NCBI GenBank assembly: GCA_028554795.2
Contig: CM068839.1
Coordinates: forward strand, 18,366,043-18,430,042
Reading direction: 5' to 3'
Length of the DNA: 64,000 nt
From: Sinohyriopsis cumingii
Lineage: Eukaryota > Mollusca > Bivalvia > Unionida > Unionidae
Numbering within the stretch: position 1 is the first letter of the stretch; the number at the start of each line of letters is the position of its first letter. Under the pieces are notes generated by a model. The model was not told the origin of the DNA. It made no database searches and worked only from the letters and a program-made list of their open reading frames with translations. Both the position numbers and the translations under genes were made by a program. Positions 1 to 64,000 of the stretch are shown here, one piece after another.

Positions 1-404
1 TACACACACGCTACGAAATATCTGGCAAACTTGGTGTGGCGGTGACATGGACTTTAATGGTTTTCGAAACTTTTTTAGTCATGCTCAGTCGACCCCACAT
101 GGATTTGTAACGATAAATTTACATGATCCTCGGACACGATATCGTATCGGACTTGACCAAATATTCGGTTAGTTGTAAATAATTTTCATTGTAAATAACT
201 TCTTAGCAGCAGGGGGGGAAATGACATCGACGCGGTCGTCGCTGTGTTTACCGGACGCTGACAAAACTGGGATCGGCGCGCAGAACCAAATGACGTCACC
301 GTCGTGTAGGATGGACCGACGTCGTTTTTTTTTTTACCGGCGCTGACTACACCAGATCCGCTGAGTGCAGAAGTATTAATTAAGCAAAATAACGATTGGA
401 CAAA

Positions 405-1186
405 ATGTCGGATTCGCCCCCCCCCCCCTGCTGCTGGTGCTGCGAAGAGAAAAAAGGAAGCAGCAGAATTGGAAAGGTTGGCCAAACATTCGAAAGTATT
501 GTCTTTTTTCAAAGTCAATTTGAAAGCACAATCATCATTTCTGTCCGACGAGTGACTAAAAGAAATGTGCGAATTACATTTCTGGAAGGTCCTGAAATTT
601 ACACTGTTATGGATGCGAGCACAAAATTTAGAATTGAAAAATACTTACCAATCATCGACTCATTGATCATGAACTAAACAAATGTGGAGAAGCTTATGAC
701 GAAAGCAGCAGCAGATTTACAGTCTTAATCAAACTGGACCATTTGAATGTTAAACAAATAATAGAATACAATGAAAAGCTTGCAAAGTTCTGTCCTCAAG
801 ATATTGATCAACACGAACTAATATCAGAATGTCTACACCTGAAACACTATATGTCAGTGTCGTGTGCAAAAACATCAGTGCCATCTATGTCAATAATCTA
901 TGCCGTGATAAAGAATGACAATCTGGAATCAACGTTTCCAGACGTTGAAATTGCAATAAGAATGTTTATGTCAATGATGGTGACAAATTGTTCCGGTGAA
1001 CGTTCTTTCTCAAAACTTAAATTAATCACGAACGAGCTTCGCCGCCGTATGATGCAAGAACGACTAAACTGCCTGTCTGTCATGAGCATAGAATCAGATG
1101 TGTTGGAGTCTTTGCATTTCGATGATATTATCAGAGACTTTCCTGAGAGCACAATAGAATACGATGTTTGTAAGAAAATGTCCTGA
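405..1186 (+). pseudogene. hAT-family transposase, internally deleted (ZMYM1-like)
   Basis: Remnant of a hAT cut-and-paste transposase. Around 435-545 one frame reads a lysine/glutamate-rich N-terminus ending in a short SFF-type motif, as in ZMYM1-like hAT proteins. From 743 to 1186 another frame reads the C-terminal dimerisation domain, with FPDVEIAIRMFMSMMVT, CSGERSFSKLKLI and LRRRMMQERLN, the usual hAT C-terminal signature. The zinc-finger and RNase-H-like catalytic core between them is nearly all missing; only about 200 bp separates the two pieces, with stops at 530 and 675. The normal protein is 600-900 residues, so this is an internal-deletion derivative that could move only with a transposase supplied in trans. 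The domain call is firm; exact ends are not. Confidence 0.75.
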
Positions 1187-1490
1187 CAATGTACAGCAAA
1201 GTAAGCAAACATTTAATCATTACAATAATACAATCTCGCTTTCAATTTAATTAACAATAAAAACTTGAGGGTCTGTTTAACTAAACTTTTATTTGTTTTA
1301 CACTCGTAGTAGGCCTACGCAGTTTGCTGTGTTAGTTGTGTTAGCAGTTTATTACTATATTAATACATTTAACAAAATGACACACATGCACATGGAAATG
1401 CGATGCAATACTCTGTATCTGAGACTGAGAGACTGATGCGGAAATCGGATTACGTTTAAGGTTAGGGTTTGTGCCTAGGGCCCCCAACAA

Positions 1491-1506
1491 CCTTAAAACG
1501 GCTCTG
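1491..1506 (+). repeat. Probable 3' terminal inverted repeat of the hAT element
   Basis: The bases CCTTAAAACGGCTCTG read on the other strand as CAGAGCCGTTTTAAGG, the CAG(A/G)GCCG-type end common in hAT elements. It lies 305 bp after the transposase stop. The partner 5' end was not found inside the window, so the left end probably lies before position 1. Confidence 0.45.
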
Positions 1507-3678
1507 AATTCTATGCTTCATGCCCTGTTTACAACTGCGTATTTTAATTTGTACATTATTAGTTTAGCTAGACGGGTTTAAAGATGTGAAATTCGATAAA
1601 CAAAGGTAAGAGGACACACAAGTACGTCATTTTTTTTAACTATTAAGATCGGGCACAATCAAAGTACATGTTAGCCTTTGTGTACTAGAGTGACATTAAT
1701 CATGTGAAATTGCATGATTACAGAGGAATTTATATACTCGACTTGCAGGACAACAAAATTGGAATCGCTTGTCATCTATTTAACATCTAAATAGGATCCT
1801 ATTCACAACTGTATTATTTTCGCCTCAGGTTAGCGATGATTTATTTTTGGTAGCGTATATCATTCCATTGTAGCTTACGTGGCAGTTAATATAATCATAC
1901 ATGTGGTGTATATTTCACTGCTGAACTTTTTAAGGAATGTTAAGTTATCAAGTAAACTAGAAAGCATTTAGACATTTGGTTTTCGCTACAGACGATTCTC
2001 CCGGAAATGAGTTCACAGTTTGACCCAAGGTCAGTTATTCTGTACAGTACACCTAGCCAAGGTCAGTTATTCTGTACAGTACACCTAGATTAAGATAAAC
2101 GTTTCCATGTATAATATACATGACGTTAGCATCTTGAGGGAAAATTAAGAGAAAGACATGGTGGTCCCTTATTAATGACACTTTAGGATTTAATGTCTTG
2201 CAGATTTCGGTAAACACTTATGACAAATTAATTATATATATTTTAGCATTTCACATAAAATCAGTACGATCATGGCTGCATGATTCTAATATAAAACAAT
2301 GTTGTAAAATAAATTAAGATTTGCACAGAAGACGCTTGGAAGATAAACCCTTCCAATCAAACGTAAACATAATGTGCTATAAAATAGAAGATAAAAGGTA
2401 AATACGCATTTTTTTTTCTAAAATATAAACCAACTGAAATTTAACAGTAAAATAGTAACATTGTTACAAATACGGGTTCAAATTGGTTACATAAATCGCA
2501 ATTCATAACAAAGTTTGATATTTTATTGGGTGGGAATTCATCACAAAGTTCATTAACTGAATTTACACCAAAAGACAACTTTTCTCTCATGGGGTTGAAG
2601 TCAACAGACTCGATAAGAATGCGCTCTAGTTTCCGTGGACACAAGCATGGTTTCACTCTGGTTGACGCTCACCGTTCAGGTGGTGGGAATGGGTCAGGTA
2701 CGCATGACCACTACTCGATCGGGGCGATACCACTTCATCTCTGCGATTTACTCAATATGAGAGTTTGCAAACCCTCGAATGATCCATTCGATGCAAAGAC
2801 GAATGTTTGTGGAATTTTCATTCCACATATTTTACGCAGCATATCGGACAGTCTTATTTATATATTAACTAAATTTAGCATAGGGAATCTTCCAACCAGA
2901 AAGAATTGACAACATGATGATGTATGTGCCTTATCTGCCCAGTTACAGATCACTATCTCCAAACGCGTGAGCAAATCATGTTTTGTAATGTCTGTTTGTT
3001 TCATATTTATCTTGGAAATCATGCGCAGTTGCAACTATTACCTTTTTTAAATTCCTATCTAGTTTGTACCCTTGTTTTATTTCTTGTCGATTTCTTGCAA
3101 ACTGTTGTAATGACATTTGTTTAAAGCAACAATGTTATAACAGTGCTAAGTCCTGGATTGATGCTATATCAGAAGATGTTGTTGTATCCAACAATGCTAT
3201 AAATTATCATATCTATGTAACCAGGCAAATGGACACTATGGCATTCTGTGATATACCCATCATAGGAAAACGATACAATTGATTTCTGATTCCGTGTTAC
3301 CAAACTCAACGAGGATGGAACTATTTTTTCTTAGAGGCTTCTTGGTTACGACTGAACAACACCGAATAACTATGCAGTACCTATTTCTTGACACACCGTG
3401 TAAATAAGTAGTATTGTCTTTAACATATTTGTATCATCAAATTCCAACAATTTGTTCAATCCAGCTGAAAATGACTGTCGAAAAAATGTTTGTCAATCGC
3501 ATGCCAAGTCCCTATTGGATCCTCTCACAATGACCCACCAGAGGCAGCTCAAACGCTCTCATCCGGGACTCAGATATCAACGTTCCTGGTGATACCTGCC
3601 ATGATGCAAAATTGACACTTCACAATAGCTGTCAATCACATGTATGGATCTGCTGCCCACATTCGTCGAAGAACTTGT
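1507..3678. other. Non-coding stretch with no recognised gene
   Basis: AT-rich sequence. A 30-bp direct duplication (AAGGTCAGTTATTCTG...) lies at about 2028-2088. The longest open frames (127 aa or less, around 2526-2909) show no domain and no convincing gene signals. I see nothing else supportable. Confidence 0.5.
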
Positions 3679-3684
3679 GTTATT
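3679..3684 (+). repeat. Target-site duplication, left of Polinton A
   Basis: GTTATT directly before the AGTAGTGAATGGGG terminus. The same six bases follow the opposite end at 19074-19079. Polintons make 5-6 bp duplications. Confidence 0.9.
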
Positions 3685-4190
3685 AGTAGTGAATGGGGCC
3701 ACGCTAGCGTCAATGGGAATTAGCATTACAGACCACCCCTGGGCCACGTCAAGGGAAATTTAACATGGAGAAAAACCCTGGGCCACTCTAGCGTCAAGGG
3801 AAATTGAACATGGAGAAAAACCCTGGGCCACTCTAGCGACAAGGGAAATTTAACATGGAGAAAAAACCCTGGGCCACTCTAGCGACAAGGGGAATTGAAC
3901 ATGGGGAATAGAGTTTGGGCTTGTCTAGGGACAAGGGGAATTGAACATGGGAATATGGGGCTGTATAGCGTCAAGGGAATTTAAACAGGGTGGGACTGTA
4001 TAGCTTCAAGGGAAATTGAACATGCGAAAAATTGCTGGGTCACTCTAGGGACAAGGGGAATTGAACGTGGGAATAGAGTGTGGGTCTGTCTAGGGACTAG
4101 GGGAATTTAACATATGGAAATTGAACATGGTGGGTCTGTATAGCGTCAAGGGGAATTGAACATGTTGGGATTGTCTAGGGACAATGATGG
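3685..4190 (+). repeat. Subterminal tandem array, left arm of A
   Basis: Roughly ten imperfect units of about 45-60 bp built on GGGCCACTCTAGCGTCAAGG, AAATTGAACATGG and GGGACTGTATAGCGTCAAGG. The same units appear inverted at about 18530-19073 and, diverged, in the ends of Polinton B and in the left arm of C. Their position next to the termini fits transposase- or replication-protein binding, but that role is inferred. Confidence 0.8.
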
Positions 4191-4639
4191 TAGAGGGTCA
4201 AACACAACAGAGACAGAGACAAACATACACTAGTACAAGCGTGAGATTTATATATAAAGCATTACCAAGACCTGAAATTTTGCTGGGGTGTTAAAAAATT
4301 TGCATAATTGTAATGATGCTATAAATAGCTATAATCAAGGAAATGCTCAACGACAAAATGGATGTGACTAAAAGTAACGCTAAAATGACGAAATTGTCCC
4401 AGAATTTAAAGGAAAATAAACATATCCCCGAAAATTAAGTTACAATGGTTTAGAATAAAATGGATAAAATTAGTAACTACTTACAATATCAACTTGTGTG
4501 ACGATCAAGGATAAACACCCATGTATCTATTTATAGCTATAATCAGCTAAAATTCCTATGAAATCTCACTATCTATTTATACTACAACTTGTGGGTTATT
4601 CCTTGGTATCTGATAGGGATAAAGTGAGTTTTATAGGGA

Positions 4640-5275
4640 CAAACAGAGACCAATACACACACACCCACACACACACACAACGTACGCGCGCAGACATACG
4701 CACACACACACACACACACACATACACACACACAGAGAGAGGGAAGAGGAAAAAACAAACCCAAGTATACTATCAACACAGAAGGGAGATAATACAAACC
4801 CCAAATAAACTATCCACACAAACGTACGCGAACGCATACAAACCCCAAATATACTATCAACACAGAAGGGAGATGATACAAACCCCAAATAAACTATCCA
4901 CACAAACGTACGCGAACGCATGCAAACCCCAAATATACTATCCACACAACGTCGCTAACGCATACAAACCCCAAATATGCTATCCACACTCGGGAGGAAG
5001 AAGAAAAAAACAACCAAATATACGATCTACACAACGTACGCGAACACACACACACACACACACACACAGAGGGAAGAGGAAAAACAAACCCCAAATAAAC
5101 TATCCACACAAACGTACGCGAACGCATACAAACCCCAAATATACTATCAACACAGAGTGAAGAAGAAAAAGTTTTTTGAAAGCACCTAAGCCCTCACCTG
5201 CAATGACCAACTCTGCCAAACACCTACACCCCACCCCACCCCACCCCACCCCACCCCACCCCCACTCCCAACACT
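4640..5275 (+). repeat. CA-rich simple repeats and ATAC/ACGTACGCG units, left arm of A
   Basis: Alternating (CA)n runs and units containing CAAACCCCAAATATACTATC, CACACAAACGTACGCGAACGC and purine-rich GGGAAGAGGAAAAA. A (CCCCA)n run lies at 5228-5262. Open frames of 70-200 aa across this area are repeat artefacts. The CGTACG core also recurs in the 89-bp array of Polinton B. Confidence 0.85.
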
Positions 5276-5387
5276 ACAAAACCCATTTAACCCGTTATTT
5301 TATGGCATCAGTGTGTGATTTAGGAAACATCAAGACACAAAATGATGGATGAATAGACTGACTATTGTTTACCGACTTGTTTGCCTA

Positions 5388-5413
5388 AAGAGCGTGCGTG
5401 AAGGAAAACATCC
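5388..5413 (-). promoter_or_regulatory. Copy of the GGATGTTTTCC / TCACG block, left arm of A
   Basis: On the minus strand this reads GGATGTTTTCCTTCACGC followed by ACGCTCTTT, a diverged copy of the block upstream of accessory genes in A and B. No open gene follows it here, so the gene it served has probably decayed into the repeat zone. Confidence 0.55.
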
Positions 5414-5621
5414 TTCCATTTCAATTCTAACTAAAACATGATCCAGAGGGATAGAGAGAGGTGAAAGAGCACAATTTCATAAAGTGTGAGTAAAAACAAA
5501 ACACGCCATCCTTATTATACAATGTCAAGACCAAGAGACACTTACGTTTTCTTTCTGGTCTATTCTCTTTTAGAAGGTAGTATGAAATTTCACATCAGGG
5601 CCAACGCATCGGCTCACATTG

Positions 5622-6018
5622 TCAATTTTTCCATTTCCATGTCTTTACTGGCACAAGTTCTTCATCATCTTCAATTTCTTCTTCTTCTGAATCCCTCTTC
5701 TCTGTTTCGTCTTGTTTTTGTTTCTTCTCTTTTCTCGTAGGGCACTCTGAATTCCAGTGTCCTTTCTCCTGACAACGATATTAGGTATCTTGACTTTTGT
5801 CTCTCTTTCTTAGACGAAGCAGGTATTCTGGAGACATATACCCATTTACCTTTGCAGATATAGCAAACTTCATTAGCACTTACACACTTTCGTATGACTC
5901 TAATCAAATCAACGACCAAATAAGTAAGTTTTGTTGCCACTTTCGCATGTGAATTATGCTTTCGTATGACTTTTAGCAAATATTTGACCAGCAGGTCGAT
6001 CTGTGCTGACTCTTCCAT
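5622..6018 (-). pseudogene. CCHC zinc-knuckle protein, decayed copy in left arm of A
   Basis: Inverted counterpart of 15789-16172. It starts at an ATG reading MEESAQIDLL, then a basic helix-like segment with two VIRK motifs. A later frame reads YRCQEKGHWNSEC, the knuckle pattern with its first cysteine codon replaced by a stop, followed by an acidic tail. A frame change inside the first half also breaks it. The intact layout is seen in Polinton B at 44936-45431. A TATATAAGG box lies about 55 bp upstream on the minus strand. Confidence 0.65.
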
Positions 6019-6126
6019 CTTCTTGATCGTTTGAGAGCAGAATGAATACTCTGACGCTAAGACACTCTCCTTATATACAGGGACCTGCTGCGTATGAAAC
6101 CTAGTCAAATGTAATTTTGCAATAAG

Positions 6127-6400
6127 ATGAAACGATTTCATTGAAGAAGTAAAAGGCAATGATGTACCGTATCGCCTCACACAAAACCTGAAGTGTTAGT
6201 TCAAATCCGTGTCAGCGATTTCGAAGACGACATAACTGGGCTTTAATCAATGCTCTCCAATTATGCCACAAAACCACGAGTCCTGATTCACGCCAAAAGA
6301 AATTTCGTTCGGTCCATAAAAAATAGTATCACATCTGAGAAACGCAAAAACGAACTTCCAGAAAACTGAGAACGACGGCTTACACCTACAACCTAAATGT
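6127..6400 (+). pseudogene. DNA polymerase B 5' fragment, left arm of A
   Basis: Begins ATGAAACGATTTC, matching the start of the Polinton B polymerase at 45566. It continues through the segments corresponding to DFEED and the TYTV-type stretch, then stops. Stops interrupt it within a few codons. Shorter, weaker echoes of the same start occur near 6450-6510 and 6590, suggesting tandem capture of the divergent polymerase/zinc-knuckle promoter region. Identification rests on nucleotide similarity to B. Confidence 0.6.
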
Positions 6401-7199
6401 ATGAGTTCAAGTAGTGCGTAAAACTTAGTCAAATTAAATTTTTATAGTCAAGACGAAACGATCTCTTTTCGAAGAAGAAAGCAGACACCAAGCGACAATG
6501 GCGATCCGTGTCACACAACACTTTTCAAAATGTGTATTATCAGAGGTTTGTTCTAGCGATCTGCACGGTTAAATTAAATGTTGATGTATTTTGCAATAAG
6601 ACGGACACAATTTCCATGGGATCGCCCATGGTACGATTGTTCGTGCATTAGTTTAATTTTTAAAAATATTTTTTTATATAAATCGCCTATAGGATAGACC
6701 CAGTAAAGCATGGCCATTCTCGTCACTGTCTGAATAGCTACTCAAGTCAATTCGAAGCGAACGCGGTAAGAAAATAAGTATAGCCAATGAAATGGCTTAC
6801 AACGGGTGATGCATTGGTTTGTTCTAGGACTGTGTGGCATAATAATCCCTATGTTCGTGCGTTGTTACCATTACAGTGCAGACACTGAAATGTGAACTTA
6901 CAAGCCCTCTTTGTGTGTGTGTTGTACCATTTCCTCTTATCACATCAAAATACTGAGAGTCACAGTATTGGTTCGCGTTTTCAAGCTGACCATTTCTTTA
7001 TATCTCACTTAAACATTTCGACATAAACACTCACACTCACATCGGTACAGTCAGAACAGAAGTGTTACAGTATTGAGGGGCATGTTATCTTTTTTATTTT
7101 CAAACTAATAAATTTGGGGTTTGTATGAAGTAAAGAACCGAAAGTACAGTGAAACTCAAGGATGATGACCCAATCTGTCTGTCTATTGATGCGTGTATT

Positions 7200-7472
7200 T
7201 ACTTAAGAAGAAATATGACCTCTAAAACACAAAGAGATACGGCAAGCATGATTAGATTAAACACAACGATGTTTTTCCTTCACGCCCGTGTAATTTAGAG
7301 TTTCAATCGTCTTTGAAGACAAACTTGGTCTCCTTTTGTAGGGCTTGAAATAATAAAAAAAGCTGAAAAATCTTAAGCAGTTTGCTATAGATAATTTCAT
7401 CAACAGACTAAACAACATAAATACCGTTACAACAATAGAAAGCCTTAAATCTTCTATCAAAAAGAAATGCAT
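7200..7472 (-). other. Small two-TM open frame in left arm of A (frameshifted copy)
   Basis: Counterpart of the 90-codon frame at 14337-14609. Here the frame changes near codon 66 and ends early. See that entry. No homology was recognised and the frame may be fortuitous. Confidence 0.25.
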
Positions 7473-8462
7473 GAAAAAAATTAAAGATTAACAATAACTA
7501 ACCAATGAAACCAAATTTAACAAAGGCAATGACATGTGAAGAAATGCCTCTCACTTTGGAAAGGTAGGCGAATGTACTCTGTCATGCACCATCAACTTGA
7601 AAAAAATTATAAACAGAGAGAAACCTGAATTCAAAATTCAGTTGTTTTTTTTTCTTCAAAATTATTTCGTTTCTTTTTTCTTTTTTTTTTTGGAACAAAT
7701 CTAAGCACTAATATAGAGTGGAAAAGGGAAAATGCACATACAAGCTTTGATATTTCTGATATTCCTAACGTTCATAACCACCTATATATGCTTGGACTTG
7801 TCTGTGACGTATCCACAAAACAAGATGTACATATTTCTGGTCAAGCTGCAAGTGTATGCGTGTTTTTGAAAATGGTAAAACTTGGATATACAATTTTCTC
7901 GTGACACTTATAAAATGAAGAGTCTGTGCAAGTGTCAAAAGCCAAAGTCATATAAGTTTTGTATTTTGTACGGCTTGTAAAGATTTCCACTTTAGGAAAT
8001 GAGAAGTATCACAAGTTATTATCACAAACAGAAGTGGAACATAGGGGCTTGCAAGAAAGAAAATAACCCAGACAGTTGGTGTCATCAAGAGTGCTAGAGA
8101 CGGTACCCGAACTTGCTTGCTTGCTTACTTGAATTAAAGTGATTTTCGCTCTAATGGAGCATGTATCACTGGTTTAATAACGCACCGCGTGATTTTTAAT
8201 TACTCCTGGGGAAGGAAAGAGAGCCTCATCCCCCAGGCTTTTATGTACTCACAGACTATTTTTAAATTTAGCCACTCAGGTGTAGGACTAACTAGTCCTT
8301 AACAACCTGACTGAAAGGCTTTAAACATGAGTGGGAATTGTCTCACCACACACTCATTTTTCTGTCCGAGCGTGGTAAAGGAGGAAAAAGGTGTTCAGCA
8401 AGACAGCCATGGATGTTAAGTACTCACCAAAACGCTAGCCCGTACTTATTTCAAATCAAGTC

Positions 8463-8525
8463 GTGTCACCAAAAAAGACGACGTGTACGACATCAAAGGC
8501 ATTGTCAAACGCAGAATGCCTCAAT
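8463..8525 (+). pseudogene. Integrase chromodomain fragment at left arm/centre junction of A
   Basis: Closely matches 53959-54021 of Polinton B, where the integrase chromodomain begins (frame reading DVYDI). It ends in a stop after about 20 codons. Its partner, the chromodomain's other half, lies at 12203-12320 on the opposite strand. The centre of A is therefore bracketed by two pieces of the integrase 3' end, showing that the long arms arose by rearrangement across that gene. Confidence 0.65.
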
Positions 8526-8860
8526 GTTAACTGGCTAGGTCTGCATTTCTTGCTCCCGCTGCTGTTGCGTATATTTCTTCCCTCCACACCGAGTTCTGGG
8601 CCTAATTCTTTAAATTTTGTTGTACCCGAACTTACATTATCCATATTATCACCAACAGAAAAAAACAAAAAAACGCACAGACCTAAAAGAAACACTCACT
8701 CACTTTTTACAGAACATTACTATTTTTGAAATTTTGATAAGCGACGGAAACGAACAACTTAGAGTCACACTTTCTAACCAAGATAAAGAAATCATGTGCT
8801 GATAGACTCACTTCTGTATCTTTTCTTCTAACTGACTAACATATCATAGGCAATGGAATG
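8526..8860 (-). other. A centre, unassigned; matches non-coding DNA downstream of a B accessory gene
   Basis: The stretch 8640-8710, read on the minus strand (AAAAAGTGAGTGAGTGTTTC), matches 58337-58360 of Polinton B, between two accessory genes. A short minus-strand frame from an ATG at about 8659 (MDNVSSGTTK) is open but not recognised. It is probably decayed accessory-gene territory. Confidence 0.35.
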
Positions 8861-9280
8861 TTATTTCTTTTCGAGAGTATGGGGTAGCCCTGAAATTTTT
8901 TTTGGGAACTTGAAACTATGGCGATCGCTTAGGTTATAAGATGACGGCCTCTTCTGACGACAGGCTTTCTCACAGGATAAGGTCTGCTTCTTCGGAAAAG
9001 AGAAGAAGAACTCTTTGGTGTCGATACAACTGTTGACAAAGCCTCTGTCAGGTTCATGCTGCTGCTGTTGCTGCTCTCTCTGCTGTTTATGAAGTCTGTA
9101 CTTCTCCATCCATTCTTCTTTCTCCTTCTTGAATTCCTCCTTGAAGAGCTCCTCTTTCAGGTCTTCAGTGACTTTCAACATTATGATATTGTCTATCTCT
9201 TCAGGTCTCGGTATCAGACTTGTCATGACCCTTTGCAAATTCACATAGGCTTCGTTCAACTTGGCTAATCTTGAGCACAT
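8861..9280 (-). CDS. Accessory protein of Polinton A (Q-rich, coiled-coil), homologue of B 57652-58011
   Basis: From the ATG at 9280 the frame runs 139 codons. The N-terminus CSRLAKLNEAYVNLQRV is shared with the B copy. A charged helical stretch rich in EEL and KEKEEW follows, then a glutamine run, then RGFV and CIDTKEFFFSF. The last part reads into what should be the 3' stem-loop area, so the natural stop is probably lost. The conserved GGATGTTTTCC block lies about 60-90 bp upstream. No family with known function was recognised. Coiled-coil and Q-rich composition suggests a structural or regulatory partner. Confidence 0.6.
   Translation of the reverse strand: MCSRLAKLNEAYVNLQRVMTSLIPRPEEIDNIIMLKVTEDLKEELFKEEFKKEKEEWMEKYRLHKQQREQQQQQHEPDRGFVNSCIDTKEFFFSFPKKQTLSCEKACRQKRPSSYNLSDRHSFKFPKKISGLPHTLEKK
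8870..8905 (-). terminator. Degenerate histone-like 3' stem-loop in A
   Basis: On the minus strand the right half is kept (TTTCAGGGCTACCCC, then CGAAAAGAAATAAC), but the left stem half has become an A-rich run. It is the decayed equivalent of the intact stem-loop at 58040-58055 in Polinton B. Confidence 0.6.
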
Positions 9281-9341
9281 CTTCGTAGGAAGATAAGTTA
9301 ACAATGGATGGGCAGACTGGAGACTGACCCGTTTTTATTGT

Positions 9342-9372
9342 CAAAGCGCGGACGTGAAGGAAAACATTACTA
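9342..9372 (-). promoter_or_regulatory. Accessory-gene upstream block (A)
   Basis: On the minus strand: ATGTTTTCCTTCACGTCCGC then GCTTTGACAATAAAAACGGG. This nearly matches the block before the B accessory genes at 57560, 58425 and 60020. It sits 60-90 bp before the ATG at 9280, a core-promoter distance. Confidence 0.7.
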
Positions 9373-9500
9373 CACGGTTTTCGAGTCGAACCGTTCAAAT
9401 AGTGTTTTGGGAGGCATAGAGAGAAGTCAAAGAGCATGAATCAGGATTCCTATAGCCAAACAAACCACAAAGGCATTTTTTTCTTCAAAACACAACATTT

Positions 9501-9506
9501 TTTATT
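9501..9506 (-). terminator. AATAAA polyadenylation signal of the A protease
   Basis: Minus-strand GAATAAAAAATG about 110 bp after the protease stop, in an AT-rich 3' region that matches the tandemly duplicated tail in B at 57275-57440. Confidence 0.55.
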
Positions 9507-9616
9507 CAAAATCACTTAACACTAACCAACAACTCTAACATTTTTTAACAATAATCCAACCATATAACATCAAACATTTTTTTTTCAAATACCAAACATT
9601 TTTTTCAATTCACACT

Positions 9617-10177
9617 CTACTTTAAACAGGGCTGACAACGTTGTGAATGAAATTGTGATTTCCACTGTTGGAAGTCATTAGGCCATTGATGGACACTACG
9701 TTTCCTAGCTAGAGACAAAAGATAAGCATAATGGTCACAAAACCATCGATCTACTTTCACATCGTTTCTTGAAGAAGAACGAGGATCAAAATGAGTCACT
9801 AAATGTTCTAAGGAACAGCCCAGGCTGCGATGATGCAGAAAATACACACAGTACTGTCCGCACACCAAGGAATCTGTGCCTTGTAATTTCACATTATTGA
9901 ATCGGGTGGTCTGAGCATTTCTTCTCATAAAGTCGATGATATCGTCTTCCAAAGGGGGCAATCCGTACGAATCAAAATATTTCACACATCCTTCTTGAGA
10001 AAAGTAAACGGCTACCCAGCGGGTTCCTGGGAGATGACTGTCGTCCGTGTAAATGACATAAGCTTGATGGTTTTGAGGTTTGCGATGAGGGAGTTCATCT
10101 TTAGCACAGACGACAGGATTCCAAGAAGCAGTGTACGAACTGTGGTTCAAAAGGTAATAAAGTTCTCAGGTATCCAT
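9617..10177 (-). pseudogene. Adenain-type cysteine protease (Polinton PRO), inactivated
   Basis: Family C5 (adenovirus endopeptidase-like) maturation protease, which in Polintons processes capsid proteins. Visible motifs are LPGTRWVAVYF, YFDSYG (acidic triad member) and SLVCGQYC (nucleophile cysteine and oxyanion region), in the right order and spacing for the His-Asp/Glu-Cys triad. Two defects are seen. Codon 4 after the ATG at 10177 is TGA (10166-10168). The position just before WVA, where the family has its catalytic histidine, is arginine (CGC, 10019-10021). About 186 codons is near the family length of about 200. Polinton B has lost this gene by deletion. Confidence 0.85.
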
Positions 10178-10195
10178 TTTTTGTTTTTTTCTTCT

Positions 10196-10700
10196 TCACA
10201 GGTAATGATAAGTCATCAGTTCGATCCTGACTTTCTGCTTGAAAATGTCTGACAAGTAACCGTTTCTTCGCCTTGTCTCCCAACTCTGATCCAACAGAGC
10301 TTCGATGCGATGGATCTCTTGAGTTGTTAATGGAGGACAATAATGTTCACGCAAGCCTTTATACCACTGTTGTAACACGTCTTCTTCCGAGATGAGACTC
10401 CAAGCTTCGTCCAGATATTCGTCCAATTTTTCTTCTTGACTCAGCATTAGGCATTTATCGTGTTGAATTTGACTGGGATGATCGTTATGACATCCATAGC
10501 AATCTTTCTTGATCAATTCCTTAATTTTTTTCTGTCAAGACTATAGCATAACAGGAAACTATATGTGATTCTTGTTCTGGCCATCTAGACTTCATCATGA
10601 TGACTTCTTCGTCTTTGTCTTGGGGTTCTCCTTCCTCAGGATCTTCACATTCCATGTCCAAAGAATCCCTACTATATAAACATTGATAAAAGTCTTCCAT
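10196..10700 (-). pseudogene. Polinton CYGC/HPSQ protein, frameshifted
   Basis: The gene between capsid and protease genes. It starts at the ATG at 10700 (MEDFYQCLY) with an acidic segment. The second half, in another frame, carries KKDCYGCHNDHPSQ and CLMLSQEEKLDEYLDEAW, a cysteine/histidine motif I associate with an uncharacterised protein found next to the protease in animal Polintons. The frame changes in the A-run at about 10528-10535 (T-run on the plus strand). Function is unknown; the C-x2-C ... H ... C pattern suggests metal binding. In B only the first codons survive (57224). Confidence 0.6.
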
Positions 10701-10705
10701 GACTT

Positions 10706-10876
10706 CTAATAGTGTAGAATGACTTCTCTCAAACTGTTGGTTTATATCGTATTGTCAAATTCAGCATACAGGAGGACGTTCACCGTATTATCTGCGCGTA
10801 GATTTTCTGCAAACTGAAATTCCACACGCATCTGGCCGGATTTTATAGGGTGAAAATGTCACTCGTCGCTGTCTTG
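10706..10876 (-). pseudogene. Major capsid protein C-terminal tail (A)
   Basis: About 56 codons matching the end of the B capsid gene (57048-57218), including the HPIKSGQ-type segment and the final SLREV-like stretch. One codon equivalent to glutamate has become TAA. It starts only three bases after the penton stop. The pVI-like gene and about 370 capsid codons are deleted at this join. Confidence 0.75.
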
Positions 10877-10878
10877 AC

Positions 10879-11796
10879 TTACAATTCGTTAGAGAACCGT
10901 TTTCGAAAATGGAGTTTCACTGTAACTTTCCCTTTGGAGAATGGAATATTTTGTCCCAGATCTCCTTTTATAGCAATGTTGACAGTGTCTAAATACGACT
11001 TACTGACGGGTAAATAGTGAGGATGTACAAATTCACGGTGTACGTGATAGGTGTTTGCACCTTCCTGGTCATTGTTTGTGGTACTATCCACTTTGAAAGG
11101 AATGTCACGCAGTAACGGCACAGAGGTGTGTCCCACCACGTTGTACTCCACCACATCGGAATACACAAAGATCAAATTAAGTCCTTGGTTCAGTTCTACC
11201 GGGTTTCCAAAAGCTCTGTAAAAATCCATATTACTTTTGATCTTGGGGCTCAAATTATTTGCGACCATTTCTGCATGTCCACCCAAAATTTCAAACAAAC
11301 TACCATTGAACCTGAGGGACAATGTGTCCGTATCTTGAAATTTGATCCTGAGACGATGAGCCACTTTATGGTACTCAATCTTCACACTTTTTTTGGCTCT
11401 GTTCAGTGCTTTGCCAAAGGCTAAGTTGAACCTGTCCGCAATAGTGTCCACCAAATGTTCACCACTAAAATAATAACCTGAAGGAATTTTCAAGGTGTAG
11501 ATAATGAAGGCTGGATTGCTGGCTGGTCTTGTGTCCCCTAAAAATCTGATTTTATTGATTTCTTCCTCCAATTGGGCATTCAGGATTTCCACCTCGAAAG
11601 TGTTTTGCTTTTCAGTGATGTTTTTGATTTGTGTTGGGTGAATGATTTCCACTAAAGCCACTTCCCAATGGGCTTCGTGATCTAAGGGGATGGTCTGAGG
11701 TAATTTAACCGTGTAACAGCACAACGTGTTGTTGGGAAACACCTCCATGGAACTGTCACTGGGTAAGGTTAAGTAAAATTGGTTGTTATTGCTCAT
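10879..11796 (-). CDS. Penton-like minor capsid protein (A), intact
   Basis: 305 residues from the ATG at 11796. The N-terminus NQFYLTLPSDSSMEVFP, then WEVALVEIIHPTQ, is the signature of the Polinton/adintovirus minor capsid protein, a predicted single jelly-roll penton that would occupy the fivefold vertices. A conserved C-terminal part reads LNQGLNLIFVYSDVVEYNVVG and FVHPHYLPVSKSYLDTV. Length matches the B copy (307). The middle third differs strongly between A and B while both ends are nearly identical, so the copies are separate lineages or the middle evolves fast. The ATG overlaps the stop of the membrane-protein gene by four bases, as in B. No disabling change was seen. Confidence 0.88.
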   Translation of the reverse strand: MSNNNQFYLTLPSDSSMEVFPNNTLCCYTVKLPQTIPLDHEAHWEVALVEIIHPTQIKNITEKQNTFEVEILNAQLEEEINKIRFLGDTRPASNPAFIIYTLKIPSGYYFSGEHLVDTIADRFNLAFGKALNRAKKSVKIEYHKVAHRLRIKFQDTDTLSLRFNGSLFEILGGHAEMVANNLSPKIKSNMDFYRAFGNPVELNQGLNLIFVYSDVVEYNVVGHTSVPLLRDIPFKVDSTTNNDQEGANTYHVHREFVHPHYLPVSKSYLDTVNIAIKGDLGQNIPFSKGKVTVKLHFRKRFSNEL

Positions 11797-12197
11797 AATT
11801 CCAGAGTTCTGTGGCTCTCCGAGGTGTTACTGGAAGTCAGAGGAGTGTCTCCGCCCAAAATGGAGTTGTTGTTGGAGTGGTGGCTGGCACTGACACTGGA
11901 CACAAGGTTCCCGTGGTTCCCGTTCGAGGAGAATTTCAGGGAGGGATTAGGAAGCAGGTAACCGATGCAACTGCTCAATACAATGGTCCACAATTGTTTG
12001 TCTCCTTGTTGCAAACTCAAATTGGCAATGGCTGCACCGATGACACAATACACCACGAAGATTTGGCAGAAAAAGACGATTTGCGTTTTAGGCACACGTT
12101 CTCTATACCTCACCCACAAGGGTTGTTTTTGTAAATCTTGCAGAGAAGAATTGGGTGAAGGAGTGATCGCAGTAGCTGAATCTGTGTGAAAGGGAAT
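11793..12197 (-). pseudogene. Two-TM Polinton membrane protein (A), start codon lost
   Basis: Homologue of 54135-54548. It contains KTQIVFFCQIFVVYCVIGAA and LWTIVLSSCIGYLLPNPSLK, two hydrophobic segments conserved in a small protein between integrase and penton in animal Polintons. The B gene starts ATG; here the aligned codon is ATT (12195-12197) and no other in-frame ATG follows, so the copy is probably silent. The rest of the frame is open for about 134 codons. The C-terminus is serine/asparagine-rich. Confidence 0.72.
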
Positions 12198-12202
12198 GAT
12201 GG

Positions 12203-12320
12203 TCACTTCTTTTTATAGTCGATGACGTGCGAAGCGTCGATCCAAGAATGATAACTGGTCGGATATCCTTTCCAACGTACTTTGATTTCTTTGACACGTC
12301 GTTTGCCCACTTTACGGTTT
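12203..12320 (-). pseudogene. Integrase chromodomain C-terminal remnant (A)
   Basis: Minus-strand sequence matches the end of the B integrase (54010-54129), including the VRWKGYP...SW.DAS-type chromodomain core and the KKK-stop. Everything upstream, including the catalytic core, is missing, so A cannot make its own integrase. Confidence 0.75.
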
Positions 12321-12329
12321 CTGCCAGTT

Positions 12330-12991
12330 AGCACTCCACCCACCTTGAGAACACAAATAACATCTAGTCAACATCCGACTATACCTAACAAACAACCCGT
12401 CCCGGAAAGAGTGGTGGCAAAACAAAGGTCCAATTATGTTAGACAAACGGTATGGCAAATTCAAATGTAATTATCGGAGGCACTACGTTCTTTTCTCACT
12501 CCGATACTACAGGCAATCTCAGCTGAAATAACAACCACAACAACAATAACAGCGACAGACACCGTAGCAGCGGATTTGAAACTATCTACCTCAACTGAGG
12601 AATTAGTATCAGAACCAGAAGAGGAAATTGAGGCGGTTGATTGAGAAGGAGGAGGGGGACGCTGACCTTCGTTGAAAAGTACACCGAAATGGGGCTAGAT
12701 CAAGCATTGTATGACGTCAGCATAGCAGGGCAGTTTATTAGAGCCATACAATACGTTGCCTACAGATCTCTAGACACCTTTAAACCAAGACCTTCTCAAT
12801 GGGGATTAGGGGTCAGAGTTCTTCCCCAATTCTACAGACAAACCGACACTGGATACCCCCTCAGTCAACTGATAGAAGCCGCTGCTTACATTACCGCCCA
12901 TCATGGCTACGCATTTCCTGATATCAAGAATCATGAGACTAGGAGTGCGGGAAAGAACGTGAAAGCAAAAGAGAGACGTGTTACCTTCTAA
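12330..12991 (+). pseudogene. Unrecognised gene between integrase remnant and right arm of A
   Basis: Coding-like plus-strand frames. First comes a segment with PVPERVVAKQRSNYVRQTVW (to 12470), then a Thr/Ser/Glu-rich linker (STSTEELVSEPEEE, stop at about 12645), then an open part from about 12650 to 12991. That part contains KYTEMGLDQALYDVSIAG, FIRAIQYVAYRSLDTF, WGLGVRVLPQFYR and IEAAAYITAHHGYAFPDI. Ordered aromatic and hydrophobic composition and the absence of simple repeats suggest a real former protein. Polinton B has no counterpart. I do not recognise the family; captured host or viral cargo is possible. Confidence 0.45.
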
Positions 12992-13334
12992 CAGAAAAAA
13001 CAGACTTTTTTTGGGCTCCAAAAGATTGCTTTTTATTAAATAGGGAACCATATTTGGCTTGGTATCCCTCCTTGATTAAACTATTCTCGAAACAAACTTG
13101 ACCCATTGGAACACTGCAACAAACTTAACTTTTTAAACCTAACAGTGAACAAACTGGTATATGTCGCTTAGACATAATAATTTAAATAAGATCAGTATGG
13201 CTATTTTTATGTACACTAAGTACTAATATTAGAAAGATATGTTAGGAAATTTAACAGACTCGTTAGATTTGAACTAATTGCACAGGTGGTTAACACATTA
13301 TTGGTACTTATTATTGTCGATTAGCAAAAAACGG
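12992..13334. other. AT-rich spacer before the right arm of A
   Basis: No gene, repeat or signal recognised. Confidence 0.4.
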
Positions 13335-14336
13335 GACTTGATTTGAAATAAGTACGGGCTAGCGTTTTGGTGAGTACTTAACATCCATGGCTGTCTTGCT
13401 GAACACCTTTTTCCTCCTTTACCACGCTCGGATAGAAAAATGAGTGTGTGGTGAGACAATTCCCACTCTTGTTTAAAGCCTTTCAGTCAGGTTGTTAAGG
13501 ACTAGTTAGTCCTACACCTGAGTGGCTAAATTTAAAAATAGTCTGTGAGTACATAAAAGCCTGGGGGATGAGGCTCTCTTTCCTTCCCCAGGAGTAATTA
13601 AAAATCACGCGGTGCGTTATTAAACCAGTGATACATGCTCCATTAGAGCGAAAATCACTTTAATTCAAGTAAGCACGCAAGCAAGTTCGGGTACCGTCTC
13701 TAGCACTCTTGATGACACCAACTGTCTGGGTTATTTTCTTTCTTGCAAGCCCCTATGTTCCACTTCTGTTTGTGATAATAACTTGTGATACTTCACATTT
13801 CCTAAAGTGGAAATCTTTACAAGCCGTACAAAATACAAAACTTATATGACTTAGGCTTTTGACACTTGCACAGACTCTTCACTTTATAAGTGTCACGAGA
13901 AAATTGTATATCCAAGTTTTACCATTTTCAAAAACACGCACACACTTGCAGCTTGACCAGAAATATGTACATCTTGTTTTGTGGATACGTCACAGACAAG
14001 TCCAAGCATATATAGGTGGTTATGAACGTTAGGAATATCCCCTCATTTTTTCAGAAATATCAAAGCTTGTATGTGCATTTTCCCTTTTCCACTCTATATT
14101 AGTGCTTAGATTTGTTCCAAAAAAAAAAAAAAAAAGAAACGAAATAATTTTGAAGAAAAAAAAAACAACTGAATTTTGAATTCAGGTTTCTCTCTGTTTA
14201 TAATTTTTTTCAAGTTGATGGTGCATGACAGAGTACATTCGCCTACCTTTCCAAAGTGAGAGGCATTTCTTCACATATCATTGCCTTTGTTAAATTCGGT
14301 TTCATTGGTTAGTTATCGTTAATCTTTAATTTTTTC

Positions 14337-14609
14337 ATGCATTTCTTTTTGATAGAAGATTTAAGGCTTTCTATTGTTGTAACGGTATTTATGTTGTTTA
14401 GTCTGTTGATGAAATTATCTATAGCAAACTGCTTAAGATTTTTCAGCTTTTTTTATTATTTCAAGCCCTACAAAAGGAGACCAAGTTTGTCTTCAAAGAC
14501 GATTGAAACTCTAAATTACACGGGCGTGAAGGAAAACATCGTTGTGTTTAATCTAATCATGCTTGCCGTATCTCTTTGTGTTTTAGAGGTCATATTTCTT
14601 CTTAAGTAA
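14337..14609 (+). other. Small two-TM open frame in right arm of A
   Basis: 90 codons with hydrophobic segments near residues 10-25 and 68-88 and a basic loop (KPYKRRPSLSSK). It is present in both arms but frameshifted in the left. The match to the upstream block (GGCGTGAAGGAAAACATC, reverse strand) falls inside it, arguing that this is regulatory DNA rather than a gene. Not recognised. Confidence 0.25.
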
Positions 14610-15416
14610 ATACACGCATCAATAGACAGACAGATTGGGTCATCATCCTTGAGTTTCACTGTACTTTCGGTTCTTTACTTCATACAAACCCCAAATTTAT
14701 TAGTTTGAAAAAAAAAAAGATAACATGCCCCTCAATACTGTAACACTTCTGTTCTGACTGTACCGATGTGAGTGTGAGTGTTTATGTCGAAATGTTTAAG
14801 TGAGATATAAAGAAATGGTCAGCTTGAAAACGCGAACCAATACTGTGACTCTCAGTATTTTGATGTGATAAGAGGAAATGGTACAACACACACACAAAGA
14901 GGGCTTGTAAGTTCACATTTCAGTGTCTGCACTGTAATGGTAACAACGCACGAACATAGGGATTATTATGCCACACAGTCCTAGAACAAACCAATGCATC
15001 ACCCGTTGTAAGCCATTTCATTGGCTATACTTATTTTCTTACCGCGTTCGCTTCGAATTGACTTGAGTAGCTATTCAGACAGTGACGAGAATGGCCATGC
15101 TTTACTGGGTCTATCCTATAGGCGATTTATATAAAAAAATATTTTTAAAAATTAAACTAATGCACGAACAATCGTACCATGGGCGATCCCATGGAAATTG
15201 TGTCCGTCTTATTGCAAAATACATCAACATTTAATTTAACCGTGCAGATCGCTAGAACAAACCTCTGATAATACACATTTTGAAAAGTGTTGTGTGACAC
15301 GGATCGCCATTGTCGCTTGGTGTCTGCTTTCTTCTTCGAAAAGAGATCGTTTCGTCTTGACTATAAAAATTTAATTTGACTAAGTTTTACGCACTACTTG
15401 AACTCATACATTTAGG

Positions 15417-15681
15417 TTGTAGGTGTAAGCCGTCGTTCTCAGTTTTCTGGAAGTTCGTTTTTGCGTTTCTCAGATGTGATACTATTTTTTATGGACCGAA
15501 CGAAATTTCTTTTGGCGTGAATCAGGACTCGTGGTTTTGTGGCATAATTGGAGAGCATTGATTAAAGCCCAGTTATGTCGTCTTCGAAATCGCTGACACG
15601 GATTTGAACTAACACTTCAGGTTTTGTGTGAGGCGATACGGTACATCATTGCCTTTTACTTCTTCAATGAAATCGTTTCAT
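15417..15681 (-). pseudogene. DNA polymerase B 5' fragment, right arm of A
   Basis: On the minus strand it starts ATGAAACGATTTC and follows the first 90 or so codons of the B polymerase, including GTAGGTGTAAGCCGTCGTTC (plus strand), which matches the reverse of B 45800-45830. It is divergent from the zinc-knuckle gene, as in B, and broken by stops. Confidence 0.62.
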
Positions 15682-15788
15682 CTTATTGCAAAATTACATT
15701 TGACTAGGTTTCATACGCAGCAGGTCCCTGTATATAAGGAGAGTGTCTTAGCGTCAGAGTATTCATTCCGCTGTCAAACGATCAAGAA

Positions 15789-16172
15789 GATGGAAGAGTC
15801 AGCACAGATCGACCTGCTGGTCAAATATTTGCTAAAAGTCATACGAAAGCATAATTCACATGCGAAAGTGGCAACAAAACTTACTCTTTTGGTCGTTGAT
15901 TTGATTAGAGTCATACGAAAGTGTGTAAGTGCTAATGAAGTTTGCTATATCTGCAAAGGTAAATGGGTATTTGTCTCCAGAATACCTGCTTCGTCAAAAG
16001 TCAAGATACCTAATATCGTTGTCAGGAGAAAGGACATTGGAATTCAGAGTGCCCTACGAGAAAAGAGAAGAAACAAAAACAAGACGAAACAGAGAAGAGG
16101 GATTCAGAAGAAGAAGAAATTGAAGATGATGAAGAACTTGTGCCAGTAAAGACATGGAAATGGAAAAATTGA
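15789..16172 (+). pseudogene. CCHC zinc-knuckle protein, right arm of A
   Basis: Starts at ATGGAAGAGTCAG, 55-60 bp after a TATATAAGG box (about 15731). The N-terminal part has repeated VIRK helices. The frame continuing KSQD then YRCQEKGHWNSECP shows the CCHC knuckle with its first cysteine codon replaced by TAA. An acidic tail (EEEEIEDDEEL) ends at the TGA at 16170-16172. About 128 codons in total. B has two knuckles; here one is recognisable and the other survives only as CYICKGK. Nucleic-acid binding is the expected role. Confidence 0.65.
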
Positions 16173-16379
16173 CAATGTGAGCCGATGCGTTGGCCCTGAT
16201 GTGAAATTTCATACTACCTTCTAAAAGAGAATAGACCAGAAAGAAAACGTAAGTGTCTCTTGGTCTTGACATTGTATAATAAGGATGGCGTGTTTTGTTT
16301 TTACTCACACTTTATGAAATTGTGCTCTTTCACCTCTCTCTATCCCTCTGGATCATGTTTTAGTTAGAATTGAAATGGA

Positions 16380-16405
16380 AGGATGTTTTCCTTCACGCAC
16401 GCTCT
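16380..16405 (+). promoter_or_regulatory. Copy of the GGATGTTTTCC / TCACG block, right arm of A
   Basis: GGATGTTTTCCTTCACGCAC then GCTCTTT, the counterpart of 5388-5413. No open gene follows. Confidence 0.55.
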
Positions 16406-16619
16406 TTAGGCAAACAAGTCGGTAAACAATAGTCAGTCTATTCATCCATCATTTTGTGTCTTGATGTTTCCTAAATCACACACTGATGCCATAAAATAAC
16501 GGGTTAAATGGGTTTTGTAGTGTTGGGAGTGGGGGTGGGGTGGGGTGGGGTGTAGGTGTTTGGCAGAGTTGGTCATTGCAGGTGAGGGCTTAGGTGCTTT
16601 CAAAAAACTTTTTCTTCTT

Positions 16620-16707
16620 CACTCTGTGTTGATAGTATATTTGGGGTTTGTATGCGTTCGCGTACGTTTGTGTGGATAGTTTATTTGGGGTTTGTTTTTC
16701 CTCTTCC

Positions 16708-16750
<43 letters not shown>

Positions 16751-17150
16751 CGCGTACGTTGTGTAGATCGTATATTTGGTTGTTTTTTTCTTCTTCCTCC
16801 CGAGTGTGGATAGCATATTTGGGGTTTGTATGCGTTAGCGACGTTGTGTGGATAGTATATTTGGGGTTTGTATGCGTTCGCGTACGTTTGTGTGGATAGT
16901 TTATTTGGGGTTTGTATCATCTCCCTTCTGTGTTGATAGTATATTTGGGGTTTGTATGCGTTCGCGTACGTTTGAGTGGATAGTTTATTTGGGGTTTGTA
17001 TTATCTCCCTTCTGTGTTGATAGTATATTTGGGGTTTGTTTTTTCCTCTTCCCTCTCTCTGTGTGTGTGTATGTGTGTGTGTGTGTGCGTATGTCTGCGC
17101 GCGTACGTTGTGTGTGTGTGTGGGTGTGTGTGTATTGGTCTCTGTTTGTC
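16620..17150 (+). repeat. GT-rich and GTTCGCGTACGTTTG repeats, right arm of A
   Basis: Counterpart of 4640-5160. Units combine TATTTGGGGTTTGTATGCG, TTCGCGTACGTTTGTGTGGA and TAGT, with (GT)n runs. Confidence 0.85.
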
Positions 17151-17721
17151 CCTATAAAACTCACTTTATCCCTATCAGATACACTCTACCTACCTACCTG
17201 CAGTAGCGTGTATTCAGGTCAGCCACTTGCAACACTGTTGACATTTATCCCCTAGTGTTCAGTACAGTGACGTCACTGACCCTGGAAATTTCGAGACTAT
17301 AAATATGGACTTGGGGATTTCCACAGGTTGTAGCTATACATATATACTAGAGTTCATAAACAGGAACGTCACTCAAGCTGAGGCCATAAAAAGATAGTGG
17401 GATTTTCCAAAGGAATAACCCACAAGTTGTAGTATAAATAGATAGTGAGATTTCATAGGAATTTTAGCTGATTATAGCTATAAATAGATACATGGGTGTT
17501 TATCGACGATCGTCACACAAGTTGATTTTGTAAGTAGTTACTAATTTTATCTATTTTATAGTGTGTGTGTGTGTGTGTTTGTGTGTGTGTGAGTATGTCT
17601 GCGCGCGTACGTTGTGTGTTTGTGTGTGTGTGTGAGAGAGTATGTCTGCGCGCGTACGTTGTGTGTTTGTGTGTGCGTGTGTGAGTATGTCTGCGCGCGT
17701 ACGTTGTGTGTGTGTGTGTTT

Positions 17722-17753
<32 letters not shown>

Positions 17754-18245
17754 GAGTATGTCTGCGCGCGTACGTTGTGTGTTTGTGTGTGTTTGTGTGT
17801 GCTTGTGTGTTTGTGTGTGTGTGTCTATTGGTCTCTGTTTGTCCGTATAAAACTCCCTTTATCCCTATCAAATACATTCTGCCTACCTACCTACAGTAGC
17901 GCGTATTCAGGTCAGCCACTTGCAACACTGTTGACACTTATCCCCTAGTGTTCAGTACAGTGACGTCACTGACGCTGGAAATTTTAAGACTATAAATATG
18001 GACTTGGGGATTTCCACAGGTTGTAGCTATACATATGTACTAGAGTTCATAAACAGGAACGTCACTCAAGCTGAGGCTATAAAAAGATAATGGGATTTTC
18101 CAAAGGAATAACCCACAAGTTGGAGCTATAAATAGATAGTGGAATTTCATAGGAATTTTAGCTGATTATAGCTATAAATAGATACATGGGTGTTTATCCT
18201 TGATCGTCACACAAGTTGATATTGTAAGTAGTTACTAATTTTATC
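17150..18245 (+). repeat. Direct duplication with GT array, unique to the right arm of A
   Basis: A roughly 410-bp segment (from CCTATAAAACTC through AAATATGGACTTGGGG to GTAAGTAGTTACTAATTTTA) occurs at 17148-17558 and again at 17845-18245. Between the copies is a (GT)n tract with repeats of GTATGTCTGCGCGCGTACG. The left arm has one partial copy with an internal deletion, so the arms are no longer symmetric. Confidence 0.75.
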
Positions 18246-18529
18246 CATTTTATTCTAAACCATTGTAACTTAATTTTCGGGGATATGTTTATTTTCCTTT
18301 AAATTCTGGGACAATTTCGTCATTTTAGCGTTACTTTTAGTCACATCCATTTTGTCGTTGAGCATTTCCTTGATTATAGCTATTTATAGCATCATTACAA
18401 TTATGCAAATTTTTTAACACCCCAGCAAGATTTCAGGTCTTGGTAATGCTTTATATATAAATCTCACGCTTGTACTAGTGTATGTTTGTCTCTGTCTCTG
18501 TTGTGTTTGACCCTCTACCATCATTGTCC

Positions 18530-19073
18530 CTAGACAATCCCAACATGTTCAATTCCCCTTGACGCTATACAGACCCACCATGTTCAATTTCCATATGTTA
18601 AATTCCCCTAGTCCCCAGACAGACCCACACTCTATTCCCATGTTCAATTCCCCTTGTCCCTAGAGTGACCCAGCAATTTTTCCCATGTTCAATTTTCCTT
18701 GACGCTATACAGTCCCACCCTGTTTAAATTCCCTTGAGGCTATACAGCCCCATATTCCCATGTTCAATTCCCCTTGTCCCTAGACAAGCCCAAACTCTAT
18801 TCCCCATGTTCAATTCCCCTTGTCGCTAGAGTGGCCCAGGGTTTTTTCTCCATGTTAAATTTCCCTTGTCGCTAGAGTGGCCCAGGGTTTTTCTCCATGT
18901 TCAATTTCCCTTGACGCTAGAGTGGCCCAGGGTTTTTCTCCATGTTCAATTTCCCTTGACGCTAGAGTGGCCCAGGGTTTTTTCCATGTTAAATTTCCCT
19001 TGACGCTAGAGTGGCCCAGGGGTGGTCTGTAATGCTAATTCCCATTGACGCTAGGGTGGCCCCATTCACTACT
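18530..19073 (-). repeat. Subterminal tandem array, right arm of A
   Basis: Inverted counterpart of 3685-4190, with units ending CATGTTCAATTTCCCTTGAC and GCTAGAGTGGCCCAGGGTTT. Confidence 0.8.
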
Positions 19074-19079
19074 GTTATT
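19074..19079 (+). repeat. Target-site duplication, right of Polinton A
   Basis: GTTATT, identical to 3679-3684, directly after the terminal ACTACT. Confidence 0.9.
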
Positions 19080-20183
19080 AACAGCGACAGTAATGAAAAT
19101 GACTGACTGTTGATATATATGCTTCATTCATAAAACTGATATATCAGTTCAACAAATTAAATTCGGTTTGTGAGTAAAGATGAAGTTTGTACAAGAAAAT
19201 TCGAAATCTTAATTTGTTTCCTTTTTATGTTTAGGATTTTATTAATTTATTTAAAAATGTATAGGCAGAAAAATAATATCATCATATTTATTTGATCGTG
19301 TCCGGAATATTTTATGCTGACAACACGACGTGATATTGCAATCAAGAACGAATTACTTTGATTATATAGTACTTTTATTTCTCTCACACTGCGGCACGTA
19401 CGTGTTTTTATACTATGCAATGGAAATTATTCTCCGCTGAATCAAGTTCCTTATTTTTTATTCATTGTAATATTGTGCATGTAAAACAAAATATTGTTTT
19501 CTCTTTCCCAACGGATTTATTGGTTACTAGAAGGAAATTAATGATGCTTACTGGGAGAGTACTGATTGTGATAAGTCCAATTTGTAATTTGCAACCCTCC
19601 ACTCCGTTGAAATCTCTCCTGCATTGAAACTCCCGGTTGACGATAATGGTCCGAGTTCGTTTCGCGTCCCGCAAGTTGTACTCACAAGTGGGAGGAGTCC
19701 TTTTGACTCGAGTATCTTATCATTTTGAGTTTTCCTTATGGCACTTTAAAAAATTTGCCAAACCACAAATTTATGAACTAAAAACAGAAGAAAGAAAGAA
19801 AGAAAGAAAGAAAGATTCTACTTCACAAGCCTGGCTGGAAAAGTGTCTCAGTGCACCGTATAGGGTATGGGCTTAAAATCAAGATTGATTATTTGATAAA
19901 TAATTTTAAAACAATAAAAGAACATGATTTCTCTTACATGGATACTCAGGATTGAATATCTTAAACATGACGGTACATAAAATATATCTTAAGTAAGAAT
20001 AAGATGTAAAATATTGATGATTTTTTGTCCAATAACGGTGGGAAAAATCTTACAAATTTTAAAATTTAGCTTGACAGAGAATCTTCATAACCTCTAGAGA
20101 GTAATTTGCTGCTGGGTACTAAACTTATTTTGTGGGGAACGATTCATGTCTGTTTAATACATAATTTGATAAATTCAATCGTA
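19080..20183. other. Host non-coding stretch
   Basis: AT-rich with a short GAAA run at about 19791-19814. No gene recognised. The last part may hold the 3' UTR of the neuropeptide-type gene. Confidence 0.4.
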
Positions 20184-20657
20184 TCATTTCTTCCAGTGGC
20201 TTCCCTTGCCAAGTAAGAATGATCCAAATCGCTTTCTGCCGTCTAGGAACAATTTTCCGTAACGTTTCTCAATTTGCTCGTTACCCAAGTCATATCCAAT
20301 GCTCCTCTTTCCAAAGGATTTTCCTCTTCCAAGCCAAACTCGACCGTATCTCTTCTCAATTTCACGGTTGTCCTCTTCGTCTTCGACTGAAGAATCGGAC
20401 ATACTGTCCAACTCCGAGAACATGGCGTCGCAAGCAACCTCATCTTCTACGCAGATTTGACACAGCTGAAAAGTTGAGGGGCTTCTACAACAGTGTTGAA
20501 TTGGGATATTCCGACCATTCGGAAGTTTGCTGCAATATAAACAGGCTGTAGCTGTCAGTCCGTCCAATTCACACTGGTTGTCCAGACCGCCTGCCATTAC
20601 CAGTCCAAACGCACTGACCATCATCAGTATGTACCATCCAGTGTTTATTGAATCCAT
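20184..20657 (-). CDS. Neuropeptide-type secretory precursor with cysteine-rich propeptide
   Basis: 157 residues from the ATG at 20657. Residues 6-23 are hydrophobic (signal peptide). Eight cysteines lie at 29, 39, 42, 56, 57, 66, 69 and 76. An acidic spacer (DSSVEDEEDNREIE) follows. Dibasic cleavage sites are at 102-103 (KR), 116-118 (GKR, giving an amidated Phe on YGRVWLGRGKSF), 131-132 (KR) and 141-143 (RKR). This layout fits a prohormone processed in the regulated secretory pathway. The ATG directly follows a polypyrimidine-AG splice acceptor (CTATTTTCAG), so the coding region is one exon after a 5' UTR intron. I cannot name the peptide family. A secreted cysteine-rich peptide of another kind is the alternative. 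No disabling change was seen. Confidence 0.68.
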   Translation of the reverse strand: MDSINTGWYILMMVSAFGLVMAGGLDNQCELDGLTATACLYCSKLPNGRNIPIQHCCRSPSTFQLCQICVEDEVACDAMFSELDSMSDSSVEDEEDNREIEKRYGRVWLGRGKSFGKRSIGYDLGNEQIEKRYGKLFLDGRKRFGSFLLGKGSHWKK

Positions 20658-20680
20658 CTGAAAATAGTGAGAGAAAGATT
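20658..20680 (-). promoter_or_regulatory. Splice acceptor directly before the neuropeptide-type ATG
   Basis: Minus strand TTTCTCTCACTATTTTCAG abuts the ATG at 20657. It supports M at 20657 rather than the upstream in-frame ATG at 20717. Confidence 0.6.
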
Positions 20681-20717
20681 GTGATTGTATAGGTTTGTTT
20701 TCAAAACTAAGAACCAT

Positions 20718-23030
20718 CGTTTTTGTTAGTTCTTTTCAAATTATACATCTTAGAAGATGCAAGAAATTTGAAGCTAGGTATTTTAGTTGTATAATAACTA
20801 CGTGTAATTTCTGTAATAGTTATATTTTAACTACATTTACAAACTTTTTTGGAAATGGTTTATTGACAAATATTTGAAACCTATTCGTTTCGAATTTACT
20901 GTACAAAAACTGTTGCTTTACAACTATGGAAATCGGGAATTTTATCTTCTTTCCATGAATACAGTCATTCATCTGAGAATTCGAAAAGGAAAAAAGTGAT
21001 ATATTGCAAGCAATGAAGTATTAGACTATAAGTGGATTTTTCGTATGGTAACTATCTTTATGTTTGTCTTCGTGCAAAGACCGCTTCATTCGATAAGGCG
21101 AAAGACTGAGTCTTTTTCGCTATGGAAATCACAAGTTTGAAATAAAATTCATGTCATTGTATTAAAAAAAAATTGCGTGTGTTGAATGAAATACCTGTCA
21201 GTAAAATCCTTAGTTAAGCACATGATATGAAAAGTAAGTCCTAACAATAAATTCGAATCGTACAAAAACTTCCTTATTGGAATCTTGGACATGTACAATA
21301 ACGATTTTACTGACTTTGAGTAATTACTCAGCCCCAGTGAGTTAAAAAAAACGCATTTCATATCCTGAATTATTATTAAACAAATAAGACAGTAAACTAA
21401 TAAAAGAAAAAGACTCGTCTATCTTTTAGATCATCTCATATGTATTGTTATTTTAATACAAAAAGACGCCATCCGTTTCATCCGAAGCATACATTAAATT
21501 CGAAACTAGTTACACAGAATTATCGGCGTTTGTGATGTTTTTTTTTTTTTTTTTTTTTTTTTTTCGATTGTTATCCCAATCCAATAAGACATGTTTCAAT
21601 CCAATAAGACATGTTTCATGTCTTTATCAAATACGTTTTGTTTTTATTTTCAATACTCATGACTGGATTGGTGATATCAGAAGAGATCTACAGCGAGTGA
21701 TTGATTCCCTGTAAATTTAACCAATTGCAAAGTATAACTGCAAGTGATTAAATTGAATTAATGTATTAAAAAAGTCAATTCAGTTTATGTGCTGAATAAA
21801 ATATTATGTTCCAAACATGAATCGCTTGTTAGAACTGAAGAACTAATTACACTTTAGCATCCGGATAATGATTAGCTAGGGGCTCGTACCGTGGTGTTGT
21901 TTTATCTTTCTGATTTAATACCGTGTTTTAGAAGCATGGAATGAGGATTAGGAATGTATCTTAAAATATCATATTGCTATTAAAATGTGATATTTTCCCT
22001 CCTTCTATGAGAAAATCCAAATGCATATTTTATGAGAAACAATGCCATTTAACGGGAACAAAGCAAATTGACGGAACAGGCGTAAAGAAACACGTGGAAT
22101 GACAAAACAGACTTAAAATATAAAAAAGTATGTGAGACTGCAATCCTCTTAGGTTACCATGGTAAGCTGACAGATTCTGTCTGCCTTTACTGAACAGTTA
22201 ATTTTCTCGTAATATTAGCATGTGTTATTCTATTCCGCGACTTCTCTTTCTTTGTTAACACGCTTTAGCAATCGCAGCAAACAAATAAACACTTGAATCC
22301 GTCGAAAGACTAACGCGAAGCAGATTAGATTTAATTAGATGTTAGTGTTAACGTTATAACAGCGAGAGCAAATATATTGCCTGGATTGCATGAACTGCTC
22401 TGATACTTCAATGATTAACATTTTATAACGTCTAAAATTTAACTTGTCAAAACTCTAATATTTCTCATCTAATTTACCTATAAATTACGGCATTTATAAA
22501 GAGTTCGTTGCATGTTTCATGGAAGTTTGTGACATAAGAAAGACAGTGATTTTTACCTGTAGTTTTATGATAATGTGCAGGCGTTGCTTTCTCTTCTCTA
22601 ACAATTCATACATTCTGCACCAGTCACAAGACCACGCATATTACACTGTAAACTTAATAGCATACGTGCATGTGCCAATGATAATGGTTAATACCTACAA
22701 ATGTAGTTATTTTATTCTAAATTACTGCATTATGTACAACATCGAATTTTATACCGGAAGAATTGTAAAGAACGAATCCATTCTTACGAGCGTCAGATAC
22801 TTTGTATAATGTTGCCATCGACGGCAAAGTATAAATGATGATAAACCAGGAAACTCCAGGCCGGAGTATAAAGTATTTTAACCTCTGCACCTTTCTCTCA
22901 TCTCCACTCTGTAAACTGGATGTATTTAGAAATGGGGAAACAGCTTACTGTGTCGGGAGATATATTTTACTGGGCTGTTTAAGTGTCTTTTTAAGTATAT
23001 CTTAATTACACTCTTCTAATGACACACACA

Positions 23031-23119
<89 letters not shown>

Positions 23120-23321
23120 TTAGACTTTGAGAAAGAGTTTTTAACTGTTTTGATAGAATTATAAGTCCAATCATGCATCCAGACTTATTGATTATTTTTA
23201 TTAATACTCACATTTTCTATAAAAAAAATTATTTATTTATTTAGTATTGATCTACACTTGAATCCACAAATTGTAATAGAAACAAGTTTTGTAACTCTTG
23301 ATTTTTTGTATAACTCTAGGG
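20718..23321. other. Host non-coding stretch
   Basis: AT-rich with no gene recognised. It includes a poly-T run at 21539-21564, a short direct duplication after it, and a (CA)n(TA)n microsatellite at about 23022-23117. An upstream non-coding exon of the neuropeptide-type gene may lie here but cannot be placed. Confidence 0.4.
23022..23117 (+). repeat. (CA)n(TA)n compound microsatellite
   Basis: About 45 bp of CA-rich repeat followed by about 48 bp of TA repeat. Confidence 0.95.
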
Positions 23322-23845
23322 CAGTGGTTCCCAAAACATTTCGGGCCACTGCTCCTTTGATTATCCTCAGCGCCCCCACCTTACCCGGTAAAAGACATTA
23401 TTCAGCATTAGTGCCCCCCCCCCCCTTAGTGCGATGTTCTTGTCCTTCCAAATGGACACGCAGCTCAAAAGTCAGACTGATGCACTCACTGGTGGTCTCC
23501 ATATATCTCTATGCCTGCGAATCATGGACTATAACAGCGAACTTGGAGAAAAGGATACAGGCTACAGAGATGGGATGTTTCCGAAAGATCCTCGGCGTCA
23601 CATACAAAGACTATATCACCAATGAAGAAATACGGCAAAGATTATAAGACAAGCCATTGGGCCTCATGATGACCTCCTGGTCATAGTGAAAAAACGGAAA
23701 CTGCAGTGGTATGGGTATGTTTCACGATCATCAGGACTTGCCAAGACAATCCTACAAGCCATAGTACAAGGAGGAAGAAAGAGTGCCCCCCTCGGTAATG
23801 CCACTGACCCCAAGGGGGCGGTACATCTCACTCTGTGAACCACTG
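23322..23845 (+). mobile_element. Non-autonomous hAT-like element carrying LINE sequence
   Basis: The left end reads CAGTGGTTCCCAAAACATTT. The right end read inward is CAGTGGTTCACAGAGTG. CAGTGGTTC is a typical animal hAT terminus. The interior has C/G-rich GCCCCC tracts near both ends (as in many MER-type hATs) and a piece of a LINE reverse-transcriptase gene. An exact 8-bp duplication is not visible (CTCTAGGG against CTCCATGA). It is either a hAT MITE that captured LINE DNA or a LINE that landed in a MITE. Confidence 0.6.
23470..23822 (+). pseudogene. LINE reverse transcriptase C-terminal fragment
   Basis: One frame reads LYACESWTITANLEKRIQAT, EMGCFRKILGVTYKDYIT and NEEIRQRL. After a stop and frame change comes KKRKLQWYGYVSRSSGLAKT. 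This LYGCESWTL ... RRLLG ... W.GHV.R series marks the region after the polymerase core in many animal non-LTR retrotransposon RTs. It is truncated at both ends and broken. Confidence 0.8.
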
Positions 23846-24251
23846 CTCCATGAGACCAAGCGAAACTACCACCATCGATGTATAGTGTTAGCAGAGAGAA
23901 CGGTTATATGAGAAGATAATGAAAGGAAATTTGTAGATCTAACCAAAGTAATTAATAGGTAAATGTCATAGTTTTCGTCGATCTTTTATACGTGAGCCAA
24001 AGATTTCTTATAATTGTTTAGAAGCCTTGAAACGATAAATGGCTCTGAAAATTAAATTGAATAGTGCATAAATGACAATAATATCAATACCTTTGTTCTT
24101 AAACAAAATGTGACGGGTTGGCTAGAATGATAATTTTGAATTTTCTTTTGTTGTTGTGAATGACAATTCAGATTTAACTCAACAAAAACAAGGGCGTACC
24201 TTATATCTCGAGTAATGGTATAATAAAATGTATAAAAAGTCATAAAAATCA

Positions 24252-24255
<4 letters not shown>

Positions 24256-24330
<75 letters not shown>
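24256..24330 (+). repeat. (GT)n(GA)n compound microsatellite
   Basis: About 38 bp of GT followed by about 37 bp of GA repeat. Confidence 0.95.
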
Positions 24331-24332
<2 letters not shown>

Positions 24333-25655
24333 TAGCATATTTGCAATTGACATTAAATTCAGATAAATGACAATTACCTTACATCTTTACATCTTAGCAT
24401 CGGCAACACGAAAGCAATTATACAATGGAATTTGACCCATGAAAATGACACGCTTACGAATTAACAAAAGACAAATATTAAAAGGCTTTGTTTGTATCAG
24501 CAAATATTTTGCCAATCTCGAGTAAGTGTGACAAATCATTTGAGATTTATCAAGCATTGGCATGCATGAAAAGCTCAGCTTTTTTTGTTTATTCATCCCA
24601 CTCATTGTTATGAACAAATGTCGTATTACTCTGTATTAAATTATTTGCAATGTGGATAATGGTATTTATCGCTTCGATCTTTTTTTGTCCATTACATGAG
24701 AAAACATGCCTTCTAAACTGAAGAGCTTTTCATCAGCTTTCTATAATACGTGTAAACAGAAGATGGCGGCCTGGAATAGAAAGCTTTTAGTGGTTTCAAA
24801 CTTATTGATTGTTTTAGTTAAGTGCTTTCACTTGTCTAACTATTGGCATGTATCATTTACACGTGCAAACAATTTTCAATTTTACCACCTTTTGTTTTTT
24901 AAGTCCATTTATTATTAATGAGGTTGTTCTTTCGTCTTCCACGAAAGCAGTCTATCACATTCATTCGTAACCCCAAATATATATGCTAGGTCTCACTAAT
25001 GAAATGTAATTTCTTCATCAAGCGTTAAGTCTCTTCTAATCAAAAATATTGTATTATATTCAATTCATGAAATTAGTTAAATTGTTTCCAGCTTTTGCGA
25101 GCTCTGTCGAGTAAATTCTGGCAATTATTCAGCGCGTTTCCTAAATTCAACATTAAGTTGTTCCCAGTTTTGATTATGTTTATCAAGTAGTTTTTATTTT
25201 TAGTGAAAACAATCTAGATAGAAAAAAAAAGACAAATAATTTTCTGATTTTCATTAAAAGTGGTTCTTGGAACAAACGTCTAGGACGTACGTTGATATTT
25301 TACTGATCGATAACTGATAACATTTACAAATTGAACAAATTGCATTTTACAAATTATAACTCAGAGAATAGCTGTTTTCAGGTCAACAGAACATTGGACA
25401 CATCTATCATTTTTAAACAGTGGATCTTCAGTGGAAAATTCCTGTGTGATGTCACAAAGTCGGGTAAGCTAGAATAGTTTCATCCACATGGCTTTTAATC
25501 AGACTATTTTTCCGTCGAAAGATGTGTCGATTCAACAATGAACATTCGCCACATATTCACTGTCACCTATGACAAAAACTATTCCAATCCATGGATATAT
25601 GTTTTAACGATTGATTAACGGATGCAGAAATTGAATTAAATTTTTAGTTGATAAT

Positions 25656-25659
<4 letters not shown>

Positions 25660-25738
<79 letters not shown>
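25660..25738 (+). repeat. (TA)n microsatellite
   Basis: Uninterrupted alternating TA, self-complementary and able to extrude as a hairpin. Confidence 0.95.
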
Positions 25739-25740
<2 letters not shown>

Positions 25741-27686
25741 TAATTTTTGTTTGGCATTTGGAGAATGCTTTTTAGGATAAATAGCCACATTCGGACATTC
25801 ATGACCACTACTTCTATCGTTTTAATTTCATCATACCATACCACAACATAATTATTCTGAACTTCCTGAAAATCTGGTCTACTTGAAAAAGTGGTTGCAG
25901 TACTGTTCCGGAAGTATAATTATTATGTGTCTGTGTCATTTATTTTTTCTGAGATGTTTTTCGTTGTGTACACAATGTAATTGTTCACGGGAAGTATTTG
26001 AACGTCTGCGTAGTGTTTCAAACATTCAGCATCAATACTATATTTGTTGTCACGATTTCCAATCATTTCCTTTTTTGACTTGGTCTGTGTACACTTCAAG
26101 GTTGTGCTAACCATAAAGATTTATTCGTATTATTGATGTACTGAAACATACTGTGTTTGATATCATCTCAACTATTATAATGTCAACAAAAAGATCATTA
26201 CTACTTATGAATGTGTGGATCTGGCAAAAGGATACGAGGAGATAATTTTCTGTTAACATTTTTGTCATCAATAAAATTACATCTTGCATGCTGTTGAAAG
26301 TGTAAAACGACAACTGGAAGATTTTATTGCTAAGGATACAGCATCCTATCAAGAAATGCAATGGTTTAATTGATTGACTACTATACATAAGTAGACAAGG
26401 AATTCCAAACATCACCAGAACCTTAATTAATATCCTTGAATGTCCAATAAACTCTGGGGTGGATGGGTTTTGATTTTAATCAAATTCAGGAGTCCTTGGA
26501 TTGTAGCCTTCTGTAAAGAAGAATTCAAAAAATAAAAACCAATCAGGCATATTTGTCGGTTAAGTACCATTATTCTTTTCAAAGTATGCATCCAAGCTTG
26601 AGTATGCATCACGTAACATATAAATAATCATTGACGAAATACACTTTTCCACATATCTGGATTGGTTTTGGCCCACATGTCGATATTTTTGTTTGTTCCT
26701 TCTTTGATTTTAACTGTGGGTTCGTCAAATTTGTAAGACATCAATATACACCTCTCAGTCATATTTCACGGTTAGAAGTCTATATTTTGAGCGGGGTAGT
26801 ATGAATTCTACAATAATCAGTAGTGTCGACATTTACATACACTTATACAGATTCAAGAGTGTTCTAATCTCCAACTTTGGACCATAAACAGTATTTAATG
26901 TCTGACAATTATAGGAAGTGTAATGCGCTCCAGTACCTGGACAAGGTCTATGTATATTGCGGTAATACTGACTCTTGCTTTACGAATACATGCACGTACC
27001 TTCGCACATTGCCATGTCTGGACCTACACGATTACATATATCCTGCCTTTCCTTGAAAATCGTAGTGAAAATAAGGAATTGACAAAAATATTATTTCTGC
27101 TACCGTCAAGAAGAACAAAACTCAAGTAGCAATTTTAACTTGCATCGCAACCGCGTTTGTAAATGATGGATACATCAGATGGTGGTTAGTGTTCATTGCA
27201 AATCAACAATCGCGATTGGATACAGCGAACCTGACTGCAAGCTTGCAATGGCCACACACAACTTCCGTTTGAATGTATAAAGGAACTAAGGAACGAAACT
27301 CCTTATAAGTACGCTCACAATCATTGACATTTTAAGATGCTATGTTCTCAAGTCTAACAGATACAATACCTCTGTGATGTACAGCAACACCTGAACAAAA
27401 TCGATCCACGCATGAAATATGTTAACAAAAATAAAAAAATCTCGTCATTTTCGTGGGAATACTGTCATTAATTTGACATTTTACACAAATTACATATGAC
27501 ATGTACTAGCTAAATTTGTTAAACGCTGCTATCCTAAAGTTATTGTTAAATTTTGGATTTTTTTATCGATGCATTAATGCAGCTGTTAATCGCAATGGCA
27601 CGCACTGGAGAAAAGACGAAATAAAGAATGAACATATTACTAACATCCAGTTGAAGTACACTTTTTCTATATAGAAATCTTCACAT

Positions 27687-27689
<3 letters not shown>

Positions 27690-27760
<71 letters not shown>
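27690..27760 (+). repeat. (TA)n microsatellite
   Basis: Uninterrupted alternating TA of about 70 bp. Confidence 0.95.
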
Positions 27761-27767
<7 letters not shown>

Positions 27768-29927
27768 ATACGTTTGTATCTACACAATTAAAGAAATATT
27801 TGTATTAAGCACTTAAAATGATTTTCCTTCATGGTAAGTAATTGAAGAAACAATTACCTTTGGCAGTATTCACTAGAATTCCTTATAATGGATAATATTA
27901 TAGTATCCCTTCTATCAACAGATTTCTTTATATGATTTGTGTCAGTATTATAAATGAATTTCAAAATATGAGAATTAGTAAAGTTATATTTCAATTTTGT
28001 AATTAAAAGTATTATTTGCTTCTTTTTATTTATTTCTTTATATTAGTTGATATTTTATTTTTATAAGTCTTTAATCATTAGGACAAAGGTATTCAACTAT
28101 TGATACATTTATCAATCACGTACGTTCTCTTCTTTACATCGTAAATATGATATTCAGAGAGACGAATAGTTTTTGTTTTTTGAATTAGCCAAAGATGTCC
28201 ATAGAAAAAGGTAAACTAGTGAATATGACATCAGATTTTTTTAAAATTTGTGCCTAACTAGTTTCTGGACGATAATTCCCAAATTTCCTATCTAACAGTA
28301 TCGTAAGAAAATCCCTGCATTACATACGGGACCGCGATATATTGATGGGCTTTATAACTATCAATCACTGCACACTTAGTATTCTCTACATTTTCAAGTG
28401 TATGGTGGACATATCAATTCGTCCGTTTTTTCTTTGAATTTGACCGTTGAGGCATGCTAATTTTAAGATGACGTTGACAGTGACACTAAAATGCTCATCA
28501 TATTTATCTTTGCTTTTGTGATGCAGGAAATTCAGACAACATATCGATTAACATTAAAGTAAAATATTTCAAGAGGATTAACTAACAGGAACCAAAGCAG
28601 ACTTCTGATTCGTTGATTTCCAGCTCCATATATTTAACTGGTGGATTTAATTGCTTTAAGCTCAAACATTTAGCTATTGTAGTTTTACTCTTTGATGCCC
28701 GCTTCCCTTAAAGTGCTTAAATATTGACCATTTAGACAGATTATATCGTATACTAGGTTTCATGGATGATGGCGTATAAAAGACTGTACAGAGGTATTAT
28801 GGCGTAAAGTTTCTTTAAAGCAACGGTCAATAGTGTACGATCGAATATTTCCATTGATTATAATTTTCACATGTAATATGTATACACGCTTTTATGACAA
28901 CTTTTGCATTCATAACCCATTAAAGCCGTCTGATGTTAACAGAGATTAGTGAAGAAATCCAATATATGCTTGTTTGTACTGAGCAGTAAATGTTAATATC
29001 CGTCTGCGAAATGTAAGAATTCGAAACCAATGTGAAGCCACAGGCACGATTCAAACGTTATGCTTTAATACTTGCATTAATAATGACTAATTCATAATAC
29101 GGTTGATCCGATCCGATAAATAAAAAAATGTTGCTACAGAATGAAATGGACACTAGATCAATGAAAATAACTGAATTCATTCACAAACAGATGTTATTCC
29201 CTCCGCCAAGCCACCACTGCCAAATAAATAAGTACTTAATAAGCTAACCTGTATGCATGAGTCCAAAAAGGTACTCGTGTGTGCGGGACATAAGACAGAT
29301 ATACAGACAAATAGAGAGAAAGATATTGGATTCCGTCTCAGTGATTTATCGTGGCCCTTTTCAGTATGCAACAATTCCAAGATGATTAAAACTAAAATAT
29401 AAAGAATTAATTAGAAATAAATAAACGAATGCAAAGGAAATGTCTTACTAAATTAGGCACGTTTAAATAATTATGACTAATTGGGTTTAATGCATGCCTT
29501 TCTTTTGCCCCCTCCCCACCCCCAGGTTCCACTCACTCATTAAACGTTTCTTTTAACAATAACTCTCCCAACATGAAATTGATGGTTATATCTGTCCAAA
29601 ATACATTTTCTACAATAATAATATATGACTACTTTTAAATTTTACGCCGAGTTAGAGTTCTAAAATATGTGACATATACAAGTCTACATACATGTGAAAC
29701 AAATATTTGAATGCACGTTCCTTAAATGTATGTTTCTCTAACGTATGTTGATAATGTGAAAGACACAGATTGCCATGCGATAGCTGATAAAGATGAATAA
29801 CACGTTTGCATAGGAAAATAAATTAAATGCTTTGCATAAGTTATGGACTAAGTTTGAACTCGTGTTAAACTTTAAAGATTTTTTTTACATATGCGCATCT
29901 CGTGAAATACAAGTCAACTTTTGTCAA

Positions 29928-30595
29928 AGTGCATCTTGTGAAACGTGTGTGGCAACTTTACCAATGTGCTTCTTGTGAAACATGTGTGGCAACTTTACCA
30001 ATGTGCTTCTTGTGAAACGTGTGTGGTAACTTTTCCAATGTGCTTCTTGTGAAACGTGTGTGGTAACTTTACCAATGTGCTTCTTGTGAAACGTGTGTGG
30101 CAACTTTACCAATGTGCTTCTTGTGAAACATGTGTGGCAACTTTACCAATGTGCTTCTTGCGAAACGTGTGTGGTAACTTTACCAATGTGCTTCTTGTGA
30201 AACGTGTGTGGCAACTTTGCCAATATGCTTCTTGTGAAATGTGTGTGGCACCTTTGCCAATGTGCTTCTTGTGAAACGTGTGTGGTAACTTTATCAATGT
30301 GCTTCTTGTGAAACGTGTGTGGTAACTTTACCAATGTGCTTCTTGTGAAACGTGTGTGGCAACTTTGCCAATGTGCTTCTTGTGAAACGTGTGTGGTAAC
30401 TTTGCCAATGTGCTTCTTGTGAAACGTGTGTGGCAACTTTGCCAATGTACATCTTGTGAAAAGTGCGATAACTGCCAATGTGCTTCTTGTGAAACATGTG
30501 CGATAACTTTGCCAATTTGCTTCTCGTGAAATATGTGTGATAACTTTGCCAATGTGCATCTTGTGAAATATATCAGACAACTCTGCCAAAGTGCA
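29928..30595 (+). repeat. 37-bp minisatellite, about 18 units
   Basis: Unit GTGCTTCTTGTGAAACGTGT plus GTGGCAACTTTACCAAT. Adjacent starts at 29966 and 30003 give the 37-bp period. Variants alternate ACC/GCC and GGCAAC/GGTAAC. Because 37 is not a multiple of 3, the array is open in several frames on both strands, producing open frames up to 148 codons with KLPHTFHKKHIGKV-type repeats. These are repeat artefacts unless expression is shown. Confidence 0.92.
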
Positions 30596-30806
30596 AATGA
30601 ATGTGAAAAAGGACTATTTCATTGCTTTACGGATGAATGTGAAGAAAATCTTAGTTGCTAATAAACTAGATACTTTCAGATGTTTACAGTTGACGAGGTC
30701 ATAGTGGTTTAATAATCATTGTCGATACGCTGTTGAAAACAAATGTGAAATCATGAATTGTTGCTTCTGTCATAAATGCATATTCCCTATTCCCAAATGT
30801 CTTGAC

Positions 30807-30955
30807 TCCAGCCCATCCCCAGCTGCCCTGACCCCAGCCCATCCACAACTGCATTGACCCCACCCCAGCCCCAACTGCTTTGACCCATGCCCATCCCCAA
30901 CTGCCTTGACCCCAGCCCATCCCCAACTGCCTTGACCCCAGCTCATCCCCAGCAT
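30807..30955 (+). repeat. 26-bp C-rich minisatellite, about 5.7 units
   Basis: Unit CCCCAGCCCATCCCCAACTG plus CCTTGA, with few variants. Confidence 0.88.
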
Positions 30956-33684
30956 GCACGTACTTACAGGCAGGACCACTTATTATTTGACCTTTCCGTT
31001 TTTAAACAGAAGTAGCGAAAGGTAAAGTCAGTATGATTTCTTCTTTGTCAGAGTTGTTCGCATGTATTCATGACATTAACAGCAAAATTAAATTACTAGT
31101 ATTCACAATTTATTTTTTTATGTCGAACATAAAATACACGGTCTTGCCTGCATTTAATTTCAGTGTCAATGCGATGATTATTTTACACAAATACAGGTTT
31201 GTTGCAATCCTCGTGGCGAGCTTATATCACGTCATATAACTCAGTTTATTGTCATATGGCCGTACTTTTGACATGTTCTTGAAATTTATGCGGCCAAATG
31301 TTCTTTCCTTAAAAGAAATTCCTTGTTTTGTTTAATGTATTTGCGAATTTTATGTGCCCAGGTTGAAATTAGTGAGTAACCGCTCCGTGCAGAAAGTCAG
31401 AATGCATGTTTTTCTCGGCTTCTGCTTAAGGTGTCAGGCATTAGACATTCGTGTTGCATCATATTACATTGCCGTGTTACAGCACAATTAATGCGTAATG
31501 TAAATTAATTAGGATTCGCGTACAACATTTAATTGTAAAAAAGACACACATAGCATAAATATCACACTTGTTACGAAGAAGAACGATTTTATCACAGTTG
31601 TTATGAAAATTGATTAAGTATATTATTCATACGATTTTTGTGTAGGTTTTCAGACACTAAAATCATCCAGTTCAATTTCCTAACATGATGTAGCTGCAGT
31701 TATTTATTTCAGAGATTTCTCTTCGAGTCACAAATGATGCACAAAGGAAGTCAAATTTGACATATCAAATACGTTTTTTTTACACATTGAATAAGGTTTT
31801 ATAAATCATGTTGATATGGTACCAAAAAATTCGTCTATTTTTCTAACACCGTATCTCTAATCACCATCGACGAGACTTCCGTGAACATTATCAGGCATAA
31901 CTCCCGCCTCGTTAAAACTGGTCGCTGTTAGCGTATAGAATGTGCAAGATAGATAAAGAACAGTTAGCTCCACTATTTGTGGCCAAACACCCATTCATTA
32001 TATGCAAAAGAATCATTGCCTTCATGATTTAAACCAGAATTTTCTCAAACATAAAAATCAAGACAAGGTTTAAAAAAATGCATGTGTAGCCTTGTACTCG
32101 TTTTATCCAGATTGTTAATATCACAATCTACTTCTATGACCAATATATGACCTGTCATGATATTAAGATCAAACACACATAAAAGCACACACAAACATGT
32201 TTGTATAATAATGAGGAGGAATTAATACAGAGGTTACTCTTTAAAAGTCCTTAGCGTTTTACAGTATTAGATACCACATAACAAACAATACATGTGTGTG
32301 TGTGTGTGTGTGTAATTTTTACAAAAACAAATACCTTCAAACCTACGAATGAAAGCATGCTGAAAATAAGGAAACATTAAGTTTCAAGTCTGTTTTAGGG
32401 CCCTTTCTGTATTCAAAGTGAGGTGCCCGTCGGGCTTGTCGAAAGAAAAATTGTTTGCCTGAGGAAACTTTGATCGCGCTGGTGAAATGAGTAAATGTCT
32501 TTTCAAGATGTTGACATACATGCCTTAAACACGACGCAATCTAAATCAAATCACCACTGTCCTAGATGAAAAAAGAGATCTGATTTGAATCAAATGGAAT
32601 CTTTGCTAAAAATAAGATTCTAAACCTGTCGTATTTGGAGAAAACACAATATTCTGTAATCTTTTTTTTGTAAAAAGCAAACGTTTTAAAAAACAATCTG
32701 TCTCTGCTTGTTACATGTATGTATAAACGGTAATCTTTAATGACTGGAACTGATATAAAACCATCCCTTGGGCAGTTTAAATAGCAGCTATTAAAAAGAA
32801 AGAGGTCAACGTTTCACATTAACTGGCTGACAATATAAATTGGGGGAGGAGACTACTGACCCCACCCCCTTGCCCCAATGCGCGAGCGCACATGGGACGT
32901 GCCATTTCTCCTTGTGATACACCTTAATATCCCCCCCCAGGACAAGTCCCATTCTCATATTGTGGTCAGCTCTGGCTAAGCTGCAAAATCGCTAAAATTT
33001 TGATTGAAGTACGCAAACAATACAGCCAGTGTGACTAATTAACAGTTAATCCTTATCCTTGCATTTATCTTGTGAAAAGGACTGCCCTTCGTACATACTT
33101 CAAAGAAACCATGTTCGACAGCGTGTGTGTATGTAAGCACCAGCAATTGATTGCTAAATAAACGATGCCTATTTGGTTGTAATTTACGATGCCTAGGCCT
33201 TCATTTTCATTTTAATAGTTCAAATCTGCAGTCACAAGTTACCGTAGTGTTGCAACTGTTTTTCCCACGTTTTATGCACCACCTTATTTGCTTAAGTCTT
33301 AATGTACGTAACACTGTTTACTGAATAAAATATTTATTCTGAATTAGTTCTTTAGGGGCATTTATAATATTTTGTTTTATTCCTTCTTTTAATTTAATCA
33401 TGGTAATTAACCTTTACATATACTGTAGAGGAATGTCAGGTGTTAAATGGCCGAGTTTCCTTGGCGGAAATGGAGATGCGATTTTGTATGCAGAGAAAAT
33501 TTCACAGCATTCACAGTGAGCATTCGTTTAAGCTAATTGGTGATTATTCTTTTAAGTATTTTGTTTACTATAGTAATGTTGCAGTTGTTTAAAAACATCT
33601 GAAATTTACGTAAATAATGTTTAATTTTAACGTTATATTTACTGAAGAAGAAAAAAACTGTCGTGTTATATTAATTATTTCGTC
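30956..33684. other. Host non-coding stretch
   Basis: AT-rich. A short (GT)n run lies at 32291-32312 and a GC-rich patch with CCCC tracts at about 32846-32945. No gene supported. Confidence 0.4.
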
Positions 33685-33912
33685 CAGTGCCGGATTTAGA
33701 CGTGTGTTATGTGATTTGGATTTTTAACTTAGCTTTAACAATTTTTCAGTCGTATCGCTGCGATGTCTGGTGTGGCAGTTTAGACAGATCGGGCCCTAAG
33801 CTATGGGAAGCTGTAGAGGCCTTATTTGTTATAAAAATAAAATTGAGAGGTCCCTTCAGACTGTGAGGCCCTAAGTTGTAGCATGTTTAGCTTATGCCTA
33901 AATCCGGCACTG
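33685..33912. mobile_element. hAT-type MITE with near-perfect 8-bp target duplication
   Basis: Left end CAGTGCCGGATTTAGACG; right end read inward CAGTGCCGGATTTAGGC. Flanks are ATTTCGTC (33677-33684) and ATTTCATC (33913-33920), an 8-bp duplication with one mismatch, as hAT elements make. At 228 bp it is non-coding. The interior repeats GGCCCTAAG in opposite orientations. Confidence 0.88.
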
Positions 33913-35291
33913 ATTTCATCACTACAATGTTCACAACTGATAAAATCGAATATGGCATCTGTGGATTGTATACGTTATATCTATTTATGTATGGTTTGGT
34001 GGGGTATTTTTTTCTTCTTCTGAGAAATGAAAAATGACAGAGATAATGCTGTAATCGGGACTTCTCTGCAAAAAATTGGGAGATTTAACGAGATCAGGAG
34101 GTAGATGAGGAAATACCCAAAAAATCGGGAGGTTTTTCTCCCTGCTTGAGAGTAGACAGGTATGAACTCTCCGGGCTTGTCGAATTTCAGTCAGGGCTTG
34201 AGTTTATTTAAGCCACCAGCCCGAAACCTGTGCCTAAAAAAAATTATTTGAACTCTGACCAGTACAGTACATAAACAATTATACCAGACAACAGATTCAA
34301 CTTTTGAATGTGCAACCCAAATTTGCTCTGCTCCTGTCTGTCTCGCTCGCCATGTTTATGTTTGTATTCTAAGACTGGCTAGTATTGTGTCACTGGACCA
34401 CATGGTTTGTCGTCTCATCAAAACTCGGAAAATCTCAGAAATTTACGGAATCGTGGTTTATTCCACGCAATATAATCACTTCCCGCTTATGATATTTAAT
34501 TTATAAACATTACATTCGAATTAAAATCTGTAGAGAATTACATACGTAAAAGGAAAAGTTTGATTTCTGGTCCCCTTTAAGAACGTTTTACAAGGTAAAT
34601 TATGTAAATGTTTATTTTTAGAAAATGTTAATTGTGACCCGAGGTCAAGCAGAGGACTACATAATTTTGTCACTAAAAAGACTATTCATTCGTGCGTAAC
34701 GTCTAGCATAAACAGTTTGTATTATTGTTGTATTTAGTATTCATAAGGGCTGGAATTTATTTCTTCAAATATTTCAGATTCAAATGCGTTTTCTCTGGAA
34801 ATACAGAGTGCTCATCAAAAAACTAATATTCTTGGATAGAGACATTCACTGGGATTTATTTTGATTTCAAACCTGGAATGATGTTGCTGTGTTTTTAAAA
34901 AAAATACTGTTGGCACATCAGCACAATTCAGGTCATCACAAACACATAAACACGTCAGCGTTAGACTTAATTTGGATTTCTATTAAAATTTAATCAGAAT
35001 TTTAAATTATTAGTACTTGGGTATGTAATTTTATGATTATTTTGGGATTTCATTCGCAATGCCGTAAGTTCTCTTTATTATTATTTTCACTCTTTACGCT
35101 AGGGATATAAATTATTTGTTGAATTTTACAAAGCTTGTTGCCTTTCACTCATTTTTGTTATTTAAATTCGGTGTTTGATTCTGGAGTTAGCAGGTGGCGG
35201 TCGAGAGTACAATGAAGGCAGGAAGGGGTCTTCAGATTTTGGTACTTTTAAGGTGATCCGACTTGGTGTGCTTTGGAAATTTTAAGTTCAA
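33913..35291. other. Host non-coding stretch
   Basis: AT-rich. No gene or repeat family recognised. Confidence 0.4.
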
Positions 35292-35882
35292 TTAGTAGAT
35301 ATTGGGATGAACCAGATAGAAGCAAATTATAATAGTCAAGCCTAGAAAGTTCAAGGAATACTCACGCGCTTTAGTGGCATCAACAGAAAGAAAACTGTGA
35401 ATGTAGCCCCTGCTGAACTCTAGGTATACAGTCTTGCATATGTTTGATGACATGTTGGTGCGATGAGAGAGCGCTGTCAAAAGTGACACAGATTTCGTAA
35501 TGATTGTGCGAAATGATTGTTGGTATTGCTCATACTCATTGTCTGAGGTGAAGGACTGGAACGAGAACATCGTTGTGTGGTGATCAGAATGGCTTCAGTT
35601 TTATCATAATTCATTTGCAGCTTGTAACATGTTATCCATGACTTCACATATGGAAATGCACCTGTCTACTCCGTGGATAGTAGCAACAACTTCAATTGGG
35701 CGACTAGATTTGTATATTTGAGAGTCATCATCGTACAACTGGTGAGAAAACCGGATGACGATGTAAGATACTTGAGAGGGCTGAATACACAGAATGAAGA
35801 AAACGAGTCCATGAATCGAACCCTGTGGAAAACCAAAACATAGGTAGACTGGGCTAGAATGGTTGCAATTTACGGGCACCAT
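35292..35882 (-). pseudogene. LINE reverse transcriptase fragment (CR1/I-like), decayed
   Basis: Minus-strand frames read SPVYLCFGFPQGSIHG, then SHQLYDDDSQIYKSS (the F/YADD catalytic box with alanine changed to aspartate), then a thumb-region piece (NICKTVYLEF, HSFLSVDATKA). It is broken into at least two frames. The PQGS and xxDD spacing identifies a non-LTR RT palm. Confidence 0.82.
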
Positions 35883-36339
35883 TTGTGTCCTCTCGACGAA
35901 ATATCACTTGAACCATAGTTAGACGGTCATGAATGTCAAATACATGCTGGCGACAGTGACGTAATTTTCTTTTTTTTTTTATATATGTCAAATACTTGCT
36001 GGCGACGGTGACGTAATTTTATATTTTGTCATATGATGTAGTTACGTCAAAGAGAGTGAGTACTGTACTCTTTAAAATGAGCATAGAGAAGGTTTTTATT
36101 TTCTGAAGGGCGGATTTTGTCCTGTGGCGAGGGAGATAATCGGTATGTGAATTGAAGAAAAAGCTATTTAAATTAGATGAGATACAAGTTGCGGCAGAAC
36201 AACTTGTTTTGATATTTCTGATATGAATATTTGGTTAGCAACATGACTGTTGTTCTTTTGTTTATTATGGTAAAGCGTTGGTTTCTTCATAAGCTGCTTT
36301 ACAATGCAAGTTTTGAGATATTAATCACATCAGTGACAG

Positions 36340-36401
<62 letters not shown>

Positions 36402-39400
36402 CCGCAAAATTTGGACTTGATACTGCTAATAAACAGCTAAATGCAGTTCCTGGTGATGAAGAGGAACCTTATTAGTGAATATGGATATAATTTGAAATGA
36501 GACTAACATTACTGCGGTTAATACCGGAGTAGAATGCAGAAGTTATTTTCTGTTAATTGGTAATATATGGAGTAAATGCAGCTTAAAGCGTTTGTTGGAT
36601 GATTCAATTCTCTCCTTTCCGATAGATGTTTTCTTTCTCGTCAAAGATGACAAAAAATTATTTCACATTATTGAATAAATGTGCGCTTAATTGTCATTGC
36701 CTTTTTAACTAGTAATTGTATACATTTACATCTTTCTTATTGTTTCAGGAGGCTGTGCAAAGTTTAATATTTTTATTTACTCAGGAATCAACAAAAATAA
36801 CCACTGAAAGAAGAACTGATGCTGTAATGAATAAAATTCTACATCTGGAAAATATATGTCATTTGGTTCTTCACGTTGTCTGTTGCGAGTACATGACAAA
36901 ATGTGTGCACGGCTTTATTTTCTAATAATATATGCATCACGACACGACATTACTCAAAGAAATAATGGGGTTGAATTTACTTACATATACTCCGCCATCC
37001 TTTCGCAAGAATGATATGCTAGAACGCCATTTTTATAAATAAAATTACGCATGGCATAAGTACATTATATTACTTTACTCGTTGACTGATAGTATTGTGG
37101 TATTAGCGCCTTATCACTCGAATCTACGTAGCTGTATTCGCAAATAAAAAGTTAAATTCACTCTCACATTTGCACGCGAAGGTAATTGTAAGCATTTTCA
37201 GGCTCACTGGATGGCTAATCGCCATTATTCTGTTCAAAATACGCAGTATGAATCACGTCCCAATGATCATTTATGAGAAAACATTTCCGTTTATCCATCC
37301 GTCCGTTTAGTTTTTTGTTGGTGCAAACGCTGATCCTTTTTTAGGTTCCTTCTTTGGCTTTAAATGAAAAACATTAGACACCAAAACTAGCGTTGAAGAA
37401 GGAAAAAATTGCTTGGTAACATCTACTACCTTTTTAATCCACATTTGTTTTAGGAGCATGCTTCCAATCAATAAATTTTTATTTGAGTCTGCTTTTACTT
37501 TAATGCAAGGCTGTTTTCCTGTTTTTATAAATAAACAGCAATACAACTTACTGCGTCGTCTTAAAATTAAATTAGCTACAAGCCGTAAGAAAAACAAGAA
37601 ATCAAGAATAAAAAGTATTCGCGTTTGATTTCAGTTGATATGTGGATTTGTATGGATTGATAGATCTCAGGACAAAATGATATCCTCTTCAAGGTAGCAT
37701 CACTTTTCCAATGGTTCTTATTTCATTGTATCAACCAAACGTATTTAATACTATTTTTTAAAATCTCATAAATACAAGCATTCCTTATTCTTATGAGGAA
37801 CTTTGAGATGCATTTTGTTAAGATTTGTACAAAGACATACAACTGGCTCGTTATCCAGTCCACGTTTGCAGACTTAGATAACCGCTAAGCATTGCGTATG
37901 TTAAACGATTGAAAGTTTGTAACAAAATAATCTTCCTTTTGATTGTATGATAGTTTATCCGGTCAGCGATGATACTAATTCTATAAAACAAACAAAGGTA
38001 TTTTTTGCACATTAACCATCAATATCGTCAATATCGTCTGACTATCTAATGTTTTATGTTTAGCATTGTGTTGATGTCGGAATTTATTTCAAATTTTGGG
38101 TTTACAGTCCTTTTTGAAGACTACGTGGATCTGATACTAGTACATTGTTCTTTAAATTGCGACGATATCATGGTTAAAGTATCATTTTAAAAAATTTACT
38201 TGTGGTTGGAGGAAAAAAAAATCAAACAACCCCGCCAAATAAAACTCACAATTCTTTGTTAACAATGTTGGAATCCCACAAATTTCTAAATTATTTATCG
38301 ATTTTAATTGAATTATAACATAATAATTGAAATTCTTTAATTTCCTGTTATTAGGAAAGATTGCAAACAGTTTGGAATGAGTTAATTACACCTATATGCA
38401 ACGATTTTTTCCGAAATACAATCTAGCTATATAACAGGATATTTATACAAGTTTGAATGTTAGATTTAGCTTTTAATATACTTTCTAATGCATATATTAT
38501 TTGTACGGTTATTTAAGCATGCAGTTGTAAATCAACAACATAACAGTGTTATTTATTCTAATATTTTTTCAGGCCATGATTAATATCAATTATGTGTATT
38601 GTGACGTCATTTTAGATAAATCATACATTGAATAATAACTTGTTACACAGATCTATGGTACATTTTGATAATATCTTTCTGAATATAGTATACATTTGCT
38701 TTATTTTGAGTCTTGAGGAAAGAATTACGATGCTTCTTATTATGGGATAGACCGAAGCCGCCAGGCAGAAACGTATTCATGTGCCAGATCAGACAAGCGA
38801 CACGGAACTAAATTCGACGGAAGACTAATATTTGTTAGATTTTCGCTCTTTTACTCTTTCAACTATTTTTTTTACATATATGGGTGGAAATGAAATTTGG
38901 GATTTATAAACGTTCAACTTAGTGCATATGAGAATATCGACGCGCGGACGACAGTGAGAACATTTGAATAGTTTCAGTACGGATGTGCGATACGGAAATG
39001 TAGACGTTTACTACATTTCAAACGACAAAACATTCTTTTAAACATTAAACGGTATGTAATAAACAGAGTATCTCACAAGAGTCATAATTTTATATCAAAT
39101 ATATGAACTAGTTGAATAATAAGGATACCCTATCTGGGTTTAAGGAGTGGCATATGCCATTATTAAAAGAACTTAATAAGTTTGATTTACAGTGAACACT
39201 TGTTTTGTGATTGAGTCGATAACATTTTTTTTCAATCTGCACTTCGTAATAAACATTGAATTTCTTTTTTAGCATTAATGTGCGTTACAGCACAATATTG
39301 GAAATATTTATATCGTGTTAGTTTGACGAGAGAAAGTGAGAACGTTATATTCTTTAAAAGCAAGTATTGTTAAATACAATCATGAACAAATTTATGGACG

Positions 39401-41772
39401 ATAATTTCCGCCTATCCTTGTTATAGACGTTATCAACGCAAGAATATAAAAGGTAATACTAAAATAACATATACCGTAACGTACCTTTCTGCTGCGTACT
39501 CAGTGATTTCGTTGCAACTCAGCGAAGACCAAAATCTAGTGGTTAAACAAATCGATTGCAACCTCTTTATAAAGCCTGAATGGGTGAGGGATATTGGTGA
39601 TCAATAGTAACAAACTGCGTAAAACGACGTGTCCGGAACTTATTGATCTTGCATAATTATGCAGTTGTTTAGTGTTTAGTGTTTGCAACTCTTTTGTTAG
39701 AGTCAAAAGTTAATGGTTATGAAAGAGTGCAAGTACAAACACAGCCAAACATGGCCTTGCCACATGCAAATATACATACAGACAAAGGTATTACTGGTAA
39801 TTCAAGTTTTGAATAATGATTTAATCAGTGACGGCGATGGCTCTGTAAATAAATCAATGTAGTTAAGTGATTCCATGAACATCCAACACATTTAGATGAG
39901 TAGTGTACATGATTGTAAAGACTACAAAGTTGCTTCTGTCACAATACCTTTAAATTATGTCTTCTTTCTTTGTACAAACCTTTGTAGTACGTACCTTAAA
40001 TATACGCACATAAACCTGTACTAGCAAGGGTCTATAATGTTATGAGACAAACTAATGTTACGAAATCTTGCTCATCAATGTACTACCTAAAGAGTTCCAA
40101 ATCCAGTCTCCTGTGTCATATCCTTGGAAAGAATATTCATAAGCACTTCTTTTGCCCAATCCCGACTTGCACAGCTTTCGTCTTAGCTACGGATATATGG
40201 ACGTTTTATCCAAAATGTCATTTCATGTTCAAAATAACTTTTATATTAAAAAAGCTTGCTTCTTCTACTAATTATTTTACCAAAATATGTCTAGCAACAG
40301 AAAATATTGGTTGCAAGCTGAAGGGTGAATGATGCAAAAATACCGAATACACGGACCACTCCAAAGAGTAACCATGCATAAAAAATGAATTTTAACTGTT
40401 GCGTTTTTCCCCTGGATACAACCATGCATAAAAAATGAATTTTAACTGTTGCGTTTTTCCACATTTTTGATTAAAGAAAAAAAATGTAATGTAGACATTT
40501 TCCGTTCTCCTGCAAACAGTCAAGAGCAATGGTGTCTTGATTGGATCGTGAGATAGTACTATTGAGAGAGACAGACAGACAGAGTCAGAGAGAGAGAGAG
40601 AGAGAGAGAGGCCGGAGCAGGTCAAGTGACGAAGGTGGGTGGGTGGTGTTTCCAAAGCTTCAGAAGACCTTGACTTTCCTTGAAAGGGCACCAAAACAAA
40701 AGCATATGTGTCTATTTATTCAAAATATGCATAATGCCTAATAAACGTGCGCAAGAATAAAACGATAGTCCAATTTTAAGTCTCAAGTGACTGATAGTTT
40801 GTGTGTGTACCTGTATTTTTAGCCTTGGTGGTGGTGGTCCGGAAATCCCGGATCCCACCATCCGCTCCTGGAGAAGGGGAAATCCAACAGAGAATGAAAA
40901 TTTGGTAAATGGAAATGTTGTGTCTTTTAGCTCTTGTTTTCAATACTACTTTTGACTCCAGGTTAACCATGCTGCGGGTATATTTTATCTCCAGGAGTCA
41001 ATCTGTCGGCCTAACATTTTTTACACGAGGAGTCTGTCAATAAAAATGTCTCTCTTTAAGGTGGAGGAAAGCCAGATTGCGGTCTGTGATTTCTTTGGTT
41101 ATTTTGGAACTTCCTGACTAGATATTGGCCAAAGCTGAATAAATAAATAGTGTTCATGTTTTGTCCGATCAAACAATAGTGTTTCCAAAGTAAAAAATAT
41201 ATGAGCGTGTACATTGTATCCCTGCAGTGCCAAGTCCACGCAGTCGTATATAATTTTTCATGAAGAAAAGAGGCCACGCAACAGGGTGTCATTTAAATTA
41301 CGCATGGACCCTTGTTTATGCAATTAATTACGAACATACCACTGTTGTGGATTATTAATTTTCGTCGACTTCGTTGGTACTACAGCTCACAAATTAAAAA
41401 TACCACACACAACGTAACCGATCTTCGAAGAAGATCTAATACCTTCTTCGTTATTGTCCTATTAATAAATGCAAGATGATTTTTTTTTTTTACCGTGAAC
41501 TGCGGTAAACCAAACCCAACAAGGAAATAAATTATCAGCTTGTAAAAATTTTGAAACTTAGTAAATATAATATATTATATGATATACACTGCATCGAATT
41601 AATAACAAAGCACTTCATAAATTGAATGTAGAAAACTTTAAAACAGTTTAGTAATTTACATCTCGATTTAAACCTAGATCTAAATTCTAACCATCAGATT
41701 GACTGAAAATTGAATCTGTTTTAAAATTGACCGATCAAATATCTCAAGTCCAGATTTTACTGTATGACCGAC
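35883..41772. other. Host non-coding stretch
   Basis: AT-rich. A duplicated GTCAAATAC(A/T)TGCTGGCGAC block lies at about 35936-36020, a (TA)n array at 36341-36400, a 48-bp tandem duplication (ACCATGCATAAAAAATGAAT...) at about 40371-40466, and an (AG)n run at 40590-40610. Open frames here are short and carry no recognised domain. Confidence 0.4.
36341..36400 (+). repeat. (TA)n microsatellite
   Basis: Uninterrupted alternating TA of about 60 bp. Confidence 0.95.
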
Positions 41773-43002
41773 AGTGGTGTAGTGGGATACTTTAACCTCA
41801 ATGGAAATCCCAGTCAAAAAGGTCGTGGGAACATATAGCTTCAAATAATATAGCCTCAATGGAAATCCAAGTCAAAAAGGTCGTGGGACACTTCAGCCTT
41901 TAAGGGGAATTTAACATCGGGAATATTGGGACTGTATATCCTCAAATATATTGGGACTTGATATCCTCAAAAATGTTGGGACTGTATATCCTCAAAAAAT
42001 ATTGGGACTGTATAGCCTCAGAAAATAATGGGGCTGTTTAGCGACAATAGGAATGGAACACGTGGTGTGACGGCATGGTACTGGAGATTGACAACAATGT
42101 CCGCCAGGCTTTCTATAAAGTTCTGTGTCCCGCTCCGCCAAGCATTCTATCAAGTTGTATGTCCCACCACGCCAGGCATTCTATCAAATGATATGTCCCT
42201 CCCCGCCAAGCGTTATGGGTTTCCACTGTGATATAGCGACAATGGAAATCCCAGTAAAAAAAAAAACAAAAAAAAAAAAACCTGGGCCTGTATAGCGACA
42301 ATTGGAATGGAACAGGTGGGGTGACGTCACGGCACTGGGCATTGGCAATAATGTCGCAAGGGGCTGACTTCAATGGGGCCAAACATGGACAGTGGGAAAA
42401 AACCTATAAAGCTTGTCGGGGCGGGTATGTTCAGCTACTTCAGCGGTGAAACTATACGGGGCGGGACCAAGAGCTTGATAGAATGCTTGAAAAATCAGAC
42501 CCAAAATATAATATCCACACAAGTGAAGAGGAAAAAAAATAACATCCCATATGCACTATCCACACACGGGAGGAAGAAAAAAATAAATCCAAAATACATT
42601 ATCTACACAGGGGAGGAAGGAAAAAATAAACCCAAAATACACTATCCTCACAGGGGAAGGCGAAAAATTAAATCAAAAATATACTATTCACAAAGGGAAG
42701 AGGTAAAAACAAACACATACACATAAACCTACGCGTTCAAAAACATACAAACACGCAAACACACATAAACAAACCCACACAATCGTACGAGCGCACACAT
42801 ATACACGCACACACAAACGAACGTGTGCATACAAAAACACATACATACACACTACATACACACACATATAAACCATTTTTGTTAAGGGATAAGCTTTTTG
42901 TTAAGGAAATAACAAACACACAAACACATACAAACGTACGCGCACGTACACAAACAAACATAACATTTCCAAACTCGTCGGCTTCTACAAAGTCCATTTC
43001 TT
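41773..43002 (+). mobile_element. Left arm of old Polinton C
   Basis: Begins AGTGGTGTAGTGGG, an eroded Polinton-type end. Subterminal units (GGGACTGTATAGCCTCAAA, AGCGACAATAGGAATGGAAC) and ACTATCCACAC ... GGGAGGAAGAAAAAA units follow, closely resembling the arms of A. ACAC/CATAC-rich repeats run from about 42710 to 42960. It joins directly to polymerase sequence at about 43003, so the capsid-side genes of C are deleted. The right end of C is not present, so no target duplication can be tested. Confidence 0.65.
42095..42215 (+). repeat. 34-bp tandem repeat in Polinton C arm
   Basis: About 3.5 units of CCGCCAAGCATTCTATCAAG plus TTGTATGTCCCACC, with variants. Confidence 0.75.
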
Positions 43003-43323
43003 ATTAGCCATTGGCGAGGTTGATCCTGATGTCTTCACGAAGAACTTCCACATGTTTTATGTTTTTGGTTTCGTCGTACATCATCTGGAAGTAGCTGGAA
43101 GGATCGGACAAATAATCCGTATTGTGTCAACATGGTCGTTGTGCCATGTTCCCCCACAAACAATTCAGCATCACTATGGCAAACGAGCGCCTTCCTTTAT
43201 TTTTCTCCACGTGGTCTACAGTGATGCCTTCCTGTTCCAATTATTTCTCTTTGAATTTTTTTGGTCTTCGGGAGTCTGGCACCAGGAAGGATATCCGCTG
43301 ACTTCTCGTTTCAGTTTCATAAA
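43003..43323 (-). pseudogene. DNA polymerase B of Polinton C, distal part (left of the B insertion)
   Basis: On the minus strand it matches B 48711-49045, through the stretch before motif B and the motif B region itself (the MLNCLWG equivalent), with several indels. It is the continuation of 60844-62491 and was split from it by Polinton B. Confidence 0.82.
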
Positions 43324-43329
43324 GGTATC
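43324..43329 (+). repeat. Target-site duplication, left of Polinton B
   Basis: GGTATC directly before AGTAGTAAATGGGG; repeated at 60844-60849. The six bases belong to the polymerase gene of C. Confidence 0.93.
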
Positions 43330-43523
43330 AGTAGTAAATGGGGCCACCCTAGGGACAATGGGACTTAGCATTAAAAACACCCCTGGGCCACTCTAGGGAC
43401 AATGGGAATTTAACATAGAGTTTGGGCTTGTCTAGGGACAAGGGGAATTGAACATGGGAATAGAGTTTGGATTTGTCTAGGGACAAGGGGAATTGAATAT
43501 GGGATTTTTTTAAAAAAAAGTTT

Positions 43524-43556
43524 TTTTAAATTTAAATTTAAATTTAAATTTAAAAA
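43524..43556. repeat. TTTAAA palindromic tract inside the terminal repeat of B
   Basis: Repeated AAATTT units forming a perfect self-complementary stretch, mirrored at about 60577-60606. It could extrude a cruciform or act as an origin-proximal melting element; neither is shown. Confidence 0.7.
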
Positions 43557-43600
43557 AGGGTAGGCAATGGAAAGGCTATCTCTTTTCGAGAAATATGGCT

Positions 43601-43616
43601 GGCCCTGAAAAGGGCC
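43601..43616 (-). terminator. Histone-like stem-loop copy in the left terminal repeat
   Basis: Minus strand GGCCCTTTTCAGGGCC, preceded by CCCAAA and followed by AGCCA and CGAAAAGAGATAG. It is the mirror of 60513-60528. No open gene ends here; the copy seems carried by the inverted repeat. Confidence 0.75.
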
Positions 43617-43624
43617 TTTGGGTT

Positions 43625-43990
43625 TATGTTAATGTATCCATTAACATAAAGGGTACCGCATTGGTCTTCTTCTTGTCCTTAGGCTACGTTTCACTGTAGG
43701 ACCGTAAATCAGGACTCTTTTCAGGCATCCTTGTCTTTCTACGTAGATCCTACGTATCCACAGACTGGTGTTTGTCCTGTGGACAACGGTCCACTTGGAT
43801 CGGACATACATGGGTATGTCCGTCCGGAACATCATGGAAGACACAAGCGTAGAAGATTGCACATCGGTCCACATCTTGAAGCGACGAGAACAGGTGAATC
43901 AATGCACTGAACTGCGCTTATTTATAGGTAGAGGTAGGATTGAAACGGATTGAGTTCATTCTCCAATCCAAACACGCGTTACAAAATTCA
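43625..43990. other. Upstream region of the first accessory gene
   Basis: No convincing gene. Short open frames on both strands are unremarkable. It leads into the promoter at 44000-44045. Confidence 0.4.
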
Positions 43991-44000
43991 GTCAGCCCGC

Positions 44001-44045
44001 ATCCAATCCGAAGAGATTAGTCTGTGACGTCAGTTGGTCTATATA
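44001..44045 (+). promoter_or_regulatory. Promoter of accessory gene 44094: CCAAT, CRE and TATA
   Basis: ATCCAATCC at 44001-44009, a perfect CRE palindrome TGACGTCA at 44025-44032, and TATATAG from 44040. The TATA lies 54 bp before the ATG. CCAAT plus CRE-type sites are also common in histone promoters. Confidence 0.6.
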
Positions 44046-44093
44046 GATTCGCTAGCGCTTGTGTGTAGTCAATCTATGCGACAGTGATTCAAC

Positions 44094-44644
44094 ATGACGG
44101 AAATTCAGAAAACGATCCATTGGGGTGCACCAGCAGGGGAGACCGCCCAAGGGAACCCGGACTTACTTTCAGAAGAGGTACATTGGGATTTTGTGGATTT
44201 TCTTACCTCGCAAGAATTTGTTCCGGAACCTTCGTCATTACCGCAAGTGGAGAATTTTAGACAGAGACAGAAAGAAGAATTGGAGAAATTTATGCAACGA
44301 CAAAAGGAAGCGGAACAAGCTTTTCTCCTACAGCAACAGCAACAGCAACAAGAAGAGGTAAAAAAAAACAACAGCAACAACAGCAAGAAGAAGTAGCAGC
44401 AAAGAAACAAGAGGGTGAAAATCAAACGGCTACGGTACTGTTGGACATTTTAGCGAACTTAAGAAGTCTGACACAAATGTATCAGACTTCTTTATCACGA
44501 CCGAAGAGAATACGACCTTCCCGAGCTAAACACGCCAACCCTGTGACTAAGCCTGTCGTACCACCCTTAGTGATTTCAACCCAATCATCAGAAGTAGGCC
44601 TTGGCCGTGGCAAAGGCTTAAGGCAGTTAAAGTTGATTGGTTAA
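44094..44644 (+). pseudogene. Accessory protein 1 of Polinton B (Q-rich coiled coil), frameshifted
   Basis: The first frame gives 100 residues: an N-terminal part with HWDFVDFLTSQEFVPEP, then a charged helix with two RQKE repeats and a glutamine run. The frame changes at the A-run at 44360-44368. A different frame then continues with glutamine/glutamate codons into MDILANLRSLTQMYQTSLSR and a basic proline-rich tail ending at 44644. I infer one gene of about 183 codons with a one-base slip at the homopolymer. It may be genuine decay, a sequencing error or programmed slippage. The organisation (helix, polyQ, conserved tail) resembles the accessory gene at 57652. Function unknown; intronless; followed 27 bp later by the stem-loop. 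Confidence 0.6.
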
Positions 44645-44671
44645 ACTCACTCCTACACCATAAAGAAAAAA

Positions 44672-44687
44672 GGCCCTTTTCAGGGCC
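44672..44687 (+). terminator. Histone-like 3' stem-loop after accessory gene 1
   Basis: GGCCCT-TTTC-AGGGCC: a 6-bp stem with a UUUC loop. AAAGAAAAAA lies before it and ACCCAC directly after, then CGAAAAGAAATAC about 12 bases later. Stem size, loop, A-rich 5' flank, ACCCA 3' flank and purine-rich downstream element all match metazoan replication-dependent histone mRNA 3' ends (SLBP site plus U7 element). Confidence 0.85.
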
Positions 44688-44935
44688 ACCCACATTTCTC
44701 GAAAAGAAATACAATTTCAATTTGCCAATAACTCAAAAAAAAAAACCCACCCATTTTACCCTTATAGTACGTGTCTGTGTATGAGTGCGTGAGTGTAGCT
44801 TCTTATTTTAAAATCAAAACTCAAAGACACTTACCTTATATCATTCATGTATTCTTTTATCCATTTTTTACAATCCAATTCACAATTCACCACAGAACAC
44901 TTTAAAAAGTTCGTACACTTCTTCTTTCTCATTAT

Positions 44936-45431
44936 TTAGTCTCTCTGTTTTTTGAAAATCTTCACCGTTTTTTCCTCATTTTCTTCCCTTCTTCTTTTCT
45001 TCTCCTGTTTCTTTGCCTCTTTTAAATAGAATTGTCTTCTTTCTTCCTCTTCTTCCTCTGAAGAATCCCTCTCTTCTTTCGAAGAATCCCTCTCTTCTTC
45101 CGAAGAATCCCTCTCTTCTTCTGAAGAATCCTTCTTTTCTTCTGACTCCTCTTGTTTCTTTTTTGGGCAATCTGGAGACCAATGTCCTTTTTCTTTACAA
45201 TAATAACAGGTATCTTGACTTTTGTCTTTTTTAGCCCCTGTTTTTTTTTTTTTTTTTTTGACGGTCTGGACACTCTGAAGACCAATGCCCTTTCTTCTGA
45301 CAGATATAGCAAGTATCCTGACTTTTATCTCGAAAGGAAGGAGAGTAGTCCGTAGGCTGGTTTGAAGAGAATTTTCTAATGACCCCTTGCAAAGCTCTGA
45401 CGAAACGTTCCATCTGGGTAGTCTCTTCCAT
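44936..45431 (-). pseudogene. CCHC zinc-knuckle protein of Polinton B, frameshifted
   Basis: Starts at ATG 45431 (MEETTQMERFVRALQGVIRK). The first knuckle is CYICQKKGHWSSECP. After a T-run of about 18 (45241-45258, A-run in the gene) the frame changes. The next frame gives the second knuckle CYYCKEKGHWSPDCP, then repeats of EERDSSEE, then a lysine/arginine-rich coiled coil ending at 44936. Two C-x2-C-x4-H-x4-C knuckles with basic and acidic tails resemble retroviral-type nucleocapsid or cellular RNA-binding proteins, suggesting nucleic-acid binding. About 165 codons. It is divergent from the polymerase gene with a TATATAAAAGG box about 55 bp upstream. Copies lie in both arms of A and in C. 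Confidence 0.75.
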
Positions 45432-45481
45432 CGTTGTGCTCGGTTTGAGAGTGAAATGAATAGTGAAAGGACAAGACACAC

Positions 45482-45565
45482 ACCCTTTTATATACGCTGG
45501 TTTGTCATGACTATAAATTAGTCTATGGTGTTTAAACTTGAGTCATTTGACGTTTTGCACTCAAG
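45482..45565. promoter_or_regulatory. Divergent promoter between zinc-knuckle and polymerase genes
   Basis: Minus-strand TATATAAAAGG at about 45484-45494 serves the zinc-knuckle gene (ATG 45431). Plus-strand TATAAAT at 45512-45518 serves the polymerase (ATG 45566). Both are about 54 bp from their ATG. The same arrangement is recognisable in both arms of A and, for the zinc-knuckle side, in C (TATATAAGG about 62572). Confidence 0.7.
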
Positions 45566-48500
45566 ATGAAACGATCCTATTCATTCGAGAAGAAAGAAGA
45601 AGAAGAAAGTAAGAGGCAGAAACGTGATCTATCGCCTCGTACCAGGGCTGAAATCTTGGCACAAATTCATGCCAGTGATTTTGAAGAGGACATGAGTGAA
45701 CCAGAATCCGAACCCTCTAAACCAAGTTCACCACCCTTAGTCAACCCTGAAAAGTACTATTCCATTCGAGAGACGGAAAAGCGCTCCTCTAGAAAATTTA
45801 GAACCACGGCTTACACCTACACGGTGAAGTTTAAAGATTTCAAGGCCGACGTACCCTTGGAGAAAGCAGAAGGGTTTATCACCGAGATGTGGGATTCTTT
45901 GCTCACCTCACTCAAGCGACAATGTCAACCCAAAGAAGACGATCGCTTGACACTATCCATAGATCACGACGGTTTGAAATCCCCTGTTTGGATCGAGTTT
46001 AGCAGACCCGCAGAACTAACCCCTTCCAAAGTCATGGACAAGATTCAACACGTACAACAATCTAATGACCAGTTTGACATCACCGATGGTAAAGCCACAC
46101 TGAAAATGGCTCACGTCTCTCTTCCTCAAGGGACAGGACGCAAAAAGATATTATTGGTGGACGACCTTCGCAACACCAAAACAAGTCTCGTCCGAATTAA
46201 CAACCCTCAAGACCAGATGTGCTTAGCCCGTGCCATCGTGGTGGGACGAACCTATGCCAACAAGAACGACACGGTAGAATGGAAAAGAACCTGGGAGAAC
46301 ATTCGAAAATCGAACCGAACCAAACAACGAAACGAAGCAGAACTCCTGTTGCAACAAGCTGGCCTGTCCAAAGACACACCCTGTGGCATTCCTGAGATGC
46401 AAAAATTGCAAGATGCCCTAGCTCCACGCTACACCTTGAAAGTGCACCCTCAAGAAATGCGCGGGTCTCTGTTGTTTCGAGGCCAAGACTTTAAGGACGG
46501 AAAATACATTCATGTTTATCATCACGATGACCATTTCGATACCATTACCAGTATCACCGGATTCCTGGGATACAGATATTACTGTGAGAAATGTGACTAT
46601 GGTTATAATAATCGAGAACAACACAAGCATTGTGGATGGAAATGCCCAGGATGTTTGGCCTCTCCACCCTGTCTGAGCGAAGAACCAGTGCCTTGTTCGA
46701 CTTGTCTGCGCACGTTTGTCAGCCCTACCTGATACCAACAACATTTGAAAACACAAGGTTCACAGAAGAAATGTGCTTGTCAACTCCTGAGATTGTGCCC
46801 TACGTGTAGACAAGGCATACGTACCAACAGTACCAAGGCACACGTATGTCGAGGAAAGAAAAAATGTCACATTTGTCACCACATCGTGGACTTGGAACAC
46901 GAATGCTACGTGCAAAAATACCAACCCCCACCAGAGAAAGAGGACGGTCACAAGAAGAAAGGCAATTTCATCTTTTTCGATTTCGAATGCATGCAAGAGA
47001 CCGGCATTCACATTCCTAATTTCTGCGTGGCTCATCGAGCGTGCGAGAAGTGCATTCAAGAACCTATCTTCAGTCATTGCCCTCACTGCAGCAAGATTCC
47101 TGGAGGGCGTGAAAAAATCTTTCGAGGACCGAACACGTTAGCCGATTTTGCCCAATGGGTCTTAGACCCCATCGACAAGACGTGGAGCCAAGAGGACATC
47201 GAACGTTACGGAGATTGTCATCGTCATGCCACAGTGATGGCTCACAATTTCTCCGGATACGATGGACAGTTTCTTCTCAGATACTATACGGAACAAGGCA
47301 CCGAGCGTCCTAAAGTGACTTTGAACGGAGCCAAAATCATTTTCATGCAAGTGGGACAAGTGCAGTTTAAAGATTCGATGAGTTACTTGGCCATGCCTTT
47401 GAGTCGAATGCCTAAAACGTTTGGAATGACAGAAATGGCTAAAGGGTACTTTCCTCACTTTTCCAATACGGAAGCCAATCAACATGCCGTTCTACCCCAT
47501 TTACCTGAGGCTCACTATTACGACCCCGACAACATGCGTACCGAACAACGAGAAGCTTTCTACGCTTGGTACCAAGCTCACGCCTCGGACCCTTTCGACT
47601 TTCAGGAAGAAATGCTAAAGTATTGTCGTTCCGACGTGGACATTTTACGGCGTTGCTGTGGAAAATTTCGAGAACTGTTCATGGAACACGGAGGGGTCGA
47701 TCCTTTGAAAGAAGCTTGCACCATTGCCAAAGCGTGTTCCTTAGTGTATCGACAACGATTCATGCCTGAAAACACCGTAGCTGTCATCAGTCCTCAAACG
47801 ACCCACTTTGTCAAACGTCAATACTCGGTCAAAGCCCTACGTTGGTTACATTACTTGTGCGACAAGGAAGACAAGTGGATTCAGCATGCCCGCAACGGAG
47901 GGGGCGAAAAGACCATCGGAACGTATTCGGTCGATGGCTGGGACTTAGAAAACCCCAAGATCGTGTACGAGTTTAACAGCTGCTTATTTCACGGATGTCC
48001 CGTCTGTTACCCTGACCGTAGCACTAAAAATCAGTTTTTACAACGAACCATGGAAGACTTGTACCAGGACACTTGTCAGCGGCGCCTAAAGTTAGAACAG
48101 CAAGGATACCAAGTGGTGGAAATGTGGGAACACGAGTACGATCACCGTATGAAAACCGATCCCGAGTTTAAACGCCTCGTGGAAAGTTACCAGTTCATGG
48201 ACCCGTTGAACCCGAGGGATAGTTTGTACGGAGGAAGGACCAATGCCACCTGTTTCCTGTACCAAGCCGACGAAGAGAAAGGAGAAGAAATCAAATACTT
48301 GGATGTGTGTTCGCTGTATCCCTACGTGTGCAAATATTGTCGCTTTCCTGTAGGGCACCCGCAATTGCTGACGGAACACATCGACCTGAAAAACATTCGA
48401 CAATACGAAGGCTTGATCAAGTGTAAAGTTTTGCCTCCCACGAACCTATACCATCCCGTCTTACCTCACCATTGTCAAGGCAAACTGATGTTTCCCTTGT

Positions 48501-49623
48501 GCCGTACTTGTGCCGAAACGTGCAACCAGGACCAACCTTGCCATCACAGCCAGGAAGAACGTGCCTTGACGGGAACCTGGGTCAGCGTGGAATTGTTCAA
48601 AGCTCTGGACATGGGATACTAACTGTTAGAAGTGTACGAAATTTGCCACTTTCCCAAGACACAACAGTACTTAGGGTGACCCTACTCAGAAAGGCATTTT
48701 CGCCGACTACGTGGATGCCTTTTTGAAACTGAAACAAGAAGCCAGCGGCTATCCTTCCTGGTGTCACACTCCCGAAGACCAAATACAATTCAAAGAGAAA
48801 TACTACGAACAAGAATGCATCTCTTTAGACCACATCGAAAAAAACGAAGGCAGGCGATCGTTTGCCAAAGTGATGTTAAATTGCTTGTGGGGTAAAATGG
48901 CACAACGACCGTGTTTACCCAAGACGGAATATTTGACAGAACCTTCCCGCTACTTCCAGATGATTCACGACAAAACCAAATACATGAAACACGTGGACGT
49001 CGTTCGAGAGGATTTGATCTTGGTCAATTACGAAGAAGATCTGGACTTTGTACAAGACGACCCTTTTGGAAATGTCATCATTGCGGCTTACGTGACAGCT
49101 CATGCTCGCTTAAAATTGTACGAAGCTTTAGAACTGTTAGGGGATCGCGTCCTGTACTTTGACACGGACAGTTGCATTTACATCCATCACCCGAGTCAAC
49201 AGCACCCTGACATCGAAGGAGACCGTTTAGGAGCCTGGACAGACGAGCATCCCGACGACAAGATTCTAAGTTTCGTCAGTGGCGGCCCCAAAAATTACGG
49301 CTACGAATACCGGGACAAACAAGGAGAAGTGCACACGACGTGCAAAGTGAAAGGACTGACTCTGAATCATCGTACCAGTCGAGTGGTCAACTTTGGGGTA
49401 TTGAAAGAAGCCTTGCAATCGGGATGGAAACTTTAAAGTGACCACCTATCAACCGAATAAGATTGTACGTTTACCCACTCACCACATCGTCAGTCGACCC
49501 TTGGAAAAAGTCTATCAAATTGTATACCAGAAGCGAGTGCGACTTCCCAATCACTTTACGTTGCCGTACGGTCACGTCGGTATTGGTCTGTATATAAAAA
49601 GGAACCCTAGGCAAGATCGATAG
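45566..49623 (+). pseudogene. Protein-primed family B DNA polymerase of Polinton B, disabled
   Basis: The replicative polymerase. The N-terminal 390 residues contain the Polinton-specific VSLPQG and KKILLVDDL segments and a cysteine/histidine cluster. Exonuclease motifs: FFDFEC (about 46973), HNFSGYDGQF (about 47243) and YCRSDVD (about 47621). Polymerase motif A DVCSLYP is at 48302, motif B KVMLNCLWG at about 48867 and motif C YFDTDS at about 49158. Damage: in-frame TGA at 46730-46732, TAA at 48620-48622, TGA near 48678, a frame change between 48678 and 48711, and another at about 49432 in a T-run. All motifs survive, so loss is recent. About 1,350 codons, usual for Polintons. Confidence 0.93.
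49591..49600 (+). promoter_or_regulatory. TATA box for the small gene at 49650
   Basis: TATATAAAAA, 59 bp before the ATG and inside the polymerase C-terminal coding end. Confidence 0.65.
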
Positions 49624-49649
49624 TTCATTGTTCATTGAAGTAACTTACC

Positions 49650-50040
49650 ATGTCGTTGACGAAGAAGAAACCAGATTGGTTAGGAGTCAAATGTTGGACA
49701 TCACCGAGACCAGGGTTTTGAGGCTTGGACACAAGAGGTGGCCCAGTATGCACGAGAGTTATTCAAGGAAAAAAGTTACTTTTCAACCCGTGTTAGTGAC
49801 GGTGCCAGAAGAACCCGTCACGCAGGACAGGACTGTCGTGGACAGGCCTGAAAGACCCTTTCGGGAGGACACTTGTGTGACCTTACCCCCCTACTATAGA
49901 ACTGGTTACAACTTTACCCAAAACATGTGGTTGTTGTACAGACACTTGTTTTTATTCCACGTTCATGGTTATCATGTGCCTTTTATTCTTGTACTTAAGC
50001 CTTTGGCTTTTATGTATTTTTGTCTTTCGTATTCATGTTT
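49650..50040 (+). pseudogene. Small unrecognised Polinton gene between polymerase and ATPase
   Basis: A good start context (ACCATGTCG) at 49650 begins MSLTKKKPDWLG. The frame stops after 23 codons at GGGTTTTGA. Coding-like sequence continues in the next frame (EAWTQEVAQYARELF) and, after the A-run near 49772, in a third (VTFQPVLVTVPEEPV ... YYRTGYNFTQNMWLLY), which ends hydrophobic. I infer one basic protein of about 130 codons broken by two homopolymer indels. It has its own TATA box and an AATAAA at 50054. Function unknown. Confidence 0.45.
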
Positions 50041-50053
50041 GAAAAAAACATTC

Positions 50054-50059
50054 AATAAA
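50054..50059 (+). terminator. AATAAA polyadenylation signal
   Basis: TTCAATAAACG, 16 bp before the next TATA box, closing the small gene and perhaps polymerase transcripts. It contrasts with the stem-loop ends of the accessory genes. Confidence 0.55.
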
Positions 50060-50074
50060 CGTGTTCTGAAAAAG

Positions 50075-50082
50075 TATATAAA
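50075..50082 (+). promoter_or_regulatory. TATA box of the packaging ATPase gene
   Basis: TATATAAA, 55 bp before the ATG at 50130. Confidence 0.65.
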
Positions 50083-50129
50083 CTCTTGTCTTGTTTGTTT
50101 TTCGTGTCACAAGTGACATTTCTCACACC

Positions 50130-50873
50130 ATGGCTACCTCTGCTGTCTCTGCTCCCTCTTCCTCTACTGTCAAAGTCATCGACGAACACTTAGATCGTGC
50201 CAGTTGGGAGGCTTTGTATCTTCGCCATCCCTTTAACATGCTCATTGCTGCACCTAGCGGTTCAGGCAAAACCGAATTCGTCAAACGTTTGATCGAACAT
50301 AAACATCATTTGATCGATCGGCCACCTCAACGGATCGTGTGGTGTTACAAAGAGTGGCAATCGGCGTACAACCTCTTGCGAGAAAGTCAAGGCGATTCCA
50401 TCGTGTTTGTGGAAGGCATTCCTAAAGAAGACGACGGCATCGTCTCTGACTCCCGTCAAACCCATTTGGTCATTTTCGACGACATGTTAGGAGAAGACGA
50501 TGAAGAAATTAAACTGTGGTTTACGCGCAAAGGGCATCACCGTAATGCCAGTGTCGTTTACATCACCCAAAATTTGTTTCAACAAAGTAAAGCCCATCGC
50601 ACCATCAGTCTCAATGCGCATTACGTGGTCTTATTTAAAAGCCCTCGAGATAAATCGCAAGTGCAAGTCTTAGCCAAACAGTTAGGAACGCCTTGGCTGA
50701 CTCAGGCGTACGACGATGCCACTCAAACGCCACACGCCTATTTACTCGTCGATTTGAAACCTACGACTCCCGAGAATTTGAGATTTCGTACCCACTTGTT
50801 TCACCACTGGTGCCAAGACGGAGGGCCTGTCCTGTACACGTCTCCGTCCTCGACTTCATTTCACTCCCCATAA
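50130..50873 (+). CDS. Genome-packaging ATPase (A32/FtsK-HerA type)
   Basis: 247 residues. Walker A APSGSGKT at residues 41-48, Walker B LVIFDDML at 113-120 with two acidic residues, and the downstream polar motif VVYITQNLF at 142-150 define the HerA/FtsK-like packaging ATPases of Polintons, virophages and large DNA viruses. It would pump the element's DNA into capsids. The ATG at 50130 is chosen because it follows CACACC and a TATA box at 55 bp. The frame is fully open and of normal length, making it one of the intact genes of B. No copy is seen in A or C. Confidence 0.94.
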   Translation: MATSAVSAPSSSTVKVIDEHLDRASWEALYLRHPFNMLIAAPSGSGKTEFVKRLIEHKHHLIDRPPQRIVWCYKEWQSAYNLLRESQGDSIVFVEGIPKEDDGIVSDSRQTHLVIFDDMLGEDDEEIKLWFTRKGHHRNASVVYITQNLFQQSKAHRTISLNAHYVVLFKSPRDKSQVQVLAKQLGTPWLTQAYDDATQTPHAYLLVDLKPTTPENLRFRTHLFHHWCQDGGPVLYTSPSSTSFHSP

Positions 50874-50880
50874 AAAAATC

Positions 50881-50887
50881 TATAAAA
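50881..50887 (+). promoter_or_regulatory. TATA box of the SPKK protein gene
   Basis: TATAAAA, 46 bp before ATG 50927 and just after the ATPase stop. Confidence 0.65.
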
Positions 50888-50926
50888 TACCTCAGACCCT
50901 TTTCGTCTGTCTCACACAGTGTGAAC

Positions 50927-51874
50927 ATGACGTCCCTTCAGTCGCATCTTCCCGTCAAATTGATTCGTGCCTTGTATGGCATTAGTCGAGAAAAAGATCC
51001 ACAAACACGAGCTCGTGTCTTAGAAGCTAGTCTCAAAGAAGTCTTACGATGGTTCACGCTGACGGCACGTCAATTACTCCAAGGAATCATTCAGATTCCT
51101 CATCAAACCAAACGCTTTTTTGATCGAAACAAAGTCGCTTTCGTCCAACTGGCCGATCCCCGCATCGACACTCAAACCAAAAAACAAATCATTTTGAAAC
51201 CTGGAGGGAGCGGTACTCTAGGAGGGGTCATCATTCGCTCACTCTTAAGATGGGATCCTAATGCCCCCAAAGTTATACCCAAGACAAAAGACCAACGAAG
51301 CCCCAAGAAGAAAAAGACCAGGTCCCCAAGGAGAACTTCTCCAGTGGCAGGACCCTCCTCTGACCAGACACCACCACCCCGGACAAAGAAAAGAAGCCCC
51401 CAGAAAAAGAAACAGAGAAAAAGTCCCCAGAAAAAGAAAAGTCCAAAGAAGAAAACTAGTCGCAAGAGAGGCACTTCGGCCAGGACGCAACCTTACACTC
51501 GCAAACCACGATCTGCCACGGCAGTGACTGCGTCTCCGGCATCCTCACGTTCATCCACTTCTCCGTTGATGACACCAGGAACTGAAGAGTACTTGGAGAC
51601 GTTGATCACACCAAGAACTTCTCCGTTAATGACCCCCAAAAGAACTTCCCCAGTGGCAGGACCTTCCAATTTAGTGGCAGTGGCTGCTGCTCACAATGTA
51701 CCTTCTCCCAAAATCAAAGTTCAAGAAAGATCGGGCATGTTACAAGGTTTACTGGATTTGTCCAAGCAAGAACTGGCTCGATTTAGTCCGTTACGTACCC
51801 CTGCACGACGTGTCATGCCTGTCCTCAAACTAATACGACGTCAAGACAATCAGTGGCGACACGTTCCAGTATAA
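50927..51874 (+). CDS. SPKK-rich basic virion-type protein
   Basis: 315 residues from the ATG at 50927. Residues 1-110 are helical and hydrophobic/basic (LIRALYGISREKDPQ, LRWFTLTARQLLQGI), ending in a KKQIILKPGGSGTLGG stretch. That segment resembles the basic-then-hydrophobic GG region of small Polinton/adenovirus-like core peptides. Residues 120-200 hold repeated SPKKK, SPRR and SPQKKK motifs. A Ser/Thr/Pro tail follows with duplicated TSPLMTP and RTSPVAGPS units. SPKK motifs bind the DNA minor groove in histone H1 and sperm proteins, so genome condensation in the capsid is a reasonable inference. Intact. The name and role are not established. Confidence 0.75.
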   Translation: MTSLQSHLPVKLIRALYGISREKDPQTRARVLEASLKEVLRWFTLTARQLLQGIIQIPHQTKRFFDRNKVAFVQLADPRIDTQTKKQIILKPGGSGTLGGVIIRSLLRWDPNAPKVIPKTKDQRSPKKKKTRSPRRTSPVAGPSSDQTPPPRTKKRSPQKKKQRKSPQKKKSPKKKTSRKRGTSARTQPYTRKPRSATAVTASPASSRSSTSPLMTPGTEEYLETLITPRTSPLMTPKRTSPVAGPSNLVAVAAAHNVPSPKIKVQERSGMLQGLLDLSKQELARFSPLRTPARRVMPVLKLIRRQDNQWRHVPV

Positions 51875-51878
51875 AAAA
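51870..51878 (+). promoter_or_regulatory. TATA box overlapping the SPKK gene stop
   Basis: TATAAAAAA overlaps the TAA at 51872-51874 and lies 63 bp before ATG 51933. Confidence 0.65.
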
Positions 51879-51932
51879 GGCATGTGACCAAGTCGGGTAT
51901 CAGTGTTTTTTGGTGCTCCTGAAGACTCAAAG

Positions 51933-52319
51933 ATGTCACCCTCCAGAAAACCCCAAGGAAAGAAAAGGAAAGGACTGCCACCACGTTTAGCCAAACATGG
52001 GGACATGTTATCTGTCCTGTCCAAAGCTTCTCCACCCCTACGAAAAAAACTCATTCAAACGGCCTCCAAAGAGGTCATCGATACCGTGTGCGAATGTTGT
52101 TTGAACGTTTTGAAAGGCACGATCCCTTTGTCCAAACACCAGAAACAATGCTTAGGCAAACATCGTCACGTTCTTCGCCAAATGGTTCGAAAGAAAATTC
52201 CCATTCGTCAAAAAAAGAAGATGTTAGTGCAACGTGGAGGTATTTTACCTCTCTTGTTAGGCCCCATACTGAAAGGAGTCTTGGGAACCATGTTGGGAGG
52301 ACTGGTGAGAGCAAGATAA
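51933..52319 (+). CDS. Small basic core-like protein with C-terminal hydrophobic GG segment
   Basis: 128 residues. The first half is basic, with CECCLNVLKGTIPLSKHQKQ. The end, KKKMLVQRGGILPLLLGPIL then KGVLGTMLGG, matches the adenovirus pX/mu-like peptide pattern found in many Polintons and adintoviruses: basic residues, RGG, then leucine-rich GP. Such peptides are maturation-cleaved core components that compact DNA or touch membranes. Intact. The ATG at 51933 follows the TATA at 63 bp; the next ORF begins 48 bp after its stop. Confidence 0.75.
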   Translation: MSPSRKPQGKKRKGLPPRLAKHGDMLSVLSKASPPLRKKLIQTASKEVIDTVCECCLNVLKGTIPLSKHQKQCLGKHRHVLRQMVRKKIPIRQKKKMLVQRGGILPLLLGPILKGVLGTMLGGLVRAR

Positions 52320-52367
52320 AAAGGCCTCGGAAGTTCCAAGATCTCAGAATCGACCCCTGACAACCCC

Positions 52368-53009
52368 ATGGAAGGAAGAAAACTAGCTTTAGTGCCTTAC
52401 AAACGATGGATGGAATACCATCGGTGGCAAGAACAACACACCCCGCATTTACCTCCCAATCCCCATTTGAGCGAGATGTCCCAGTTACAACACGAATTGC
52501 AGTCCTTGATGGATCGCCAAGATTTGTCCGAAACAGAAAAATCGCAAAAGTACGGTCAACTCTTGCAACGACTGCAACTCTTTCACCAGAAAGCTTTAGA
52601 CGAAACAGCTCTACCCACTCTGAAAGATTTTAAGACCTTGATGAAAAGTCCAGCACCATCACCAGTACCAGTACCAGTACCACCAGTACCAGTGACCAAG
52701 ACAGAAAAAGGAAAAGAAGAAGAAGAAGGGTTTCAAACTCCACCAGAAAAAGTACGCAAGTTAACAACACCACCTACCTCCAGAATTGGATGGATTAAAA
52801 AGATGATGGCCACCCCTTCTTCCTCACAAGAGAAAAAGAAAGTGAAGACAGAAGTGAAGACAGAAGTGAAACAAGAACCGATATCCCCCGCTCAGACATC
52901 CTCCTCCTCTTCAACACCTATTGCCGGTCGCACACGCAAAGCATTGCAATCCAAGAAAATACCCCAAGAGAAAAAGAGTAGCCTCCTCCAAGAGTGGGTG
53001 TCTTATTAA
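52368..53009 (+). CDS. Pro/Lys-rich Polinton protein, function unknown
   Basis: 213 residues. Residues 1-90 are a predicted helical, amphipathic region (LQHELQSLMDRQDLSE, YGQLLQRLQLFHQKAL). Residues 97-115 are a PVPVPVPPVPV proline run. The rest is acidic then lysine/serine-rich, with a duplicated VKTEVKTE unit and a basic KKIPQEKKS end. Intact, and located between the core-like protein and the integrase, where Polintons usually have an uncharacterised ORF. A virion or scaffold role is possible but not shown. Confidence 0.65.
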   Translation: MEGRKLALVPYKRWMEYHRWQEQHTPHLPPNPHLSEMSQLQHELQSLMDRQDLSETEKSQKYGQLLQRLQLFHQKALDETALPTLKDFKTLMKSPAPSPVPVPVPPVPVTKTEKGKEEEEGFQTPPEKVRKLTTPPTSRIGWIKKMMATPSSSQEKKKVKTEVKTEVKQEPISPAQTSSSSSTPIAGRTRKALQSKKIPQEKKSSLLQEWVSY

Positions 53010-53030
53010 CACACCAACCAACACAAAAAA

Positions 53031-54129
53031 ATGGAAAAAGTCTTAGCCAGCATTTACTACGATCCCTCCCATCCTGCAGGTTACGCAGGAGTTCAAAAAT
53101 TGTATTGTGCTGCCAAAACGCAACTGAAAAGTCTCCGTTTACCTCAAGTGCAACGATGGTTACAAGAACAAGCTACCTACACTTTACACAAACCCATTCG
53201 ACGCAAGTTTGCCAGAAGTCGCACCCGAGTGGAAGGCATCGATCATCAATGGCAAGCCGATTTAGCCGATGTCTCTCATTTCGCCAGCTACAATCGTGGC
53301 TACAAATATTTGTTTTGTGTCATCGACGTCTTTTCCAAATTTGCTTGGGTCGTACCCTTGACTTCCAAATCGAGCAGCGAGTTAGTGCGAGCCCTGCAAC
53401 GGGTGTTGAAACAAAGCGGTCGTCACCCTCTTCGATGGCAAACGGACAAAGGTACCGAATTTCTGAACCAAGCTTTCCAAAAAGAATTAAAGAAACGTGA
53501 CATTCATTTTTTTACCACCGAGAATCCCGAAACCAAAGCCAGCATCGTGGAACGTTTTCAACGCACTTTGAAAGAACGCATGTGGAAATATTTTACGCAT
53601 CACCACACTCTGAAGTACATTGACATCTTACCGCACCTGGTGCAAGCGTACAACCAATCTTACCATCGAAGCATCGGACGTGCCCCGCAAGACGTGACTC
53701 CCGACAACGAAGTGCTGCTGTTTGAGCGTCTGTTTGGTACGTCCCCGACGAGGGCTGTCCCCAAGAAAAGTGGAGAGTTGGCCGTAGGAGATTGGGCAAA
53801 ACCAAACGCACTTTTGACAAAGGTTACTTACCTAACTGGACGACCGAACTGTTTCGCGTCACTGGACGAGTGGATGGCCGTCATCCTGCCGTCTATAAAT
53901 TGGAAGACATGAACGGAGAAGTGCTCAAAGGAACGTTTTATTTGCACGAGTTACAACGTGTCACCAAAAAGAAGACGACGTGTACGACATCGAAAGCATT
54001 CTCGAACGCAGAACCCGTAAAGTGGGCAAACGACGTGTCAAAGAAGTCAAAGTACGTTGGAAAGGATATCCGCCCAGTTTTGATTCTTGGATCGACGCTT
54101 CGCAAGTCATCGACTATAAAAAGAAGTGA
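53031..54129 (+). pseudogene. Retroviral-type integrase (rve) with C-terminal chromodomain, frameshifted
   Basis: Integrates the element and makes 6-bp duplications. The catalytic core shows D77 (WQADLADV), D139 (WQTDKGTEF) and E174 (ASIVERFQ), the DD~35E triad. An N-terminal helical zinc-binding-like part precedes it. Frame 1 is open to 53912, but coding similarity leaves it near 53795 (GDW then KTKRTFDKGYLPNW in the next frame). A second shift at the A-run near 53968 precedes the chromodomain (VRWKGYPPSFDSWIDAS), ending at 54127-54129. The chromodomain may direct insertion to marked chromatin. The core is intact but the full protein cannot be read in one frame. Confidence 0.92.
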
Positions 54130-54134
54130 CCATC

Positions 54135-54548
54135 ATGCCTTTTCACACAGACGCAGCTACGTCGACCACTCCTCCTTCACCCAGTTCTTCTGTGCAAGAT
54201 TTACTAAAACAACCCTTGTGGGTGTGGTGTGGAGAACGTGTGCCTAAAACGCAAATCGTCTTTTTCTGCCAAATTTTCGTGGTGTATTGTGTCATCGGGG
54301 CAGCCATTGCCAATTTGAGTTTGCAACAAGGAGACAAACAATTGTGGACCATTTTATTGAGCAGTTGCATCGGTTACCTGCTTCCTAATCCCTCCCTGAA
54401 ATTCACCTCGAACGGGAACCACGAGAACCTTGTGTCCAGTGCCAGTGCCAGTCACCACTCCAACCACAACCAGAACCCCATTTTGGGCGGAGACACGCCT
54501 CTGACGTCCACTAACCCCTCGGACAGCCACAGAACTCTGGAATTATGA
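54135..54548 (+). CDS. Two-TM Polinton membrane protein
   Basis: 137 residues from ATG 54135. Two hydrophobic segments, QIVFFCQIFVVYCVIGAAIA and WTILLSSCIGYLLPNP, are separated by a short polar loop (NLSLQQGDKQ). The C-terminal tail is Ser/Asn/His-rich. The IVFFCQ...LSSCIGYLLP.PSLK pattern is a conserved small membrane protein of animal Polintons located between integrase and penton; its role is unknown (membrane targeting or egress is possible). It overlaps the penton ATG by four bases (ATGA), suggesting coupled translation or a shared transcript. Intact; the A copy lost its start codon. Confidence 0.82.
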   Translation: MPFHTDAATSTTPPSPSSSVQDLLKQPLWVWCGERVPKTQIVFFCQIFVVYCVIGAAIANLSLQQGDKQLWTILLSSCIGYLLPNPSLKFTSNGNHENLVSSASASHHSNHNQNPILGGDTPLTSTNPSDSHRTLEL

Positions 54549-55468
54549 GTCACCAAAACCAATTTTACTTAACCTTACCCAGTGACAGTTCCATGGAGGT
54601 GTTTCCCAAGAACACGTTGTGCTGTTACACGGCCAAATTACCTCAAGCCATCCCCTTAGATCACGAAGCCCATTGGGAAGTGGCTTTAGTAGAAATGATT
54701 CACCCGACCCAAGTCCTCAATGTCCTTCCCAATCAAAATTTTTTTGATGTGGAAGTTCATGACGAACAATTGCAACAGTGGATGGATAGCAATGTCAAAT
54801 ATGACAAGAAAACCCGTACACAAAAGTACACCACCTATCACTTGTTCATTTCCCCAGGCTATTATTTTAGTGGTCAACATTTGGTCAGCAACATAGCCTC
54901 CAGGTTTAATGCCGTGTTTCTGAAAGCTTTGGAGCATGTTAACAAAAGTGTCACCATGGAGTACCACAAAACAGCTCGTCGCTTCTTGATGAAATTTGAA
55001 CGGAGTAAAATCCTGTCCATTTTATTTTGTCCTGAATTGTATGACATGTTGGGCGGAGACATGAACCTGAGAATGAGCATGATGAAGAAAAGCGAATTAC
55101 CCATCGTTTACGACAACGAGTCTTTTAGCAAGTTATTTGGTGCCCCGGTAGAACTGAACCAAGGACTGAATTTGATGTTTGTGTACTCCGATGTGGTGGA
55201 GTATAACGTGGTGGGACACACCTCCGTACCGTTACTGCGTGTCATTCCTTTCAAAGTGGATTCTGCCACGAACACTGACGAGGAAGGTGGAAACACTTAC
55301 CACGTCCACCGCGAATTTGTACATCCTCACTATTTGCCTGTCAGTAAGTCGTATTTGGACACGGTCAACATTACTATAAAAGGAGATTTGGGACAAAATA
55401 TTCCATTCACCAAACGAAAAGTCACGGTGAAACTCCATTTTCGAAAACGGTTTTCTCACGATTCGTAA
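54545..55468 (+). CDS. Penton-like minor capsid protein (B)
   Basis: 307 residues. The N-terminus FYLTLPSDSSMEVFP and WEVALVEMIHPTQ, and the C-terminal LNQGLNLMFVYSDVVEYN and FVHPHYLPVSKSYLDTV, mark the Polinton minor capsid (penton) protein, predicted as a single jelly roll at the icosahedral vertices. It is fully open and the same length as the A copy. The region 70-200 differs strongly from A while the ends are nearly identical. It starts inside the previous gene's stop (ATGA). Confidence 0.9.
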   Translation: MSHQNQFYLTLPSDSSMEVFPKNTLCCYTAKLPQAIPLDHEAHWEVALVEMIHPTQVLNVLPNQNFFDVEVHDEQLQQWMDSNVKYDKKTRTQKYTTYHLFISPGYYFSGQHLVSNIASRFNAVFLKALEHVNKSVTMEYHKTARRFLMKFERSKILSILFCPELYDMLGGDMNLRMSMMKKSELPIVYDNESFSKLFGAPVELNQGLNLMFVYSDVVEYNVVGHTSVPLLRVIPFKVDSATNTDEEGGNTYHVHREFVHPHYLPVSKSYLDTVNITIKGDLGQNIPFTKRKVTVKLHFRKRFSHDS

Positions 55469-55471
55469 GTC

Positions 55472-55888
55472 ATGTATCCAGTGTACCGAGGGGTTGCTCG
55501 ACAGCGAGGACACGGTTTAGGAGATATGTTAAAATCGGCCTTTCGTTCGGTGGCCCCGGTGTTGAAACCGATGGTGACACGCGGATTGCACGCCTTGAAA
55601 GATGCGGCACTGACGCAAGGCAAAGAATTTCTCCAAAATGTCATCATCGACAAACAAAACCCTAAAGAAGCCTTCATGAGGGCAGGCAAAAATGTCTTGC
55701 TGCAAACGGGCAAAGACATTTTGGGTCACCGAGAAACACCTATAAATGCCCTGCACGCTACCGAGTCAGGCATTCAGCAAAGACAAGGCAGAAAGAGACG
55801 ACGAAGAAAACACCCTTTCACCAGACTTCAAGCTAGAAAGGCCAAGAAAAGAAGAACCGTTCGAGACCTAGACGTTTTCGATTATTGA
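55472..55888 (+). CDS. pVI-like small virion protein
   Basis: 138 residues, starting three bases after the penton stop. The N-terminus MYPVYRGVARQRGHGLGDML, then LKSAFRSVAPVLKP and GLHALKDAALTQGKEFLQNV, forms an amphipathic helix. The C-terminus is strongly basic (QGRKRRRRKHP, RKAKKRRTVRDL) and ends in an acidic DLDVFDY. A Gly-rich start, amphipathic helix and basic nuclear-localisation-like tail resemble adenovirus pVI/pX-type proteins reported for Polintons. A membrane-lytic or DNA-associated virion role is inferred from that resemblance. Intact in B, deleted in A. Confidence 0.75.
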   Translation: MYPVYRGVARQRGHGLGDMLKSAFRSVAPVLKPMVTRGLHALKDAALTQGKEFLQNVIIDKQNPKEAFMRAGKNVLLQTGKDILGHRETPINALHATESGIQQRQGRKRRRRKHPFTRLQARKAKKRRTVRDLDVFDY

Positions 55889-55904
55889 GAAAAGAGACAA
55901 AAAA

Positions 55905-57218
55905 ATGATGCACCGAGAATCTTGCGCTTGTTCCAAGACGGAACTGGATCTGTTTGCCATGCCCCCCACGATGATGACGATGCAAGAATCCCAGTGGGTG
56001 GAATTTCACCCCGTCTCCTCACTGACCGATTCCGCTCCCATCGAGTTTGAAATCAAAGGACAGCCCGAAGATTACATCGATCTGAATAGCAGTTACTTGT
56101 ACCCGAAAGTCAAAATTCTAGATAAGACTGGAGGTGCTATAGACGATGAAGCAGTAGCTCCCGTCAACAATTTCATGCATTCCTTGTTCAGTGGAGTGGA
56201 CTTGTACTTGAATAACAAACTGGTCAGTAGCAGCATGGATACTTACCCTTATCGTGCCTACCTGGAAAATCTCTTGACGTACGGAATAGATGCCAAGAAC
56301 ACTCATCTCAATGCCTGTGTGGTATGGGAAACTGACGAACCTACCAAGTTTGAAATATTGGAAACTGATGAAAAGAAAGACAACAATGATGGATTTCTAG
56401 AACGAAGAAAGAGAATCACGGGAGCCGACACAAGTTTAGAACTGATGGATCGTTTGCATTTGGACATGTGGTTGCAAGAAAATTATTTGCTGAACGGGGT
56501 GGATGTCCGCCTGAGACTGAATCGTAGCAGTGCCGCTTTCCATTTGATGGCTGATAGTGACAGTTACAAAACCAAAATCCTAGAAGCCAGACTCTACGTA
56601 CGCCGTGTGGAAGTGTTACCTAAAGTGGGAAACGACATCAGTCAGACGTTGAGCAGAACGACTGCCAAGTATCCCATACGACGCGTGGAAGTGAAAACCT
56701 TCACCATTCCCAAGGGACAGCGATCCATGATCGAAGATCATCTATTCCAAGGACAGTTACCCAAACGTTTGATCGTTGGTATCGTCGAGAATACAGCCTT
56801 CAACGGAGCTGTCGAAAAAAATCCTTTCTACTTTCAACACTTTGGCGTGTCCAAAATCGAAGTCAGTCGCGATGGCAAGACCTTGTGTACCCGACCTTTC
56901 GAACCTGACTTTACCAAGAAGAATTACTTGAGATCGTACTTGTCCCTGTACGAAGCCACAGGACAGTTAGGAACCAATACCAGTCACGGTATTACGTACG
57001 AGGATTATGCAGGAGGCTACGCTTTGTAGGCTTTCGATTTCACTCCAGACCAAGGCAGCGACGAGGGACATTTCCACCCTATAAAATCTGGCCAGATTCG
57101 TGTGGAAATTCAGTTTAAAGACCGAGACCCTGATGAAACGGTGAACGTCATCCTGTATGCAGAATTCGATAATGCCATAGAAATCAACAGTTTGAGAGAA
57201 GTCATCCTAGATTACTAG
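55905..57218 (+). pseudogene. Major capsid protein (double jelly-roll type), one in-frame TAG
   Basis: The capsid protein often annotated as F54H12.2-like. Its early region has LDLFAMPPT, QWVEFHPVSSLTDSAPIEFE and EDYIDLNSSYLYPKV, and the middle has FMHSLFSGVDLYLNNKLV. It forms the double-jelly-roll hexon-like shell in Polintons. 374 codons are open to a TAG at 57027-57029. The same frame then continues 62 codons (AFDFTPDQGSDEGHF ... HPIKSGQIRVEIQF) to a TAG at 57216-57218. The A copy carries the same tail, so the full length was about 437 residues. The stop removes part of the second jelly roll, so the product is probably non-functional unless read through. Confidence 0.93.
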
Positions 57219-57223
57219 AAACC

Positions 57224-57322
57224 ATGGAAGACTGTTATCCCTCTTTACCTAGTGGAGAAACTTTTAGTGTTGGATTATTGTTAAAAAAAATGTTAGAGTT
57301 GTTGTTGTTTAGTGTTAAGTGA
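57224..57322 (+). pseudogene. Remnant of the CYGC gene (first codons) in B
   Basis: MEDCYPSLPS matches the start of the A gene at 10700. It then runs straight into the AT-rich 3' region that follows the protease in A. The rest of the CYGC gene and the whole protease are therefore deleted here. Confidence 0.6.
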
Positions 57323-57445
57323 TTTTTGAATAAAAAATGTTGTGTTTTGAAAAAATTGTTTGATGTTATATTGTTGGATTATTGTTAAAAATGTTAGAGT
57401 TGTTGTTTAGTGTTAAGTGATTTTTAAATAAAAAATGTTGTGTTT
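57275..57445 (+). terminator. Duplicated AT-rich 3' region with two AATAAA signals
   Basis: Two copies of a segment containing TTAGTGTTAAGTGATTTTT then AATAAAAAATGTTGTGTTTT (AATAAA about 57330 and 57427). A has one copy after its protease. Confidence 0.65.
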
Positions 57446-57559
57446 TGAAAAAAATGCCTTTGTCTTTTGTTTAGCTATAAGAATGTTGGATTGATGCTCT
57501 TTCATTTCTTACTATCCCTCTCATGACACTCACTAAACGTTGCGACTCAAAAACCGTGT

Positions 57560-57590
57560 GGGGGATGTTTTCCTTCACGTCCGCGCTTTG
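57560..57590 (+). promoter_or_regulatory. Accessory-gene upstream block 1 (B)
   Basis: GGGGATGTTTTCC then TTCACGTCCGCGCTTTGAC, 60-90 bp before ATG 57652. Confidence 0.7.
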
Positions 57591-57651
57591 ACTTTAAGAA
57601 CCGGGTTGTTTCCAGTCTAACCATCCATTGTCGACTCATCCTCCTACGAAG

Positions 57652-58011
57652 ATGTGCTCCAAACTAGCTAAGCTCAACGAAGCCTACGTGAATTTGCATA
57701 GGGTCAGACACAGTCTGATACCGAAGCCAGAAGAAATAGAGAATGTGAGAATGTTAAAAATTACTGAAGACCTGATAGAAGAGCTCTTCAGAGAAGAAAT
57801 GAACAGGGAAAAAGAAGAATGGACAGAGAAGTAAAGACTTCAGAGACAGCAGCAACAGCAGCAACAACGACAACAGCAGCAGCAACCTGAAGCTGACAGA
57901 GGCTTTGTCGATTGTCGTATCGACACCAAAGAGTTCTTCTTCTCTTTTCGAAAAAGCAGACCTATCGCCAGAAAGTCTATCCTCAGAGGACATCGCATTC
58001 TTAGAAACTAA
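57652..58011 (+). pseudogene. Accessory protein 2 of Polinton B (Q-rich coiled coil), one TAA
   Basis: From ATG 57652 it reads CSKLAKLNEAYVNLHRVR, a leucine/acidic helix and REKEEW, then TAA at 57832-57834, where the A homologue has a tyrosine codon. The same frame stays open through a glutamine run and RGFVDCRIDTKEFFFSF to a TAA at 58009-58011, for 120 codons in all. A single substitution thus truncates an otherwise conserved gene. Compared with A (8861-9280), the N-terminus and the DTKEFFFSF motif are best conserved. Function unknown. It has the upstream block and a 3' stem-loop. Confidence 0.68.
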
Positions 58012-58039
58012 AAAAGAATGCCATAGCAAACAAAAAAAC

Positions 58040-58055
58040 AGCCCTTTTCAGGGCT
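58040..58055 (+). terminator. Histone-like 3' stem-loop after accessory gene 2
   Basis: AGCCCT-TTTC-AGGGCT with ACAAAAAAAC before it, ACCCA directly after (58056-58060), and GAAAAGAAATAAC about 13 bases later. The outermost pair is A-T instead of G-C, a compensated change that keeps the stem. Confidence 0.85.
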
Positions 58056-58060
58056 ACCCA

Positions 58061-58424
58061 ATACTCTAGAAAAGAAATAACAATCCATTTGCCAATGTGT
58101 GTAGGTAGAGTAGTGTGAAAATAAACACTAACTCTTTTTTAAAAAATGTGAGGGTATGTGTTTGTGTGTTTGTGTTTGTATGTGGTTAAGTAAGTTGGTA
58201 TGGATAGTAGATTAAAATGATGTCTTTTTTTTTGGTGTTTGAGGTGTAAATTTGGGGTTAGATTGGATTGCTTTGCGTATGTGGATAGTCTATGGAAGTG
58301 ATTTATAAAAAATTTTAAAATAGTGATGGGTAGCATAAAAAAGTGAGTGAGTGTTTCTTTTAGGTCAGCGCGTTGTTGTTTTTTTTTTGGTTATGATCTA
58401 GGTAAGATCAATTTTATGTTTTTA
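58061..58424. other. GT/AT-rich spacer between accessory genes
   Basis: No gene. It contains TGTGTTTGTGTTTGTATG-type simple sequence and GATCTAGGTAAGATCAATTT, a block repeated before 60020. Confidence 0.45.
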
Positions 58425-58464
58425 GGGGGATGTTTTCCATCACGTCCGCGCTTTCACTATAAAT
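58425..58464 (+). promoter_or_regulatory. Accessory-gene upstream block 2 with TATA (B)
   Basis: GGGGGATGTTTTCC then ATCACGTCCGCGCTTTCAC and TATAAAT at 58458-58464. The TATA is 57 bp before ATG 58515. Confidence 0.72.
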
Positions 58465-58514
58465 TGAAACTCGCTGGGCAGTCTAGCTACCCTTGTTGAT
58501 TGATCAACACAAGA

Positions 58515-58823
58515 ATGAATAGCAGAATAAGCAAACTTCTTGAACTCCAGATACATCTGGAATATGTCAGGCGCCTGTTAAATGAACTGGCCGCGGAGGC
58601 TATAGTAGAAGAGGAAAGAATGAAGAACGAAGAGGAGGAGAGAAGACAGAGGGAAGAGGAGGAAAAGAAACTAGAAGAGAGGATGTCGTACAATATTCCC
58701 GAGACAGAGGATTGGGGTGTTGAAGCGAATCATCCTCCCTCTGCGCTCCCCAGAAGAAAGGTGAAAGGAGACTGGGGAAGAAGATGCGTGTGTGGCGCCA
58801 GGCCAGGAAGGTGCAACCATTAG
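58515..58823 (+). CDS. Accessory protein 3 of Polinton B (acidic coiled coil)
   Basis: 102 residues. Residues 1-30 are a leucine-rich helix (ISKLLELQIHLEYVRRLLNE). Residues 31-60 are a Glu/Arg-rich coiled coil. A tail has WGVEANHPPSALPRRK and a cysteine-containing RRCVCGARPGRC end. Single intact frame with upstream block, TATA and 3' stem-loop. No homologue with known function was recognised. The helical start resembles the other accessory proteins in composition, so they may be a diverged family. Confidence 0.62.
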   Translation: MNSRISKLLELQIHLEYVRRLLNELAAEAIVEEERMKNEEEERRQREEEEKKLEERMSYNIPETEDWGVEANHPPSALPRRKVKGDWGRRCVCGARPGRCNH

Positions 58824-58852
58824 ATAGGTGCATCTGGAGTTCAAAAAAAAAC

Positions 58853-58868
58853 AGCCCTTTTAAGGGCT
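58853..58868 (+). terminator. Histone-like 3' stem-loop after accessory gene 3
   Basis: AGCCCT-TTTA-AGGGCT, ten A bases just before (58843-58851, with C), ACCCA directly after (58869-58873), then GAAAAGAAATAAC. Loop UUUA is also within the range accepted by metazoan SLBP. Confidence 0.82.
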
Positions 58869-58907
58869 ACCCAATACTCTAGAAAAGAAATAACTATCGA
58901 TTTGCCA

Positions 58908-58914
<7 letters not shown>

Positions 58915-58941
<27 letters not shown>

Positions 58942-59880
58942 GTAGAGTAGTGTGATTATAAACACTAACTCTTTTTTCATAGTGCGAGGGTATGTGTTTG
59001 TGTGTTTGTGTTTGTAACTGCTCACGTAAGTTTGTGTGAATGGTAGATTATGGGTTTCTTTATTGTTTCTTAGCGTATGTGAAGAGTATAGTTTGGGTTT
59101 TGTAAGCGCTCACGTACGATTGTGTGGATAGTAGATTATGGATTTTGTTTATTGTTTTTTAGCGTATGTGGAGAGTATAGTTTGGGTTTTGTAAGCGTTC
59201 ACGTACGATTGTGTGGATAGTAGATTATGGATTTTGTTTATTGTTTCTTAGCGTATGTGGAGAGTATAGTTTGGATTTTGTAAGCGCTCACGTACGATTG
59301 TGTGGATAGTAGATTATGGATTTTGTTTATTGTTTCTTAGCGTATGTGAAGAGTATAGTTTGGGTTTGTAAGCGCTCACATACGATTGTGTGGATAGTAG
59401 ATTATGGATTTTGTTTATTGTTTCTTAGCGTATGTGGAGAGTATAGTTTGGGTTTTGTAAGCGCTCACGTACGATTGTGTGGATAGTAGATTATGGATTT
59501 TGTTTATTGTTTCTTAGCGTATGTGGAGAGTATAGTTTGGGTTTGTAAGCGCTCACGTACGATTGTGTGGATAGTAGATTATGGATTTTGTTTATTGTTT
59601 CTTAGCGTATGTGGAGAGTATAGTTTGGGTTTTGTAAGCGCTCACGTACGATTGTGTGGATAGTAGATTATGGATTTTGTTTATTGTTTCTTAGCGTATG
59701 TGGAGAGTATAGTTTGGGTTTTGTAAGCGCTCACGCACGATTGTGTGGATAGTGGATTATGGATTTTGTTTATTGTTTCTTAGCGTATGTGGAGAGTATA
59801 GTTTGGGTTTTGTAAGCGCTCACGTACGATTGTGTGGATAGTAGGTTATGGATTTTGTTTTAATGATTTGCGTGTGTAAA
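58915..59880 (+). repeat. GT run and 89-bp tandem array, about 9.5 units
   Basis: (GT)n at 58911-58938. From about 59015 the unit contains GCGCTCACGTACGATTGTGT, GGATAGTAGATTATGGATTT, TGTTTATTGTTTCTTAGCGT and ATGTGGAGAGTATAGTTTGG. Starts at 59106, 59195 and 59284 give an 89-bp period. The CGTACG/GTGTGGATAGTA core is shared with the arms of A. Confidence 0.93.
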
Positions 59881-59950
59881 TAGTAGATTTGGGGTTTGTT
59901 TATTGTTGCTTCACTTATGTGGATAGTATATTATATGAAATGAGAAAAGT

Positions 59951-59980
59951 AGGGATGTTTTCTTTCACGTCTGCACGATG
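59951..59980 (+). promoter_or_regulatory. Degenerate upstream block (B)
   Basis: AGGGATGTTTTCTTTCACGT then CTGCACGATG, 70 bp before the intact copy at 60020; probably a duplicated promoter. Confidence 0.55.
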
Positions 59981-60019
59981 TTAGGTCATGATCTAGGTAA
60001 TATCAATTTTATGTTTTAA

Positions 60020-60059
60020 GGGGGATGTTTTCCATCACGTCCGCGCTTTCACTATAAGA
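60020..60059 (+). promoter_or_regulatory. Accessory-gene upstream block 3 with TATA-like box (B)
   Basis: GGGGGATGTTTTCC then ATCACGTCCGCGCTTTCAC and TATAAGA at 60053-60059. The box is 46 bp before ATG 60099. Confidence 0.72.
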
Positions 60060-60098
60060 ACCCACAGTATTCGTCGTTCAAACCATTCTACAAAGAAG

Positions 60099-60458
60099 AT
60101 GGCTTCGAACCAAATTGACAAGATGCAAACACTGCAAGACGTTTTAGACAATTTAGGAATGATGGAGCAGATGTTAATAAGACTCGTTGAAGACCACTAT
60201 TCCTATAGTCCCCATCGTGTAAAGATGGAAATTAATAACTTGAGAAAGGTAAAGGACAAGATAAGTGGTGTCATGAAAGAGATAAAGGAGGAGAAGGAGG
60301 ATGAAGAGGAAAGGATAAGGATGAGAGCATGGAATGAAAAAATTGAAAAAGAAGAAGAAAATGAAAAGAGGAAGAAAGAAGAGGAGGAAGAGAAGAAGAA
60401 AGAAGAGGAGGAGAAAAAAAGAAAGAAAAGAAGAGAAAGAGTGTTGGAGATAAAATAA
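60099..60458 (+). CDS. Accessory protein 4 of Polinton B (coiled coil)
   Basis: 119 residues. Residues 1-60 are mixed helix (MQTLQDVLDNLGMMEQMLIR, then SYSPHRVKMEINNLRK). Residues 65-119 are an uninterrupted Glu/Lys/Arg coiled coil ending in a basic KKRKKRRERVLEIK. A single intact frame, intronless, with upstream block, TATA-like box and a stem-loop 55 bp after the stop. Function not recognised. Shared design with accessory proteins 1-3 suggests a related set. Confidence 0.65.
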   Translation: MASNQIDKMQTLQDVLDNLGMMEQMLIRLVEDHYSYSPHRVKMEINNLRKVKDKISGVMKEIKEEKEDEEERIRMRAWNEKIEKEEENEKRKKEEEEEKKKEEEEKKRKKRRERVLEIK

Positions 60459-60505
60459 GAAGTTGGTGGAGAAAAAGAAGAAATTAGAAGCAGAAGAAGA
60501 AGAAA

Positions 60506-60843
60506 ACCCAAAGGCCCTTTTCAGGGCCAGCCATATTTCTCGAAAAGAGATAGCCTTTCCATTGCCTACCCTTTTTTAAATTTAAATTTAAATTTAAATT
60601 TAAAAAAACTTTTTTAAAAAAAATCCCATATTCAATTCCCCTTGTCCCTAGACAAACCCAAACTCTATTCCCATGTTCAATTCCCCTTGTCCCTAGACAA
60701 GCCCAAACTCTATGTTAAATTCCCATTGTCCCTAGAGTGACCCACGATTTTTCTCCATGTTAAATTTCCATTGTCCCTAGAGTGGCCCAGGGGTGTTTTT
60801 AATGCTAAGTCCCATTGTCCCTAGGGTGGCCCCATTTACTACT
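60506..60843 (-). repeat. Right terminal inverted repeat of Polinton B
   Basis: Counterpart of 43330-43624. It includes the stem-loop of the last accessory gene, the AT palindrome (about 60577-60606) and subterminal CCCTTGTCCCTAGACAA units. Confidence 0.92.
60513..60528 (+). terminator. Histone-like 3' stem-loop after accessory gene 4
   Basis: GGCCCT-TTTC-AGGGCC. The 5' flank ends CCCAAA, giving the classical CCAAAGG start. The 3' flank is AGCCA (one change from ACCCA) and CGAAAAGAGATAG follows 10 bases later. Confidence 0.83.
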
Positions 60844-60849
60844 GGTATC
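60844..60849 (+). repeat. Target-site duplication, right of Polinton B
   Basis: GGTATC, identical to 43324-43329. Confidence 0.93.
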
Positions 60850-62491
60850 CACGTAGTCTCGTCACCCTTGTGGTATTGTTCTGTCTTGGGAAAGTGGTAA
60901 ATTTCGTACACTTATATCAGTTAGTATCACCGGTCCAGATCTTTAAACAATTCCACGCTGACCCACGTTCCTGTAAAGGCACGTCTTTATTGGTTGTGCT
61001 GACAAGGTTGGTCTTGGTTGCGCGTTTCGGCACAAGTACGGCACAAGGGGAACATTAGTTTCCCTTGGCAATGGTGAGGTAAAACGAGATAGTATAAGTC
61101 AGTGCGAGACAAAACTTTGTACTTGATCAATCCTTTGTATTGTCGAATGTTGTCCAGGTCGATGTGTTCCGTAAGCAATTGTTGGTGCCCTGCGCCAAAG
61201 TGACAATATTTGCACACGTATGGATACAGAGAACACACGTTCTAGTATTTGATTTCTTCTCCTTTCTCCTGGTCGGTTTGGTACAGCAAACTGTCCCGCG
61301 GGTTCAGCGGGTTCGCCAGCTTGTCACTTTCCACGATGCTTTTAAATTCTGCATCGGTTTTCAAACGGTGATTGTACTCGTGTTCCCACATTTCCACCAC
61401 TTGGTATCCTTGCTGTTCTAACTAAAAGGGCAGCTGAAAAGTGGCCTAGTACAAGTCTTCCATGGTAGGTTGTAGAAACTCCTTTTTTGTGATACGTTGA
61501 GGGTAACAGATGGGACATCTGCGAAATAAGTACCTGTTAAATTCGTACACGATCTTGGGGTTTTCTAAGTCCCAGCCATCCACCGAATACGTTCTGATGG
61601 TCTTTTTGCCTCCTCCGTTGCGGACGTGTTGGATCTATTTGTCTTCCTTGTCGCACAAGTAATGTATCCAACTTTGAGCTTTGACCGAGTATTGACGTTT
61701 GACAAAGTTCGTCGTTTGAGGAATTATGACAGCTAGGGTATTCTTACGTATGAATCGTTGGCGGTACACTAAGGAACGCGCTTTGACAATGGTGGAGGAC
61801 TCTTTCAAAGGATAGATCCCTCCGTGCTCGGAACGACAATACCTTAATATTTCTTCCGGAAATTCGAAGTGATCCGAGACGTGAGAGTGGTACCAAGTTG
61901 CTGCTGGGAAGGTCGTCCACCAATAGCACCTTTTTGCGTCCGACCCCTTGGGGAAGAGACACTGGGTCATGTTTAGTGTCGCTTTTTCATCGGTGATGTT
62001 AAACTTGTCGTTGGACTGCTGCACGTGTTGAATCTTGTCTGATAAACTCGATCCAAACGGGGGACTTCAGACTGTTGTGAATAAAACGAAAGTGTCAAGC
62101 GATCGTCTGCTCTCTTTGGTTTGACATTGTCGTTTCAGTACGGTTAACAAAGAATCCCACACATAGGTGATGAACTCTTCAGCATTCTTTAGCAGTATGT
62201 CAGACTTTAAATCTTTAAACTTCACCGTGTACCTGTAGACTGTGGTTCTAAAGTTTCTAGAGGAGCGTTTGTCGTCTCTCGAACGTGATATTACTTGTCA
62301 GGGTTTACTGGTGGAGGTGGACTTTGGTTTGGTGTAGACTCTCTGGGTCTTGTTTCTAGTTGACTCGTGACATCTTCATAATCGCTCGCATGAATTTGAG
62401 CCAAGACTTCAGCTACTGTGCGAGGCGATAAGTCATGTTAATGTCTCTTACTTTCTTCTCCTTTTACCACGACATGATGCGATCGTTTCAT
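60850..62491 (-). pseudogene. DNA polymerase B of Polinton C, proximal part (right of the B insertion)
   Basis: Starts on the minus strand at an ATGAAACGATCGC at 62491 and follows the B polymerase with many stops and indels. Recognisable pieces are the LLVDDL segment (about 61910-61930), the exonuclease III area, PLKESSTIVKARSLVYRQRF, and motif A (CSLYPYVCKYC, about 61200-61238). Around 61900 the LLVDDL segment joins directly to sequence equivalent to B 47570, so about 470 codons including exonuclease motifs I and II are deleted. It ends at the GGTATC insertion site and resumes at 43323 leftward. Confidence 0.87.
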
Positions 62492-62630
62492 CTTAAGCTC
62501 AGAAAATCTAATTACTACATTTTAAACGTCATGGTCTCATATATATCCATGTCAGACCAGTGTCATGCCTATATAAGGGGATAGTGTCTTTCCTCTAGGA
62601 ATTCATTTCACTCTCAATCCGAGCAGAAAG

Positions 62631-62747
62631 ATGTAAAAGCAAAGACAGATGGGACCTCTGATCAGAGCTTTGCGACGTGTCATACAAATGTTTTCTTCAG
62701 AGAAGCCAATGGAATACTCCCCCTCCTTTCGAGGTAAAAGTCAAGAT
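62631..62747 (+). pseudogene. Zinc-knuckle gene 5' remnant of Polinton C
   Basis: An ATG at 62631 is followed at once by TAA, but downstream sequence (AGAGCTTTGCGACGTGTCAT, TCCTTTCGAGGTAAAAGTC) matches the B zinc-knuckle gene 5' part. A TATATAAGG box lies about 57 bp upstream. Similarity ends near 62747, marking the broken right end of C. Confidence 0.62.
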
Positions 62748-62836
62748 ACTTGTGTTTTGTTTATTTGATTAATTTATGTTTCATTTAATTTAATTGTTTG
62801 TAAGTTTTAAAATATTTTTATTTTTAATTTCATTAC

Positions 62837-63650
62837 ATGTCAGAGTAATGTGACTTTGTTTACTAGGAATTTGATATTTTACAGAAATTGACCTAACTGT
62901 TTAGTCGTAAACACCGAACTTTGCCGACCTAGTTCCTGGCCTTGATTGAGAATCAAGTATATAAAAAAATTGAATTCATTTTTAATGTGTTAATGATAAT
63001 AGTGAAATCGAGACTGTACTGGAATACGTCATCTTAGACATGTGACAACCTTCTAAACTGTTCTGGAATGTGATCACGTGACCCTCATAAAGGTATCCGT
63101 TTCGCGAACTATTTGACAGCATAACCTTTGTCTATAGAGAAATAATATCAGTTGGGCTTTTACCTTGGATACTGGAAAAGTGTTAGATGGTGACTAGTTT
63201 GGAGCTACATTTTACTTTTTATTCAAATTTTTGGGATTCTAAAAGATTAATTTTTCTCCCTGGGAATATTTGAGTGCTCATATAGAATTCTTGGACAAAT
63301 ACATTTCTTTAAAGTGTATTCGAAAAATCATACACCGGAATAATGTTTGTGAATCAGCAAAGAACTGTAGAAACATCTGTACCATAAAGGATATATATCG
63401 CCGTCCATTTTGGATTTTTCGTCTGGACTCGAACTTGATTTCGTTAGAACTTTTCATTACAAGGCCCTCTAAAATTGAATTCGTGGATTATTCAAGGATT
63501 ATTTTTGGATTTGATTCTTAAAACCGTAAGTTCTTATTTTTTCATTCTTACAGTGTTTATCCAGGAAAATAAAACATTTTTAAAATTTTTAAAGGCTTGT
63601 AGTTTTCACAATTTCTTTTGTTACTGTTTATTAGAGCCTAAACATGTAAC
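62837..63650 (+). repeat. Putative long terminal repeat
   Basis: Begins TGTCAGAGTAATG and ends ATGTAACA (TG...CA). It contains a TATA-like TATATAAAAAA (about 62958) and an AATAAA (63569). Just after it, ACGGTCGCTCGTCCTTGGGA resembles the primer-binding neighbourhood of molluscan Ty3/gypsy-type elements. The second LTR would lie beyond the window, so this stays tentative. Confidence 0.4.
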
Positions 63651-63817
63651 ATAAGAAACGGTCGCTCGTCCTTGGGATCTTTGAACTGGGGCTAAAATAT
63701 ATCAAAACACTCTTTTTTGACATTTTAATTTCCCTAGTCTTTTAAATCTTTTAAAAATCCCAAGTATTCTTTTAAAAATTTTGAGCTCTTTAGGGAAATA
63801 GGCAAGCATTCTCTAAA

Positions 63818-64000
63818 ATGTCATCAAAAGTGGAAATTTTCTTTCAAATCCGACCCAGGACAAATTAGACCTTTTCCAAAAAGATGAATTAATCCAAACT
63901 TGCCAGAAAATATGATCTTTCTGAAGTAACGGCTTCTTTAACGAAGCAAGAAATAAAAAATATTGTGGTCCAGTGCTTGACAGAAAAGAAAGTTTTCGAT
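63818..64000 (+). pseudogene. Putative Gag N-terminus of an LTR retrotransposon, frameshifted, cut by window end
   Basis: From about 63867 one frame reads LDLFQKDELIQTCQK. After a stop the next frame reads YDLSEVTASLTKQEIKNIVV and LTEKKVFD. The pattern (short helix, KxEL, then S.TKQEIK..VV..L) resembles the SAP-like Gag start of Ty3/gypsy elements common in molluscs. It needs the next kilobases for confirmation. Confidence 0.4.

Follow-up and report, generated by a model that had tools for sequence, protein, structure and literature searches.

Why do small genes at the ends of a virus-like transposon finish in the signal that closes animal histone messages? The histone 3' end is usually regarded as private to replication-dependent histone genes. 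The question arises from a stretch of 64,000 nucleotides of the Sinohyriopsis cumingii genome (contig CM068839.1; hereafter the window), in which a sequence-only reading had recognised a Polinton and had placed histone-type stem-loops behind four of its genes.

Polinton/Maverick elements are marked by terminal inverted repeats with 5'-AG and a 6-bp target duplication. The window element has both, the duplication GGTATC flanking it on either side and its terminal repeats being identical at 293 of 295 aligned bases, with two gaps; it encodes a type B DNA polymerase, an A32-type ATPase and an rve integrase, and its naming as a Polinton thus stands. The integrase has 2346 relatives, the two best of which carry a chromodomain; for major and minor capsid proteins and a protease, the Pfam scan gave no match above cut-off in the other core frames.

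The element contains five histone-type stem-loops. Four had been reported with positions and letters that are all correct; the fifth had been missed: it belongs to the left terminal repeat and follows a 77-aa frame, stem-loop and frame both being on the minus strand. The pattern RGCCCTTTTMAGGGCY has five matches in the window and none in 100 dinucleotide-preserving shuffles. The Rfam covariance model of the histone 3' stem-loop (RF00032, gathering score 34) matches at all five sites, at three of them above the cut-off and at two below it (E about 2e-5). Every stem-loop lies 24-54 nt past the stop of a frame of the same sense, the count starting at whichever frame terminates closest to the stem; the distance of about 30-60 bp given earlier for four genes measures 27, 28, 29 and 54 nt. 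The 44094 gene has no one frame that extends to its stem (the ATG frame terminates at 44396 and a different one at 44644), so this gene is broken or frameshifted; counting the 57652 gene as well, two of the five are without a continuous frame up to the stem in the window copy. The compensated change from G-C to A-T in the stem is real, but it is common to the 58040 and 58853 sites, which sit in a duplicated stretch, and it is thus probably a single event. In four of the five genes neither AATAAA nor ATTAAA occurs 3' of the stem on the same strand as far as the next core frame or the element end; the fifth has an AATAAA 65 nt past the 58040 stem that could be a poly(A) site. No stem-loop module was found after the core replication genes of the window Polinton, which therefore seems to run two programmes.

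Table 1. Features of the Polinton and of a second Polinton-type element (element 2) in the window.
Feature	Position	Strand	Remarks
Decayed module of element 2 (3685-19073)	8841..8910	-	stem 5' arm lost; 3' arm and GAAAAGAAAT kept
Polinton element, about 17.5 kb	43330..60843	+	target duplication GGTATC (6 bp) at 43324-43329 and 60844-60849; ends begin AGTAGTAAATGGGGCC
Stem-loop GGCCCT/TTTC/AGGGCC	43601..43616	-	left terminal repeat; RF00032 43576-43621, 35.6 bits
77-aa basic protein frame, pI 11.5, open	43641..43874	-	TATAAA 52 nt ahead of start codon; stop 24 nt before stem
Q-rich small gene	44094..44644	+	TGACGTCA and TATATA upstream; 27 nt from 44644 to stem
Stem-loop GGCCCT/TTTC/AGGGCC, ACCCA, GAAAAGAAAT	44672..44710	+	RF00032 44667-44711, 41.2 bits
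Type B DNA polymerase, core gene	46991..48622	+	PF03175, E 3.6e-32; no stem-loop
A32-type packaging ATPase, core gene	50130..50873	+	PF04665, E 1.1e-6, 28.8 bits (cut-off 22.8); no stem-loop
Retroviral-type (rve) integrase, core gene	53031..53912	+	PF00665, E 1.2e-14; no stem-loop
AATAAA	57329..57334	+	downstream of last core frame (55905-57029); second copy at 57427; possible ordinary polyadenylation signals
Promoter element, 23/24 to host H2B	57564..57587	+	also like that of H1
Small charged-protein gene	57652..58011	+	one in-frame stop, 57832-57834; 28 nt to stem
Stem-loop AGCCCT/TTTC/AGGGCT, ACCCA, GAAAAGAAAT	58040..58078	+	RF00032 58035-58080, 31.0 bits, below cut-off
Stretch resembling host H4 promoter, TTTCTTTTAGGTCAGCGCG	58354..58381	+	score 39 (control maximum 29)
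Promoter element, 24/24 to host H2B	58429..58452	+	followed by TATAAA
102-aa charged protein frame	58515..58823	+	29 nt to stem
Stem-loop AGCCCT/TTTA/AGGGCT, ACCCA, GAAAAGAAAT	58853..58891	+	RF00032 58848-58893, 31.1 bits, below cut-off
Promoter element, 24/24 to host H2B	60024..60047	+	followed by TATAAG
119-aa K/E-rich protein frame	60099..60458	+	54 nt to stem
Stem-loop GGCCCT/TTTC/AGGGCC, AGCCA, GAAAAGAGAT	60513..60551	+	inner edge of right terminal repeat; RF00032 60508-60553, 35.6 bits

The host's own histone genes provide the closest comparison. In the histone unit that we read, H1, H2A, H2B, H3 and H4 all close with a stem and loop of this type, followed 13-14 nt later by GAAAAG, and the histone-like downstream element of the Polinton sites is found in all five genes of this main unit (3' flanks: H3 gtctaGAAAAGAgc, H4 aactaGAAAAGAta, H2B ctctaGAAAAGAtg, H2A tcccGAAAAGGaa and H1 cctaGAAAAGAtt; Polinton ttctcGAAAAGAaa, ctctaGAAAAGAaa and ttctcGAAAAGAga). 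The stop-to-stem gaps of the host genes are 28 nt in H3, 27 in H4 and 34 in H2B; for H3, 104 full-length copies at 100% identity were present among the matches listed. A second, separate H2B array ends differently (tctgtAAAAGAat, without GAAAAG) and is the only histone set that does so. A model built solely from the Polinton sites recovers every one of the five genes in the host histone unit, with scores of 34.5-54.4 bits, the highest being that of H2B. These agreements, together with the RF00032 matches, support the earlier identification of the arrangement as that of a metazoan replication-dependent histone 3' end. Our search for the host U7 snRNA with RF00066 gave no match and is uninformative, since none was obtained in the controls either; of seven pattern matches (three in the control), none was convincing. 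Pairing of the Polinton downstream element with host U7 would be expected from the element that it shares with the histone genes.

The likeness extends to the promoters of some of these genes. Three right-end genes and host H2B have in common a 24-base element, matched at 24, 24 and 23 of 24 bases, and the promoters of the three score 43, 48 and 48 against that of H2B, where the maximum of 300 shuffled comparisons is 29. This H2B/H1-type element is thus carried by three of the five window genes, and also by the orthologue of one of them in element 2. It is absent from all 12 core genes tested (of 14 core-region frames), whose promoters score at most 28 against any histone gene. In place of this element, the left divergent pair (43874 and 44094) shows TATA boxes and a CRE-like site, with scores of at most 19 and no histone-like promoter. 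The proteins are not recognisable as core or linker histones: the five accessory frames scanned had no match to Pfam histone families, the pieces 44261-44644 and 57835-58011 lying outside the scan. Whatever Pfam matches the scanned frames had were below the cut-off, among them one to TAF4 for the K/E-rich 60099 frame. The 77-aa protein has relatives (P0123 and P0124) that are 78-79% identical to it, and its gene, which adjoins a stem-loop, has a median dN/dS of 0.11.

We consider it very probable that the small end genes of this Polinton are expressed in the manner of histones, through SLBP/U7-processed, poly(A)-less and S-phase-linked messages. In such a model host SLBP would bind the stem-loop, the U7 snRNP would pair with the GAAAAGA element beginning 13 nt past the stem, and the pre-mRNA would be cut after ACCCA to yield messages without poly(A), stable and translated for the most part during S phase. 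Because they carry the promoter element of the host H2B and H1 genes, the three right-end genes probably share with those genes the S-phase transcription factors that activate them. The module was probably captured from a host histone gene, H2B being the most alike.

The module might instead be a passive relic, in which an ancestor captured histone-gene flanks that are inert today and persist through young copies and conversion of the terminal repeats. An exact search for one of the stem-loops finds it at 34,230 places across 2.9 Gb, a figure that takes in the host histone genes and stands against 0 for the control; genes were examined in a sample of 20 left ends, selected for carrying two exact stem-loops. 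Near-identical copies are numerous, and in this sample similarity over the 70 nt upstream (0.87-0.89) almost equals that over the 40 nt past the stem (0.90-0.92); conversion would preserve the likeness of the 43616 and 60513 sites, which are both within terminal repeats, and the two interrupted frames of the window copy also fit a relic. However, an exact GAAAAG, which was not a selection criterion, is present at 38 of 40 sites, and in the diverged left-end pairs (105 of 171) this motif differs by 0.04 against a mean of 0.42 at fourfold sites of the 77-aa gene and 0.10-0.18 in the surrounding bases. In one right-end copy (L082) the 58515-type protein is just 51% identical to that of the window, yet stem, ACCCA and GAAAAGAAAT are intact; in the same copy the downstream element is missing after the 60099-type stem. 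Alignment among the window's three module types is confined to about -13 to +58 relative to the stem, and the modules match the host downstream element and its spacing, beyond the stem alone. Taken together, these observations make an inert relic improbable. Among nine sites in other copies that were found by the model and not picked by exact stem, eight keep all six pairs, or eight of ten when the decayed module of element 2 is added; that module follows the orthologue of the 57652 gene, whose frame (9280-8861, minus) is open, and for another gene of element 2, at 15790 and likewise preceded by a TATA box, no stem-loop was found. Across 26 distinct rows, which include histone rows and many picked by exact stem, two-sided changes occur in seven cells (reached by 0 of 500 shuffles) and at two pairs (reached by 41 of 500).

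SLBP/U7 processing could also operate without an S-phase purpose, as a compact 3' end and terminator that stops the outward genes short of the element's ends, polyadenylation serving as a back-up in resting cells. The 43874 and 60099 genes do face outwards, each with its stem-loop on the inner margin of a terminal repeat, and both the AATAAA 3' of the 58040 stem and the lack of a histone-type promoter element in the left pair would suit such a role. Three of the five sites, however, are away from the terminal repeats, and three genes carry a histone promoter element that a terminator does not need; we regard this explanation as possible but unlikely. That the hairpin is a DNA or structural site in replication or integration, merely resembling a histone 3' end, is highly improbable: two of the five copies are in terminal repeats, but all five stand in sense directly after a frame, with a cleavage flank and downstream element like those of the host histones, and we disfavour this reading on these grounds.

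Histone-type expression of the Polinton end genes would have wider consequences. In one large genome, unrelated transposon genes carry a histone-type 3' end whose exact stem-loop recurs tens of thousands of times, the genes themselves having been checked in the 20 left ends, and some of these genes have a histone promoter element too. We lean towards the view that a virus-like element took over the whole histone-gene programme, with its S-phase promoter and SLBP/U7 3' end, for non-histone accessory genes, and multiplied until its stem-loops far outnumbered the host histone genes, as judged by the 34,230 exact places of one stem-loop beside the 104 listed H3 copies, with five histone genes in the unit that we read. 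If true, this would represent a new way for a mobile element or DNA virus to hijack its host, and would explain how accessory genes of Polinton-like elements are timed to cell division. If expressed, the Polinton stem-loops would compete for SLBP and U7, tying the activity of the element to host replication, and they would provide a natural set of predicted non-histone SLBP/U7 substrates. The model predicts poly(A)-minus Polinton messages, which would be invisible to standard poly(A) RNA-seq.

No description of a Polinton/Maverick with a histone stem-loop or other replication-dependent histone signals was found in the literature searched. Adintoviruses are animal viruses with PolB and integrase, and some adomaviruses encode a histone-like protein, Histoid; the adintovirus and adomavirus text does not contain the words stem-loop or polyadenylation (PMC11071296). 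The likeness of Histoid lies at the level of the protein (PMC11071296), whereas that of the window Polinton lies in promoter and 3' end signals. With metazoan replication-dependent histone genes, the Polinton genes share the 6-bp stem, the 4-base loop, an ACCCA-like flank and GAAAAG 13-14 nt past the stem, short frames whose stop is 24-54 nt ahead of the stem and, in three cases, the promoter element of host H2B and H1; they differ in sitting within a transposon, in that the scanned frames belong to no Pfam histone family and in that two of the genes lack the histone-like promoter element. With other Polintons and Mavericks the element shares its polymerase, integrase and ATPase, AG-ended inverted repeats, 6-bp duplication and size, and to these it adds histone-type 3' ends and promoter elements.

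Among the core genes of the element are PolB, an rve integrase and an A32-type ATPase. Its terminal inverted repeats start with AG and are identical at 293 of 295 aligned bases with two gaps, and a target duplication, GGTATC, flanks it; the sequence-only reading was right to call it a Polinton. It was inserted into a related element, present here as a diverged copy in inverted orientation, with flanks that are 76-84% identical. Five small genes, named by position, lie at its ends: 43874, which encodes a 77-aa protein, and 44094 form a divergent pair on the left, and 57652, 58515 and 60099 lie on the right. The AlphaFold model of the 77-aa protein had a mean pLDDT of 46.9 and was set aside. Between the 58515 and 60099 genes lies a tandem array of about ten units of 88-89 bp, and related repeats occur in element 2, a second, Polinton-type element in the window with long inverted end regions and the duplication GTTATT.

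The four stem-loops that had been reported after accessory genes are present, and a fifth follows 43874. After all five small genes the module lies in sense and has the same layout, namely an A-rich stretch, the stem-loop, ACCCA (or AGCCA), a spacer and GAAAAGA(A/G)AT, which begins 13 nt past the stem in each case. The assignment of one gene to each of the four original stems held for orientation but not in full for the reading frames, as 44094 has no single frame running to its stem and 57652 contains an in-frame stop. With RF00032, the Rfam model of the histone 3' stem-loop, three sites exceed the gathering score of 34, and those at 58853 and 58040 match but score below it. Four stems have no AATAAA or ATTAAA 3' of them on the same strand before the next core frame or the element end; the fifth, 58040, has AATAAA 65 nt downstream. 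Two AATAAA sites lie 3' of the last core frame.

Features of the two elements, in window coordinates; gaps separate the stem from the closest stop codon
Feature	Position	Strand	Gap (nt)	RF00032 (bits)
Polinton	43330-60843			
Flanks of insertion site	42960-43329; 60873-62752			
Gene 43874	43874	minus		
Its stem-loop	43601-43616	minus	24	35.6
Left divergent promoter	43874-44094			
Gene 44094	44094	plus		
Its stem-loop	44672	plus	27	41.2
Gene 57652	57652	plus		
Its stem-loop	58040	plus	28	31.0
Gene 58515	58515	plus		
Its stem-loop	58853	plus	29	31.1
Tandem repeat	58970-59900			
Gene 60099	60099	plus		
Its stem-loop	60513	plus	54	35.6
Element 2	3685-19073			
Element-2 gene 15790	15790			

The histone genes of the host (genome size 2.9 Gb) are arranged in tandem units of about 8.3 kb; among the matches listed (150 of 238 candidates scored), at least 104 H3 copies are full-length and 100% identical. 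In one such unit, L042, the 3' ends of H3, H4, H2B, H2A and H1 read GGCCCTTTT(T/C/A)AGGGCC, with the variant GGTCCTTTTCAGGACC in H1, and GAAAAG(A/G) follows 13-14 nt after the stem; the host comparison proposed in the sequence-only reading therefore shows all five genes carrying the stem-loop and downstream element in the manner of the Polinton. R1, a covariance model with the five Polinton sites as its only input, was searched against 14 loci and scored 54.4 bits on H2B, 51.4 on H2A, 50.0 on H3, 38.1 on H4 and 34.5 on H1 of this unit, and 38.1 on a second H2B (L058). Since a model made from Polinton sites finds the host histone 3' ends, the Polinton modules carry the signal in the form used by this host. 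L058 (contig C1, 5070000-5079900) is a separate H2B tandem array with a period of 1851 bp, in which the stem is as in L042 and the downstream sequence is tctgtAAAAGA. No U7 snRNA was identified in the host searches, in which RF00066 was also blank on controls and hence uninformative. At 17 of 20 loci examined (L043-L056, L059-L061), which are spread over many chromosomes, the host H3 gene is represented by a copy of its 5' end; many of these copies comprise the 5' UTR stretch ttgagaagtaaagtc and about 30 first H3 codons, usually with a stop codon next, and their protein is 84-100% identical. It seems that this H3 5' end was captured by a second repeat family.

The likeness to histone genes extends to the promoters of the right-end genes, as seen by local alignment of the 300 nt upstream of each gene with host histone genes. 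Against the H2B promoter, 58515 and 60099 score 48 with 24/24 identical positions (GATGTTTTCCATCACGTCCGCGCT), 57652 scores 43 (23/24) and its element-2 orthologue 41; the corresponding scores are 48, 48, 42 and 36 against the H1 promoter and 37, 37, 42 and 40 against that of the second H2B, and 58515 scores 39 against H4. Upstream stretches shuffled in two-base blocks reached at most 29 in 300 comparisons, and core-region frames at most 28 (12 of 14 tested, with 53909 and 54135 left out). The left pair reaches at most 19 and the element-2 gene 15790 at most 23. The divergent promoter of the left pair, with two TATA boxes and a CRE-like TGACGTCA before 44094, is unlike those of the right end. 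Inspection by eye revealed no E2F sites in the promoters.

The pattern GGCCCTTTTCAGGGCC occurs at 34,230 places genome-wide (16,943 + 17,287), and its reversed control at none; at three such sites per element this count, which includes the host histone genes, suggests on the order of ten thousand elements. For a sample of 20 left ends, we took exact stem-loops that occur in pairs among the first 100 places listed, all on contig C1; only the remainder of the module is therefore informative. Both left genes gave tblastn matches in all 20, and an exact GAAAAG occupies +14 to +19 in 20/20 sites of the 44094 type and 18/20 of the 43874 type, with nine distinct 40-mers each. Among 43874-type pairs from 19 left ends (L067 out) with fourfold differences above 0.3 (105 of 171; mean 0.42), GAAAAG differs at 0.04 and the surrounding bases at 0.10-0.18. 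The 77-aa gene has a median dN/dS of 0.11 at a median dS of 0.74 (161 of 190 pairs with dS 0.1-1.5; 61 codons, the window and 19 of the 20 left ends, excluding L067, which starts at residue 7). For the 57652 gene and its element-2 orthologue dN/dS is 0.18 at dS 0.81 (first 60 codons), and for the 44094 type the median is 0.40 at a low median dS of 0.145 (113 pairs past filters, L079 left out). In L082, a right end, identity between the 58515-type protein and that of the window is 51%, and the module of this gene is intact; the 60099-type module there has lost the downstream element.

Chance hairpins are ruled out as a source of the stem-loops, with five matches to RGCCCTTTTMAGGGCY in the window and none in 100 shuffles. 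Two of the five sites could owe their likeness to conversion between the terminal repeats. Eight of nine R1 sites not picked by exact stem (ten found, minus the exact-match place L011) keep all six pairs, one of them through G-U, and L059 has A.C at the base; decayed sites may be missed in this set, since R1 scores the stem. Across 26 distinct rows including histone rows, 99.4% of cells are paired, and two-sided changes affect two pairs (reached in 41/500 shuffles) and 7 cells (0/500), which is support rather than proof because the rows are related and many were picked by exact stem. Among the left ends, mean pairwise identity is 0.87-0.89 for the 70 nt upstream, 0.90-0.92 over the first 40 nt past the stem and 0.70-0.84 beyond, a sequence comparison that is not decisive.

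A blastn comparison of element 2 with the stretches that encode PolB, ATPase and integrase gave no match. Element 2 retains the 57652-type gene, and the stem-loop after this gene has decayed, with the 5' arm gone; none was found after gene 15790. Viral spread beyond the host was considered and rejected: RGCYCTTTTMAGRGCYACCMA has one match in IMG/VR, on a phage-like contig, where it lies inside a frame and RF00032 gives no hit. No PolB or integrase relatives were confirmed there. P0124, a relative of the 77-aa protein at 78% identity from a 523-bp ENA contig, has KPFSGPLTLLEN beyond the shared C-terminus, which resembles a peptide made by reading through a stem-loop module (window equivalent RPFSGPAIFLEKR); a second relative, P0123, stops at that C-terminus. 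The first stem pair of P0124 would probably be a mismatch, judged by codons, and its downstream element differs; a read-through module here would be a weak line and a lead only.

The simplest account of these sequences is that an ancestral Polinton captured regulatory parts of a histone gene, most like H2B. After this capture, the parts would have spread to several accessory genes and then been kept by selection. The literature searched, with subscription journals mostly outside its coverage, held no prior account of histone-type signals in Polintons, and neither did the portion of PMC11071296 examined; within this limited coverage, our search agrees with the sequence-only reading, which knew of no such description. 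By analogy with established histone biology, the messages of the Polinton small genes are probably processed by SLBP and U7 and would then be expressed in S phase.
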